Shown here piece by piece: positions 1 through 64,000 of a stretch of 64,000 nucleotides of DNA (position 1 is its first letter; each line of letters opens with the position of its first letter). Below the pieces are notes generated by a model, which did no database searches, was not told the DNA's origin, and saw only the letters and a program-made list of their open reading frames with translations. Where the stretch lies: the NCBI GenBank assembly GCA_029582265.1, contig CM055828.1:11200942-11264941 (forward strand), in the 5' to 3' direction. Made by a program: the position numbers and the translations under genes. The stretch comes from Zoroaster sp. YZ-2022 (lineage: Eukaryota > Echinodermata > Asteroidea > Forcipulatida > Zoroasteridae).

Positions 1-131
1 TCAAAAGTTTTAAGAAATTGCTCCTCTTTTGTACGTGTGGGGCTAACATTAGGATCAAGGATACAGAGGGAGTCCAGTGTATTGGCCCTGGGCCTAGAAT
101 GGGGCCAATTTAGAGTCAGACAAGCATGACA

Positions 132-395
132 AGTGTGCTTTTAACAATGTTGGTGTATTGCACCATTTAGGGGATTATTAGACCAATTCCTAATTTGTTT
201 TTCTCATGTATAAATTTACTACAGTCGCACACATAAAATTGAATACGCACTGAATACCGACTTTATGTAACGGAATGTTATTTACCTATTAGAGAAATTT
301 AGATTTAATGTTGAACAAGATAAGAAATATCGGAAAAGTGCCTATTCATCTTGTACTTTCTGTCAAATGTGAAATGTCATTACAATCACGTCAGT
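132..395. repeat. dispersed repeat A, outer left copy
   Basis: About 265 bp that recurs in the same orientation at 15978-16245, and inverted at about 44616-44872 and 60556-60797. Shared blocks include TTTTAACAATGTTG, GGGGATTATTAGACCAATTC and CATCTTGTACTTTCTGTCAA. No coding content was recognised. The two copies per arm lie about 15.9 kb apart, which fits a segmental tandem duplication. Confidence 0.8.
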
Positions 396-641
396 GGATT
401 GAGGTCATGCTTCTGGAACCACAGTTGTTGAGAAGAAAGATGTTCTTAAGTTCTACACTACTCTTCAATCTTCTGTCCGGAGTGCGACACCTGGATTTAC
501 AGAACATGGTGATGACAATACCTGTGTTGGAGAATTGTTGGCTTGTGACATCTACTGTATTTGATTTACCAAAGCTGATTCACCTAGTGAACATTGTGAT
601 TGTGTTTGGGACACTTATTATTGTTCAGTGTTGGAGCAAAG

Positions 642-766
642 GCTTTGATCCTCAAGGCCAAGGCCAAGGCTTTGACCCTCAAGGCCAAGGCTTCGACCCT
701 CAAGCCTTAAGGCTAAGGCCAAGGCCAAGGCTTAACCCTCAAGGCCAAGGCCAAGGCCCTCTAGTA
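642..766. repeat. AAGGCC-type short tandem repeat
   Basis: An irregular array built from CAAGGC / CTCAAGGCCAAGG words, with occasional TTTGACC spacers. It ends the open frame 308-769, whose C-terminus is therefore only a Gly-Gln / Phe-Asp-Pro-Gln repeat; I do not regard that frame as a gene. A second array of the same words lies at 3967-4075. The mirror copy is at 60171-60294. Confidence 0.9.
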
Positions 767-1059
767 TAAAATTACTACTAATATAAAACATGTCACATCA
801 TAACGAATCGCTCAAAGTAAGAATAAAAACTTCACGTACAAATATATGACTGAGTAGAAGTTTAGGTCTTCGTGGATACCATTTAAATATAACAAAAAGA
901 ATGGTTTGCTTCCATACTGATGCACATTAATCTAAACAGAGTATAACAAAAGGGATCTAAGAACGGCTGTTTTAACTGATGTTACCTCGTTATTATGTAA
1001 CATGGAAGTAATTTTATTTTCTGGGCCATCATGGTTAGAAATATTAGCATTACCTAAAA

Positions 1060-3598
1060 CAGACCAGACTATATTCACCCAGAATTTGTCAAAAATCTTG
1101 GACCAAAATCCACTGAATGGCTTCGAGATTACATCAGCAGTTCAGCACCTGTATCAAAGTTCAGAAAATCCCAAAAATATGGAGACATGCTAAAGTAATG
1201 GGAATTCTCAAACCGGACAAGGCCGCGAAGACCCGGGCAGCTACCGTCCAATAAGCCTACTGTGCATAATCTACAAAGTGATGGAGAGACTAATATACAA
1301 TCGTATCCAACCCATTGAGTGGATCCTCAACTCCCACCTGAGCAGCCCGTCTTCCGTACAGGACGCTGTACAACAGACCAAGTAACATTCATCACAGAAG
1401 ACATAGAGGACAACTTCCAAAAAGGTCTCAAGAACGGTGCTGTACTGGTCGATCTATCAGCAGCATATGACACGGTCTTGCCCTAAAACTACACAAAAAT
1501 CATACCTGATAAAACCTTAGTAAACTTTCTCATGACAATGATCACCTGCAGAAGCTTTACAATGACGGTTGGCGAAGAAACCAGTACAAAATGCTTCCTG
1601 AAAAACGGGATCCCGCAGGGCTTAGTGCTCGCACCGATTTAATTCAACATTTACACTGCTGACCTACCAACCACTGTCTCAAAGAAATACATCTACGCAG
1701 ATGACAAAGCACTCCTAACCTCTGCCAAAAACTTTAACAAGCTTGAAACAACACTTGGCACCGATATGGAATCCTTAAGCCGTTACCTCTAAAAACTGGA
1801 GACTCCGACTTAACATCACCAAAACTGTTTAGCAACTAGACTGGCTAACTACAAAATCAAAGTCGTTTGCAATGGCACAACCATCCCGTATGATGATTTC
1901 CCCAAGTATCTTGGTGTTACTTTGGACAGATCTCTAACATACAAAAGCCATCTCACACAGCTCGCACAGAAAGCCAACGCTCGCAACTGTCTCATTAGAC
2001 AACTAGCAGGCCTTTCCTGGGGCGCAGACTGTTACGTGTGCCTAATTCATGTAAATTAAAAGAACTAGAGCACGGCAGAAAGAAAATAAAAATCGTACGA
2101 AAACAACCAGCAATTATATTTACACAATAATTGAATAATTTATTTCATCACAAAATTAATTTAATACAATTTAAATACCAGGTAAGATAAACAAAATGGG
2201 TTTTGCACGGCTGTTCTTCCCGTCGATGGACTGTCACATCGTATGGCTGGCAGATAAGGGCTCGCTTGTTCACTGGACCGGTCTGGTCTAGGACATCTAG
2301 GAAGAGCAATGAACCGGGCGTGGGTTCAGAGCCATCTACACAGCGCAATGAACCGGGCGTGGGTTCAAAGCCATCGACTGGAAGAAGAGTAATAAGAACC
2401 AGATGGTTCAGGCCATCAACTAGAAGGAGACCGAGAACAGTGTAGACTCACTGTCTCATTGTAGGACCGAAGCACCAAGGTACTGACTGAACCATGGTGT
2501 GGCAAAGGCTGAATAAGTGACACACATCTGGTAGTGTCAGAGCAGAGCCTACGGCTGACCAGTTGGTGTTGCTCAGATGAATGTGTAGATCATGATGCAA
2601 AACCCAGTGTTTTATACAACTTGCACAAAAATACAATGCATGGTAGTTACATAATGTTTGTGCCAAATGCACTGAACAGGACAATAGCCATTTTGTGTAC
2701 AAAAATACAACGCATGTTAGTTACATAATGTTTGTGTCAAATGCACTGAACAGGACAATAGCCATTTTGTGTCCACAAAGAGCACTACTGCTTTAACCAC
2801 AGGTGCTTTAACATGTGCTTTTTAAATAAACCCAAATAGTTATAGCTGGCTCAGAAAAAAGAAAAATATGCACATGTAACACAGACTACAACGTTCTTCG
2901 AATCTCAGCAATAGCTTTAGTATACTCTGTTGCAGAGTACTGTGCACCGGTATGGGCAAGGAGCACCCACACCAGCAAGATTGACGTAGCCTTAACAACA
3001 CCATGCGCATCATCTCAGGATGTATCAGATCAACTCCCACTCAATACCTTCCAGTAGTCAGTGGAATTGCTCCTCTAGAAGTGAGACGACAGCAGCAATA
3101 CCTGTTTGCGCGACGTGCCGCTGGGTGTGACTCCCATCTGCTTCATCAACTGTTGACAAACACCAATCAAAACCCCACCACAACTGCAACTGCCATCAAG
3201 AAATCCTCTTCCATCAACAAGCCCACAAACTGCTAGAAATTAGCACCGGATCGCACCCAAAGACTTGGGCACTAAACACGTGGCGGAATATGTGACAAGA
3301 ATCAGAATCCAGGACGTGGATATTTAACTACATTTCGCCACTGCTGGGTCAAACTTAACAGACTAAGAACTGGCCATGGCCGATTTGGACATAACATGCT
3401 CCGCATGGGACTAGGTGTCAACGCTAAATGTACCTGTGGTCATGATGACCAGACTACATCACATCGTTCATGACTGTATTATTTACAGATGTGATGGAAA
3501 TTTAACTGAACTCGACCAGTCTGCATTAAACTGGATCCATAACCTAACCTTGTCATGTTAACTTTGTATGAACCATACGATAAATAAATAAATAAAGC
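1060..3598 (+). pseudogene. non-LTR retrotransposon (LINE) remnant, left arm
   Basis: These are remains of a LINE reverse transcriptase read in shifting frames. In order: an upstream block with KVMGILKPDK and SYRPISLL (about 1190-1260), a NGIPQGLVLAPI block (about 1605-1640), the catalytic YIYADD motif (about 1690), and KYLGVTLDRSLTYKSHL (about 1900). After an interruption comes the C-terminal part with VYSVAEYCAPVW (about 2920) and RRQQQY (about 3085). Family knowledge: these blocks order reverse transcriptase and its C-terminal region in Jockey/CR1-like LINEs; the exact clade is uncertain. The 3' end is a short TAAATAAATAAA tail near 3583. There are many stops, and one base is missing near 1225 compared with the right arm. 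It is split by an 851 bp element at 2031-2881. Confidence 0.88.
2031..2881. mobile_element. 851 bp terminal-inverted-repeat element inserted in the LINE
   Basis: The ends are GTTACGTGTGC and its near-complement GCACATGTAAC. CAGACT flanks both sides (2025-2030 and 2882-2887), which looks like a 6 bp target duplication (8 bp with one mismatch). LINE homology stops at one side and resumes at the other, so the insertion is clear. Inside are two small tandem repeats: a 40 bp period at about 2309-2376 and a 74 bp period at about 2645-2776. No transposase was recognised, so it is probably non-autonomous. Confidence 0.75.
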
Positions 3599-3966
3599 AG
3601 TCCACAGCACAAATCAGATGATGTTCTATCTACCCCATATAACTGTATGCAAGTTAAGTATAATTATATCTCCTTGGCCCTACAAGTACATGTATACAGA
3701 AAATTATTATAGCTTTGTTTTGGGGGAAGCAGCAAAATGTACTATCATGGTAACAAAATGTGATGCTGTAAAAGTGAAAGTGTGTCAACACACAAGTCTA
3801 GGGTGTTTTCCCTCCTCCATGGTAAAACATGATTAAATTAGATACTGCAGACTTTGCAGACAGCTGACTCCAAGTTGTATGTTTGTAGAAAAGCAAAATT
3901 TCAAACAAATTTACCTGAAAAATTCAAAAATCGATGGGCCTTGAAGAGCAAGGCCCTGAAGTTCTG

Positions 3967-4075
3967 AGGCTTTGACCCTCAAGGCCAAGGCCAAGGCTTT
4001 TGCCCTCAAGCCTTAAGGCTAAGGCCAAGGCCCTAAAATCAAGCCTTAAGGCAGCCTTAAGGCCAAGGCTCAGCA
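3967..4075. repeat. second AAGGCC-type short tandem repeat
   Basis: The same CAAGGC / CCTTAAGGC words as at 642-766, found just beyond the LINE tail. The mirror copy is at 56843-56955, slightly different in length. Confidence 0.88.
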
Positions 4076-4347
4076 TCAAGGCACTACATCACTGTTATTG
4101 CTATTGCTAATTTTCTAATTTTATACCGTCCAATTTTGAAATCTTAAAGCTCATATTTGAGACAACATTTTTTATGAAGCTGTGATTGTGTACAATATAT
4201 CAGTGGCTGTTGAAGGTGTTTTACTGACTCACTGAGTACTGAACATTTAGACAGAACGTTAATAATTACCTTGGTTATACCACATGAAACAAATGGATAG
4301 TGAATACTTTGACTTGAGATCAGAGCAGACTTGTATTCGAGTCTTTA

Positions 4348-4432
4348 AACCTCAAGTCCGAGTCCGAGTCCCCAGTGTCAAGTCTGAGTCCGAGTCCGAG
4401 TCCCCAGTGTCGAGTCCGAGTCACGAGTCACT
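4348..4432. repeat. GAGTCC hexamer array
   Basis: Tandem CGAGTC / GAGTCC hexamers with CCCAGTGT interruptions. Overlapping open frames here encode only Ser-Glu or Ser-Pro dipeptides, which indicates repeat translation and not a protein. The mirror copy is at 56492-56575. Confidence 0.9.
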
Positions 4433-5359
4433 TACAAAATTCAAACGAACAAAAGAAAATTATATACTTATGTTCAAAGTTAAGTGAAAACATACTCGAG
4501 ATATATGGGCTAGTATCTCATGTTCCAAAAATTTCATTATTCGAAAATGGTTTGAAATTTCCCAAATCTTTGGTAATAAATATTTATGTTTTGCTCAGAG
4601 GTTGTTGGGTGGCTTGGGGAAGGTTAGGACAACGTTTAGAATTGGAATTTGGCATCATCATTTGACATTTACATATTTTTACACACATTATTTTTCAACT
4701 GTGCATAATAATAATAAAAACAAATCCCTGACCAAGTCAATAACACTTTATAATTTTCATGACCCCACGCCGTTGTACATTGTACAATGCTCTCGCCTGA
4801 TTCCATTTCCCAATAATCACGATGGATTTAGCAAAATGTTTTTCCTACATTTCGGCCTGCAGCCAATAAAATATCTGGCTAGAACAACATTTAAATAATA
4901 AAACAATAATGTGTCGCTGTATAATGTCCGCAAATCAATTTACCAAATACAGCAGACGCACATGTATTTAAACTCTTTTGAAAAAAAATAATATTTGTAA
5001 CGTGTGTTAGTCTGACATCTATGGTGATACATTACTGAAAATAAAAATGAGCAGCATTTTAACAAAAGATAATTTCGACAATCCGCCATATGTCAGCCCT
5101 AATTTTGAATAGGCCTGTAGAGGGAATTCGCACAATTTATCTCCCATCCTCACTCCCAAAGAAAGTCGTCATAGTTTATTAGGTTTTGTTGTTAAAACTA
5201 CAGTCTAGCCTAAATATTGATTTGGCTTCGTCTACAGGAACATATGGGAAAGATATTACTGTCGCATCTGCACTAAGAATTTTTTTTCAAAAATGAACTC
5301 CATCACATTTTACACGAAGAATGGAAGAATGAAAAATAATAATAAAATAAAACAATAAA

Positions 5360-6860
5360 AAAACGAGGCTAATCAAAACCAGGGCGATAGAAGTAGAATA
5401 CAGTTTAAATGTAAATTGTGTCAAGGGTTAGGTCATACTAAAGACAGGTATTACAAACAACAACTTAAAGAAGGAACTCATCCAACAACTGAAGAAGGGA
5501 GATATCGAGAAGTCTTCATCGGAAATAGACCCCATCGCTTCAGGTCCATCGGTTGGGAGGCATGGAGTGGACTTAATAGGTACAGGTTTTAGAAAGCATA
5601 ATTGTGCTGGTACGTGTCCAACGATGGCAGTCCGAATTGGTGGTAAAGAGGTAAATGTCTTGTTGATACTGGTTCGATGGTGTCCACCCTCACGGAATAC
5701 TTTGGGTACATTGAAACTGACATTAAGTGTGAAGGGACGATTATTCCGCAGATGGGTATTTTGATTGTCAAAGATTCAGTTGACAAAGAACATAGAGAAC
5801 ATAAGAGGCAAGTTCCAAGCTTGCTTGGCATGAATATTTTACAACCACTTCTCAAATTGATGAATGAAACTAATGGAGATTATTTTGGAAGTCTGTTTTG
5901 TCATTGCAAAACATGGTTGTGAGTATGTAGCAGGAGACCATTGGCTTTGCTAGAGACCTCCAACAAAACATTTTTATTTCTCCTGAGTCTATTGTCACTA
6001 TTATGGCTGAAACATCTGGTAAGTTTTCTGATATGGCACTGGTCGAGCCGTTCAGAGCAAGAAGTCATCTACCACAGTTGGTATTTTAAATGCATCTACA
6101 CTTTTACAGTTTCTGTAATCTATGAATATCAGACTGTTTCAGACAGGTGTCAGCGTCGTGTACTTTCGGATTCTGCTGATGTTGCAGATATAATGATTGG
6201 CTGATCTGCATACAGTAGTGATATGGTTGCTCATTGTAATTGTAGAGTCAAAGACAAAGCCAAGCTTTGGATGTGATGTTGAAGGTTTGATTGTCTAGAC
6301 GACAGTGAAAGGGTGAATCTCGAACGGTACAAACTATGTTGGGACAAATTAAACGTTTCTCTTTGGTGAATCGTGTACTTCAAAGGGAAATCAAACTGTA
6401 TTGCCTTCATCTTTAAAACCCAACATCCTGACTAGTACATAGAAAGAACTCTTTCTTTAGTTCGTTCCTGCTGCTATTGGCGTAGCATATATGCTGAAAT
6501 TAAAAAGTGGATTGAGAATTGTGAGCAGTTCGTAGTACATAAAAAGAACTCTTTCTTTAGTTCGTTCCTGCTGCTATTGGCCTAGCATTATGCTGAAATT
6601 AAAAAGTGGATTGGGAATTGTGAGCAGTGTGTAGTTTCTAAACTTTTTAGACCTGCAGTCAGAAACCCTCTTGGTCACTTGGTTGAAAATAATCCTTAGG
6701 TTGTCATAGCCATTGACAGTACGTTTTTAGAGTATACTTCCGACAGAACAGAGAATGTTCTCGTGATTACTGATGTGTTTTCTAAGTTCATCATGCCATA
6801 CCAACAAGGGATCAGACTGCTAAAACAAAAGCATTCGTTTTGGTTAAAGAGTAGTTTTTA
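5360..6860 (+). pseudogene. Ty3/gypsy-type retroelement remnant, left arm
   Basis: A zinc-knuckle-like block CKLCQGLGHTKDRYY (about 5410; the last Cys is replaced by Tyr) is followed by an aspartic protease. The protease has CLVDTGSMVSTL at about 5660-5695 and LLGMNIL at about 5820-5840, with a frameshift just before the Asp-Thr-Gly active site. Further on, from about 6570, lies an integrase piece: WIGNCEQCVVSK, then AIDSTFLEYT and VLVITDVFSKF, the usual surroundings of the first two catalytic Asp residues. Reverse transcriptase and RNase H, which should lie between, were not found. This is a deletion derivative with no LTRs recognised. The mirror copy is at 54060-55560. Confidence 0.82.
6434..6631 (+). 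repeat. 100 bp tandem duplication in the integrase region
   Basis: Two copies with a 100 bp period, starting at AGTACAT at 6434 and 6534, each running through TTTAGTTCGTTCCTGCTGCT to GTGAGCAGT. They duplicate the stretch before the integrase Cys-x-x-Cys. Both arms carry it. Confidence 0.85.
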
Positions 6861-6864
6861 AAGT

Positions 6865-7140
6865 AGAGTCATTCCATGCCAAATCACCTAAATATTCGAA
6901 AAATTTTCAGTGACCAATTTCAGATTTTGCTAAAAAAAATACAACATACCTTTATGGGAGTAATGAACACACAACAACTTTTTGCTCCCAACACCAAGTC
7001 GTTTCCGAGATATGGCCGCCTGAAAAATATAGCCACGCCCCCTTTTTCTCCCTCCAATTTGTTTTTTTTGTCTTTTAAGATATTTTGCTGCAAATTGTTA
7101 CATGGGGTGAGTAACACCAAATCTGCTAGAATCTGATGTC
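6865..7140 (-). repeat. dispersed repeat C, copy 1
   Basis: On the minus strand this has the same block order as 14465-14740: GGGGGCGTGGC, TCTCGGAAACGACTT, TTGTTGTGTGTTCATTACTC and GGTATGTTG. The open frames across it are identical in the mirrored copy at 53779-54045. They match no family I know and look incidental. Confidence 0.75.
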
Positions 7141-7794
7141 AAAAGTAGTAAATAGGCCTATATTCTTTTCAAGTTTTGTCATTTTTGGGCCTATCTGGTA
7201 ACCACATAAGTTTTCAGATTGCTTTTATGTTTATGTGCATACAAAGTGCTAAGTACTAATTGCATACGTCTGCCCCCAAACAAGGTGGACAATTGGAAGT
7301 TTTGCTGGAGTCTGAATATAGATTCGCAGGCAAGAAGTACAAAACAACCTCCTTCTGATGGATGGTGGTTGACTGGAGTCACTACCCATGTAACTGAAAC
7401 TCTTAAAATATTTGATCCTATCTATGTATGTAAGAAAATTCAGTTTGGTATCTTTTCTCATTCATGTGTCAGACGATATTTTCAACAATGGATAGGCCTA
7501 TTTTGCTTAATATACAGAGTATTACTACTCAATTCAGAATTTCACATGGTGTCATCGCAAATAGTATTTACTTATTAATTAATAACTAAATCGTCATCTG
7601 TTGAATGTAGAAATAAATAAGCTTACTCGCCACTGTATCATGAGCTACATACTATATTTGCAACTTGGCGCTGAAAGTGCTGATATTGCATTTAGGGAGT
7701 GCTTAATATCAAACACTTCCAAGGCTCTTAAGCAGGCCCCAGACCCTCAAATCGTTTGTTCTAGATCTGCCCTGATAATGTGTATTTCGAAAAA

Positions 7795-7990
7795 TCATAA
7801 CAAGTGTTTGGGGTATGCATACCTACAGTACATATTACTGTGCCATGTATACTGTATATTGTCAAATCATTACTAAGTGTTTGGGGTATGCATACCACAG
7901 TACATGGTACTGTGTCATGTATACTGTATATTAAGTCAAATACCCTTTATATGAAAATATCGTCTGACCATAAAGGAGAAAAGATACCAA
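7795..7990. repeat. dispersed repeat D with tandem GGTATGCATACC palindromes
   Basis: Two near-identical units of about 71 bp, each with AAGTGTTTGGGG followed by the perfect 12 bp palindrome GGTATGCATACC, then an AGTACAT..ACTGTATATT block. They are followed by AATATCGTCTGACCAT and GAGAAAAGATACCAAACTG. A single, diverged copy lies at 14352-14515, next to the hairpin unit. The mirror copy is at about 52900-53120. Confidence 0.72.
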
Positions 7991-8329
7991 ACTGAATGTT
8001 CTTACATACATAGATAGGATACAACATTTTAAGATGTAAGAGTTTCAGTTATAATTGATTAAGATGATATGATGATATACATACTTTAACTAGAGCTTAA
8101 GTGTTTGTTTGAACAAACACAGGGTGTTCAAGTCAACTTCCGGTTCAATCAAATTATCAACGATGATGTAAATATTATATTGTGCAATGGTTTATCATCT
8201 TTTATAATAACAATATCAATTTCATATTCAAAAGATATATCAATTTATGCGTTAGAATGTGTTGAATTTGAACTTCCTGTTTGGACAGCAAGTAAAGGTC
8301 AGATTAGGTGGTTTGAAGGTCATATATGA

Positions 8330-9090
8330 CCTCCTCATGATTATGAAAAATAACAAATTTGTCAACTTATACATCAAATTGAAGCTATGAGATATGACCT
8401 TTTAAAATTTGTAAAATCGTTACTTCGTGTGCCACTAATTGGACCATTGGTACAAGCATTTATGGTAAACTCATTTCACAAGAATTACAAGCTATTAATG
8501 TAAGGAATTCAATTGTGTTTTTTTTTCTAATAGGTCATTTAGTTCTTGAGATATTGGCTGTTGAACTTGGAAATGTTGTGAGAGATTTAAGCAATACATT
8601 AGAAATTAACAAGTGTGACTTGAACACAATGTTTTTATTTTAAATATTGACACTAGCCCAACACATGCTCTTCAAAAAACCATGCTAGATGATAAATCAA
8701 CATTAAAATCACTCATATGAAAATAGTTTGCCAGATCAACCTATTCAGCGTTATTATGGGCATAAAGTCACAAAGTTGATTTAGGATAGAAGGGGACTAC
8801 ATATATAGTAACTGGGTTAAACTTGGCTGCAAATTCAAAGAGCAGGAAGTGTGGGTTAAATTGTTTGGGGAGTTGGGAGTTACTGAAGACAATGAAGCAT
8901 GGAAGACCATATAAATATTTCCCTTTTTCCTTTCCTTCAGCTAATTAGCCTTTCATTAGAAAATGTTTATAACTACTACATGATAAAGTTGGAGAAAGCT
9001 TGCATCCGTGCTTTCCATCTTCCACTGCCCCCGCAGAAGAGTTTTTGTCAAAAGTAAATAATTCCCAATTCAAACAAAATTAAATGTAAT
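8330..9090. other. no recognisable gene or named repeat
   Basis: AT-rich sequence with many stops in all frames. Nothing beyond its mirror image at about 51830-52580 was seen. Confidence 0.6.
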
Positions 9091-9095
9091 TATAT

Positions 9096-10510
9096 CCACT
9101 GGATCAAATCTGATAATTGGTTGCCCTTTTCACTTTGTTTATGGAAAAACCTTTCAATTTTAGATTTAAATGAAGCCAACATTGGTATTTATCTCTTGGT
9201 ATTAAGTCTTGTACAAAAATAAATTTAATCTTTATTTATAATATACTTCACTTTCATAACAAAAATATAATGATATAGTGACACTGTAATCAAGCATCTC
9301 CTTATTGTGACATGCTTATAAACTGTCTTTTGTTTTCACCCTATACTGCAAATAATTAAAAAATAATGTATAACATTTGAAAACAAATTCTATATTGATT
9401 TTTACATTTTCAAGGTTGTACAAATGATTGCGGTGTAAAACTGTCTGTAGCTGCATCCATACTACAGAATTACAACCTAAAGATCAGATGCCATTTGTAC
9501 ATAAATTGTTAGACATTGAAATAATCAAAGAGTTGTATGGGTGCTTGTAAATTGCTAATAAAGCAATGAAATACATATTTATTTTAACTGTCTGTTGGGT
9601 TTCATGACTTGACTTTGTGGTTACACATTTCCCCCCCACAATCAATTGAAAACCACTTTTGTTGTCCTGTTTAACCTACTTGTAACTAATCTAGAAATGA
9701 GTGTACATGGTCTTACACATGTAACAAGTGAAATTACTTCAGTGTAAATGAACCCAACCATGATCCTTTGTTGACAAGAAAACAGAATATATATCCACTG
9801 GATCAAATCTGATAATTGGTTGCCCTTTTCACTTTGTTTATGGAAAAACCTTTCAATTTTGGATTTAAATGAAGGCAACATTGGTATTTATCTCTTGGTA
9901 TTAAGTCTTGTACAAAAATAAATTTAATCTTTATTTATAATATACTTCACTTTCAGGTTAAGTTTATAACAAAAATATAATGATACATTGACAATGATAG
10001 CGACACTGCAATCAAGCATCTCCTTATTGTGACATGCTTATAAACTGTCTTTGTTTTCACCTATACTGCAAATAATTAAAACATAATTATACAATTTGAA
10101 AACAAATTCTATTGATTTTACATTTTCAAGGTTGTACACATGATTGGCAAAATGTCTGTAGCTGCATCCATACTACAGAATTACAACCTAAAGATCAGAT
10201 GCCATTTTGTACATAAATTGTTAGACATTGAAATAATCAAAGAGTTGTATGGGTGCTTGTAAATTGCTAATAAAACAATGAAATACATATTTATTTTAAC
10301 TGTCTGTTGGGTTTCATGACTTGACTTTGTGGGTTACACACTTCCCTCCCCAACAATCAATTGAAACCACTTTGTTGACCTGTTTATAACCCATACTTGT
10401 AACCAATCCCCAGAAATGAGTGTACATGGTCTTACACATGCAACAAGTGAAATCTGACTTCAGTGTAAATGAACCCAACCATGATCCTTTTGTTGACAAG
10501 AAACAGAATC
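9096..10510. repeat. about 700 bp tandem duplication
   Basis: Two direct copies. Unit 1 starts at TCCACTGGATCAAATCTGAT near 9099 and unit 2 at the same words near 9792. Each runs through GTCTGTTGGGTTTCATGACT to the AACCCAACCATGATCC block. The copies differ by small indels. Frames crossing the junction are not convincing genes. The mirror pair is at about 50395-51810. Confidence 0.88.
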
Positions 10511-10619
10511 AATCTGCATTTAAAATAAATGTACACTGGCTGTATGTACGATTTAGTGAGTTCAGAATAGGTGACATTCAGGGGTTGTCATTGGAATCGG
10601 TAATTTTGGAATAAAATGC

Positions 10620-10985
10620 CTTCCCCTCCCCCAAGTTCTTAGTGATGGCATGTACTGCCCAGTAGCGGAACAAGTTACCGCCGGGCCGGGGGCAGAGGCC
10701 GGGCTCGCCCCAGGCATCATTCCCTAACCACACGTGATTTCGAGAGACCTCATGATTACACTTCATGTTTCTCAGGGGGCTTAAAATAAAGGGGCCGGTT
10801 GATTTGTAAGTTCCAGCTCGGGCTGGTCCCCAACTACCCCCACCACCCCACCCCCCCCCCCTCCAGAACAGAATGTTTCAAAATATAAAAAAAATAAAAT
10901 CTTTTGGGAGGGTCCAGGCCACCCCTCCGGACCGGGGACGCCCCCCAGTCCCCTGGACGGTCTGCCACTGGCAGTACTGCCCACT
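10620..10985. repeat. GC-rich, G/C-run repeat patch
   Basis: A sharp rise in GC inside AT-rich DNA, with C runs (10842-10862) and words such as CCGCCGGGCCGGGGG. In the right arm (about 49900-50290) the same patch is G-rich on the + strand. Overlapping frames there give Gly/Trp-rich peptides with no family resemblance. It is probably part of an unnamed transposon. Confidence 0.65.
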
Positions 10986-10999
10986 GGTGATGAACCAAC

Positions 11000-12108
11000 A
11001 CATTTGTTTTCTAAAATTATTTGGTCTATCATTGCAGCACTATTGAATCCAAGAACTAGAAGGGAGCCCCAAGCTTATTCGGCAATATTCTTATTGACAC
11101 ACCCAATTTTACTTTAACTACATTTTGTGAGGATGTTGGGTCCATCAACATCAAACAAGAAATTCCTCAGTACTACTTTTGTTCTAACATGTTAAAGAAA
11201 TTCCCAAAAAGACCTAGATATGTCTTGAGGTCCTAAAAATCAATTATCTTAAGTCCATAGGATAAGTCCATATAACATAATTTGAATCATACATTTAACT
11301 CCTTTGATGAATGGATAAACTTAAATACTGGCCATTGGATCAAAGTTACACAGACTCTGACACCTTGTAGCAGTAGCACAAATGGATACTGATGATCTGA
11401 AAATAACTAACTAATGTAAAACAAATATTAAATGTTTTCAAAGAGGGACGAAGAATAATGGGTCATATAACAAACACACATAACTTAGAATGCCCTCATA
11501 TGTTATTATCAGGATGATGGATTGATGTAACTTCAGAAAACTTATGCAACTTTAGAAAAATGATCCTTCAGAACAATGCCTTTAAGTTGGTTTTACAATG
11601 GAATAGAAAGTTACATGTGACGTCTTCTTCCTCCATGATGTGACTGTTCATTATCTCAATAAATGTGCTGATATTTGTTTCTGGACTACTTTAGTGAGAA
11701 AAATTAAGTGCTAGTATCAAGTAAACTGCAATGCATCCATCACCACACAAGATATAAGCACTACTAGTATTATGAGTAACTATAGACACTATAGTGTAGC
11801 TAAATTAACCGGATGTCAACCCGTACACATGCCAGTAAATATTCAGTAATACAACATATTGTGTACAGGGTCGAGTTATTACCAAATGAGTATGAGTTGG
11901 TAATAGTACGAGTTGGCACGCATACGAGTTGACCTCCGTTTTCTACTGGGGAAAGAATACAACATTGTGGATAAAGTTTAAAAGAATTGCTTTTTGAAAA
12001 TAAAAATCACAATCTTCAATGTAGGTTGGTGGGGTCATGTGAGTGGATCTGGGGCAGTCAGGAGGAATGCAATCATCCACACATCCACACACACACAGTC
12101 TTGTGCAT
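11000..12108. other. AT-rich spacer without a recognised feature
   Basis: No open frame or repeat that I could name. A short cluster of GAGTTGG / ACGAGTTG words lies near 11870-11935. Confidence 0.55.
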
Positions 12109-12291
12109 GGTGTAAACCGAGGACACCGTTTGACATTCTGTTGTTCCCCTCTTTGTTTCCCTTGTGTTGTTGGACTTTAACTTTTTGAGGCTTCTCCCAT
12201 TAGATTTGTACACGAAACATACCGACCAGACACCGTGCGCAAAACCGAGGACATATATTGTTCCTTTTGTTATATGTCCTCGGTTTACACT
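12109..12291. mobile_element. 183 bp MITE in a CA/TG microsatellite, left arm
   Basis: The ends are GGTGTAAACCGAGGACA and its complement. An extra inverted copy of the terminal word forms a hairpin at about 12243-12287 (AAACCGAGGACATAT stem). It sits beside a CA run at 12300-12335. The third copy of this region, near 63870, has only the microsatellite, which is the expected empty site. Confidence 0.72.
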
Positions 12292-12299
12292 ATAAACAC

Positions 12300-12335
12300 G
12301 TACACACACGTACACACACACACACACACACACAT
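12300..12335. repeat. CA microsatellite
   Basis: A run of CACACA broken by CGTA. The mirrored TG run is at 48385-48411. Confidence 0.9.
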
Positions 12336-12339
12336 TTAC

Positions 12340-13815
12340 AATAATTGTACCACTGAGATTTATGTGGATTTACCCGCTTGGGGCTTGTGTTTTAGATTGC
12401 TTAGGCTGTTGAACAGACTCTACTGATACCAGCCATTGCATCTAATTCCAATTACTCGGCATACTTCGAGGAGAGCTAAAAATACAAAATATAAATAAAT
12501 GTTCAAATGATTCGTGTGAAAAATAAATTCTGAATGGGGAAAAGCCAACATGTATTACTCCAGTAGAGAGAATGCCCTTCTACTAATATTTATTGTCCAA
12601 CTACACAACACACCATGTGTTTATGTTTAAATTTCCACCAAAACTCATATTAACTCATCCCTCTGCAGCTTTTTCTTCATTTTATTAGTTTTCTTTTTTA
12701 TGCAGGGTCTTTCATCTTTTTTATGTTATAGACCTGACCTTTCTTTAAAGCATAGAGGGGACAGACTTTTATGCTTAATAATAACAAAACAACAAATGTA
12801 ACCTAGCTCAGAAAACAGGTGCCCTATGACAAATTTTGTGGGTACACCAGTAGCAGACTAATCAAGTAAGCATCTCTTTAGGTTGAGTTAGGGATGAGCT
12901 TCTTCATGCTGACTTTGAAGAACATGCAGAATTGGTACAGAAGAGACAACACACGACACATGTATATATTTACATGGATTTGAATACATATACATGTATA
13001 CTCGTACATACATGTAGGCGAGTTACGACGCTCGCTTTGACTTGGACTGCATGGCACAGTTTTTTAAACTTTTTCTGGACAATAATATCCGTGCTCAGTC
13101 ATTATCCTTAGTTTAAATGCAAACTTAAATCATGTAGGTCCAATTGCAAAACAGCAAGGATAGTAGTGACTCAGTATAGTTTTTAGCGAAATAGATGCAG
13201 TACAACAGTGCTTTCGTCCGTCAAATCACGAACCTCCATTGGATTGTGCATGCACACTAGTTATGTTACGATAGGCCTTCTACTTTACAAACGCACATTC
13301 AGGCCAATAAACCTCTAAATAATGTCTACTTCACCTCTTAATAATGCAATTATATTTTCTCTCTTTCTCGGTAACCCATTTTATTTTCTTGTATTTTGCT
13401 TTTGGGGTTAATAAGAACAGGCAAAATTCCTCAGCATGTTTTCATGTAAACGAGAATTAAATGGCCGCCGCTGAAAATGTTTTGCTTGTGATAAATGTCA
13501 CGTGATCACTGGGATACGCAATGTGATTGGAGAATTGCCTCGACAGATTGCCTCAAAGTAGAAAGCCAGCTAGTATAGTCTACTCCATTGCCACTGGATT
13601 GCATGAAATGCCATAGGGCAAATCTCTCCGAAAGCAATCTCATTGCCAGCAACTTTTATTGCCTGAAAATTGCCCGAAGTGCCCCTTGTGACACAGGCCT
13701 TACGTTGTAGGCCAATATTAAACTCCGTATATTGCTGTGTGTACGTATTCTGTGCACGCGCGATATGTTCTATTCATACATAGGGCCAGTAATTCAGCTG
13801 CAGTATGTGTTGACT
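12340..13815. other. spacer shared by three copies, no gene recognised
   Basis: No coding signal. The sequence matches, inverted, 46950-48370 and 61710-63830. It includes a short block of diverged TTGCC / GGCAAT words at about 13530-13690. Confidence 0.6.
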
Positions 13816-14150
13816 TAACCTTCCCGGTTTCGACCGGAAGAAAAGGTCGAGATTGAGGGGTCACGTCTGAAAACGAAATGTGACATAGTTCAAGATCTTT
13901 AAAGATAATAACAAGATTGTGAAAATATCTTCCTGGTTCATGAGATATGATTTTTAATTTAGAATTTCAACTCAACTCCGGTTTCGACCGGAGGAGAGAG
14001 GTCGAGATTAGAGTCACGTCTAAAAACGAAAAATCACATTAATTCAACATCTTTCAGAGGATGCAAAGATTGTGAAAATATCTTTGTGGGTTCATGAGAT
14101 ATGCATTTTGAAATAGAAATTTTGATTTAGCGGCGTAATTCGACACCTGA
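13816..14150. repeat. tandem repeat of about 155 bp carrying tetraloop hairpins
   Basis: Two direct units, each starting with CCGGTTTCGACCGG and continuing GGTCGAGATT, CACGTCT, AAAACGAAA, and GATTGTGAAAATATCTT then TTCATGAGATATG. The core folds as an inverted repeat around TTCG. Mirror copies lie at about 46640-46950, and a third set at about 61410-61710. Confidence 0.82.
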
Positions 14151-14323
14151 TGACGTAATCATGACGTCACAGCAACAAACGGTTTCGTTCTGCCTGATAT
14201 GTTCTCGGGTTTATGTGTTAAGTTTGGAAGGCTGTAAATGCTCAGCAAGAGGATGCGCTTTTGTTGCCGGACAGTCGCCACTGAGAAGAGTAAAAAAAAA
14301 AAAAACAGTACAAAAATAGCCAA

Positions 14324-14350
14324 ATTGTTCAGCTGCGCGTTCGAACACCT
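14324..14350. repeat. degenerate hairpin unit (GGTGTTCG family)
   Basis: AGCTGCGCGTTCGAACACCT is the reverse of the unit intact at 46435-46463. The left-arm copy has lost one half of the stem sequence. Confidence 0.7.
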
Positions 14351-14464
14351 AATAAATCATAACAAGTGTTTTGGGCATGCATGCAGCTACATACAGCATC
14401 TAGATCACGGTGTACAGTGTAATTGTATACTCTATATTAAGAAAAATACCCACTATTTAAAAAT

Positions 14465-14740
14465 ATCGTTTCGGCCATGAAGGCGAGAAAAGATACCAGA
14501 CAGGATTTTCTTACAGGATATGGATACAATGACGTAACTTGGAGGGAGAGTAAAAGGGGGGCGTGGCTTATTACTGAGTTCAGGCCATGTCTCGAAAGAG
14601 CGACTTTGGAGTTAGGGAAGAAAAATTTGTTGTGTGCTCATTACTCTATTATCTATAGAGGTATGTTGCAATCCAAATATCAGCAAAATCTGAGTTTGGG
14701 TCACTGCCAACCTCTAGGTATGAGTTGACATAGAATGACC
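14465..14740 (+). repeat. dispersed repeat C, copy 2
   Basis: Same block order as the minus strand of 6865-7140: GGGAGAGTAAAAGGGGGGCG, then TGTGTGCTCATTACTC and GGTATGTTGCAA. The two copies are inverted relative to each other within one arm. No protein family was recognised in the frame 14477-14728. Confidence 0.7.
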
Positions 14741-15354
14741 TAGTATGTTGTAACCCTGTAAAAATTATTCAGATCAGGGAAGACAATTTGAGTTCTAATT
14801 TAATTTCATCATCTCTATAGATATACAACATCAATAAATTTTGCACACAGAATACTACCACCAAAGGAATGCTCAATGGTTTTTCTTCTTTTTATCTTAC
14901 GTTTGGTAGAGAACCATGCTTGTCATTAGATGAAGGACTCTGGCATTAGAAACATACGATTGGGTTATCTTATACCAACGGAGAATGCAATAAATATATC
15001 TACTTGTAAGATCTAAAAATCAACATCAGCAAAATAAGAATAAGCGGAATAGATTTGTGATCGTAAAGCAAATCCGAACGTCTTTAAGATCGGAGATCAT
15101 ATTTTTCTCTCATGGCAAGTAACCATGGCAGTGGGGGGTCGGAATAAGATCCAATATAATTATCTTACAAGGTAAATATAAGATTTATCACAATGTAAGT
15201 TTTATGTAAGCTGCGATATATTTCAGCGCATTCCAGTAGGATACGTTTTCGTGTTGATATGCAAGTATGTGGTGAAAGCTCATTTCCAACTTCAGCGTTA
15301 CAGCCAACACATCAATTTACGAGCATTTTGTATTGCCAGGAAATTAGTTGTTCG

Positions 15355-15428
15355 TGTCCATTGTCCTTTGTCCTTGCTCCCTTGCCGTTGTCCCTTGTCC
15401 CTTTGTCCTTTGTCCCTTGTCCCTTGGT
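15355..15428. repeat. TGTCCCT-type minisatellite
   Basis: Repeats of TTGTCCCTTGTCC / TTTGTCC with a period of 6-7 bases. Overlapping open frames are Leu/Pro/Ser/Cys-rich repeat translations. The mirror copy is at 45408-45482. Confidence 0.9.
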
Positions 15429-15480
15429 GTCACGAGTTTGTGCATCTCTTGAAGAGGAACGAACTGTAAGGAACTACCGA

Positions 15481-15944
15481 GGAAAGAATGTCATATCAGA
15501 CCGCCACTTTTTAAGGGTTTTATTATTATTTTGCAACCACTCAACCATGCAGTTAAACATGATTCTATCGATTTTAGGGGTACAGAAAGCGAAAACTAAC
15601 CACTTTTTATGATGGTTTTCGGACTTTTTCCTTCAAAAATAAATCATCCCCTTCAGAAAATAGAAGGATCCTATTATAGTTGCAGCACTGCAGCATGGCG
15701 TACAATCGACCGTGTTTGAGTCACTCATGGCTGAGTTGACAGCGATCAGACTGACTTGTGACTGAGGAAGTCATCGTATACCAAAAATACCTGATTTTCA
15801 TGAAATAAATATCCTGGAATAATTTGCAGTATATGTCCATCATCATCCATATGTTCTCCACCTTACTAGGTAGGTAAGATTACATCATTGGTTATATTGA
15901 ATACGAACAAGTGGCGGTCATATTACGACATTCTACCCAAAGCG
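15481..15944. mobile_element. possible 460 bp inverted-repeat element
   Basis: GAATGTCATATCAGACCGCC at the left end and the near-complement AAGTGGCGGTCATATTACGA at the right end form imperfect inverted repeats of about 30 bp. A third copy of the motif, AAGTGGCGGTTGGGGTTCGA, lies at 17432. No coding capacity. The mirror copy is at about 44905-45362. Confidence 0.5.
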
Positions 15945-15977
15945 GACACCAAGTTTGCTTTTTAACAGCATGTATTT

Positions 15978-16245
15978 GGTGCTTTTAACAATGTTGATGT
16001 ATTGCACCCTTTAAGGGGATTATTAGACCAATTCCTCAATTTGTCTCCTGTATAAATTTACTACAGTTGCACACATAAAATTGAATATTCAGTAAATACT
16101 GACATTAGAGACATATAAAATAATCATGTACCGGATTTATATCCAAACTATTTACGTGTTTATAGAAATTAGAGATATTAGGCAATATTGGGAAAAATGC
16201 CTATTCATCTTGTACTTTCTGTCAAATGTGCAAATGTTCTTTATT
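15978..16245. repeat. dispersed repeat A, inner left copy
   Basis: A direct repeat of 132-395, diverged by substitutions and indels. It keeps GGGGATTATTAGACCAATTC and CATCTTGTACTTTCTGTCAA. Confidence 0.8.
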
Positions 16246-16337
16246 CATACAGTAATTTCATTACAGATCGATTGGTTCTTATGAGCAGCCCTTTAAGCCA
16301 ACGAATTCTGTAATAACATAAAGAGTTGTATATTCTA

Positions 16338-17206
16338 ATGCCCCGTTCCACTATCACGATTCGCGCCACGATTGAAATCGTGGTCTTAATCGTCGGGTAA
16401 TCATCGGTGATCCTATCAGATCTTATCAGATCTTGATATCATTCAGGTAGCAATCGTGTTGATCGTGTAAACATACGGACGGTTCAAAATTTTCACGATC
16501 AACACGATTAATTTTAATCGTGATCATCGCATGAGATCGTATTGGATCGTAAACAAGCGCGACAGATCGTATCTAATAGTAAGCTGAACCGTGCAGTGAC
16601 GGGGATCAACCTTGACAAGACAAACACCGTTGTCATCATCTCTCAACCCTGCTATCATCAATGATTGTGGGTTGTAGTCTTACCTGTAGGTTCAAGAAAA
16701 AGAATGGTCCATGGTCAGTCGGCTGTATATGCCCCGCCGGGTTCAATCGTGGTTTAAATCGTTATCATCCATCCCGATCGTGAAAGACATCGTCACCATA
16801 ATCGTATCTGATCGCAAAAGAGCGCATCGGTTCGTGATGATCGTATCGGAACGTATCCGAACGTATTCGGGTACGTATTGATCGTCCAGTAATCGGGACC
16901 CCGATCGTGACGATCGTGTCAGATCGAAACCCAAATCGTGGACTCAATCGGACAATCCTATCGGAACGTATTCGATCGTATCTGAACGGGAGCCCAGATC
17001 GTGACAGATCGTGTCATCTGAAATTGACCAATCGTGCTCATATCGCATCCAAGCGCACCAAATCGTACCAGAACGTATCGACTCCTCGCATCAACCTCGC
17101 ATCCAAACGCGTGAAATTTCAGAAAAGGAAACAAAATTCCACGATCAGATGAATGGTCAATCGTGCATGTTCGTAACGGATCGCACGACAGTGGAAACCT
17201 AGCATA
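16338..17206. mobile_element. 0.87 kb GATC-word-rich inverted-repeat element, left arm
   Basis: Both ends have ATGC..GTTCC(C)ACT(A/G)TC as imperfect terminal inverted repeats. The interior is packed with CGATC, GATCGT, ATCGTG and CGTATC(G/C)GA words, almost never more than about 20 bases apart. Short open frames on both strands are Arg/Asp/Ser-rich echoes of these words and not proteins. It is best described as a non-autonomous DNA transposon with many internal short repeats. Confidence 0.7.
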
Positions 17207-17209
17207 AGC

Positions 17210-18160
17210 AAGGTGTAGCAACAAGAAGAGAAGAAAATAATGTAGAATACAACTGCTACTTTTTCTGTCTAAATATGACAAAATATGACAGATGACACAC
17301 TTAAGGAGAGGGAAGTGAGTAGTGAGGTTGGAAACGAAATTTTGGGGTATTGTGAGCAATGAATACATGCAACCCAGTGAGATGTTGCAAGTTTTGTTCG
17401 TCCAACAATACGATATTTAGACATTGTGTACAAGTGGCGGTTGGGGTTCGACATTCTTTCTTTCCAAAGTGAATAATCTACAAGGTATAAAATAAGAAAT
17501 GAATAATCTGGAGCAAGTGTTACAAATAGTTGAATCTCGGAATAACGAAGATTTTCATGCATAAAACATATTGTAGATATTTGCAATAGACAGATATTTG
17601 TACAGATAACTTATTTTTTTGTTTTCCAAGAAGATCTTTGTCAGTTGTGTACCTACACATTGGTTACAATAAGTACACTTATACTTAAATCATTTATCAA
17701 TATATACAAAATAAGAAATAAAGTTGAAACAATATTTTGTTTTTGATTATCCCCTGTATAATCGTGGGGAGGGGGCACACAACATTTCAAAGTTCTGTTA
17801 CATTTGTGTCAACCAAGTTGTGTAGTGGGATCCCATGGATGTCCAAATGTTTGAAACCCCATGCACAGGGAAACTATGCGCAGTTAATAAAATCGTTGAA
17901 ATGTTCGATAAATACCAAAACACATGGTAATTTGACTTTTTAATTTTTTGATTATTTTATGTTGATATCATTATTGAACGAAAAAATTTCCCGTTTCCTA
18001 TGCCCATTCAAATCTGTATAATAAATAATTGATAAGGCTTCACCTTTTTTTAAATTCCGATATTCGTTTTATAAATTCCTTATACTCTAAATATTCGGCT
18101 AAAACCACACCGAACCGAATAAACCAATATACAGCAATCCGCAGATATAGTCGATCCTTC
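17210..18160. other. intronic or intergenic AT-rich sequence
   Basis: No recognised domain. If the discoidin gene continues upstream, part of this is intron. A motif copy (AAGTGGCGG) lies at 17432. Confidence 0.5.
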
Positions 18161-18172
18161 TATTTGTTACAG

Positions 18173-18362
18173 GTGCCTGGTGTGTGCCAGAGATCAGAAC
18201 CAGTGGATTCATGTGGGACCTGCAAGAGTCAGTTACAGTCAATCACTGGCATCATCACACAAGGGTATCCCAGTGGCCCGATTGGACATAATATAAAATA
18301 AAGTGCTAATGACAACGAGACTATTTGATCTACGTGACTGGAGCCACGTAATATCATTGACG
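18173..18362 (+). pseudogene. F5/8 type C domain exon A, damaged left-arm copy
   Basis: Bounded by an acceptor (TTTGTTACAG) and a donor (GTAAGG), as in the right arm, but 190 bp long instead of 194. Several indels break the frame that is open at 42477-42670. Remaining recognisable residues include DQNQW and TGIITQG read in different frames. The damage may be consensus error and not evolution, because the neighbouring left-arm sequence is also poor. Confidence 0.75.
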
Positions 18363-18369
18363 GTAAGGT

Positions 18370-19490
18370 CCTATCAAGATGACATACTTGCAATTGTTGT
18401 CATATTTACCCGAATCAATATACGTTATAGTAAAATGAGACCCATGGTTATTATTCACATAGTGTTACGTTAAATGTGTACCAATTATGATAGACATGGC
18501 ATAGTTCTTACGCAATACAAAATATCAAGTCTTGAATAAATGTATGTTTCGCACCTGAAATCATTATTAATGTAAAAATCTCAAACAAAACAAAGTGAAC
18601 AAAAGTTAACATATTGTAGGATCAGCCACATGATTTCAAATTTTCCGTTATATTATTGTTTCTAGTCCAGTCGGCGCCTTTTTGAAATGTCTTTCAGATT
18701 ACAGTATGCCCTTACAAATGTTTTGGTATTATGTTTTGAAAGGGAACATGACCAATGTCAATATGTCCAATATTTATTCCTGTTATTATAAATTGTCATG
18801 ATTTTATTATTCAGAGTTTGGGCTGATGTTGCAGCAGATCAAATCAGTTTCCCCTGAATAATCCAACGCTTCAACAGTCAACAACACCCCACGTTCGCGT
18901 AACCATTGAGAAATAATTTGCAAAACTACTGAGACAGTTTTTGGTACATGTTGATCCAAACCCTCGTCTTGAAACCCTACGTGAAAATTAAGAAATAAAC
19001 CCCTCTTATAACATCATAGCATATATTCGTTAAACAATTAAATTTTACTTATTAATAGATATTTGATACTACCGCCCCCCTTCGTGAGTAAGGTTATGTA
19101 CATAATATCAATAGGCAGGGTTTTTACATCTCAATTTCGCGACCGGAAAGCCCCTTGACTTCGAAGTGATATTTTGTGTGTACTACCCTATGAACGCGAT
19201 TAAATACTTTTTATTCATAATCTATTTTCACTTGACTAGAAGTGCCTACTAATAATTCTTATTATAATCATGAAAATACAAGTTTAATTGTTATGCCCAC
19301 TGGATATCGAGAGAAAGAAGATGATTTATCAATGAGAAGTAATCTTTATTTATTTATTTTAAAAATCTGTTATTTTAAGTTATATAACTGAAATATATTT
19401 CCTCTTGTTGATGAACCAATATCATAAATTATATTTTGTTCAGTGCCGATGCCGATTGCATCTTTCACATACTGTCTTCTTTAAGTATGC
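18370..19490. other. intron-like sequence of the discoidin gene, left arm
   Basis: AT-rich, with no open frame or repeat recognised. It lies between exon A and the MITE carrying a LINE tail. Confidence 0.5.
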
Positions 19491-19493
19491 AGA

Positions 19494-20080
19494 ATCGTCC
19501 CTTTAATTTGCCATCGTGACCAATCCCGAATTAAGTTGGCGTAGTGACCAACAATGGTATTGGTACCTACAAATTTTACACAAAAATAGCCAGTTAGAGT
19601 ATTCGCCGAATGCTGCTCTATCTCCAAAACTATAAGGGAATACATGCATGTGAATTAGATACAATGGTGGGTCTCTTCCTGAATGTACCAATGGGTTGCT
19701 ATACAAGAGGTCGTCTTCAGCTTTATTCATCTCGGGTTTCCTGACCTGGCTGTGTATTCCATCGTATTCCGATCCAGCATCAGCGTCCTCAGCTCAGTCA
19801 AGTTTCGTTGCTGTGCGTCCTTCTTCAGCTTTCAAATATGAAAGTTCCCCCTGCCCTGCTCACTCTATCGAGGGGTTTCCGCACAGTCCCAAGGGCCAAA
19901 TAGTTCTGGTGATGCACAGCGCCATTTTGGCAACCTCATCCCCTGCTCCGTGACCTTGTCAGGATACCCAGGCAGGGCGCCGTTACAGAGCTGGACGTTA
20001 AGTACCGCTGATCTTCCCAACTGTTGTGGGAAACTTAAAATTGAAACAATCGGATTGGTCACTATGGCAAATTAGGACGA
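19494..20080. mobile_element. MITE carrying a LINE 3' fragment, left arm
   Basis: The inverted ends are CGTCCC..AATTTGCCATCGTGA and the complement at 20053-20080. The LINE-derived middle is on the minus strand and badly degraded here (PNVQLC..GALP in pieces). See the better copy at 40746-41332. Confidence 0.65.
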
Positions 20081-20749
20081 AAGTTAAGACAATGTGCTCA
20101 GTTAAGCAAGGGAGGATCCAAAAATCAGGTTTATGGATTCTGTTTTACAAAATATCTTTGTTAAGCCATTTAAGAATACGTATTTTAATTGAAAACAAAC
20201 TATATAACCAAATAAAACCGAAAGTGTGTTTAGGAAAAATGTATCTACCAAATGTGTCTCTGATATATTCAGCATGAAGAAAATTTACTTTTGAAACGTA
20301 ATCCAACACAGCAATTTCAGCTTAAATTGCACACCGTTGCTTGATCTGAGAAAGAAATTTGTGGATGTTTGTTCACCTTTAAAGACAGTTCTTTCAAAAG
20401 CTATTTACTCGTATTAAATTGTGTGTAGTTAGAGTCCATTTCTAAGCGAATAAAATTACCAGTTTAGCAAAATTTCTAAAAAATTAAAATTTGTTTGAAA
20501 ATGAATAAAACGACCAAACATTCTGAACCACGTGCAAAACTGACATTAATGCTTATTTTCCGACAAGTGGTGGGTGGTGATCACCCAGGAGGCCACCTTG
20601 TACTGTCACATAATGGGGACACGATACCCCCACAAGTTTCTCTTGTTTCCGTGTACCTGATGTAAGAGAAATTCTAAAGAAAAGGACAATAGAGGATTAA
20701 TAGGTACCCTAACAAACCTGAGCGGTTGTACAGTGGTGTGTGTGCGTGT

Positions 20750-23700
20750 GTGTTTTTGGGGGGGGGCACGGGAACTTCGTTCCTTTTTTTTGATTCAGAT
20801 TTATATTTCAAAATAAAAAAGGTTACCCATACACAATCCCCGACATAGGTCTACACAAGGTAAACTGCAGTTGGGTTCAAACAAGAACCGAAAAAATGTA
20901 AAATAACAATCAATATATGCCTAAAGGAAAAATTTAACAAACTTCCCGTTTTACAATTTGGTAAGTTTTTTCCCCCATATATACATTATAACTATTATTG
21001 AAACAGAACTTTAAAAGGGCGTTATATCCCAAAAAACCCTTTTGTTGAAAGTCATTTCTGAGATCCTTTTCTTTTCTTCTTCTTTAAAACATTTGGGCCA
21101 CATTTTAATCTTTGAATATTGAACGTTTTGGCCCTTAGCGTCATGTCCATATTATTTCACTTTTCCATTATGATTTTAAAACAACCCTTTCCCCTTAATC
21201 ATGTTATCATTTGGGAAAATTTTTGTCTTTTAGAAAACTTAACATGTTTTTCCCCAAACGTTGGTTTTTTAATTGTTTCCCCATTTGCAAACAAGTAAAT
21301 TTTTTTCCCTCTGGTGATGCCCATCTTTAAACAATTTATTTTCTGGAAATTTTTGTGCTTTATCAAAATGAATTGTTTCCTTTTAAAAAGGAAATGATCA
21401 AGTTCAAAAGAAAATAAATTAAAAAATTCCAAATAAAACATCGATTTACCATTCTCAGTAACCTGTCTGGTCTGTAATCCCCGGAACCGCTGTCCAGCTG
21501 TTTTCATCGTTACCTGTAATTACATTGTTCTTTCATTATTAAGGCACTTATGAGCCTCACCCTCTAACACAATAAATTCCTTTAAAAAATACTATCATGT
21601 AATCTTATTGGGAATATTACCTCAGCAAACATATCTAGGAAGATTGTATCATCATCAGCTTTAAACCAAATAAGTTTTTTTATTAAAATCAACCATTTGG
21701 TTTATATTTGAATTAAATGCTATACCGTATATTTAACCCTTTTTCATAAAATGGTTTTTTTTTTGATTGTAAATCGTATGAATAATTTTTTTATATACAG
21801 TATTTATTCCAAAAATTTTTTGCTTTTGGACAATTCAACCCATAGATCATGGATTTGTTTTAAAAATAATAAAATTATCAATTAATATTTCCCATCGCAT
21901 TGATCAATTTAATAAAAAATAAATTTTCAATTTTTTAAAGGGAGATAGTTTGAAAAATTTTACCCATTAATTGATTTCACATTCGGGGGCCAAAAAAAAA
22001 CACTTTTTTAAAAATCATATACCCTTTATTTAAAATTTTATTTCACAAAAAAATTTAAAATAAAAAAAAAACAAAGTGACATTTTTCCGAAAGTGCGGGT
22101 CATTTATTTTTTAAAAACAAAGAATTTCCATGTGTCCCTTTCGTTGTTTGTTTCAGTTTGGGGGAAAACGGGCAAAAAAACCCGAACTTTTACTTTTCCG
22201 CCTCTGCAGACAATTCCAGATAAACCCCTCCCTGGTTGGAAGACATGTATGGGTTTTTAACACGGATGAAGGTAATTTTCCTTTTGTTTTTCCCGTATGA
22301 GAGAATGACAACACCCACAAACTGTGATTGATTTTTCAAACTTTATGGGATGGGGGGACCCTATTTATGGTGAAGAGACACTTTGTCAAATTTCCCCCCC
22401 TTTGTGCAATTTTTTTTTTTTGTACTATACGTAATATGTAAAAAACGTTAACATTCCCCCCCAATGCGTTTAAAAAAACAAAACCCAAAAAAGCTTCCCC
22501 ATATTGACGTGATTTCCCCAGGGCGATATTTCCCCGCCCTATTTGGGTTCTTTTTTTTTCGTTGAAAAAATTATTTTTTAACCCAAAAAGGGTCCAAAAA
22601 ACAGGCGATGTCCTCCTATATTTTTGAAAAAGGACGGTAAATGACAAAACCCCTCCCAAAAATTATCATCCACTAACAGAGTTTTCCCGAGCGCATATTT
22701 TCCAAAATTTAAAATGTTTTGTTTTTTAAATTTTTTAATTTATTTACAGACAACCTTTTTCTTTTTTTCCCCAAAAGTGCTCATTCCATAAGATGTGACC
22801 AATGACATCCATGTTTACAAAAAATTGGCCCTAGGGGAAAAATGTACCTGGTCGGACAATAAACCATCAAATCTATAATTTTTAAATGTCAATAGACCAA
22901 TTGTAAATTTGATTTGTTTTTTTAAAAAACACCCAAAAACATCTCCCAAATTTTTTCATCTGAAAATTTAAATATTCTTTATGACTGTGGAGAATTACAA
23001 ACTCTCATAAAATAAAAGTTTACCCCTGTATTTTTCCTTCTCAAAAGTCATAAGTGTAAACAAATCCCCGGGCCCATACATGTATACTCAGTAATTCATT
23101 TCGGGGTTTTTAAAAGAGGTTAATACAAGCTGATAATTCCCGATATTTTACGTTAAACAATTTAAAAAAATCGGGGATTTTGGGAGGTGTCAGTTTGAGG
23201 CAGATGGAGAGGTTTTAGTTCAATTCCGGGAAGGGGTCCCCCCCCATCCAAAAATTCCCGGGGGAACTCATATTTGGGAGACATTCAACGTAATGATCGT
23301 GTATTTTTATGAAATTGTTGATATGTAAATTAGGGGTAACATTATTATTCTGTTTTTTTCTGCACAAAAAATAACTTTTCCTGAGCTCCTGAGCGATCAC
23401 AGCGACAGTGAAGGGAAAGGGCGGGGTTTCCCAAAAACAGTTCAAATTATATAATAAAGTCAATTATACGTATATAAAATCAATTCTAATTTGTGTTTTC
23501 CGTCCCTTTCGTCATAATCCCACACAAAAATTTTACTTTGACGAATCACGTCAACGGACGGGGAAAAAAAATAAAAATTTCCGGGTATCAAATCTATTGA
23601 TTATAAATCGTATAATTTGAGGGTTTTTGTAAAAACACTAAAAATATGTTTACATATGATAATATTTTGGGCCCTTTTTGGGGCAAAACATGGGGAAATA

Positions 23701-24000
23701 TAATGAAGTGGGGGAAAACAGTGGGGGGATTTATTGTGATGAGGATTGGGGGGAAAGTCCTTTTGAATCCTTTATCAAACCCTTTACCGCTAAATCTTTT
23801 TGGATTTTTTTCGGGATATTTAATTGTTTAATTATTTGTTTTAATTCTAAAATCATTTGGGGAATTGTAATTGTTAGTATTGTCTCTCACGTTTGTTGGG
23901 AGACAATTGGGTTCGATTGGGTGGGAGGATGGGATCTTTAGCGAAGATTCACACAGGTGTTCATTTTGGAAGAACACAGGGCACTAGACATCAGATTTGC
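20750..24000. other. left-arm stretch with low-quality-like sequence
   Basis: Compared with its mirror at about 36420-39950, this stretch is full of expanded homopolymers (runs of C, G, A, T) and substitutions to the neighbouring base. Example: in exon B the right arm has GGGCAACACGGACG and the left has GGGGGAAAACGGGC. This is typical of poor base calling, so open frames here (such as 21199-21507 and 22336-22659, both minus) should not be trusted. Confidence 0.7.
22157..22271 (+). pseudogene. F5/8 type C domain exon B, damaged left-arm copy
   Basis: The acceptor TTTGTTTCAG and donor GGTAATT correspond to the right-arm exon at 38325-38460, but this copy is about 20 bases shorter and has no continuous frame. 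It lies inside the low-quality stretch. Confidence 0.7.
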
Positions 24001-25422
24001 TGAAATCAGGTGTCAAGACATTGATGTTTGAAATAGTCAGCTTGGATAAACGAAGTTTAAAGAATTGTACAAAATGCCAAACAGAAACAATTTTACGTAT
24101 TTTTATTACCACAAAAGACCCACGCAAATACACAGTACACGAATGCACATCTTGCTGAACTCAAATAGGGTCAGTTCTTTGGATGACAGCCCATTAAGGG
24201 CGTTTGTTTGCTTGAATGGACGGGTGCGACCACTTTGCGCCCCGGTATGGTCCTGGCCGTCACCCGGTAACCAGTTTATGACACGGTATGACTGTAGGCA
24301 TTCTGGTTGGCATTTTGACTCAGTTTTGACGAACAAAGTAATTACTGTAACAATTAAATATATAATTCAATGTATATTTGTGTATGGGTCGTTTGGTATA
24401 TAATTATTTGAGAAAGAGGCTCCGGCGAAAAGGTCGTTGGAGCTATAATAGGCCCCTGAATCCACCCTGTAAAGGTTATTTTGGTTCAGTTTAAGGAGGA
24501 TCAGTGTCCTAATTCATGGCGCTGCTTAACATGGAATTACCCGCTTATACAATCACCATAATTATTGCTTACAGGGTTAGCAATCCTTATAATTTATTGC
24601 GAAGTACGCATAAGCAAAATTACTTAATTGCAACCCGTATGAAACGCTTATGTTAATAAAATTTTGTTTCTGCCCCAGCAGGTGATTTTTCGCTTACGGT
24701 AAGCAGAGCCGTCGTACGAAGCTGTTTAGGGACATGGTGAATTTTATTTTCAGTTTTCCAACCCGTACTTACGCCTTACTAACCCGTACGTAGCCTTACT
24801 AACGCGTACATACGCCTTATGTAACCCGTATGCGTGCCTTCACTAACCGTACGTACGCCTTATTAACCCGTACGTACCCCTTTTACTAACCCGTACGTAC
24901 GCCTTACTAACGCGTACATACGCCTTATGTAACCCGTACATACGCCTTATGTAACCCGTACGTACGCCTTACTAACCCGTAGGTACGCCTTACTAACCCG
25001 TACGTACGCCTTACTAACCCGTACGTACGCCTTATGTAACCCGTACATACGCCTTATGTAACCCGTACATACGCCTTACTAACGCGTATGTACACCTTAT
25101 GTAACCCAAAATGCAACTTGCTGTGGACTTATGGAAGAGCATGACCTTGAACCGCCGTGGATTTGTATCATACATTGAAATATCTCATTTTGAAGGTTCT
25201 CTAAGAAAATAATAAAAAAGAGAAAAAAAAAAGAAAAAAAAAGAGACACTAGAGAAAGCCGTGGAACAGCTTTGATAACATTACTCTTATTATCACAAAC
25301 TATGCCCTCCCCCCCCCCCAATTTAATCCCCCAAAAATAGGGTTAATTTACATTGACAATATAGAATCACCGTTAAAACCAACCACGGCTTTTATTTTGT
25401 TTTTTGGGGTCCAAGATCCGAG

Positions 25423-25930
25423 GTGGGGGTGGGGTATAGTTCCCTTAACTCTGCCAATTTTCAAGAAAGTTCGTTTCCAAATTATTTGTTTGTAAGTACC
25501 ACTAGAGGGCTTTGTACATTTTTAGATAGTTTCAGTTTAATTCACAGTTCGATGGGCATACAGGCATTTACACATGATGAACATTGTTTTATCAAATACA
25601 TTTATCGAAATTGTAAGTTTTGTGATTTAAATTGCTTTGGTTTAAGAACAACAAATGGTCAAACTTTATATGTTTTTTTTCCAGTGACTTATTTTGTAAA
25701 TGACCAAAATAAATCAGGTTTTTATCCAAGACGATGTATTCAATAGAGTTTCTAGGATGTTTGGATACTGGGGCCACTTTGCTTGGTAAATTATTTTCCT
25801 GTCGTAATTGGGTGGTTACTAAAGCTTTGATGGTGACCAAACGTTGTTTGTTGCAGTGTTTACTAATTAAATTATCAAGGAGATTACCCCAATCAGAATA
25901 CAATTGAGTGAATGAGTGAAAGGGTGGCAC
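25423..25930. other. unrecognised open stretches inside the foldback element
   Basis: A plus-strand frame at 25423-25746 (107 residues) and a minus-strand frame at 25592-25930 (112 residues) overlap. Both persist partly in the mirrored copy (34627-34848 minus, 34354-34638 plus). Neither resembles a transposase or another family I know. At most they are decayed cargo. Confidence 0.3.
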
Positions 25931-26009
25931 AATAGAACTTTATCATGATGCAGCCATCCTGCTTCTTCCATTCAAACCAGTGCAACGAAACCGAGGCTGG
26001 AGAGCAAAA

Positions 26010-27215
26010 TAGTCTGGCCCTTTTATGTGATGAGAATTATGTATTATCATGCCAATTGATAGACAGGAATATGACTAAGATAGCTGCAGTGTGATCAAGG
26101 TAAATGATCAATATAAATATAATCAGACTAACTGAAGCAATAGTTGACCATTCAATAAGATCTGTGCAAAAAAAAAATGTTTTTATTGGTGGCAATCAAA
26201 CCATTGTTGAAATAAAGTAACATTTACTCAAAAACAGTTCAACCAAATTATCTGTCATTTGTTTGTATTCATGTAGACTACAAAATAGCATAACAATAGA
26301 GGGTATACGTAGTCGACGTAAATACTATATAAAACTCTCATAACATTAAATCCCTACAACTAAATTTAATCAGAGATAAAGAATATTGTTTTGGTTTTAC
26401 GATTCGAACTAGCCTCTTTCACCTGGCACGATCGGTGGTCTCGTGCTAAGATAGACTATCTGCTCTAGAATGCGGAGTCTTGAGTTTTGCCTGTGGATTT
26501 TTTTCTGCAGGACTTGAAGCACTGAGGACACAGTGCTTACAGACATTGGTGTAGGATAAAACCAAAATAAGATTCTTTATCATTTGTTTCATTATGCTAA
26601 TCACAAATATTGCATATAGCTCTCATTATGCAGGATGGTAAACAAAAACATCATAACACTAAACCTGTCAGGCAACAAGTAACATTTTTGTGAAATCACT
26701 GATGTGAATCAATATAATTAACTTGGGAAAAAGCACATTTAAAAATAATACAAGGATTAAAAACATATTTTTAAAATCTGATGAGAATTAGTACTATAAT
26801 TTCAATTGGATATACATGAATCATGACTAAGATAACTGCAGTGTGATCAAAGTGAATGATCAATATACATGTATACTAATTGAAGCATTATACATCTATA
26901 ACCATTAAACAAGATCTGTATGAACAACGTTCCTTTGGGGCAACAAACCAATGAGTGAGATAAAAAAATACTTAGTCAAAAAAAATTCAGCTAAATTCTC
27001 CGGTTGTTTTTTTAAATCAAGTTATTTAAATACAAAAATTGATAACAATAGAGGTATAACAACTGCCATAAATATTATTTAAAACTCTCATCAATTAACC
27101 AAACAAAACTTGTGTAAAAAAAGTCAAATTTAATCAATGTCAGGAAATTTTTATCATTTGTTTCATTATGCTAATTAAATATTGCATATAACTCTCATTA
27201 TGCAGGATGGTAAAC
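26010..27215. repeat. internal direct duplication in the foldback element
   Basis: Blocks GCAGTGTGATCAA.GT.AATGA (about 26090 and 26841), then a block ending in CTCATTATGCAGGATGGTAA (about 26620 and 27195), recur in the same order. This indicates two diverged units of about 0.45-0.65 kb. Unit 1 contains an extra tRNA-like segment at about 26400-26480. Confidence 0.65.
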
Positions 27216-27619
27216 ATAAGGCTTACGTTAGGGTTAGTAAGGCGTAGGTACGGGTTAATAAGGCGTACGTACGGTTAATAAGGCGTACGTACGGTTACAT
27301 AAGGCTACGTACAGGGTTAATAAGGCGTACGTACGGGTTAATAAGGCGTACCTACGGGTTACATAAGGTTAGTACGGGTTAGTAAGGCGTACGTACGGGT
27401 TAGTAAGGCGTACGTACGGGTTACATAAGCGGTACGTACGGTTAGTAAGGCGTACGTATGGGTAAGGCGTATGTACAGGTTAGTAAGGCGTACGGTACGG
27501 GTTAGTAAGGCGTACATAACGGTTACATAAGGCGTGAAGTACGCGTTAGTAAGGCGTACGGGCGGGTTAGTAAAATGAAAAAAAATGTCCCTAAACGCTT
27601 CGTACGTCAGACTGGGCCC

Positions 27620-28550
27620 AGGTCCCGCGAAGTGCGGTCAGAGGTACTCAACATCAGGTGAGAATGCAAGGCAGTGCGTCTGCATGTTACATCCCGTTTA
27701 TATGCAGATTCTGTTTGTCCATCAGGGAGAGAACAAGAGATATAAGAACCCTTGGTCACATGCAAGGACAAAACATTTAAAGTAATAAGTACAAAATATG
27801 ATATACATCTATAACAGTGGTGGATCCTGGGCTTGACCTCTTATTTTATTAATCAGTGCTGTTTTTAACTTGCATTTTTGATGTTAGTTGTTGCACTTGC
27901 ATTTAATAATTTTGATCGTATAATTGTCATTTGACAATTAACATTTAAACATTACGTGGTGTTTAGAGTGAAACTTATTTAAAGGGTCTATAAAAAGAAA
28001 GGTTATATAGATACACATTTTACACATATGCAATGCTTCAGGACGGTTTAAACATAATGTAAAGTTCATTTCCAACATACAGTTAAAGATTGAGTTTCAA
28101 ATGAAAAAAAAAATAATTCTGATTCTTGAAAAAAAAATTTTTTTTAAGATCATAGTAGTGACTCACGGTATCACAGCAGCTGTATGCTAACCTTTCATTA
28201 CCAGCCAGTTATGCAAGAGAGTACCCTTCTTTACCACAGTACTTTGGGAGCCCAATGTCACTCAGCACCAGTGGGTTTTTCACAATTTCATTGAAGTGCG
28301 CCCCCACTCTGCAGTAATAGACACTTTTGTTACAGTGTACTGTACATACCAAATGGCTCAGATATATTTGATGTTAAACTGATGGTAAAATGAGTATACA
28401 AGGAGGAAAATATTTGCAGATTTTTTAAGTGTAAAGCAAAACAATGAAATATTTAGATCAGTATTTACACTGAAGAAAAAGTTTCAAATTTATATTTTAT
28501 GCAAATTTTATGTATAAGATTTTTTTTCCATGTGAAAAAATAACTGGATG
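27620..28550. other. inner end of the left arm, no gene recognised
   Basis: AT-rich sequence leading to the gap. It is mirrored at 31695-32670. No open frame of interest. Confidence 0.55.
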
Positions 28551-29050
28551 NNNNNNNNNNNNNNNNNNNNNNNNNNNNNNNNNNNNNNNNNNNNNNNNNN
28601 NNNNNNNNNNNNNNNNNNNNNNNNNNNNNNNNNNNNNNNNNNNNNNNNNNNNNNNNNNNNNNNNNNNNNNNNNNNNNNNNNNNNNNNNNNNNNNNNNNNN
28701 NNNNNNNNNNNNNNNNNNNNNNNNNNNNNNNNNNNNNNNNNNNNNNNNNNNNNNNNNNNNNNNNNNNNNNNNNNNNNNNNNNNNNNNNNNNNNNNNNNNN
28801 NNNNNNNNNNNNNNNNNNNNNNNNNNNNNNNNNNNNNNNNNNNNNNNNNNNNNNNNNNNNNNNNNNNNNNNNNNNNNNNNNNNNNNNNNNNNNNNNNNNN
28901 NNNNNNNNNNNNNNNNNNNNNNNNNNNNNNNNNNNNNNNNNNNNNNNNNNNNNNNNNNNNNNNNNNNNNNNNNNNNNNNNNNNNNNNNNNNNNNNNNNNN
29001 NNNNNNNNNNNNNNNNNNNNNNNNNNNNNNNNNNNNNNNNNNNNNNNNNN
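28551..29050. other. assembly gap of 500 N
   Basis: Exactly 500 undetermined bases, a round number typical of a placeholder gap. It sits precisely where the left arm stops matching the right arm, so the junction between left arm and spacer is not supported by sequence. Its real size is unknown. Confidence 0.99.
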
Positions 29051-29129
29051 AAAAAATGCGTCACTTTGCGGTTCCTGCATGCTAGCGTCCACGCGCTTCC
29101 TAATAACGGTCAGTTTTACGTTGTAATCA

Positions 29130-29282
29130 TGATGGAAACGGACATAAATGATGGCATTTTGGCTGAGATTTGCAGACAGTGGCTCAGAATCAGATGACGA
29201 AGTAACGGATGATGACGACACATTAGAAGTACAAATTCCAGCGGAATTCGTTGAAAGGCAGGCCAAAATCACAGTAAAATGA
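29130..29282 (+). pseudogene. possible 5' exon of the piggyBac-like gene
   Basis: A short open stretch rich in Asp/Glu/Ser (SGSESDDEVTDDDD) ends at a possible donor (ACAGTAAAAT). PiggyBac-family proteins often begin with such acidic segments. A polypyrimidine tract and acceptor (TTTTCTGTTGCAG) occur at 29893-29905, just before the transposase core. The link is inferred from position only. The region between, including the frame 29679-29942, is otherwise unrecognised. Confidence 0.3.
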
Positions 29283-29929
29283 ATAACTAACACTAGTAAC
29301 AGTTAACGTTACTCTTCTTGGCCCAATGCAAATTAATGTAATTCACTTATTTTCCTAGGCTATAGCGTAAATAGCGTTACAACTGTTGGAGTTGAGTAAT
29401 GTAAATTTAGAAAATGGATCCCTTAATAGATTGACCAAATCCCCACCTCTGGACTGGGTCAAAAGTCAGTGGAAATGTACAATTATAACAGTACTAGTTT
29501 GTTGGGGTAATATTTGGTTCATTGAAACAGCAAGTTGATGTATAGATATAGCATAGAAATTTTAACATTCACCCATAGCCGGTCGTGCTGTTTAGCGTTA
29601 ACAGGCTGAAAATGCACTCTTAGTCTCAAGCTTCCAAAAGAATAGCCTTGTATTCGAAAGGCCCTTAGAAGTCGTATTATGCAAGAAGTTGGGGGAATTC
29701 ACATTCACAATCCCACATTAAAACGAAAATTTATCGACAACGAGTTTTGGAGAGTGGATGGAATCTGCCATATTTCTTTTCTCAGCACAATATTCATTTT
29801 GCGCATGACCCCCTGTAGCCTGTGCACGTGTAGCAAAGTAGCACTGAGATATTGTATTTACAAAGGACCGAGATTAATCCTCCTTTGCCTTGTTTTTCTG
29901 TTGCAGCCTACCTACCAAGGTGACAGCCG

Positions 29930-31492
29930 ACCGAGATCATGAGGACGACAGGAAAGTTAGATTTCCGATCCGGTTGGGAACGACGAGACTATTACGAGTG
30001 TGTGTGGACTGTGCAGTTCAATGGAAATTCTGGCCCCACTGGCGACTTTGCCACACTGTCGGCAGGAAGATCTTCAAGCTGTATTTTTGTCAACTCGTGT
30101 GGATGTGCTCGTCGATGAGACTAATCGCCATGCGCAGCAAACAATAGACTCAATTCCTGATCAACAATTCTCCTGGCACCCAACCAACATTCCAGAAATG
30201 ATGGCATTTGTGGCACTTCATTGCTATGGGCATAAACAAATCCTCTCAATACAAGATGTACTGGTCAACATCTGAAGTTCTTCACATCCCATTCTACCCG
30301 TCGATCATGTCCCGAAATCGGTTCAGTTCAATTCTTCGGTTTCTCCACATCTCAAATAACCAAATTCTCGTAGAGTTTGGCTAAACGGGACAAACTTTCC
30401 AAAGTTTGGCCCTTGATAGAAGTCTTCGTCCCGAAGTTTCTCAACCTGTATAACCCTGCGCAGAATCTGTCTCCAGACGAGAGTATGTTGAAATTCAAGG
30501 GACGCTTAAGTTTTGTTCAGTACATGCCTAAAAAACCTATCAAACGGGGGTATTAAAGCATTCTCCCTGAACGAGTCCAAACAGGATACACGTATGCTTA
30601 AACTGTACACAGTGAGCCGACGACACCAAACTGTTTATGATGCAGACGTACATGTAGATACCAAGTCAGACTGCCATCCACCAAACCTAACAGTTGCAGG
30701 AAAAGTCGTCATTGATCTGGTCCATGGACTTGATAATAAGGACATGTAATATATTGTGATAATTACTATACTAGCCCAGCTCTTTTAGCTAAACTTACAA
30801 ACTAGGATTCAGATGTTGGAACTGTTCGTTACACTACACGGGAATACCTCAGGCCGCAAACCCCAAAAACATAAATGAAGAAAGGAGATGACCCATTCTT
30901 TTGGTGAAAGGTGGGCAATTGTGTATCGTTTGGCAAGACAACAAATCTGTAACACTTTAACTATCAGGCAACACCGATTTGTCCAAAAAGCAAATTCGGT
31001 GTAATAAGAGCACAAGTGGATTTCGTGATGTTATGAAGCCCAATTGTATTGAAGATTACAACAAAAACATGGGTGGAACTGATCTTGCTGACCAATGTTT
31101 TTAGTACTACAATCATACACACAGAAGCTTGAAAATGGTGGAAAAGAGTTTTGTTCCATATGCTCAATATCTGTATTGTCAATAGCAGAGTAATATTCAA
31201 CAGCATAGCAGGGAACAAAAATGTCAGTAACCTTGATTTTCGTATAGCGATTGTACAGGGCTTGCTGTTGGGTTGGGAACGTAACGCAACAAGTCAGTTG
31301 AGATACCATATTCCTATCGAGTTGACAGGGCAACAGCACTATCCTGGCAAAAATCCCAATGGAAAGAAACGCGACGGCATTGTTTGCAGTAACCTGCAAA
31401 TTAGGCAGGCGAAACAAACAAAGATGATCTGTAAACAATGTACACAACCTACGTGCATAGTTCCTTGCTTTGAGAAATACAACATCAATTGA
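29930..31492 (+). pseudogene. piggyBac-like transposase, degenerate
   Basis: Cut-and-paste DNA transposase of the DDE_Tnp_1_7 family, read across at least five frame changes and several stops. In order: FNGNSGPTG (about 30017), DETNRHAQQ (about 30115), WHPTNIPEMMAFVAL (about 30175), GINK..YWST then MSRNRF..ILRFLHISNN (about 30228-30360), SPDESMLKFKGR (first catalytic Asp, about 30473), YMPKKP..GIKAFSLNES (about 30525-30580), YCDNYYTSPALL (second Asp, about 30753), YNKNMGGTDLADQC (third Asp, about 31058), and a C-terminal Cys-rich motif CKQCTQP..CIVPCFEKY (31430-31485). It cannot encode an active protein. No terminal repeats or TTAA target sites could be assigned, because the left side is a gap and no TTAA lies between the stop and the right arm. 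Confidence 0.9.
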
Positions 31493-31694
31493 TTGTACGT
31501 TTGTACTATTTGTCCTTCCCCCAATTCAATGTTGGGAAAGGTCGGACAAGCCGCAGATTACAGTCCAAACCAACATTGAATTGGGCGGGGGGGGGGGGGT
31601 GGCGGGTGTTAGCATGGATTGTGATGTATGTACACTGAATACAAGTAAATGGTTCATTTCCAAGTAGAAAACCAAAAAAATCCCCCAAAATCTC
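31493..31694. other. spacer 3' of the piggyBac relic with an inverted repeat and a G run
   Basis: CCAATTCAATGTTGG at about 31521 and its exact complement at about 31569 can form a 15 bp stem around a 33 base loop. A run of about 14 G follows. It may be part of the element's 3' end or an unrelated hairpin. Confidence 0.6.
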
Positions 31695-32674
31695 ATCCAA
31701 GTTATTGTTTTTCACATGGAAAAGAAATCTTATACATGTACCGTATTTGCATGAAATATCACCCATTTGTATTACTTTTCTTCAGTGTAAATACTGATCT
31801 AAATATTTCATTGTTTTGCTTTTACACTTAAAAAATCTGCACAATATTTTCCTCCCTTTGTATACTCATTTTTACCATCAGTTTAACATACAAATATATC
31901 TGAGCCATTTGGTATGTACAGTACACATGTAAGAAAAAGTGTCTATTACTGCAGAGTGAGGGCGCACTTCAATGAAATTGTGAAAAACCCACTGGTGCTG
32001 AAGTGACATTGGGCTCCTAATTACTGTGGTAAAGAAGGGTACTCTCTTGCATAACTGGCTGGTAATGAAAGGGTTAAAGCATACAGCTGCTGTGATACCG
32101 TGAGTCACTACTATGATCTTAAAAAACAATTTTTTTTCAAGAATCAGAATTATGTTTTTTTTCATTTGAAACTCAATCTTTAACTGTATGTTGGAAATGA
32201 ACTTTACATTATGTTTAAACCGTCCTGAAGCATTGCATATGTGTAAAAAATTTGTATCTATATAACCTTTCATTTTATAGACCCTTTAAATAAGTTTCAC
32301 TCTAAAACACCACGTAATGTTTAAATGTTAATTGTCAAATGACAATTATACGATCAAAAATTATTGAAATTGCAAGTGCAACAACTAACATCAAAAAATG
32401 CAAGTTCAAAACAGCACTGATTAATAAAATAAGAGGTCAAGTCCAGGATCCACCACTGTTATAGATGTATATCATATTTTGTACTTATTACTTTAAAATG
32501 TTTTGTCCTTGCATGTGACCAAGGGTTCTTATATCTCTTTGTTCTCTCTCCCTGATGGACAAAACAGAATCTGCATATAAACGGGATGTAACATGCAGAC
32601 GCACTTGCCTTGCATTCTCACCTGATGTTGAGTACCCTCTGACCGCACTTCGCAGGACCTGGGCCCAGTCTGAC

Positions 32675-35637
32675 GTACGAAGCTGTTTAAGGGACATTTT
32701 ATTTTCATTTTACTAACCCGCCCGTACGCCTTACTAACGCGTACTTACGCCTTATGTAACCCGTATGTACGCCTTACTAACCCGTACGTACGCCTTACTA
32801 ACCCGTACATACGCCTTACTAACCCGTACGTACGCCTTACTAACCCGGACGTACGCCTTATGTAACCCGTACGTACGCCTTACGAACCCGTACGTACGCC
32901 TTACTAACCCGTACTTACACCTTATGTAACCCGTAGGTACGCCTTATTAACCCGTACGTACGCCTTATTCACCCGTACGTACGCTCTTATGTAACCTGTA
33001 CGTACGCCTTTATTAACCCGTACGTACGCCTTATTAACCTGTACCTACGCCTTACTAACCCTAACGTAAGCCTTATGTTTACCATCCTGCATAATGAGAG
33101 TTATATGCAATATTTGTAATTAGCATAATGAAACAAATGATAAAGAATTTCGCTGACATTGATTAAATTTGACTTTGTTTTACACAAGTTTTGTTTGGTT
33201 AATTGATGAGAGTTTTAAATAATATTTATGGCAGTTGCTTAATACCTCTATTGTTATCAATTTTTTTGTATTTAAATAACTTGATTTAAAAAAAAAACAA
33301 GCCGGAGAATTTAGCTGAATTGTTTTGACTAAGTATTATTTTATCTCACTCATTGGTTTTGTTGCCCCAAAGGAACGTTTGTTCATACAGATCTTGTTTA
33401 ATGGTTATAGATGTATAATGCTTCAATTAGTATACATGTATATTGATCATTCACTTTGATCACACTGCAGTTATCTTAGTCATGATTCATGTATATCCAA
33501 TTGAAATTATAGTACTAATTCTCATCAGATTTTAAAAAATATGTTTTTAATCCTTGTATTATTTTTAAATGTGCTTCTTCCAAGTTAATTATATTGATTC
33601 ACATCAGTGATTTCACAAAATGTTACTTGTTGCCTGACAGGTTTAGTGTTATGATAGTTTTTTGTTTACCATCCTGCATAATGAGAGCTATATGCAATAT
33701 TTGTGATTAGCATAATGAAACAAATGATAAAGAATCTTATTTTGGTTTTATCCTACACCAATGTCTGATAAGCACTGTGTCCTCAGTGCTTTCCAAGTCC
33801 TGCAGAAAAAAAATCCACAGGCAAAACTCAAGACTCCCGCATTCTAGAGCAGATAGTCTATCTTAGCCACGAGACCACCGATCGTGCCAGGTGAAAAGAG
33901 GCTAGTTCGAATCCCGTAAAACCAAAACAATATTCTTTATCTCTGATTAAATTTAGTTGTAGGGATTTAATGTTATGAGAGTTTTATATAGTATTTACGT
34001 CGACTACGTCATACCTCTATTGTTATGCTATTTTGTAGTCTACATGAATACAAACAAATGACAGATAATTTGGTTGAACTGTTTTTTGAGTAAATGTTAC
34101 TTTATTTCACACAATGGTTTGATTGCCACCAATAAGAAACATTTTAATTTTTTTGCACAGATCTTATTGAATGGTCAACTATTGCTTCAGTTAGTCTGAT
34201 TATATTTATATTGATCATTTACCTTGATCACACTGCAGCTATCTTAGTCATATTCCTGTCTATCCAATTGGCATGATAATACATAATTCTCATCACATAA
34301 AAAGGGGCCAGACTATTTTGCTCTCCAGCCTCGGTTTCGTTGCACTGGTTTGAATGGAAGAAGCAGGATGGCTGCATCATGATAAAGTTCTATTGTGCCA
34401 CCCTTTCACTCATTCACTCAATTGTATTCTGATTGGGGTAATCTCCTTGATAATTTTAATTAGTAAACACTGCAACAAACAACGTTTGGTCACCATCAAA
34501 GCTTTAGTAACCACCCAATTACGACAGGAAAATAATTTACCAAGCAAAGTGGCCCCAGTATCCAGCATCCTAAGAAACTCTATTGAATACATCGTCTTGG
34601 ATAAAAACCTGATTTATTTTGGTCATTTACAAAAATAGAGTCACTGGAAAAACAAAACATATAAAGTTTGACCATTTGTTGTTCTTACACCAAAGCAATT
34701 TAAATGCACAAAACTTACAATTTCGATAAATGTATTTGATAAAAACAATGTTCACCATGTGTAAAATGCCTGTATGCCCCATCGAACTGTGAATTAAACT
34801 GAAACTATCTAAAAATGTACAAAGCCCTCTAGTGGTACTTACAAACAAATAATTTGGAAACGAACTTTCTTGAAAATTGGCAGAGTTAAAGGGGAACTAT
34901 GCACCCCACCCCCACCCACCTCGGATCTTGGACCCCAAAAGACAAAATAAAAAGCCCGTGGTTGGTTTAACGTGTAGTTCTATATTGTCAATGTAAATTA
35001 ACCCTATTTTTGGGGGATTAAATTGGGGGGGGGGGGGCATAGTTTGTGATAATAAGAGTAATGTTATCAAAGCTGTTCCACGGCTTTCTCTAGTGTCTCT
35101 TTTTTTTTCTTTTCTTTTTTCTTTTTTCTCTTTTTTATTATTTTCTTAGAGAACCTTCAAAATGAGATATTTCAATGTATGATACAAATCCACGGCGGTT
35201 CAAGGTCATGCTCTTCCATAAGTCCACAGCAAGTTGCATTTTGGGTTACATAAGGTGTACATACGCGTTAGTAAGGCGTATGTACGGGTTACATAAGGCG
35301 TATGTACGGGTTACATAAGGCGTACGTACGGGTTAGTAAGGCGTACGTACGGGTTAGTAAGGCGTACCTACGGGTTAGTAAGGCGTACGTACGGGTTACA
35401 TAAGGCGTATGTACGGGTTACATAAGGCGTATGTACGGGTTAGTAAGGCGTACGTACGGGTTAGTAAGGCGTACGTACGGGTTAATAAGGCGTACGTACG
35501 GGTTAGTAAGGCGTACATACGGGTTACATAAGGCGTATGTACGCGTTAGTAAGGCGTACGTACGGGTTAGTAAGGCGTAAGTACGGGTTGAGAAAACTGA
35601 AAATAAAATTCACCATGTCCCTTAAACAGCTTCGTAC
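32675..35637. mobile_element. foldback-type element with tandem-repeat termini, right arm
   Basis: The better preserved copy, 2963 bp. The ends are GTACGAAGCTGTTTAAGGGA and its complement. The sequence TGAC abuts both ends, a perfect 4 bp target duplication. Arrays of the 21-22 bp unit occupy about 32715-33070 and 35245-35590 in opposite orientation. Each unit contains the self-complementary 10-mer CGTACGTACG. No transposase, so it presumably moved with enzymes from elsewhere. Confidence 0.85.
33770..33930 (+). repeat. tRNA-like or SINE-like segment (weak)
   Basis: GGCTAGTTCGAATCCCGTA resembles a tRNA B-box / T-arm, preceded by CACGAGACCACCGATCGTGC. On the other strand GTGGTCTCGTGGCTAAGATA resembles an A-box. 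No complete cloverleaf was drawn. It is present in only one of the two internal duplication units, so it looks inserted. Confidence 0.3.
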
Positions 35638-36024
35638 TGACGGCTCTGCTTACCGTAAGCGAAAAATCACCCCTTACTGGAGCAGAAACAAATTTGATTA
35701 ACATAAGCGTATTTCATACGGGTTAGCAATTAAGGTAATTTTGCTTATGCGTACTTCGCATATAAATTATAAGGATTGCTAACCCTGTAAGCAGATAATT
35801 ATGGTGATTGTATAAGCGGGTAATTCCATGTTAAGCAGCGCCATGAATTAGGACACTGATCCTCCCCTTAAGCTGAACCAAAATAACCTTTTACAGGGGT
35901 GGATTCAGGGGGCCTAATATAGCTCCAGCGACCTTTTCGCCCGGAGCCCCTTTTCTTAAATAATTATATACCAAAAGACCCATACACACATATCCATTGA
36001 AATATATATTTAATTGTAATTACT

Positions 36025-36324
36025 TTGTTCGTCAGAACTGAGGCAAAATGTCAACCAGAATGCCTACCGTCATACCGTGTTATAAACTGGTTACCGGGTG
36101 ACGGCCAGGACCATACTGGGGCGCGAGGTGGTCGCGCCCGTCCATTCAAGCAAACAAACGCCCTTAATGGGCTGTCATCCAAAGAACTGACCCTATTTGA
36201 AGTTCAGCAAGATGTGCATTCGTGTACTGTATATTTGCGCGGGTCTTTTCGTGGTAATAAAAAATACGTAAAATTGTTTCTGTTTGGCATTTTGTACAAT
36301 TCTTTAATTGGGAAATTTCCGTGA
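36025..36324 (+). other. open frame of 99 codons, unrecognised
   Basis: The frame is also open in the left arm (24106-24336, minus), where the first 50 or so residues differ by a few substitutions. It starts MFVRTEAKCQPECLPSYRVI. No domain was recognised. Because both arms are mostly conserved, openness alone is weak evidence for coding. Confidence 0.25.
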
Positions 36325-38324
36325 ACTTCGTTTAGCCAAGCTGACTATTTCTAACATCAATTTCTTGCCATCTGATTTCAGCAAATCTGATGTCGAGTGC
36401 CCTGTGTTCTTCCAAAAATGAACACCTTGTGTGAATCTTCGCTAAAGATCCCCATCCCCTCCCACCCAATCAGGAACCCAATTGTCTCCCAACAAACGTG
36501 AGGAGACAATACTAACAATTACAATTCCCCAAATGATTTTTAGAATTAAAACAAATAATTAAACAATTAAATATCCCCGAAATGTAATCCATTAAAAAGA
36601 CTTTAGCGGTCAAGGGTTTGATAAAGGATTCATAATGGTACTGTCTGTACCGCCCCAATCCAAAAATCATCACAATAAATGCCCGCCACTGATTTCCCCC
36701 ACTTCATTATATTTCTTCCCATGCTTTTGCTCAAGCACAAGAGGGCGCCAACAATATTATCATATGTAAACATACTTTTTAGTGATTTTACACGTAAGAA
36801 CCGTCAACATCTATACGATTTTATAATCAACTAGATTTAAGTTATATCCAAGGTAATTTGTATTTTTGTCTCGTCCGTTGACTGCTGATTCAGTCAAAGT
36901 CAAATTTGTGTGTGGGATTATGACGTAACGGACGGGACATACACTACCGGTATATAATTGACTTTATATACGTATAATTGACTTTATATACGTATAATTT
37001 GAACTGATTTTTGGAGACTCGTCCTTTCCTCTTCACTGTCGCTGCTGATCGCTCAGGAGCTCAGGAATATACGTTATTAGTTTGCTGCAGAAACAAATCA
37101 GAATAATAATGTTAGCCTAATTCTAGGCTATATCAACAATGTTCATAACACATACACACGATCATCATACAGTTGAATGTCTACCTACATAATATGAGTT
37201 GCGCCACTGAGATTTCTTGCGATGATGGGGAGGGGGACGCCTTCCGGCAGGAATCTGAACTGAATAACCTACTCCATCTGCCTCATAACTGACACCTCCC
37301 CAAAAATCCCCGATGTTTTAAACTTGTTTAACGCTAAAAATAGTCGGGAATTACTCAGCTTGTATTAACCTCTTTTGAAAACGCACGAAATGAATTACTG
37401 AGTATACATGTATAGGCCATGTGACTTGTTTACACTTTGCGTGACTTTTGGAGTACCAGGGTAAATTACAGCCGGGTAAACGTGTGTATTTGTATGCAGA
37501 GTTTGTACATTCTCCACATGTCATCAAGAATATTTTAAATTTTCAGATGAATAAGATTTGAGATGTTATGGTAGTGTTTTATTAAAAACAAATCAAATTT
37601 ACAATTGGTCTATTGACATTTCAAAATTATAGATTTGATGGTTTATTGTCACAGACTAGTGTACATTTTGTGCCCGGCATAGTTTGACCTTTGGAACTCT
37701 TTTGTAAACATGTGATGTCATTGGTCACATCGTCTATATGGACATGAGCACATTTGTTAAGAAAAAAAGACTCATAGGGTTGTCTGTAATAATAAATTAA
37801 TAAATTAAAAACAAAACACTTTAATTATGGAATAATATGCGCGCTCGGAATAACTCTGTTAGTGGGATGATAATTATTGGAGGCGGTTTGTCATTTACCG
37901 TCCCTTTCACAAATATAGGGAGGACATCGCCGCCCGTGTTTATATTAGGATCACCTATTATGGGTTAATAAGAATAATTCTTTCTCTGAACAGAAAAGAA
38001 AAGAAATAGTACCTCCAATAGGGGCTGGGAAATATCGCCCTCGGGGAAATCACTGTCAAGTATGAGGAAGCTAATTTTTAGGTTATGGTTACTTTTAAAC
38101 GCATTCTGGGGCATGTTAATCGTATATTTTACATATTACGTATAGTAGCAAATTTTGCAAAAATAAATATGCACAAATGGGGGGGCGACATTGTCACAAG
38201 TGTCTCCTTCACCATAAATATTGGTCGCCCATGCCACCTAAAGTTTGAATTAGTAATCAATCACACGTCTTGTGCGGTGGTGTTGTCATTCTACTCATAC
38301 AGAAAACACAGAAAGGACAATTAC

Positions 38325-38460
38325 CTCTGCATCCAAGTAGTTCAAAACGCATACATACGTCTTCCAACCACGTGACGGGTTCTATCTGTATGAATCTAGT
38401 CTGCAGAGCCGCGGGAAAGTAGACAGTTACCGGTGTGTTTTCGTCCGTGTTGCCCTGAAA
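38325..38460 (-). CDS. F5/8 type C (discoidin) domain gene, exon B
   Basis: Second half of a coagulation factor 5/8 C-terminal type domain. The reading frame starts FQGNTDENTPVTVYFP, continues TRFIQIEPVTW and ends FELLGC, the family's typical closing Arg-Tyr-Ile-Arg-like strand and final Glu-Leu-x-Gly-Cys. The acceptor (TTGTCTTCAG) precedes 38460 and a donor (GGTAATTG) follows 38325. The exon is 136 bp, beginning in phase 0 and ending in phase 1. Joined to exon A in phase, it completes the domain from the Trp strand to the last Cys. Such domains bind membranes, glycans or matrix outside the cell; the full protein is unknown. An upstream exon for the domain's first strands, and downstream exons, were not found. 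Confidence 0.85.
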
Positions 38461-40030
38461 CTGAAGACAAACAACAAAGAAACGGACACATGGTAATTCT
38501 TTGTATTTAAAAATAAATGACCCGGTACACTTTCGGCAAAATGTCACTTTGTTTTTGTTTTATATTTAAATATTTTTGTGTAATGAAATTTAAATATTAA
38601 TTGTAGGCCTATATGATTTTTTAAAAAGTGTTTTGGCTTTTTTGGCCGCCGAATGAATGAAGATCAATTAATCAGGTGAAATTTTCAGTAACTATCTACA
38701 CTTTTAAAAATTGCAAAAATTTATGTTTACAAAATTCTTAAATTGATCAATGCAGATAGGAATATATTAATTGATAATGGATTTATTATATTTAAAAACA
38801 GAGCATCATGATCTATAAGGATTGAATTGCGTCCATAATGCAACACATTTTTGGAATAAATACATGTATATACAAATGAGAATTATTCCTATACTGCATA
38901 TTACAATCAAAAATAAAACCACTCTGTATGAACAAGAAGTTAAATATACGGTATAGCATTGGTAATTCAAATATAACCAAATGGTTGGATTTTAATATAA
39001 AACTTACTTGGTGTAAAGCTGATGATGATATCAATCTGTCCTAGATATAGTTTTGTCTGAGGTAATATTACCAATAAGATTATCAAAGAGGCTGATAGTA
39101 TTGTATTACAGGAATGTACTTGTGTTAACGACGCGTCGAGGCTCATGAAGTGCCTTAATAATGAAAGAACAATGTAATTACAGGTAACGATGATAAGCAG
39201 CTGGACAGTACGTGCTTAAGCCTATGGGGATTACAGACCTTAGACAGGTTACTGAGAATGGTAAATCGATGTCTTATTGTGGCAATTTCAGGAAATTTAC
39301 CTTTTCATTTGAACATTGATCATTTCCATTTTGAAAGGAAACAATTCATTTTAGACTAAAGCACAAAATACTTCCTACGAAAATAACATTGATTAAGATG
39401 GGCATCACCTCAGATGGAAAATGTTACTTGTGTATAAAAGCAAATGAGGAAACAATTATAAAATCCAATGCATGTTTGTGGAAAACATGTTGAAGAATTA
39501 TGCTAAAAGACAAATAATTTTACCTGAATGATAACATGATTATTATGGGGAAAGGGTTGCTTCATAGAATCATAATGGAAAAACGTGAAATAAGTATGGA
39601 CATGACGCTAACGGCCAAACAGTTCAATATTCTGAAAGATTATAAGTGTAGGCTCACATGTTTTATAAGAGAAGAAGAAAAGACAAGGATCTCAGACAAT
39701 GACTTTCAACAATAAGGCTTTATTGTGATATAAACTGTCACTGTTAAGTTCTGTTTCTAATAATAGTTATAATGTATATATAGCAGGGTAAAATACTTAC
39801 CAAATTGTCAAACAGGAAGTTTGTTAATATTTTCTGCATAGGCATATATTGATTGTTATTTTACATTTTTGTTCAGGTTCTTGTATTAGAACCAACTGCA
39901 GTTTACCTTTGCTGTAGACCTATGTCGGTGATTGTGTATGTGTACACTTTTTGAATTTATTTTGAAATATGAAATCATGAATCAAAATAAAAGGAACTGT
40001 ATAGTTCCACGTGCGGGTCTTACCCCCCCC

Positions 40031-40061
<31 letters not shown>

Positions 40062-40745
40062 CCCGCACACAACCTTACATATCAGGTTTGTGGGGTACCA
40101 CCATTGTCCTCCTATTGTCCCTTTTCTTTAGAATTTCTCTTGTCAGGTACACGGAAACAAAGAGAAACTTGTGGGGTACCATTGTCCCCATTGTGTCAGT
40201 ACCCCAAAGGTGGCCTCCTGGGTGATCACACCCACCCACACTTGTCGGAAAATAAGCATTAATGTCAGTTTTGCACGTGGTTCGGGAATGTTTGGTCGTT
40301 TTTATTCATTTCAAACAAATTGCCGTTTTTTAGAAATTTTGCGCACAAACTATAATTTGTATTCGCCAAAATGGTACTCTAACTACCACAATTTAATACG
40401 AGTAAAACAAGCTTTGAAAGAACTGTCTTTAAAGGTGACAAAAAACATCCCACAAATTTCTTTCTCAGATCAAGCAAAACGATTATTCCCAATTTAAAAA
40501 CGAGAATTGCTGTGTTGGATTACGTTTTCAAAAGTAAATTTTCTTCATAACAGATATACAGAGACACATTTTGGTAAGATACATTTTCCCTAAACACACT
40601 TTCTGGTTTTATTTGGTATATAGTTTGTTTTCAATTAAAATACGTATTCTTAAAATGGCTTAACAAAGATGTTTTGTAAACAGAATCCATAAAACCTGAT
40701 TTTGTGATCTACTCCCTGTCTTAACTGACACATTGTCTTAACTTT

Positions 40746-41332
40746 CGTCCCTAATTTGCCATAGTGACCAATCCGACTGTTTTCAATTTTAAGTTTCCCA
40801 CCCATTAGTTGGGAAGATCGCGTGCCCAACGTCCAGCTCTATGGCGCCCTGCCTAGAGTATCTGACAAGGTCACGGAGCGGAGGATGAGGTTTGCTGGCC
40901 ACTGTGTGCGTCACCCAGAACTAGCTGCTAGCCCGCTGGTACTGTGGGAACCCATCGATAGAGCTAGGAGCAGGGGCAGGAGGAGACTTTCATATGTCGA
41001 ACAGCTGAAGAAGGACGCAGCACAACAAGAAACGACTGAGCTGAGGACGCTGATGCTGGATCGGAATACGTGGAATGCAACCATCAGAGGCTCCCGAGAT
41101 GGTGTCGGCTGAAGACGACCTCTTGTATAAGCAACCCATTAGTACATTCAGGAAGAGACCTACCATTGTATCTAATTCACATGCATGTATTCCTTATAGT
41201 TTTGGAGATAGAGCAGCATTCAAATGACGAATGCTCTAACTGGCTATTTTTGTAATTTATAAATTTACCAATACCGCATTGGTCACTACGCCAACTTAAT
41301 TCGGGATTGGTCACGATGGCAAATTAGGGACG
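40746..41332. mobile_element. MITE with a captured LINE 3' fragment, right arm
   Basis: CGTCCCTAATTTGCCATAGT at 40746 and its near-complement ending at 41332 form inverted repeats of about 30 bp. Between them lies a LINE tail (40810-41113, plus strand). The element sits in the intron between the two discoidin exons. A clear target duplication was not found. Confidence 0.68.
40810..41113 (+). pseudogene. C-terminal fragment of a LINE endonuclease/reverse transcriptase protein
   Basis: An open frame with VPNVQLYGALPRVSDKV, RRMRFAGHCVRHPE, SRGRRRLSYVEQLKKD and LMLDRNTW. This order is typical of the last 100 residues after the reverse transcriptase domain in a common LINE group, with ELYG..PR, R.RFAGHC.R, RGR..TYVD.L and DR..W. 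No reverse transcriptase precedes it, so it is a 5'-truncated copy, and it belongs to a different family from the LINE at 1060-3598. The left-arm copy (about 19740-20030) is frameshifted. Confidence 0.85.
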
Positions 41333-42476
41333 ATTTATATACACATACTTAAAAGAGAACAGTATATGAAAGATGCCAATCGGCATCCTTTCTTGAACAA
41401 AATATATTATGATATTAGTTCATCAACAAGAGGAAATGTATTTCAGTTATATAACCCAAAAATAACAGATTTTTAAAATAAATAAATAAGATTACTTCTC
41501 ATTGATAAATCATCTTCTTTCGATATCGGTGCGCCAACAATTAAACTTGTATTTTTCATGATTATAATGAAATTCTGTTAGTAGGCGCCTAGTCTAGGTG
41601 AAAATGAATTGAATAAAATGTTTACAATCGCGTTCATAGGAGTATTGCACACAAAAATATCACTTCGAAGTCAAGGGAGAAAACAAATTAAGCGAAATTA
41701 AAGATGTGCTAAAAACCTAGCCTATTGATATTATGTACATAACCTTACTCACGAAGGGGGGGGGGGGGGCGGTAGTATCAAATATCTGTTAATAGTAAAT
41801 TTAATTGTTTAACGAATATATGCTATGATGTTATAAGAGGGTTTATTTCTTAATTTCACGTAGGGTTTCAAGACAGGGTTAGGATCAACATGTACCAAAA
41901 CTGTCTCGGTAGTTTTTGCAAATTATTTCTCAATGGTTACGCGAACGTAGAATTATTGTTGACTGTTGAAGCGTTGGATTATTCAGGGAAACTGATTTGA
42001 TCTGCTGCAACATCAGCCAAATACAGATAATAAAATCATGACAATTTATAATAACAGGAATAACATATTGGACATATTGACATTGGTCATGTTCCCTTTC
42101 AAACATAATACAAAACATTTGTAAGGCGCATACTTAATCTGAAAGACATTCAAAGGCGCCGACTGGACTAGAAACAATATAACGGAAATTTGAAATCATG
42201 TAGGCTGATCCTACAATATGTTAACTTTTTGTTCACTTTGTTTCTTAATTTGAGATTTTTTACATTAATAATGATTTCAGGTATAGAAACTTATACATTT
42301 TATTCAAGACTTGATATTTTGTATTGCGTAAGAACTATACCATGTCTATCATGAGTTAGTACATTTAACGTAGCACTATGTGAATAATAACCATGGGTCT
42401 CATTTGCTATAGCAGTATATTGATTCGAGGTAAAATATGACAACAGTGCAAGTATGTCATCTTGATAGGACCTTAC

Positions 42477-42670
42477 CGTCAATGATGACCCATTGGCTCC
42501 AGTCACGTAGATCAAATCAGTCTCGTTGTCACTGTACTTTATTTTATATGACTGTGTCCAATCCGAATACATGGGATACCCTTGTGTGATGATGCCAGTG
42601 ACTGTAACTGACTCTTGCAGGTCCACATGAATCCACTGGTTCTGATCTCTGTGCTTTGCACACCAGGCAC
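42477..42670 (-). CDS. F5/8 type C (discoidin) domain gene, exon A
   Basis: A 194 bp exon between acceptor TTTGCTACAG and donor GGTAAGG, with two leading bases and then 64 codons. It reads AWCAKHRDQNQWIHVDLQES, then VTGIITQGY, a YKIKYSDNE strand and TGANGSSLT. The Trp-Ile-x-Val-Asp-Leu and Thr-Gly-Ile-x-Thr-Gln-Gly signatures are diagnostic of the F5/8 C fold (discoidin family, usually extracellular). The donor phase matches exon B at 38325-38460, about 4 kb downstream on the minus strand. The frame has no stops, so this copy looks functional, unlike the left-arm copy. Confidence 0.88.
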
Positions 42671-43633
42671 CTGTAGCAAATAGAAGGATCGTATATCTGC
42701 GGATTGCTGTATATTGGTTTTATTCGGTTCGGTGTGGTTTTTAGCCGAATATTTAGAGTATGAAATTTATAAAAACGAATATCGGAATTTAAAAAAAAGG
42801 TGAAGCCTTATCAATTATTTGTATACAGATTTGAATGGGCATGGGAAACGGAATTTTTTTTCGTTTCAATAATGATATCCGGCACTTAAAATAATCAAAA
42901 TTAAAAGTCAAATTACCGTATGTTTTTAATTTATCGAACATTTCAAGCGATTTTATTAACTGTACATAGTTCATGCATATTGGGGTTTAAACATTTGAAC
43001 ATCCATAGGATCCACTACACAACTTGATTAGACACAAATGTAACAGAACTTTGAAATGTTGTGTGCCCCCTCCCCGATTATACGGGGATAATCAAAACAA
43101 AAATATTGTTTCAACTTTATTTCTTATTTTGTATATATTGATAAATGATTTAAGTATAAGTGTACTTATTGTAACCAATGTGTAGGTACACAACTGACAA
43201 AGATCTTCTTGGAAAACAAAAAATAAGTTATCTATTACAAATATCTATCTATTACAAATATCTACAATATGTTTATGCATGAAAATCTTCATTATTCCCG
43301 AGATTCAACTATTTGTAACACTTGCTCAGATTATTCATTTCTTATTTTATACACCTTGCTTAGATTATTCACTTTGGAAAGAATGTCGAACCCAACCGCC
43401 ACTTGTACACAATGTCTAAATATCGTATTGTTGGCAGACGACAAACTTGCCAACATCTCACTGGATTTGCATGTATTCATTGCTCACAATACCCCAAAAT
43501 TTCGTTTCCAACCTCACTTTACTCACTTCCCTCTCCTTAAGTGTGTCATCTGTCATATTTTGTCATATTTAGACAGAAAAAGTGGCAGTTGTATTCTACA
43601 TTATTTTCTTCTCTTCTTATTTATACACCTTGC

Positions 43634-44515
43634 TTATGCTAGGTTCCCACTGTCGTGCGATCCGTTACGAACGCCACGATTGGCCATTCGTAGCTGATCG
43701 TGGAATTTTTGTTTCCTTTTCTGAAATTTCACGTTTGGATGCGAGTTGATGCGAGTCGATACGTTCTGGTACGATTTGGTGCGCTTGGATGCGATATAGG
43801 CACGATTGGTCAATTTCAGATGACACGATCTGTCACGATCTGGTCTCCCGTTCAGATACGATCAGATACGTTCCGATAGGATTGTCCTGATTGAGTCCAC
43901 GATTGTGTTTCGATCTGACACGATCATCACGATCGGGGTCCCCGATTTTGGACGATCTGATACGTGCAGATACGTTCGGATACGTTCCGATACGATCATC
44001 ACGAACCGATGCGCTCTTTTGCGATCGGATACGATTGTGGTGGCGATGTCTTTCACGATCGGGATGGAGAGTGATAACGATTTGAGCCACGATTGAACCC
44101 CGACGGGTACATATACAGCCCGACTGACCATGGACTTCATTCTTTCTTGAACTTCTACAGAGTGAAGACTACAACCCACAATCATTGATGATGGCAGGAG
44201 TTGAGGATGATGACAACGTGGTGTTTGTCTTGTCCAAGGTTGATCCCGATCACCACGATTTCGAAGCACTATTAGATGCGATCTGTCGCGCTTTGTTACG
44301 ATCCAATACGATCTCATGCGATGATCACGATTAAAAATTAATCGTGTTGATCGTAGAAAATTTTTGAACCGTCCAAACATGTTCTACGATCAACACGATT
44401 GCCACGAATGACCTCAAGATCTGATAAGATCTGATAGGATCACCACGATTACTCCACGATTAAGACCACGATTTCAATCGTGGCGCGAATCGTGATAGTG
44501 GGAACGGGGCATTAG
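43634..44515. mobile_element. GATC-word-rich inverted-repeat element, right arm
   Basis: Mirror of 16338-17206. The ends here are TATGCTAGGTTCCCACTGTC and the complement of GCCCCGTTCCCACTATC, which makes the terminal repeat clearer. The interior has the same dense ACGATC / GATACG words. Overlapping frames (such as 43862-44380, minus) are repeat translations. Confidence 0.7.
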
Positions 44516-46434
44516 AATATACAACTCTTATTTATTACAGAATTCATTGGCTTAAAGGGCTGCTCATAAGAACCAATCGATCTGTAATGAAATTACTGTA
44601 TGAATAAAGAACATTGCACATTTGACAGAAAGTACAAGATGAATAGGCATTTTTCCCAATATTGCTCAATATCTCTAATTTCTCTATAAACACGTAAATA
44701 GTTTGGATACACTCCGTACATGATTATTTTATATGTCTCTAATGTCAGTATTTACTGAATATTCAATTTTATGTGTGCAACTGTAGTAAATTTATACAGG
44801 AGACAAATTAGGAATTGGTCTAATAATCCCCTTAAGGGTGCAATACATCAACATTGTTAAAAGCACACTAAATACATGCCGTTAAAAAGCAAACTTGGTG
44901 TCCGCTTTGGGTAGAATGTCGTATGCGACCGCCACTTGTTCGTATTCAATATAACCAATGATGTAATCTTACCTACCTAGTAAGGTGGAGAACATATGGA
45001 TGATGATGGACATATACTGCAAATTATTCCAGGATATTTATTTCATGAAAAATCAGGCATTTTTGGTATACGATGACTTCCTCAGTCATGTCAGTCTGAT
45101 CTTGTCAACTCAGCCATTAGTGACCAACACGGTCATTGTACATGTGCAGTGGCAACTATAATAGGATCCTTCTATTTTCTGAAGGGGATGATTTATTTTT
45201 AGAAGGAAAAGAAAGTCCGAAAACCATCATAAAAGTGGTTAGTTTTCGCTTTCTGTACCCCTAAAATCGATAGAATCATGTTTAACTGCATGGTTAGTGG
45301 TTGCAAAAATAATAATAAAAACCCTTAAAAAGTGGCGGTCTGATATGACATTCTTTCCCCGGTAGTTCCTTACAGTTCGTTCCTCTTCAAGAGATGCACA
45401 AACTCGTGACACCAAGGGACAAGGGACAAAGGACAAGGGACAAGGGACAACGGCAAGGGACAAGGGACAAAGGACAATGGACACGAACAACTAATTTCCT
45501 GGCAATACAAAATGCTCGCAAAATTGATGTGTTGGCTGTAACGCTGAAGTTGGAAATGACCACCACATACTTGCTATATCAACACGAAAACTACTGGAAT
45601 GCGCGAAATATATCGCAGCTTACATAAAACTTACATTGTGATCAATCTTATATTTACCTTGTAGATAATTATATTGGATCTTATTCCGACCCCTGCCATG
45701 GTTACGCAGAAAAATATGATCTCCGATCTTAAAGACGTTCGGATTTGCTTTACGATCACAAATCTATTCCGCTTATTCTTATTTTGCTGATGTTGATTTT
45801 TAGATCTTACAAGTAGATATATTTATTGCATTCTCCGTTGGTATAAGATAACCCAATCATGTTCTAATGCAGAGTCCTTCATCTAATGACAAGCATGGTT
45901 CTCTACCAAACGTAAGATAAAAAGAAGAAAAACCATTGAGCATTCCCTTGAGGGTAGTATTCTGTTGTGCAAGATTTATTGATGTTGTATATGCTATAGA
46001 GATGAGAAATTAAATTAGACTCAAATTGTCTTCCCTGATCTGAATGAATTCTTACAGGGTTACAACATACTAGGTCATTCTATGTCAACTCACCTAGAGG
46101 TTGGCAGTGACCGACTCAGATTTTGCTGATATTTGGTTGCAACATACCTCTATAGGAGTAATGAGCACACAACAAATTTTTCTTCCCAACTCAAAGTCGT
46201 TTCCGAGACATGGCAACCTGAAAAATAAGCCACGCCCCCTTTTTCTCCCTCCAAGTTACGTCATTGTATCATATCTATGTATGTAAGAAAATCCTGTCTG
46301 GTATCTTTTCTCCTTCATGGCCAAACGATATTTTTAAATAGTGGGTATTTTTCTTAATATAGAGTATACAATTGTACACTGTACAGTCTAGATGCTGTAT
46401 GTATGCATGCCCCCAAACACTTGTTATGATTTAT

Positions 46435-46463
46435 TAGGTGTTCGAACGCGCAGCGCGAACACC
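46435..46463. repeat. hairpin unit (GGTGTTCG family), right arm
   Basis: AGGTGTTCG and CGAACACCT flank an AACGCGCAGCG centre, giving a near-perfect stem-loop. TATTGTTTTTGTACTG and a T run follow, exactly as in the five units at 60990-61240. Confidence 0.85.
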
Positions 46464-48419
46464 TATTGTTTTTGTACTGTTTTTTTTTTTTTTTACTTCT
46501 TCTCAGTGGCGACTGTCCGGCAACAAAGGCATCCTTGCTGAGCATTTACAGCCTTCAAACTTAACACATAAACAGAACATATCAGGCAGACGAAACCGTT
46601 TGCTGTGACGTCATGATTACGTCATCAGGTGTCGAATTACGCTAAATCAAAATTTAATATTTCAAAAATGCATATCTCATGAACCACAAAAGATATTTTC
46701 ACAATCTTTGCATCCTCTGAAAGATGTTGAATTATGTGATTTTTCGTTTTTAGACGTGACTCCAATCTGACCTCTCCTTCCGGTCGAAACCGGAAGTTGA
46801 AAATTTCTAAATTAAAAAAATCATATCTCATGAACCATAGAAGATATTTTCACAATCTTGTTATTATCTTAAAGATCTTGAACTATGTCACATTTCGTTT
46901 TCAGACGTGACCCCAATCTGACCTTTTCTTCCGGTCGAAACCGGAAGGTTAAGTGAAACAATACGCTGAATTACTATTCCCTATATGTACGAATAGACAT
47001 ATCGCGCGTGCACAGAATACGTACACACAGCAATATACGGAGTTTAATATTGGCCTACAACGTAAGGCCTTGTCACAAGGGGCAATTTTCGGGCAATTTT
47101 CAGGCAATAAAAGTTGCTGGCAATGAGATTGCTCGGAGATTGCCCTGTGTGGCATTTCATGCAATCCAGTGGCAATGAGTAGACTATACTAGCTGGCTTT
47201 CTACTTTGAGGCAATCTGTCGAGGCAATCTCCAATCACATTGCGTATCAGTGATCACGTGACATTTTATCACAAGCAAAACATTTTCAGCGGCGGCCATT
47301 TAATTCTCGTTTACATGAAAACATACTGAGGAATTTTGCCGTTCTTATTAACTCCAAAGCAAAATACAAGAAAATAAAATGGGTTACCGAGAAAGAGGAA
47401 AATATAATTGCATTATTAAGAGGTAAGTAGACATTATTTAGAGGTTTATTGGCCTAGAATGTGCGTTTGTAAAGTAGGCCTATCGTAGACATAATTATTG
47501 CATGCACAATCCAATGGAGGTTCGTGACGGACGAAACTGTTGTACTGCATCTATTTCGTAAAAACTATACTGAGTCTACTATTTCGCTGTTTTTGCAGTG
47601 TACCTACATGATTTTAAGTTTGCATTTTAACTAAGGATAATGACTGAGCACGGATATATTATTGTCCAGAAAAAGTTTAAAAACTGTGCCATGCAGTCCA
47701 AGTCAAAAGAGCGTCGTAACTCGCCTACATATATGTACAGTACATATACATGTATTCAAATCCATGTAAATATATACATGTTCGTGTGTTGTTGTCTCTT
47801 CTGCAATTCTGCATGTTCTTCGTGTCAGCGAAATATATCCCTAACTCAACCTAAAGAGATGCTTTTACTTGATTAGTCTGCTAGTTGTAGCCACAAAATT
47901 GTCATAGGGGCACCTGTTTTTCTGAGCTAGGTTACATTTGTTGTTTTGTTATTATTAAGCATAAAAAGTCTGTCCCTCTATGCTTTAAAGAAAGGTCAGG
48001 TCTTATAACATAAAAAAGATGAAGAGCCTGCATAAAAAAAGAAAACTAATAAATGAAGAAAAAGCTGCAGAGGGATGAGTTAATATGAGTTTTAATTGGA
48101 AAATAAACATGCAGGTGTGTTGGTGGACAACATGTGTACACCAATTATAGAGGGCATTCTCTTACTGGAGTAATACATGTTGGCCTTTCCCCATTCAGAA
48201 TTTATTTTTTCACAGAATCATTTGAACATTTATTTATATTTTGTATTTTTAGCTCTCCAGTATGCCGAGTAATTGGAATTAGATGCAATGGCTGGCATCA
48301 GTGAGAGTCAGTTCAACAGCCTAGAAAGCATCTAAAACACAAGCCCCAAGGTAACCAATAAATCTGTGGTACAATTATTGTAAATGTGTGTGTGTGTGTG
48401 TGTGTGTGTACGTGTTTAT

Positions 48420-48597
48420 GGTGTAAACCGAGGACATATAACAAAAGGGAACAATATGTCCTCGGTTTGCGCACGGTGTCCTCGGTATGTTTCGTGTACA
48501 AATCTAATGGGAGAAGCCTCAAAAAGTTAAAGTCCAACAACAAAGGGAACAAAAGAGGGGAACAATAGAATGTCAAACGGTGTCCTCGGTTTACACC
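48420..48597. mobile_element. 178 bp MITE in a TG microsatellite, right arm
   Basis: Mirror of 12109-12291. GGTGTAAACCGAGGACA starts it and the complement TCCTCGGTTTACACC ends it. A stem of AAACCGAGGACATAT pairs across a 13 base loop at the left end. TG repeats lie on both sides. Confidence 0.75.
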
Positions 48598-49899
48598 ATG
48601 CACAAGACTGTGTGTGTGTGTGGATGTGTGGATGATTGCATTCCTCCTGACTGCCCTATGATCCACTCACATGACCCCACCAACCTACATTGAAGATTGT
48701 GATTTTTATTTTCAAAAAGCAATTCTTTTTAAACTTTATCCACAATGTTGTATTCTTTCCCAGTGAAAACAGGTCAACTCGTATGCGTGCCAACTCGTAC
48801 TATTACCAACTCATACTCATTTTGGTCAACTCGACCCGTACAAATATTTATTACTGAATATTTACTGGCATGTGTACGGGTTGACATCCGGTTAATTTAG
48901 CTACACTATAGTGTCTATAGTTACTCATAATACTAGTAGTGCTTATATCTTGTGTGGTGATGGATGCATTGCAGTTTACTTGATACTAGCACTTAATTTT
49001 CTCACTAAAGTAGTCCAGAAACAAATATCAGCACATTTATTGAGATAATGAAACAGTCACATCATGGAGGAAGGAAGACGTCACATGTAACTTTCTATTC
49101 CATTGTAAAACCTAACTTAAAGGCATTGTTCTGAAGGGATCATTTTTCTAAAGTTGCATAAGTTTTCTGAAGTTACATCAATCCATCATCCTGATAATAA
49201 CATATGAGGGCATTCTAAGTTATGTGTGTTTGTTAGCACGACCCATTATTCTTCGTCCCTCTTTGAAAACATTTAATATTGTTTTTACATGATTAGTTTA
49301 TATTTCAGATCATCGGTATCCATTTGTGCTACTGCTACAAGGTGTGTCAGAGTCTGTGTAACTTTGTGATCCAATGGCCAGCATTTTAAGTTTATCCATT
49401 CATCAAAGGAGTTAATGTATGATTCAAATTATGTTATATGGACTTATCCTATGGACTTAAGATAATTGATTTTTAGGACCTCAAGACATATCTAGGTCTT
49501 TTTAGGAATTTCTTTAACATGTTAGAACAAAAGTAGTACTGAGGAATTCTTATTATATGTTTGACTGGACCCAAACATCCTCACAAAATGTAGTTATTAA
49601 GCAATATCTGTTGGTGATCTAGTAAAATGTATATTGCCGACAGTGAATCCCTGGCAGTTGGGCCATATAAACATAGTAAACATAACCCCCAATCTTCATT
49701 GCATGGGTGTGTCAGCCTTGGAATACCTTTTGCCAGATCACCCAATTAAAGCACTAGTATAAGGGGGCCCCTTATACTTGTATTGCTTGTTTGCCCCTCC
49801 CCTTCCCTAGTTCTTGGATTCAATAGTGCTGCAATGATAGACCAAATAATTTTAGAAAACAAATGTGTTGGTTCATCACCAGTGGCAGTACCAGTGGCA

Positions 49900-50290
49900 G
49901 ACCGTCAGGGGGGACTGGGGGGGGGGGCAGCCGTCCCCCGGTCCGGAGGGGGGGTGGGGCCCGGACCCCCCTCCCCAAAGATTTTTTTATTTTTTTTTAT
50001 ATATTTTGTTTAAAACATTCTGGTGGAGGGGGGTGGGGGTGGGTGGGGGTGGTTGGGGGACCGGGCCCGAGCTGGAACTTACACAAATCAACCGGGCCCT
50101 TTCTTTATTTTAAGCTCCCCTGAAAACATGAAGTGTAATCATGACGGGTCTCTCGGAAATCACGTGTGGTTAGGGAATGATGCCTGGGGGGGGGGGGCCG
50201 ACCGTGCGCTCTGCCCCCCGGCCCGGCGGTAACTTGTTCCGCTACTGGGCAGTACATGCCATCACTAAGAACTTGGGGGGAGGGGGAAGG
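49900..50290. repeat. G-rich repeat patch, right arm
   Basis: Many G runs of 5-11 bases on the plus strand between 49910 and 50070 and near 50190 and 50275. It mirrors 10620-10985. Run lengths differ from the left arm, as expected for polymerase slippage or sequencing error. Confidence 0.7.
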
Positions 50291-50394
50291 CATTTTATTC
50301 CAAAATTACCGATTCCAATGACAACCCCTGAATGTCACCCATTCTGAACTCACTAAATCGTACATACAGAGTGTACATTTATTTTAAATGCAGA

Positions 50395-51810
50395 TTGATT
50401 CTGTTTTCTTGTCAACAAAGGATCATGGTTGGGTTCATTTACACTGAAGTCATTTCACTTGTTGCATGTGTAAGACCATGTACACTCATTTCTAGATTGG
50501 TTACAAGTATGGGTTATAAACAGGTCAACAAAGTGGTTTCAATTGATTGTTGGGGAGGGAAGTGTGTAACCACAAAAGTCAAGTCATGAAACCCAACAGA
50601 CAGTTAAAATAAATATGTATTTCATTGTTTTATTAGCAATTTACAAGCACCCATACAACTCTTTGATTATTTCAATGTCTAACAATTTATGTACAAAATG
50701 GCATCTGATCTTTAGGTTGTAATTCTGTAGTATGGATGCAGCTACAGACATTTTGCCAATCATGTGTACAACCTTGAAAATGTAAAAATCAATGTAGAAT
50801 TTGTTTTCAAATTGTATAAATTATGTTTTAATTATTTGCAGTATAGGTGAAAACAAAGACAGTTTATAAGCATGTCACAATAAGGAGATGCTTGATTACA
50901 GTGTCGCTATCATTGTCAATGTATCATTATATTTTTGTTATAAACTTAACCTGAAAGTGAAGTATATTATAAATAAAGATTAAATTTATTTTTGTACAAG
51001 ACTTAATACCAAGAGATAAATACCAATGTTGCCTTCATTTAAATCCAAAATTGAAAGGTTTTTCCATAAACAAAGTGAAAAGGGCAACCAATTATCAGAT
51101 TTGATCCAGTGGATATATATTCTGTTTTCTTGTCAACAAAGGATCATGGTTGGGTTCATTTACACTGAAGTAATTTCACTTGTTACATGTGTAAGACCAT
51201 GTACACTCATTTCTAGATTGGTTACAAGTAGGTTAAACAGGTCAACAAAGTGGTTTCAATTGATTGTGGGGGAGGGAAATGTGTAACCACAAAAGTCAAG
51301 TCATGAAACCCAACAGACAGTTAAAATAAATATGTATTTCATTGCTTTATTAGCAATTTACAAGCACCCATACAACTCTTTGATTATTTCAATGTCTAAC
51401 AATTTATGTACAAAATGGCATCTGATCTTTAGGTTGTAATTCTGTAGTATGGATGCAGCTACAGACAGTTTGCCAATCATTTGTACAACCTTGAAAATGT
51501 AAAAATCAATATAGAATTTGTTTTCAAATTTTATACATTATTTTTTAATTATTTGCAGTATAGGTGAAAACAAAGACAGTTTATAAGCATGTCACAATAA
51601 GGAGATGCTTGATTACAGTGTCACTATATCATTATATTTTTGTTATGAAAGTGAAGTATATTATAAATAAAGATTAAATTTATTTTTGTACAAGACTTAA
51701 TACCAAGAGATAAATACCAATGTTGGCTTCATTTAAATCTAAAATTGAAAGGTTTTTCCATAAACAAAGTGAAAAGGGCAACCAATTATCAGATTTGATC
51801 CAGTGGATAT
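50395..51810. repeat. about 700 bp tandem duplication, right arm
   Basis: Mirror of 9096-10510, with the two units in direct orientation to each other. Confidence 0.88.
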
Positions 51811-54059
51811 AATTACATTTAATTTTGTTTGAATTGGGAATTATTTACTTTTTGACAAAAACTCTTCTGCGGGGGGCAGTGGAAGATGGAAAGCACGGAT
51901 GCAAGCTTTCTTCCAACTTTATCATGTAGTAGTTATAAGCTTGTTTTCTAATGAAAGGCTAATTAGCTGAAGGAAAGGAAAGGGGAAATATTTATATGGT
52001 CTTCCATGCTTCATTGTCTTCAGTAACTCCCAACTCCCCCAAACAATTTAACCCACACTTCCTGCTCTTTGAATTTGCAGCCAAGTTTAACCCAGTTACT
52101 ATACATGTAGTCCCCTTCTATCCTAAATCAACTTTGTGACTTTATGCCCATAATAACGCTGAATAGGTTGATCTGGCAAACTATTTTCATATGAGTGATT
52201 TTTAATGTTGATTTATCATCTAGCATGGTTTTTGAAGAGCATGTGTTGGGCTAGTGTCAATATTTAAAATAAAAAACATTGTGTTCCAAGTCACACTTGT
52301 TAATTTCTAATGTATTGCTTAAATCTCACAACATTTCCAAGTTCAACAGCCAATATCTCAAGAACTAAATGACCTATTAGAAAACAAAAAACACAATTGA
52401 ATTCCTTACATTAATAGCTTGTAATTCTTGTGAAATGAGTTACCATAAATGCTTGCCAATGGTCCAATTAGTGGCACACGAAGTAACGATTTTTACAAAT
52501 TTTAAAAGGTCATATCTCATAGCTTCAATTTGATGTATAAGTTGACAAATTTGTTATTTTTTCATAATCATGAGGAGGTCATATATGACCTTCAAACCAC
52601 CTAATCTGACCTTTACTTGCTGTCCAAACAGGAAGTTCAAATTCAACACATTCTAACGCAAAATTGATATATCTTTTGAATATGAAATTGATATTGTTAT
52701 TATAAAAGATGATAAACCATTGCACAATATAATATTTACATCATCGTTGATAATTTGATTGAACCGGAAGTTGACTTGAACACCCTGTGTTTGTTCAAAC
52801 AAACACTTAAGCTCTAGTTAAAGTATGTATATCATCATATCATCTTAATCAATTATAACTGAAACTCTTACATCTTAAAATGTTGTATCCTATCTATGTA
52901 TGTAAGAACATTCAGTTTGGTATCTTTTCTCCTTTATGGTCAGACGATATTTTCATATAAAGGGTATTTGACTTAATATACAGTATACATGACACAGTAC
53001 CATGTACTGTAGGTATGCATACCCCAAACACTTGTAATGATTTGGCTTAATATACAGTATACATGGCACAGTAATATGTACTGTAGGTATGCATACCCCA
53101 AACACTTGTTATGATTTTTCGAAATACACATTATCAAGGGCAGATCTAGAACAAACGATTTGAGGGTCTGGGGCCTGCTTAAGGGCCTTGGAAGTGTTTG
53201 ATTTTAAGAACTCCCTAAATGCAATATCAGCACTTTCAGCGCTAAGTTGCAAATAATTATAGTATGTAGCTCATGATACAGTGGCGAGTAACCTTATTAA
53301 TTTCTACATTCAACAGATGACGATTTAGTTATTAATTAATAAGTAAATACTATTTGCGATGACACCATGTGAAATTCTGAATTGAGTAGTAATACTCTGT
53401 ATATTAAGCAAAATAGGCCTATCCATTATTTGAAAATATCGTCTGACCATGAATGAGAAAAGATACCAAACTGAATTTTCTTACATACATAGATAGGATC
53501 AAATATTTTAAGAGTTTCAGTTACATGGGTAGTGACCCACCCGGTCAACCATCCATCAGAAGGAGGTTGTTTTTGTACTTCTTGCCTGCGAATCTATATT
53601 CAGACTCCAGCAAAACTTCCAATTGTCCACCTTGTTTGGGGGCAGACGTATGCAATTAGTACTTAGCACTTTGTATGCACATAAACATAAAAGCAATCTG
53701 AAAACTTATGTGGTTACCAGATAGGCCCAAAAATGACAAAACTTGAAAAGAATATAGGCCTATTTACTACTTTTGACATCAGATTCTAGCAGATTTGGTG
53801 TTACTCACCCCATGTAACAATTTGCAGCAAAATATCTTAAAAGACAAAAAAAACAAATTGGAGGGAGAAAAAGGGGGCGTGGCTATATTTTTCAGGCGGC
53901 CATATCTCGGAAACGACTTGGTGTTGGGAGCAAAAAGTTGTTGTGTGTTCATTACTCCCATAAAGGTATGTTGTATTTTTTTTAGCAAAATCTGAAATTG
54001 GTCACTGAAAATTTTTCGAATATTTAGGTGATTTGGCATGGAATGACTCTACTTTAAAA

Positions 54060-55560
54060 ACTACTCTTTAACCAAAACGAATGCTTTTGTTTTAGCAGTC
54101 TGATCCCTTGTTGGTATGGCATGATGAACTTAGAAAACACATCAGTAATCACGAGAACATTCTCTGTTCTGTCGGAAGTATACTCTAAAAACGTACTGTC
54201 AATGGCTATGACAACCTAAGGATTATTTTCAACCAAGTGACCAAGAGGGTTTCTGACTGCAGGTCTAAAAAGTTTAGAAACTACACACTGCTCACAATTC
54301 CCAATCCACTTTTTAATTTCAGCATAATGCTAGGCCAATAGCAGCAGGAACGAACTAAAGAAAGAGTTCTTTTTATGTACTACGAACTGCTCACAATTCT
54401 CAATCCACTTTTTAATTTCAGCATATATGCTACGCCAATAGCAGCAGGAACGAACTAAAGAAAGAGTTCTTTCTATGTACTAGTCAGGATGTTGGGTTTT
54501 AAAGATGAAGGCAATACAGTTTGATTTCCCTTTGAAGTACACGATTCACCAAAGAGAAACGTTTAATTTGTCCCAACATAGTTTGTACCGTTCGAGATTC
54601 ACCCTTTCACTGTCGTCTAGACAATCAAACCTTCAACATCACTTCCAAAGCTTGGCTTTGTCTTTGACTCTACAATTACAATGAGCAACCATATCACTAC
54701 TGTATGCAGATCAGCCAATCATTATATCTGCAACATCAGCAGAATCCGAAAGTACACGACGCTGACACCTGTCTGAAACAGTCTGATATTCATAGATTAC
54801 AGAAACTGTAAAAGTGTAGATGCATTTAAAATACCAACTGTGGTAGATGACTTCTTGCTCTGAACGGCTCGACCAGTGCCATATCAGAAAACTTACCAGA
54901 TGTTTCAGCCATAATAGTGACAATAGACTCAGGAGAAATAAAAATGTTTTGTTGGAGGTCTCTCTAGCAAAGCCAATGGTCTCCTGCTACATACTCACAA
55001 CCATGTTTTGCAATGACAAAACAGACTTCCAAAATAATCTCCATTAGTTTCATTCATCAATTTGAGAAGTGGTTGTAAAATATTCATGCCAAGCAAGCTT
55101 GGAACTTGCCTCTTATGTTCTCTATGTTCTTTGTCAACTGAATCTTTGACAATCAAAATACCCATCTGCGGAATAATCGTCCCTTCACACTTAATGTCAG
55201 TTTCAATGTACCCAAAGTATTCCGTGAGGGTGGACACCATCGAACCAGTATCAACAAGACATTTACCTCTTTACCACCAATTCGGACTGCCATCGTTGGA
55301 CACGTACCAGCACAATTATGCTTTCTAAAACCTGTACCTATTAAGTCCACTCCATGCCTCCCAACCGATGGACCTGAAGCGATGGGGTCTATTTCCGATG
55401 AAGACTTCTCGATATCTCCCTTCTTCAGTTGTTGGATGAGTTCCTTCTTTAAGTTGTTGTTTGTAATACCTGTCTTTAGTATGACCTAACCCTTGACACA
55501 ATTTACATTTAAACTGTATTCTACTTCTATCGCCCTGGTTTTGATTAGCCTCGTTTTTTT
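54060..55560 (-). pseudogene. Ty3/gypsy-type retroelement remnant, right arm
   Basis: Mirror of 5360-6860 with the same zinc-knuckle, protease (Asp-Thr-Gly, in the frame 54995-55240) and integrase pieces, the same frameshifts, the same 100 bp duplication and the same missing reverse transcriptase. Identical lesions in both arms mean the decay preceded the arm duplication, or that the arms are alleles. Confidence 0.82.
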
Positions 55561-57331
55561 ATTGTTTTATTTTATTATTATTTTTTCATTCTTCCATTCT
55601 TCGTGTAAAATGTGATGGAGTTCATTTTTGAAAAAAAAAAATTCTTAGTGCAGATGCGACAGTAATATCTTTCCCATATGTTCCTGTAGACGAAGCCAAA
55701 TCAATATTTAGGCTAGACTGTAGTTTTAACAACAAAACCTAATAAACTATGACGACTTTCTTTGGGAGTGAGGATGGGAGATAAATTGTGCGAATTCCCT
55801 CTACAGGCCTATTCAAAATTAGGGCTGACATATGGCGGATTGTCGAAATTATCTTTTGTTAAAATGCTGCTCATTTTTATTTTCAGTAATGTATCACCAT
55901 AGATGTCAGACTAACACACGTTACAAATATTATTTTTTTTCAAAAGAGTTTAAATACATGTGCGTCTGCTGTATTTGGTAAATTGATTTGCGGACATTAT
56001 ACAGCGACACATTATTGTTTTATTATTTAAATGTTGTTCTAGCCAGATATTTTATTGGCTGCAGGCCGAAATGTAGGAAAAACATTTTGCTAAATCCATC
56101 GTGATTATTGGGAAATGGAATCAGGCGAGAGCATTGTACAATGTACAACGGCGTGGGGTCATGAAAATTATAAAGTGTTCTTGACTTGGTCAGGGATTTG
56201 TTTTTATTATTATTATGCACAGTTGAAAAATAATGTGTGTAAAAATATGTAAATGTCAAATGATGATGCCAAATTCCAATTCTAAACGTTGTCCTAACCT
56301 TCCCCAAGCCACCCAACAACCTCTGAGCAAAACATAAATATTTATTACCAAAGATTTGGGAAATTTCAAACCATTTTCGAATAATGAAATTTTTGGAACA
56401 TGAGATACTAGCCCATATATCTCGAGTATGTTTTCACTTAACTTTGAACATAAGTATATAATTTTCTTTTGTTCGTTTGAATTTTGTAAGTGACTCGTGA
56501 CTCGGACTCGACACTGGGGACTCGGACTCGGACTCAGACTTGACACTGGGGACTCGGACTCGGACTTGAGGTTTAAAGACTCGAATACAAGTCTGCTCTG
56601 ATCTCAAGTCAAAGTATTCACTATCCATTTGTTTCATGTGGTATAACCAAGGTAATTATTAACGTTCTGTCTAAATGTTCAGTACTCAGTGAGTCAGTAA
56701 AACACCTTCAACAGCCACTGATATATTGTACACAATCACAGCTTCATAAAAAATGTTGTCTCAAATATGAGCTTTAAGATTTCAAAATTGGACGGTATAA
56801 AATTAGAAAATTAGCAATAGCAATAACAGTGATGTAGTGCCTTGATGCTGAGCCTTGGCCTTAAGGCTGCCTTAAGGCTTGATTTTAGGGCCTTGGCCTT
56901 AGCCTTAAGGCTTGAGGGCAAAAGCCTTGGCTTTGGCCTTGAGGGTCAAAGCCTTGCAACTTCAGGGCCTTGCTCTTCAAGGCCCATCGATTTTTGAATT
57001 TTTCAGGTAAATTTGTTTGAAATTTTGCTTTTCTACAAACATACAACTTGGAGTCAGCTGTCTGCAAAGTCTGCAGTATCTAATTTAATCATGTTTTACC
57101 ATGGAGGAGGGAAAACACCCTAGACTTGTGTGTTGACACACTTTCACTTTTACAGCATCACATTTTGTTACCATGATAGTACATTTTGCTGCTTCCCCCA
57201 AAACAAAGCTATAATAATTTTCTGTATACATGTACTTGTAGGGCCAAGGAGATATAATTATACTTAACTTGCATACAGTTATATGGGGTAGATAGAACAT
57301 CATCTGATTTGTGCTGTGGACTGCTTTATTT

Positions 57332-59870
57332 ATTTATTTATCGTATGGTTCATACAAAGTTAACATGACAAGGTTAGGTTATGGATCCAGTTTAATGCAG
57401 ACTGGTCGAGTTCAGTTAAATTTCCATCACATCTGTAAATAATACAGTCATGAACGATGTGATGTAGTCTGGTCATCATGACCACAGGTACATTTAGCGT
57501 TGACACCTAGTCCCATGCGGAGCATGTTATGTCCAAATCGGCCATGGCCAGTTCTTAGTCTGTTAAGTTTGACCCAGCAGTGGCGAAATGTAGTTAAATA
57601 TCCACGTCCTGGATTCTGATTCTTGTCACATATTCCGCCACGTGTTTAGTGCCCAAGTCTTTGGGTGCGATCCGGTGCTAATTTCTAGCAGTTTGTGGGC
57701 TTGTTGATGGAAAGGATTTCTTGATGGCAGTTGCAGTTGTGGTGGGGGTTTTTGATTGGTGTTTGTCAACAGTTGATGAAGCAGATGGGAGTCACACCCA
57801 GCGGCACGTCGCGCAAGAGCAAGGTATTGCTGCTGTCGTCTCACTTCATGAGGAGCAATTCCACTGACTACTGGAAGGTATTGAGTGGGAGTTGATCTGA
57901 TACATCCTGAGATGATGCGCATGGTGTTGTTAAGGGCTACGTCAATCTTGCTGGTGTGGGTGCTCCTTGCCCATACCGGTGCACAGTACTCTGCAACAGA
58001 GTATACTAAAGCTATTGCTGAGATTCGAAGAACGTTGTAGTCTGTGTTACATGTGCATATTTTTCTTTTTTCTGAGCCAGCTATAACTATTTGGGTTTAT
58101 TTAAAAAGCACATGTTAAAGCACCTGTGGTTAAAGCAGTAGTGCTCTTTGTGGACACAAAATGGCTATTGTCCTGTTCAGTGCATTTGACACAAATATTA
58201 TGTAACTAACATGCGTTGTATTTTTGTACACAAAATGGCTATTGTCCTGTTCAGTGCATTTGGCACAAACATTATGTAACTACCATGCATTGTATTTTTG
58301 TGCAAGTTGTATAAAACACTGGGTTTTGCATCATGATCTACACATTCATCTGAGCAACACCAACTGGTCAGCCGTAGGCTCTGCTCTGACACTACCAGAT
58401 GTGTGTCACTTATTCAGCCTTTGCCACACCATGGTTCAGTCAGTACCTTGGTGCTTCGGCCCTACAATGAGACAGTGAGTCTACACTGTTCTCTGTCTCC
58501 TTCTAGTTGATGGCCTGAACCATCCGGTTCTTATTACTCTTCTTCCAGTCGATGGCTTTGAACCCACGCCCGGTTCATTGCGCTGTGTAGATGGCTCTGA
58601 ACCCACGCCCGGTTCATTGCTCTTCCTAGATGTCCTAGACCAGACCGGTCCAGTGAACAAGCGAGCCCTTATCTGCCAGCCATACGATGTGACAGTCCAT
58701 CGACGGGAAGAACAGCCGTGCAAAACCCATTTTGTTTATCTTACCTGGTATTTAAATTGTATTAAATTAATTTTGTGATGAAATAAATTATTCAATTATT
58801 GTGTAAATATAATTGCTGGTTGTTTTCGTACGATTTTTATTTTCTTTCTGCCGTGCTCTAGTTCTTTTAATTTACATGAATTAGGCACACGTAACAGTCT
58901 GCGCCCCAGGAAAGGCCTGCTAGTTGTCTAATGAGACAGTTGCGAGCGTTGGCTTTCTGTGCGAGCTGTGTGAGATGGCTTTTGTATGTTAGAGATCTGT
59001 CCAAAGTAACACCAAGATACTTGGGGAAATCATCATACGGGATGGTTGTGCCATTGCAAACGACTTTGATTTTGTAGTTAGCCAGTCTAGTTGCTAAACA
59101 GTTTTGGTGATGTTAAGTCGGAGTCTCCAGTTTTTAGAGGTAACGGCTTAAGGATTCCATATCGGTGCCAAGTGTTGTTTCAAGCTTGTTAAAGTTTTTG
59201 GCAGAGGTTAGGAGTGCTTTGTCATCTGCGTAGATGTATTTCTTTGAGACAGTGGTTGGTAGGTCAGCAGTGTAAATGTTGAATTAAATCGGTGCGAGCA
59301 CTAAGCCCTGCGGGATCCCGTTTTTCAGGAAGCATTTTGTACTGGTTTCTTCGCCAACCGTCATTGTAAAGCTTCTGCAGGTGATCATTGTCATGAGAAA
59401 GTTTACTAAGGTTTTATCAGGTATGATTTTTGTGTAGTTTTAGGGCAAGACCGTGTCATATGCTGCTGATAGATCGACCAGTACAGCACCGTTCTTGAGA
59501 CCTTTTTGGAAGTTGTCCTCTATGTCTTCTGTGATGAATGTTACTTGGTCTGTTGTACAGCGTCCTGTACGGAAGACGGGCTGCTCAGGTGGGAGTTGAG
59601 GATCCACTCAATGGGTTGGATACGATTGTATATTAGTCTCTCCATCACTTTGTAGATTATGCACAGTAGGCTTATTGGACGGTAGCTGCCCGGGTCTTCG
59701 GCGGCCTTGTCCGGTTTGAGAATTCCCATTACTTTAGCATGTCTCCATATTTTTGGGATTTTCTGAACTTTGATACAGGTGCTGAACTGCTGATGTAATC
59801 TCGAAGCCATTCAGTGGATTTTGGTCCAAGATTTTTGACAAATTCTGGGTGAATATAGTCTGGTCTGTTT
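57332..59870 (-). pseudogene. non-LTR retrotransposon (LINE) remnant, right arm
   Basis: Mirror of 1060-3598. The N-terminal reverse transcriptase block is open at 59541-59810 (KVMGILKPDK, GSYRPISLL, VMERLIYNRI), where the left arm has lost one base. The 3' tail is at about 57332-57345. The inserted 851 bp element is at 58045-58895. Confidence 0.88.
58045..58895. mobile_element. 851 bp inverted-repeat element in the LINE, right arm
   Basis: Mirror of 2031-2881, flanked by AGTCTG on both sides (58039-58044 and 58896-58901), which is the complement of the left-arm target duplication. Confidence 0.75.
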
Positions 59871-60989
59871 TAGGTAATGCTAATATTTCTAACCATGATG
59901 GCCCAGAAAATAAAATTACTTCCATGTTACATAATAACGAGGTAACATCAGTTAAAAACAGCCGTTCTTAGATCCCCTTTTGTTATACTCTGTTTAGATT
60001 AATGTGCATCAGTATGGAAGCAAACCATTCTTTTTGTTATATTTAAATGGTATCCACGAAGACCTAAACTTCTACTCAGTCATATATTTGTACGTGAAGT
60101 TTTTATTCTTACTTTGAGCGATTCGTTATGATGTGACATGTTTTATATTAGTAGTAATTTTATACTAGAGGGCCTTGGCCTTGGCCTTGAGGGTTAAGCC
60201 TTGGCCTTGGCCTTAGCCTTAAGGCTTGAGGGTCGAAGCCTTGGCCTTGAGGGTCAAAGCCTTGGCCTTGGCCTTGAGGATCAAAGCCTTTGCTCCAACA
60301 CTGAACAATAATAAGTGTCCCAAACACAATCACAATGTTCACTAGGTGAATCAGCTTTGGTAAATCAAATACAGTAGATGTCACAAGCCAACAATTCTCC
60401 AACACAGGTATTGTCATCACCATGTTCTGTAAATCCAGGTGTCGCACTCGGACAGAAGATTGAAGAGTAGTGTAGAACTTAAGAACATCTTTCTTCTCAA
60501 CAACTGTGGTTCCAGAAGCATGACCTCAATCCACTGACGTGATTGTAATGACATTTCACATTTGACAGAAAGTACAAGATGAATAGGCACTTTTCCGATA
60601 TTTCTTATCTTGTTCAACATTAAATCTAAATTTCTCTAATAGGTAAATAACATTCCGTTACATAAAGTCGGTATTCAGTGCGTATTCAATTTTATGTGTG
60701 CGACTGTAGTAAATTTATACATGAGAAAAACAAATTAGGAATTGGTCTAATAATCCCCTAAATGGTGCAATACACCAACATTGTTAAAAGCACACTTGTC
60801 ATGCTTGTCTGACTCTAAATTGGCCCCATTCTAGGCCCAGGGCCAATACACTGGACTCCCTCTGTATCCTTGATCCTAATGTTAGCCCCACACGTACAAA
60901 AGAGGAGCAATTTCTTAAAACTTTTGATCTGCTAATTGGCATAAAGTTCACTATTGTGTGATCGGTAATTTTGGTGAAATTTTATTTTT

Positions 60990-61240
60990 AGGTGTTCGGG
61001 TATGTGCCCGAAACACCTATTGTTTTTGTACGTTTTTTTTTTAGGTGTTCGAGAGCGCAGCGCGAACACCTATTGCTTTTGTACTGTTTTGGTGTTCGAG
61101 CGCGCAGCCCTAACACCTATTGTTTTTGTACTGTTTTTTAGGTGTTCGAGCGCCCAGCGCGAACACCTATTGTTTTTGTACTGTTTTTAATAGGTGTTCG
61201 AACGCGCAGCGCGAACACCTATTGTTTTTGTACTGTTTTT
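60990..61240. repeat. array of five hairpin units
   Basis: Units begin at 60990, 61043, 61090, 61140 and 61192, 47-53 bases apart. Each is GGTGTTCG-centre-CGAACACC (third unit eroded) followed by TATTGTTTTTGTACTG and T residues. Open frames across it translate the repeat only. Only one unit exists at the matching place in the right arm (46435). Confidence 0.88.
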
Positions 61241-62137
61241 TTTTTTTTTTTTTTACTTCTTCTCAGTGGTGCTTGTCCGGTAACAAAGGCATCCTTGCTA
61301 AGCATATACAGCCTTCAAATTTAACACATAAACAGAACATATCAAGCAGACGAAACCGTTTTCTGTGACGTCATGATTACGTCATCAGGTGTCGAATTAC
61401 GCTAAATCAAAGTTTAATATTTTGAAAAAATCATATCTCATGAACCACAAAAGATATTTTCACAATCTTTGCATCATATGACAGATCTTGAATTATGTAA
61501 TTTTTCGTTTTTAGATGTGACCCAATCTGACCTTTCCTTCCGGTCAAAACCGGAAGTTGACAATTTCAAAATTTCAAAAAATCATATCTCATGAACCATA
61601 GAAGATATTTTCACAATCTTTTTATCATCTTAAAGATCTTGAACTATGTCACATTTCGTTTTCAGACGTGACCCCAATCTGACCTTTCCTTCCGGTCGAA
61701 ACCGGAAGGTTAAGTGAAACAATATGCTGAATTACTATTCCCTGTATGTACGAATTAGCCCATATCGCGTGTGCACAGAATACGTACACACAGCAATATA
61801 CGGAGTTTAATATTGGCCTACAACGTAAAGGCCTTGTCACACGGGGCAATTTTCGGGCAATTTTCAGGCAATAAAAGTTGCTGGCAATAAGATTTCTCGG
61901 AGATTGCCCTGTGTGGCATTTCATGCAATCCAGTGGCAATGAGTAGACTAGCTTTCTAATTTGAGGCAATCTGTCGAGGCAATCTCCAATCACATTGCGT
62001 ATCAGTGATCACGTGACATTTTATCACAAGCAAAACATTTTCAGCGGCGGCCATTTAATTCTCGTTTACATGAAAAAATACTGAGGAATTTTGCCGTTCT
62101 TTTTAACTCCAAAGCAAAATACAAGAAAACAAAATGG

Positions 62138-62262
<125 letters not shown>

Positions 62263-62773
62263 ATAGATTTATATAGCGCACGTATCCACCAACTAAGTGG
62301 CGCTCAAGGCGCATTATATTATTATCCCTGCTCATAAGGCTCATAAGGCTCATAAATCATTCCTGAAACCATCTCAGCTCCTGGGAGTATACAGCTCAAT
62401 TGCTGCCATTTCTAGCGCATATAGAGCAAACCATCTCTGCCTTCACAGGTACCCATTTAACCCCTGGGTGGAGAGAAGCAATTATGGTTAAGTGTCTTGC
62501 TCAAGGACACAGGTGTCACGGCCGGGGCTTGAACCCACACTCTGCTGCTGGCAACACCAGAACTTGAGTTCAGTGCGCTAGACCGCACGACAATCCACTT
62601 TACGTGCATTATACAACACACGGGACCTACGGCTTTACGTCCCATCCGAAGGACGAAGCAATTATGGTTAAGTACCTTGCTCAAGGACACAAGTGTCACG
62701 ACCGGGGCTCGAACCCACACCCTGCTGCTGGCAACACCAGAACTTGAGTTCGGTGCGCTAGACCGCTCGGCCA
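62263..62773. mobile_element. SINE-like or composite insertion next to the TAA run
   Basis: Begins TGTATAGATTTATATAGCGC and contains two direct copies, 180 bp apart (62475 and 62655), of a segment of about 110 bp. The segment includes TTGCTCAAGGACACA, GAACCCACAC and GTGCGCTAGACCGC. Absent from the matching place near 47380, where GGGTTA joins CGAGAAAGAG directly. Frames such as 62457-62774 (minus) are repeat translations. Confidence 0.72.
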
Positions 62774-64000
62774 CGAGAAAGAGGAAAATATAATTGCATT
62801 ATTAAGAGGTAAGTAGTAGACATTATTTAGAGGTTTGTTGGCCTAGAATGTGCGTTTGTAAAGTAGGCCTATCGTAGACATAAGTATTGCATGCACACTC
62901 CAATGGAGGTTCGTGACGGACGAAACTGTTGTACTGCACCTATTTCGTAAAAAATATATTGAGTCTACTCTTTCCCTGTTTTTGCAGTGTACCTACATGA
63001 TTTTAAGTTTGCATTTTAACTAAGGATAATGACTGAGCATGGATAGATGCTATATATTGTCCAGAAAAAAGTTTAAAAACTGTGCCATGCAGTCAAAGTC
63101 AAAAGAGCATCGTTGGAAAATACTTCATTGTGTAACTCGCCTACATAACAGTACATGTATGCAAATCCATGTAAATATATACATGTAAATATATACATGT
63201 TCGTGTGTTGTCTCTTCTGCAATTCTGCATGTTCTTCGTGTCAATAAAATATATCCCTAACTCAACCTAAAGAGATGCTTTTACTTGATTAGTCTGCTAG
63301 TAGTAGCCACAAAATTGTCATATTTTTTCTGAGCTAGGTTACATTTGTTGTTTTGTTATTATTAAGCATAAAAAGTATGTCCCTCCAGCTATGCTTTAAA
63401 GAAAGGTCAGGTCTTATAACATAAAAAAGATGAAGAGCCTGCATAAAAAAAGAAAACTAATAAATGAAGAAAAAGCTGCAGAGGGATGAGTTAATATGAG
63501 TTTTAATTGGAAAATAAACATGCAGGTGTGTTGGTGGACAACATGTGTACACCAAAATTCAGGATGGAAAATGCAAATGGGGTGGGGGTGATGAAGGTTG
63601 TTTTTGCAATTATAGAGGACATTCTCTTACTGGAGTAATACATGTTGGCCTTTCCCCATTCAGAATTTATTTTTTCACAGAATCATTTGAACATTTCTTG
63701 ATATTTTGTATTTTAGCTCTCCAGTATGCTGAGTAATTGGAATTAGATGCAATGGCTGGCATCAGTGAGAATCAGTTCAACAGCCTAGAAAGCATCTAAA
63801 ACACAAGCCCCAAGGTAACCAATAAATCTGTGGTACAATTATTGTAAATGTGTGTGTGTGTGTGTGGATGATTGCATTCCTCCTGACTGCCCTATGATCC
63901 ACTCACATGACCCCACCAACCTACATTGAAGATTGTGATTTTTAAGCAATTATTTTTAAACTTTATCCACAATGTTGTATTCTTTCCCAGTGAAAACAGG

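Follow-up and report, generated by a model that had tools for sequence, protein, structure and literature searches.

The window analysed here is the whole stretch of 64,000 nucleotides at C13:11200942-11264941, in an assembly of 1,001,958,528 bases and 616 sequences, and it is made up of parts of two contigs, here called A and B, which are separated by a scaffolding gap of exactly 500 N (28551-29050), the sole N run in the window. The left arm (1-28550, + strand) is the inner part of contig A and an inverted, apparently redundant copy of contig B; the right arm (31694-60928, - strand) is a clean copy lying inside contig B; and the "spacer" (29051-31693, + strand) is the start of contig B, is without counterpart in contig A, and is present on scaffold C4. 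The original prediction that the features of the first half recur inverted and collinear (1-28550 against 31694-60927) is borne out by a BLASTN comparison of the window with itself, in which one single match joins 1-11064 to 60927-49800 at 98.2% identity and another joins 11115-28550 to 49596-31694 at 89.1%. The inverted match is continued on the - strand over 60929-64000, where the part up to 62141 pairs with -1207 to 0 and the part starting at 62774 with -1209 and leftward (negative coordinates being C13 positions left of window base 1), and the 0.63 kb between 62141 and 62774 is the stretch that contig B has and contig A lacks.

The spacer carries two matches to PF13843, which we take to be the piggyBac transposase domain (30202-30381, E 2.4e-10; 30374-30553, E 3.3e-12), and a zf-Tnp_2 zinc finger below the cut-off (31133-31489); judged by these domain matches, it appears to hold a decayed relic of a piggyBac-type transposase, with no evident part in a palindrome. 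The Pfam scan of 167 of the 316 reading-frame pieces of at least 55 aa, hand-picked from contig B, returned fragments of piggyBac, reverse-transcriptase and F5/8 C domains and two marginal matches, to rve (0.01) and to an adenovirus family (0.0058), and no intact gene was found in these unspliced pieces; Rfam gave no match at the gathering threshold. A 21-bp repeat forms two mutually inverted arrays in each arm, of about 16-17 copies and about 2.1 kb apart, at 24760-25107 and 27217-27573 in the left arm and at 32710-33075 and 35243-35589 in the right, a pair that presumably resembles the ends of a foldback-type element. A direct repeat of about 2.4 kb is found in contig B at 46430-48773 and 61186-64000, and its second copy is split by an insert of about 0.63 kb, absent from contig A, in which a pure (TAA)40 run occupies 62140-62260. 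Two further pieces, L (20001-21500) and R (54600-56100), are separated by about 15 kb within the arm and are found as a pair, with order and orientation kept and a spacing of 11-21 kb, in at least seven other places (C4 near 38.20, 38.60, 38.98, 39.34 and 58.45 Mb, C1 near 30.51 Mb and C17 near 6.20 Mb), and in a different order near C1:3.19 Mb; the pair marks a large dispersed repeat unit that is most frequent on C4 among the best 40 candidates scored per search.

Since the inverted match reaches both the first base of the window, which is the window edge, and 28550, which is the final base ahead of the N gap, neither limit is a natural arm end. On the parent scaffold the left side of the match spans -27392 to 28550 and the right side 31694 to 81211, and the full arms come to about 56 kb and about 50 kb, respectively. 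Contig A as a whole occupies -27404 to 28550 (C13:11173538-11229491; 55,954 bp), and its other end meets a second gap of exactly 500 N (-27904 to -27405); the original prediction noted, aptly, that the left junction is not shown to be bridged by any read. Contig B is gap-free from 29051 to at least 104000, the end of the stretch examined. Between -27392/81211 and 28550/31694 the two contigs correspond with order and orientation reversed. Of the 55,954 bases of contig A, 48,200 (86%) lie in five inverted collinear matches of at least 3 kb, and both ends of contig A fall within contig B. The uncovered rest consists mainly of two A-only stretches, one of about 6.3 kb (-22069 to -15729) and one of about 1.3 kb (at -5544), both flanked by otherwise collinear sequence. 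The longer of these, with 45% GC, lies in a (CT)n tract, has an A-rich end, and adjoins the divergent far-left end of contig A; it is retroelement-like in outline, and none of the 18 reading-frame pieces scanned, from 22 of at least 80 aa, gave a Pfam match, so that its assignment to the LINEs, suggested at first by the A-rich end at the (CT)n tract, is only a guess. All four gaps examined in 324 kb (194 kb of C13 and 130 kb of C4) are of 500 N each. Passages of PMC10320752 and PMC12879420 describe 500-N joins made in the wake of Hi-C scaffolding by 3D-DNA, and we infer that a tool of this type was used for the present assembly.

A third copy of the sequence is found on C4, where 39148433-39180404 matches contig B from 61139 to 29052 at 98.35% over 32 kb in one piece. 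The match starts at base 4 of a C4 contig lying after a 500-N gap and ends at base 2 of contig B, and the C4 contig and contig B therefore overlap end to end; a segmental duplication shared by C4 and C13 is another reading of this overlap. C4 runs on for at least 47 kb past the start of contig B, and the longest matches in that continuation (477 columns to contig A, 875 to contig B and 246 to the contig left of A) are all repeats, which indicates that the sequence following the "spacer" in an uninterrupted copy is not contig A. Identity between the arms cannot by itself separate a palindrome from a false duplication, and the third copy can.

The differences between the arms are unevenly spread, with 0.48 substitutions per 100 aligned sites in 1-10400, 5.5 in 10401-19400, 13.6 in 19401-24300 and 2.7 in 24301-28550, and with identities of 82-100% per 500-base bin; the first 2 kb of the left arm show 0 substitutions and five 1-bp indels. 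The inner part of contig A (+ strand) can be divided into a cleaner part (1-10400, 0.5% substitutions against the right arm) and a noisy end (10401-28550, worst at 19401-24300). A joint three-way alignment of the left arm, the right arm and the C4 copy (27,999 ungapped columns) assigns 1269 private substitutions to the left arm, 30 to the right arm and 124 to C4, with all three differing at 7, and the indel events in the same alignment number 585 in the left arm (387 deletions, 198 insertions), 51 in the right arm (9 and 42) and 128 in C4 (94 and 34). By region, left-private and right-private substitutions are 43 and 6 (1-10400), 471 and 13 (10401-19400), 652 and 5 (19401-24300), and 103 and 6 (24301-28550), which over 10401-28550 makes 1226 against 24. 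Alleles or paralogues would share their changes about equally, and the skew to the left speaks against both. The original prediction had put the choice as one of two loci or two alleles; its artefact side stands, but the polarisation places nearly all of the difference on one side and in a noise-like form.

The same direction is obtained when repeats inside the window serve as outgroups. With 10 of 11 sets pooled and the same counts in three MAFFT modes, 242 substitutions are left-private and 9 right-private; the second comparison of two pairs, each with another outgroup, accounts for 27 of the 242, and without this repetition the figures are 215 and 9. The set kept out of the pool (46074/53855) was badly bounded and gave 2 against 2, and one small set (44611/60551) is opposite, with 4 right-private and 1 left-private. 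Substitutions with clean flanks in all three sequences are few in these comparisons (14 left-private, 3 of them counted twice, and 0 right-private), which pointed to clustering. Pairwise BLAST was set aside, since with the left arm as query the outgroup agreed with the left 95 times and with the right 60 times (p 0.006), whereas with the right arm as query the counts were 203 to 9, 55 to 9 and 132 to 0 in favour of the right; pairwise alignment favours the query among dense indels, so these opposite answers were judged query-biased and the joint alignments were relied on. A first hint of excess changes on the left arm came from a tandem duplication of about 720 bp present in both arms (9091-10509 and 50398-51811), the copies of which are 97.7% alike in the right arm and 93.9% in the left.

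The left-arm differences are clustered in patches with indels. The isolated fraction of the arm-to-arm substitutions is 0.09-0.33 in the four regions, and in six control repeat pairs inside contig B it is 0.69, 0.46, 0.33, 0.88, 0.34 and 0.13, the low values belonging to short or the most diverged pairs; indels per substitution (0.21-0.81 in the arms, 0.06-0.67 in the controls) overlap and do not separate the groups. In 19401-24300 homopolymers of at least 6 number 49 in the left arm, 8 in the right and 6 in C4, and when independent noise was simulated at roughly the observed rates, 500 runs yielded 8.3 on average and never more than 20; no such gain is seen in the other three regions (left 11, 14 and 19; right 13, 20 and 18; C4 12, 15 and 20). 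In the same region 446 of the 661 left-arm substitutions equal a neighbouring left-arm base, the corresponding count for the right arm being 195. Of the right-arm runs of at least 4, summed over the four regions, 116 are shortened and 12 lengthened in the left arm; when left-arm runs are taken as the reference, 57 are longer and 33 shorter in the right arm. The right arm has an open stretch that encodes part of an F5/8 type C domain (72% identity to protein P0001), and in the left arm stops and frameshifts interrupt it. A codon-position comparison of the arms (25 rows listed) gave no clear frame with changes kept to third positions, and would be uninformative if the arm differences are noise. 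CpG sites are a weak guide to the origin of the changes, because transitions are not raised at CpG relative to other C/G in 10401-19400 (0.042/0.048) and 19401-24300 (0.083/0.092), where most changes fall, and yet all changes taken together are somewhat commoner at CpG in three of the four regions (0.0086/0.0066, 0.219/0.175 and 0.058/0.035), the exception being 10401-19400 (0.066/0.073). We know of no mutational process that alters one arm only in this manner; unpolished long-read sequence produces such a one-sided texture.

Other contig ends show noise of this kind. In contig A the noise begins at about 10.4 kb and lasts to the right end, and the far-left 5 kb of the contig (-27404 to -22404) show 4.5-8.3% substitutions against contig B, in a two-sequence comparison that does not assign the changed side, with no homopolymer gain at that end (left 12, right 21); the cleaner part between the noisy ends has 0-2%. 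The C4 copy is noisier near its contig start, the first region of the four holding 68 of the 124 substitutions private to C4, and the first 2 kb or so of contig B have 26 gaps against 4 in C4. A second pair of similar stretches lies on C4 (39098001-39133817 and 39192620-39228000), in direct orientation, 92.4% alike and on either side of a 500-N gap, with a clustered texture that is in part similar to that of the left arm. This pair is probably another false duplication, and the assembly fault is therefore probably not unique to the present locus; gene counts, heterozygosity and repeat ages taken from this part of the assembly should be handled with care, since C4 shows a similar pair.

Taken together, the structure is very probably an assembly artefact, a false inverted duplication, whichever haplotype contig A represents, as differences confined to one arm and resembling base-caller noise suggest. 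The original prediction had offered an exceptional palindrome or a textbook misassembly; the former finds no support, and the latter is favoured by the gaps on both sides of contig A, by the position of its ends inside contig B and by the one-sided noise. Contig A would be a redundant assembly of the locus of contig B, poorly covered at low read depth and probably from the other haplotype; the assembler may have left it uncollapsed as its end noise, perhaps with real allelic differences, made it look distinct, and a Hi-C-type scaffolder would then have set it beside contig B, reversed, with a fixed gap of 500 N on each side. That contig A is probably the other haplotype, with noisy ends, is suggested by the 6.3 kb and 1.3 kb that it carries and contig B lacks; these stretches point to the other haplotype and the noise to poor coverage of the contig, and both can hold. 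Against an artefact stand the cleaner core of contig A, still about 0.5% different from contig B, and the position of the locus in a dispersed family of related sequence, where a real duplication is plausible; the core difference, together with the A-only and B-only stretches, implies that contig A is more than a noisy second version of one molecule.

A homotype version of the same artefact, in which contig A represents the haplotype of contig B, was built solely out of error-rich reads, and owes its extra stretches to chimeric joins or to errors in repeat number, holds a minority share of the probability given to the artefact. It would account for the absence of substitutions in the first 2 kb, and the 6.3-kb stretch, in its (CT)n tract beside the divergent far-left end and with 18 of its 22 pieces giving no Pfam match, could be a false join; nevertheless, allelic structural differences are a better explanation of the 6.3-kb and 1.3-kb stretches, the flanks of which are otherwise collinear. 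Far less probable is a genuine large palindrome with arms of at least 50 kb and a near-identical core, the left arm of which was badly sequenced or polished. The arms are indeed collinear over about 50 kb and the core is about 99.5% identical, long near-identical arms are difficult to polish, and the duplicated unit, as a member of a dispersed large repeat family, could stem from a fold-back duplication; nevertheless, gaps cut contig A off on both sides and its ends lie in contig B, arms of equal depth should not have noise on one side only, and beyond the start of contig B the C4 sequence matches contig A at most in repeats of fewer than 480 columns. Two ordinary and accurate alleles joined head to head, a plain heterotype duplication, would be in keeping with the gap between the copies and with a divergence that is uneven along the arm, but are rendered highly improbable by the 1269 of 1299 arm-private substitutions that fall on the left, where about equal numbers on both arms would be expected. 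Hardly credible is a fold-back read artefact, in which one molecule was read on both strands, the second at lower quality, since, although such reads are documented (PMC12870357, in part) and would yield one clean and one noisy inverted copy, the copies here lie in different contigs with a gap between, contig A carries 6.3 kb and 1.3 kb that contig B lacks, and a contig of 56 kb that is clean in the middle and divergent towards both ends is unlike the second strand of one read.

Among known systems, the ampliconic palindromes of sex chromosomes, as passages on the human Y (PMC3723533) and on willow (PMC7023750) portray them, share with the window long inverted arms and a short spacer. Those of the human Y have arms more than 99.9% alike (PMC3723533, in the passage concerned), and arms kept more than 99% alike by ongoing gene conversion, a contiguous centre and functional genes duplicated in the arms would be expected of such palindromes. 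The arms here are 89% alike over 11115-28550, with the differences on one side, the centre is a scaffold gap, and on C4 the sequence runs on elsewhere; as to genes, the pieces scanned from contig B yielded the domain fragments listed above. Fold-back artefact reads, as presented in part of PMC12870357, are alike in that an inverted copy arises from sequencing and not from the genome, and unlike in that contigs A and B do not lie within one contig or read and differ by large insertions. The closest likeness is to the false duplications of genome assemblies, of which passages of PMC9516828 and PMC8081667 distinguish heterotype and homotype kinds, the former marked by half read depth over the copy and the latter by very low depth. 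As in those passages, an assembly gap separates the copies on one scaffold (500 N at 28551-29050, with another at the far end of contig A), and a smaller contig aligns within a larger one, both ends of contig A falling in contig B and 86% of it being covered by matches of at least 3 kb. The copies also appear to differ in consensus quality, the mark of the homotype kind, to judge by the 1269 against 30 private substitutions, their clustering and the neighbour-copy signature, and the A-only stretches of 6.3 and 1.3 kb hint at the haplotype-specific one-copy k-mers that mark the heterotype kind; sequencing errors, proposed here for contig A, are among the causes given there. The present copy is inverted, an orientation of which the passages concerned make no mention (PMC9516828 has 0 occurrences of the word "inverted"). 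Unlike the false duplications described in these passages, the case of contigs A and B seems to combine allelic insertions with noisy contig ends.
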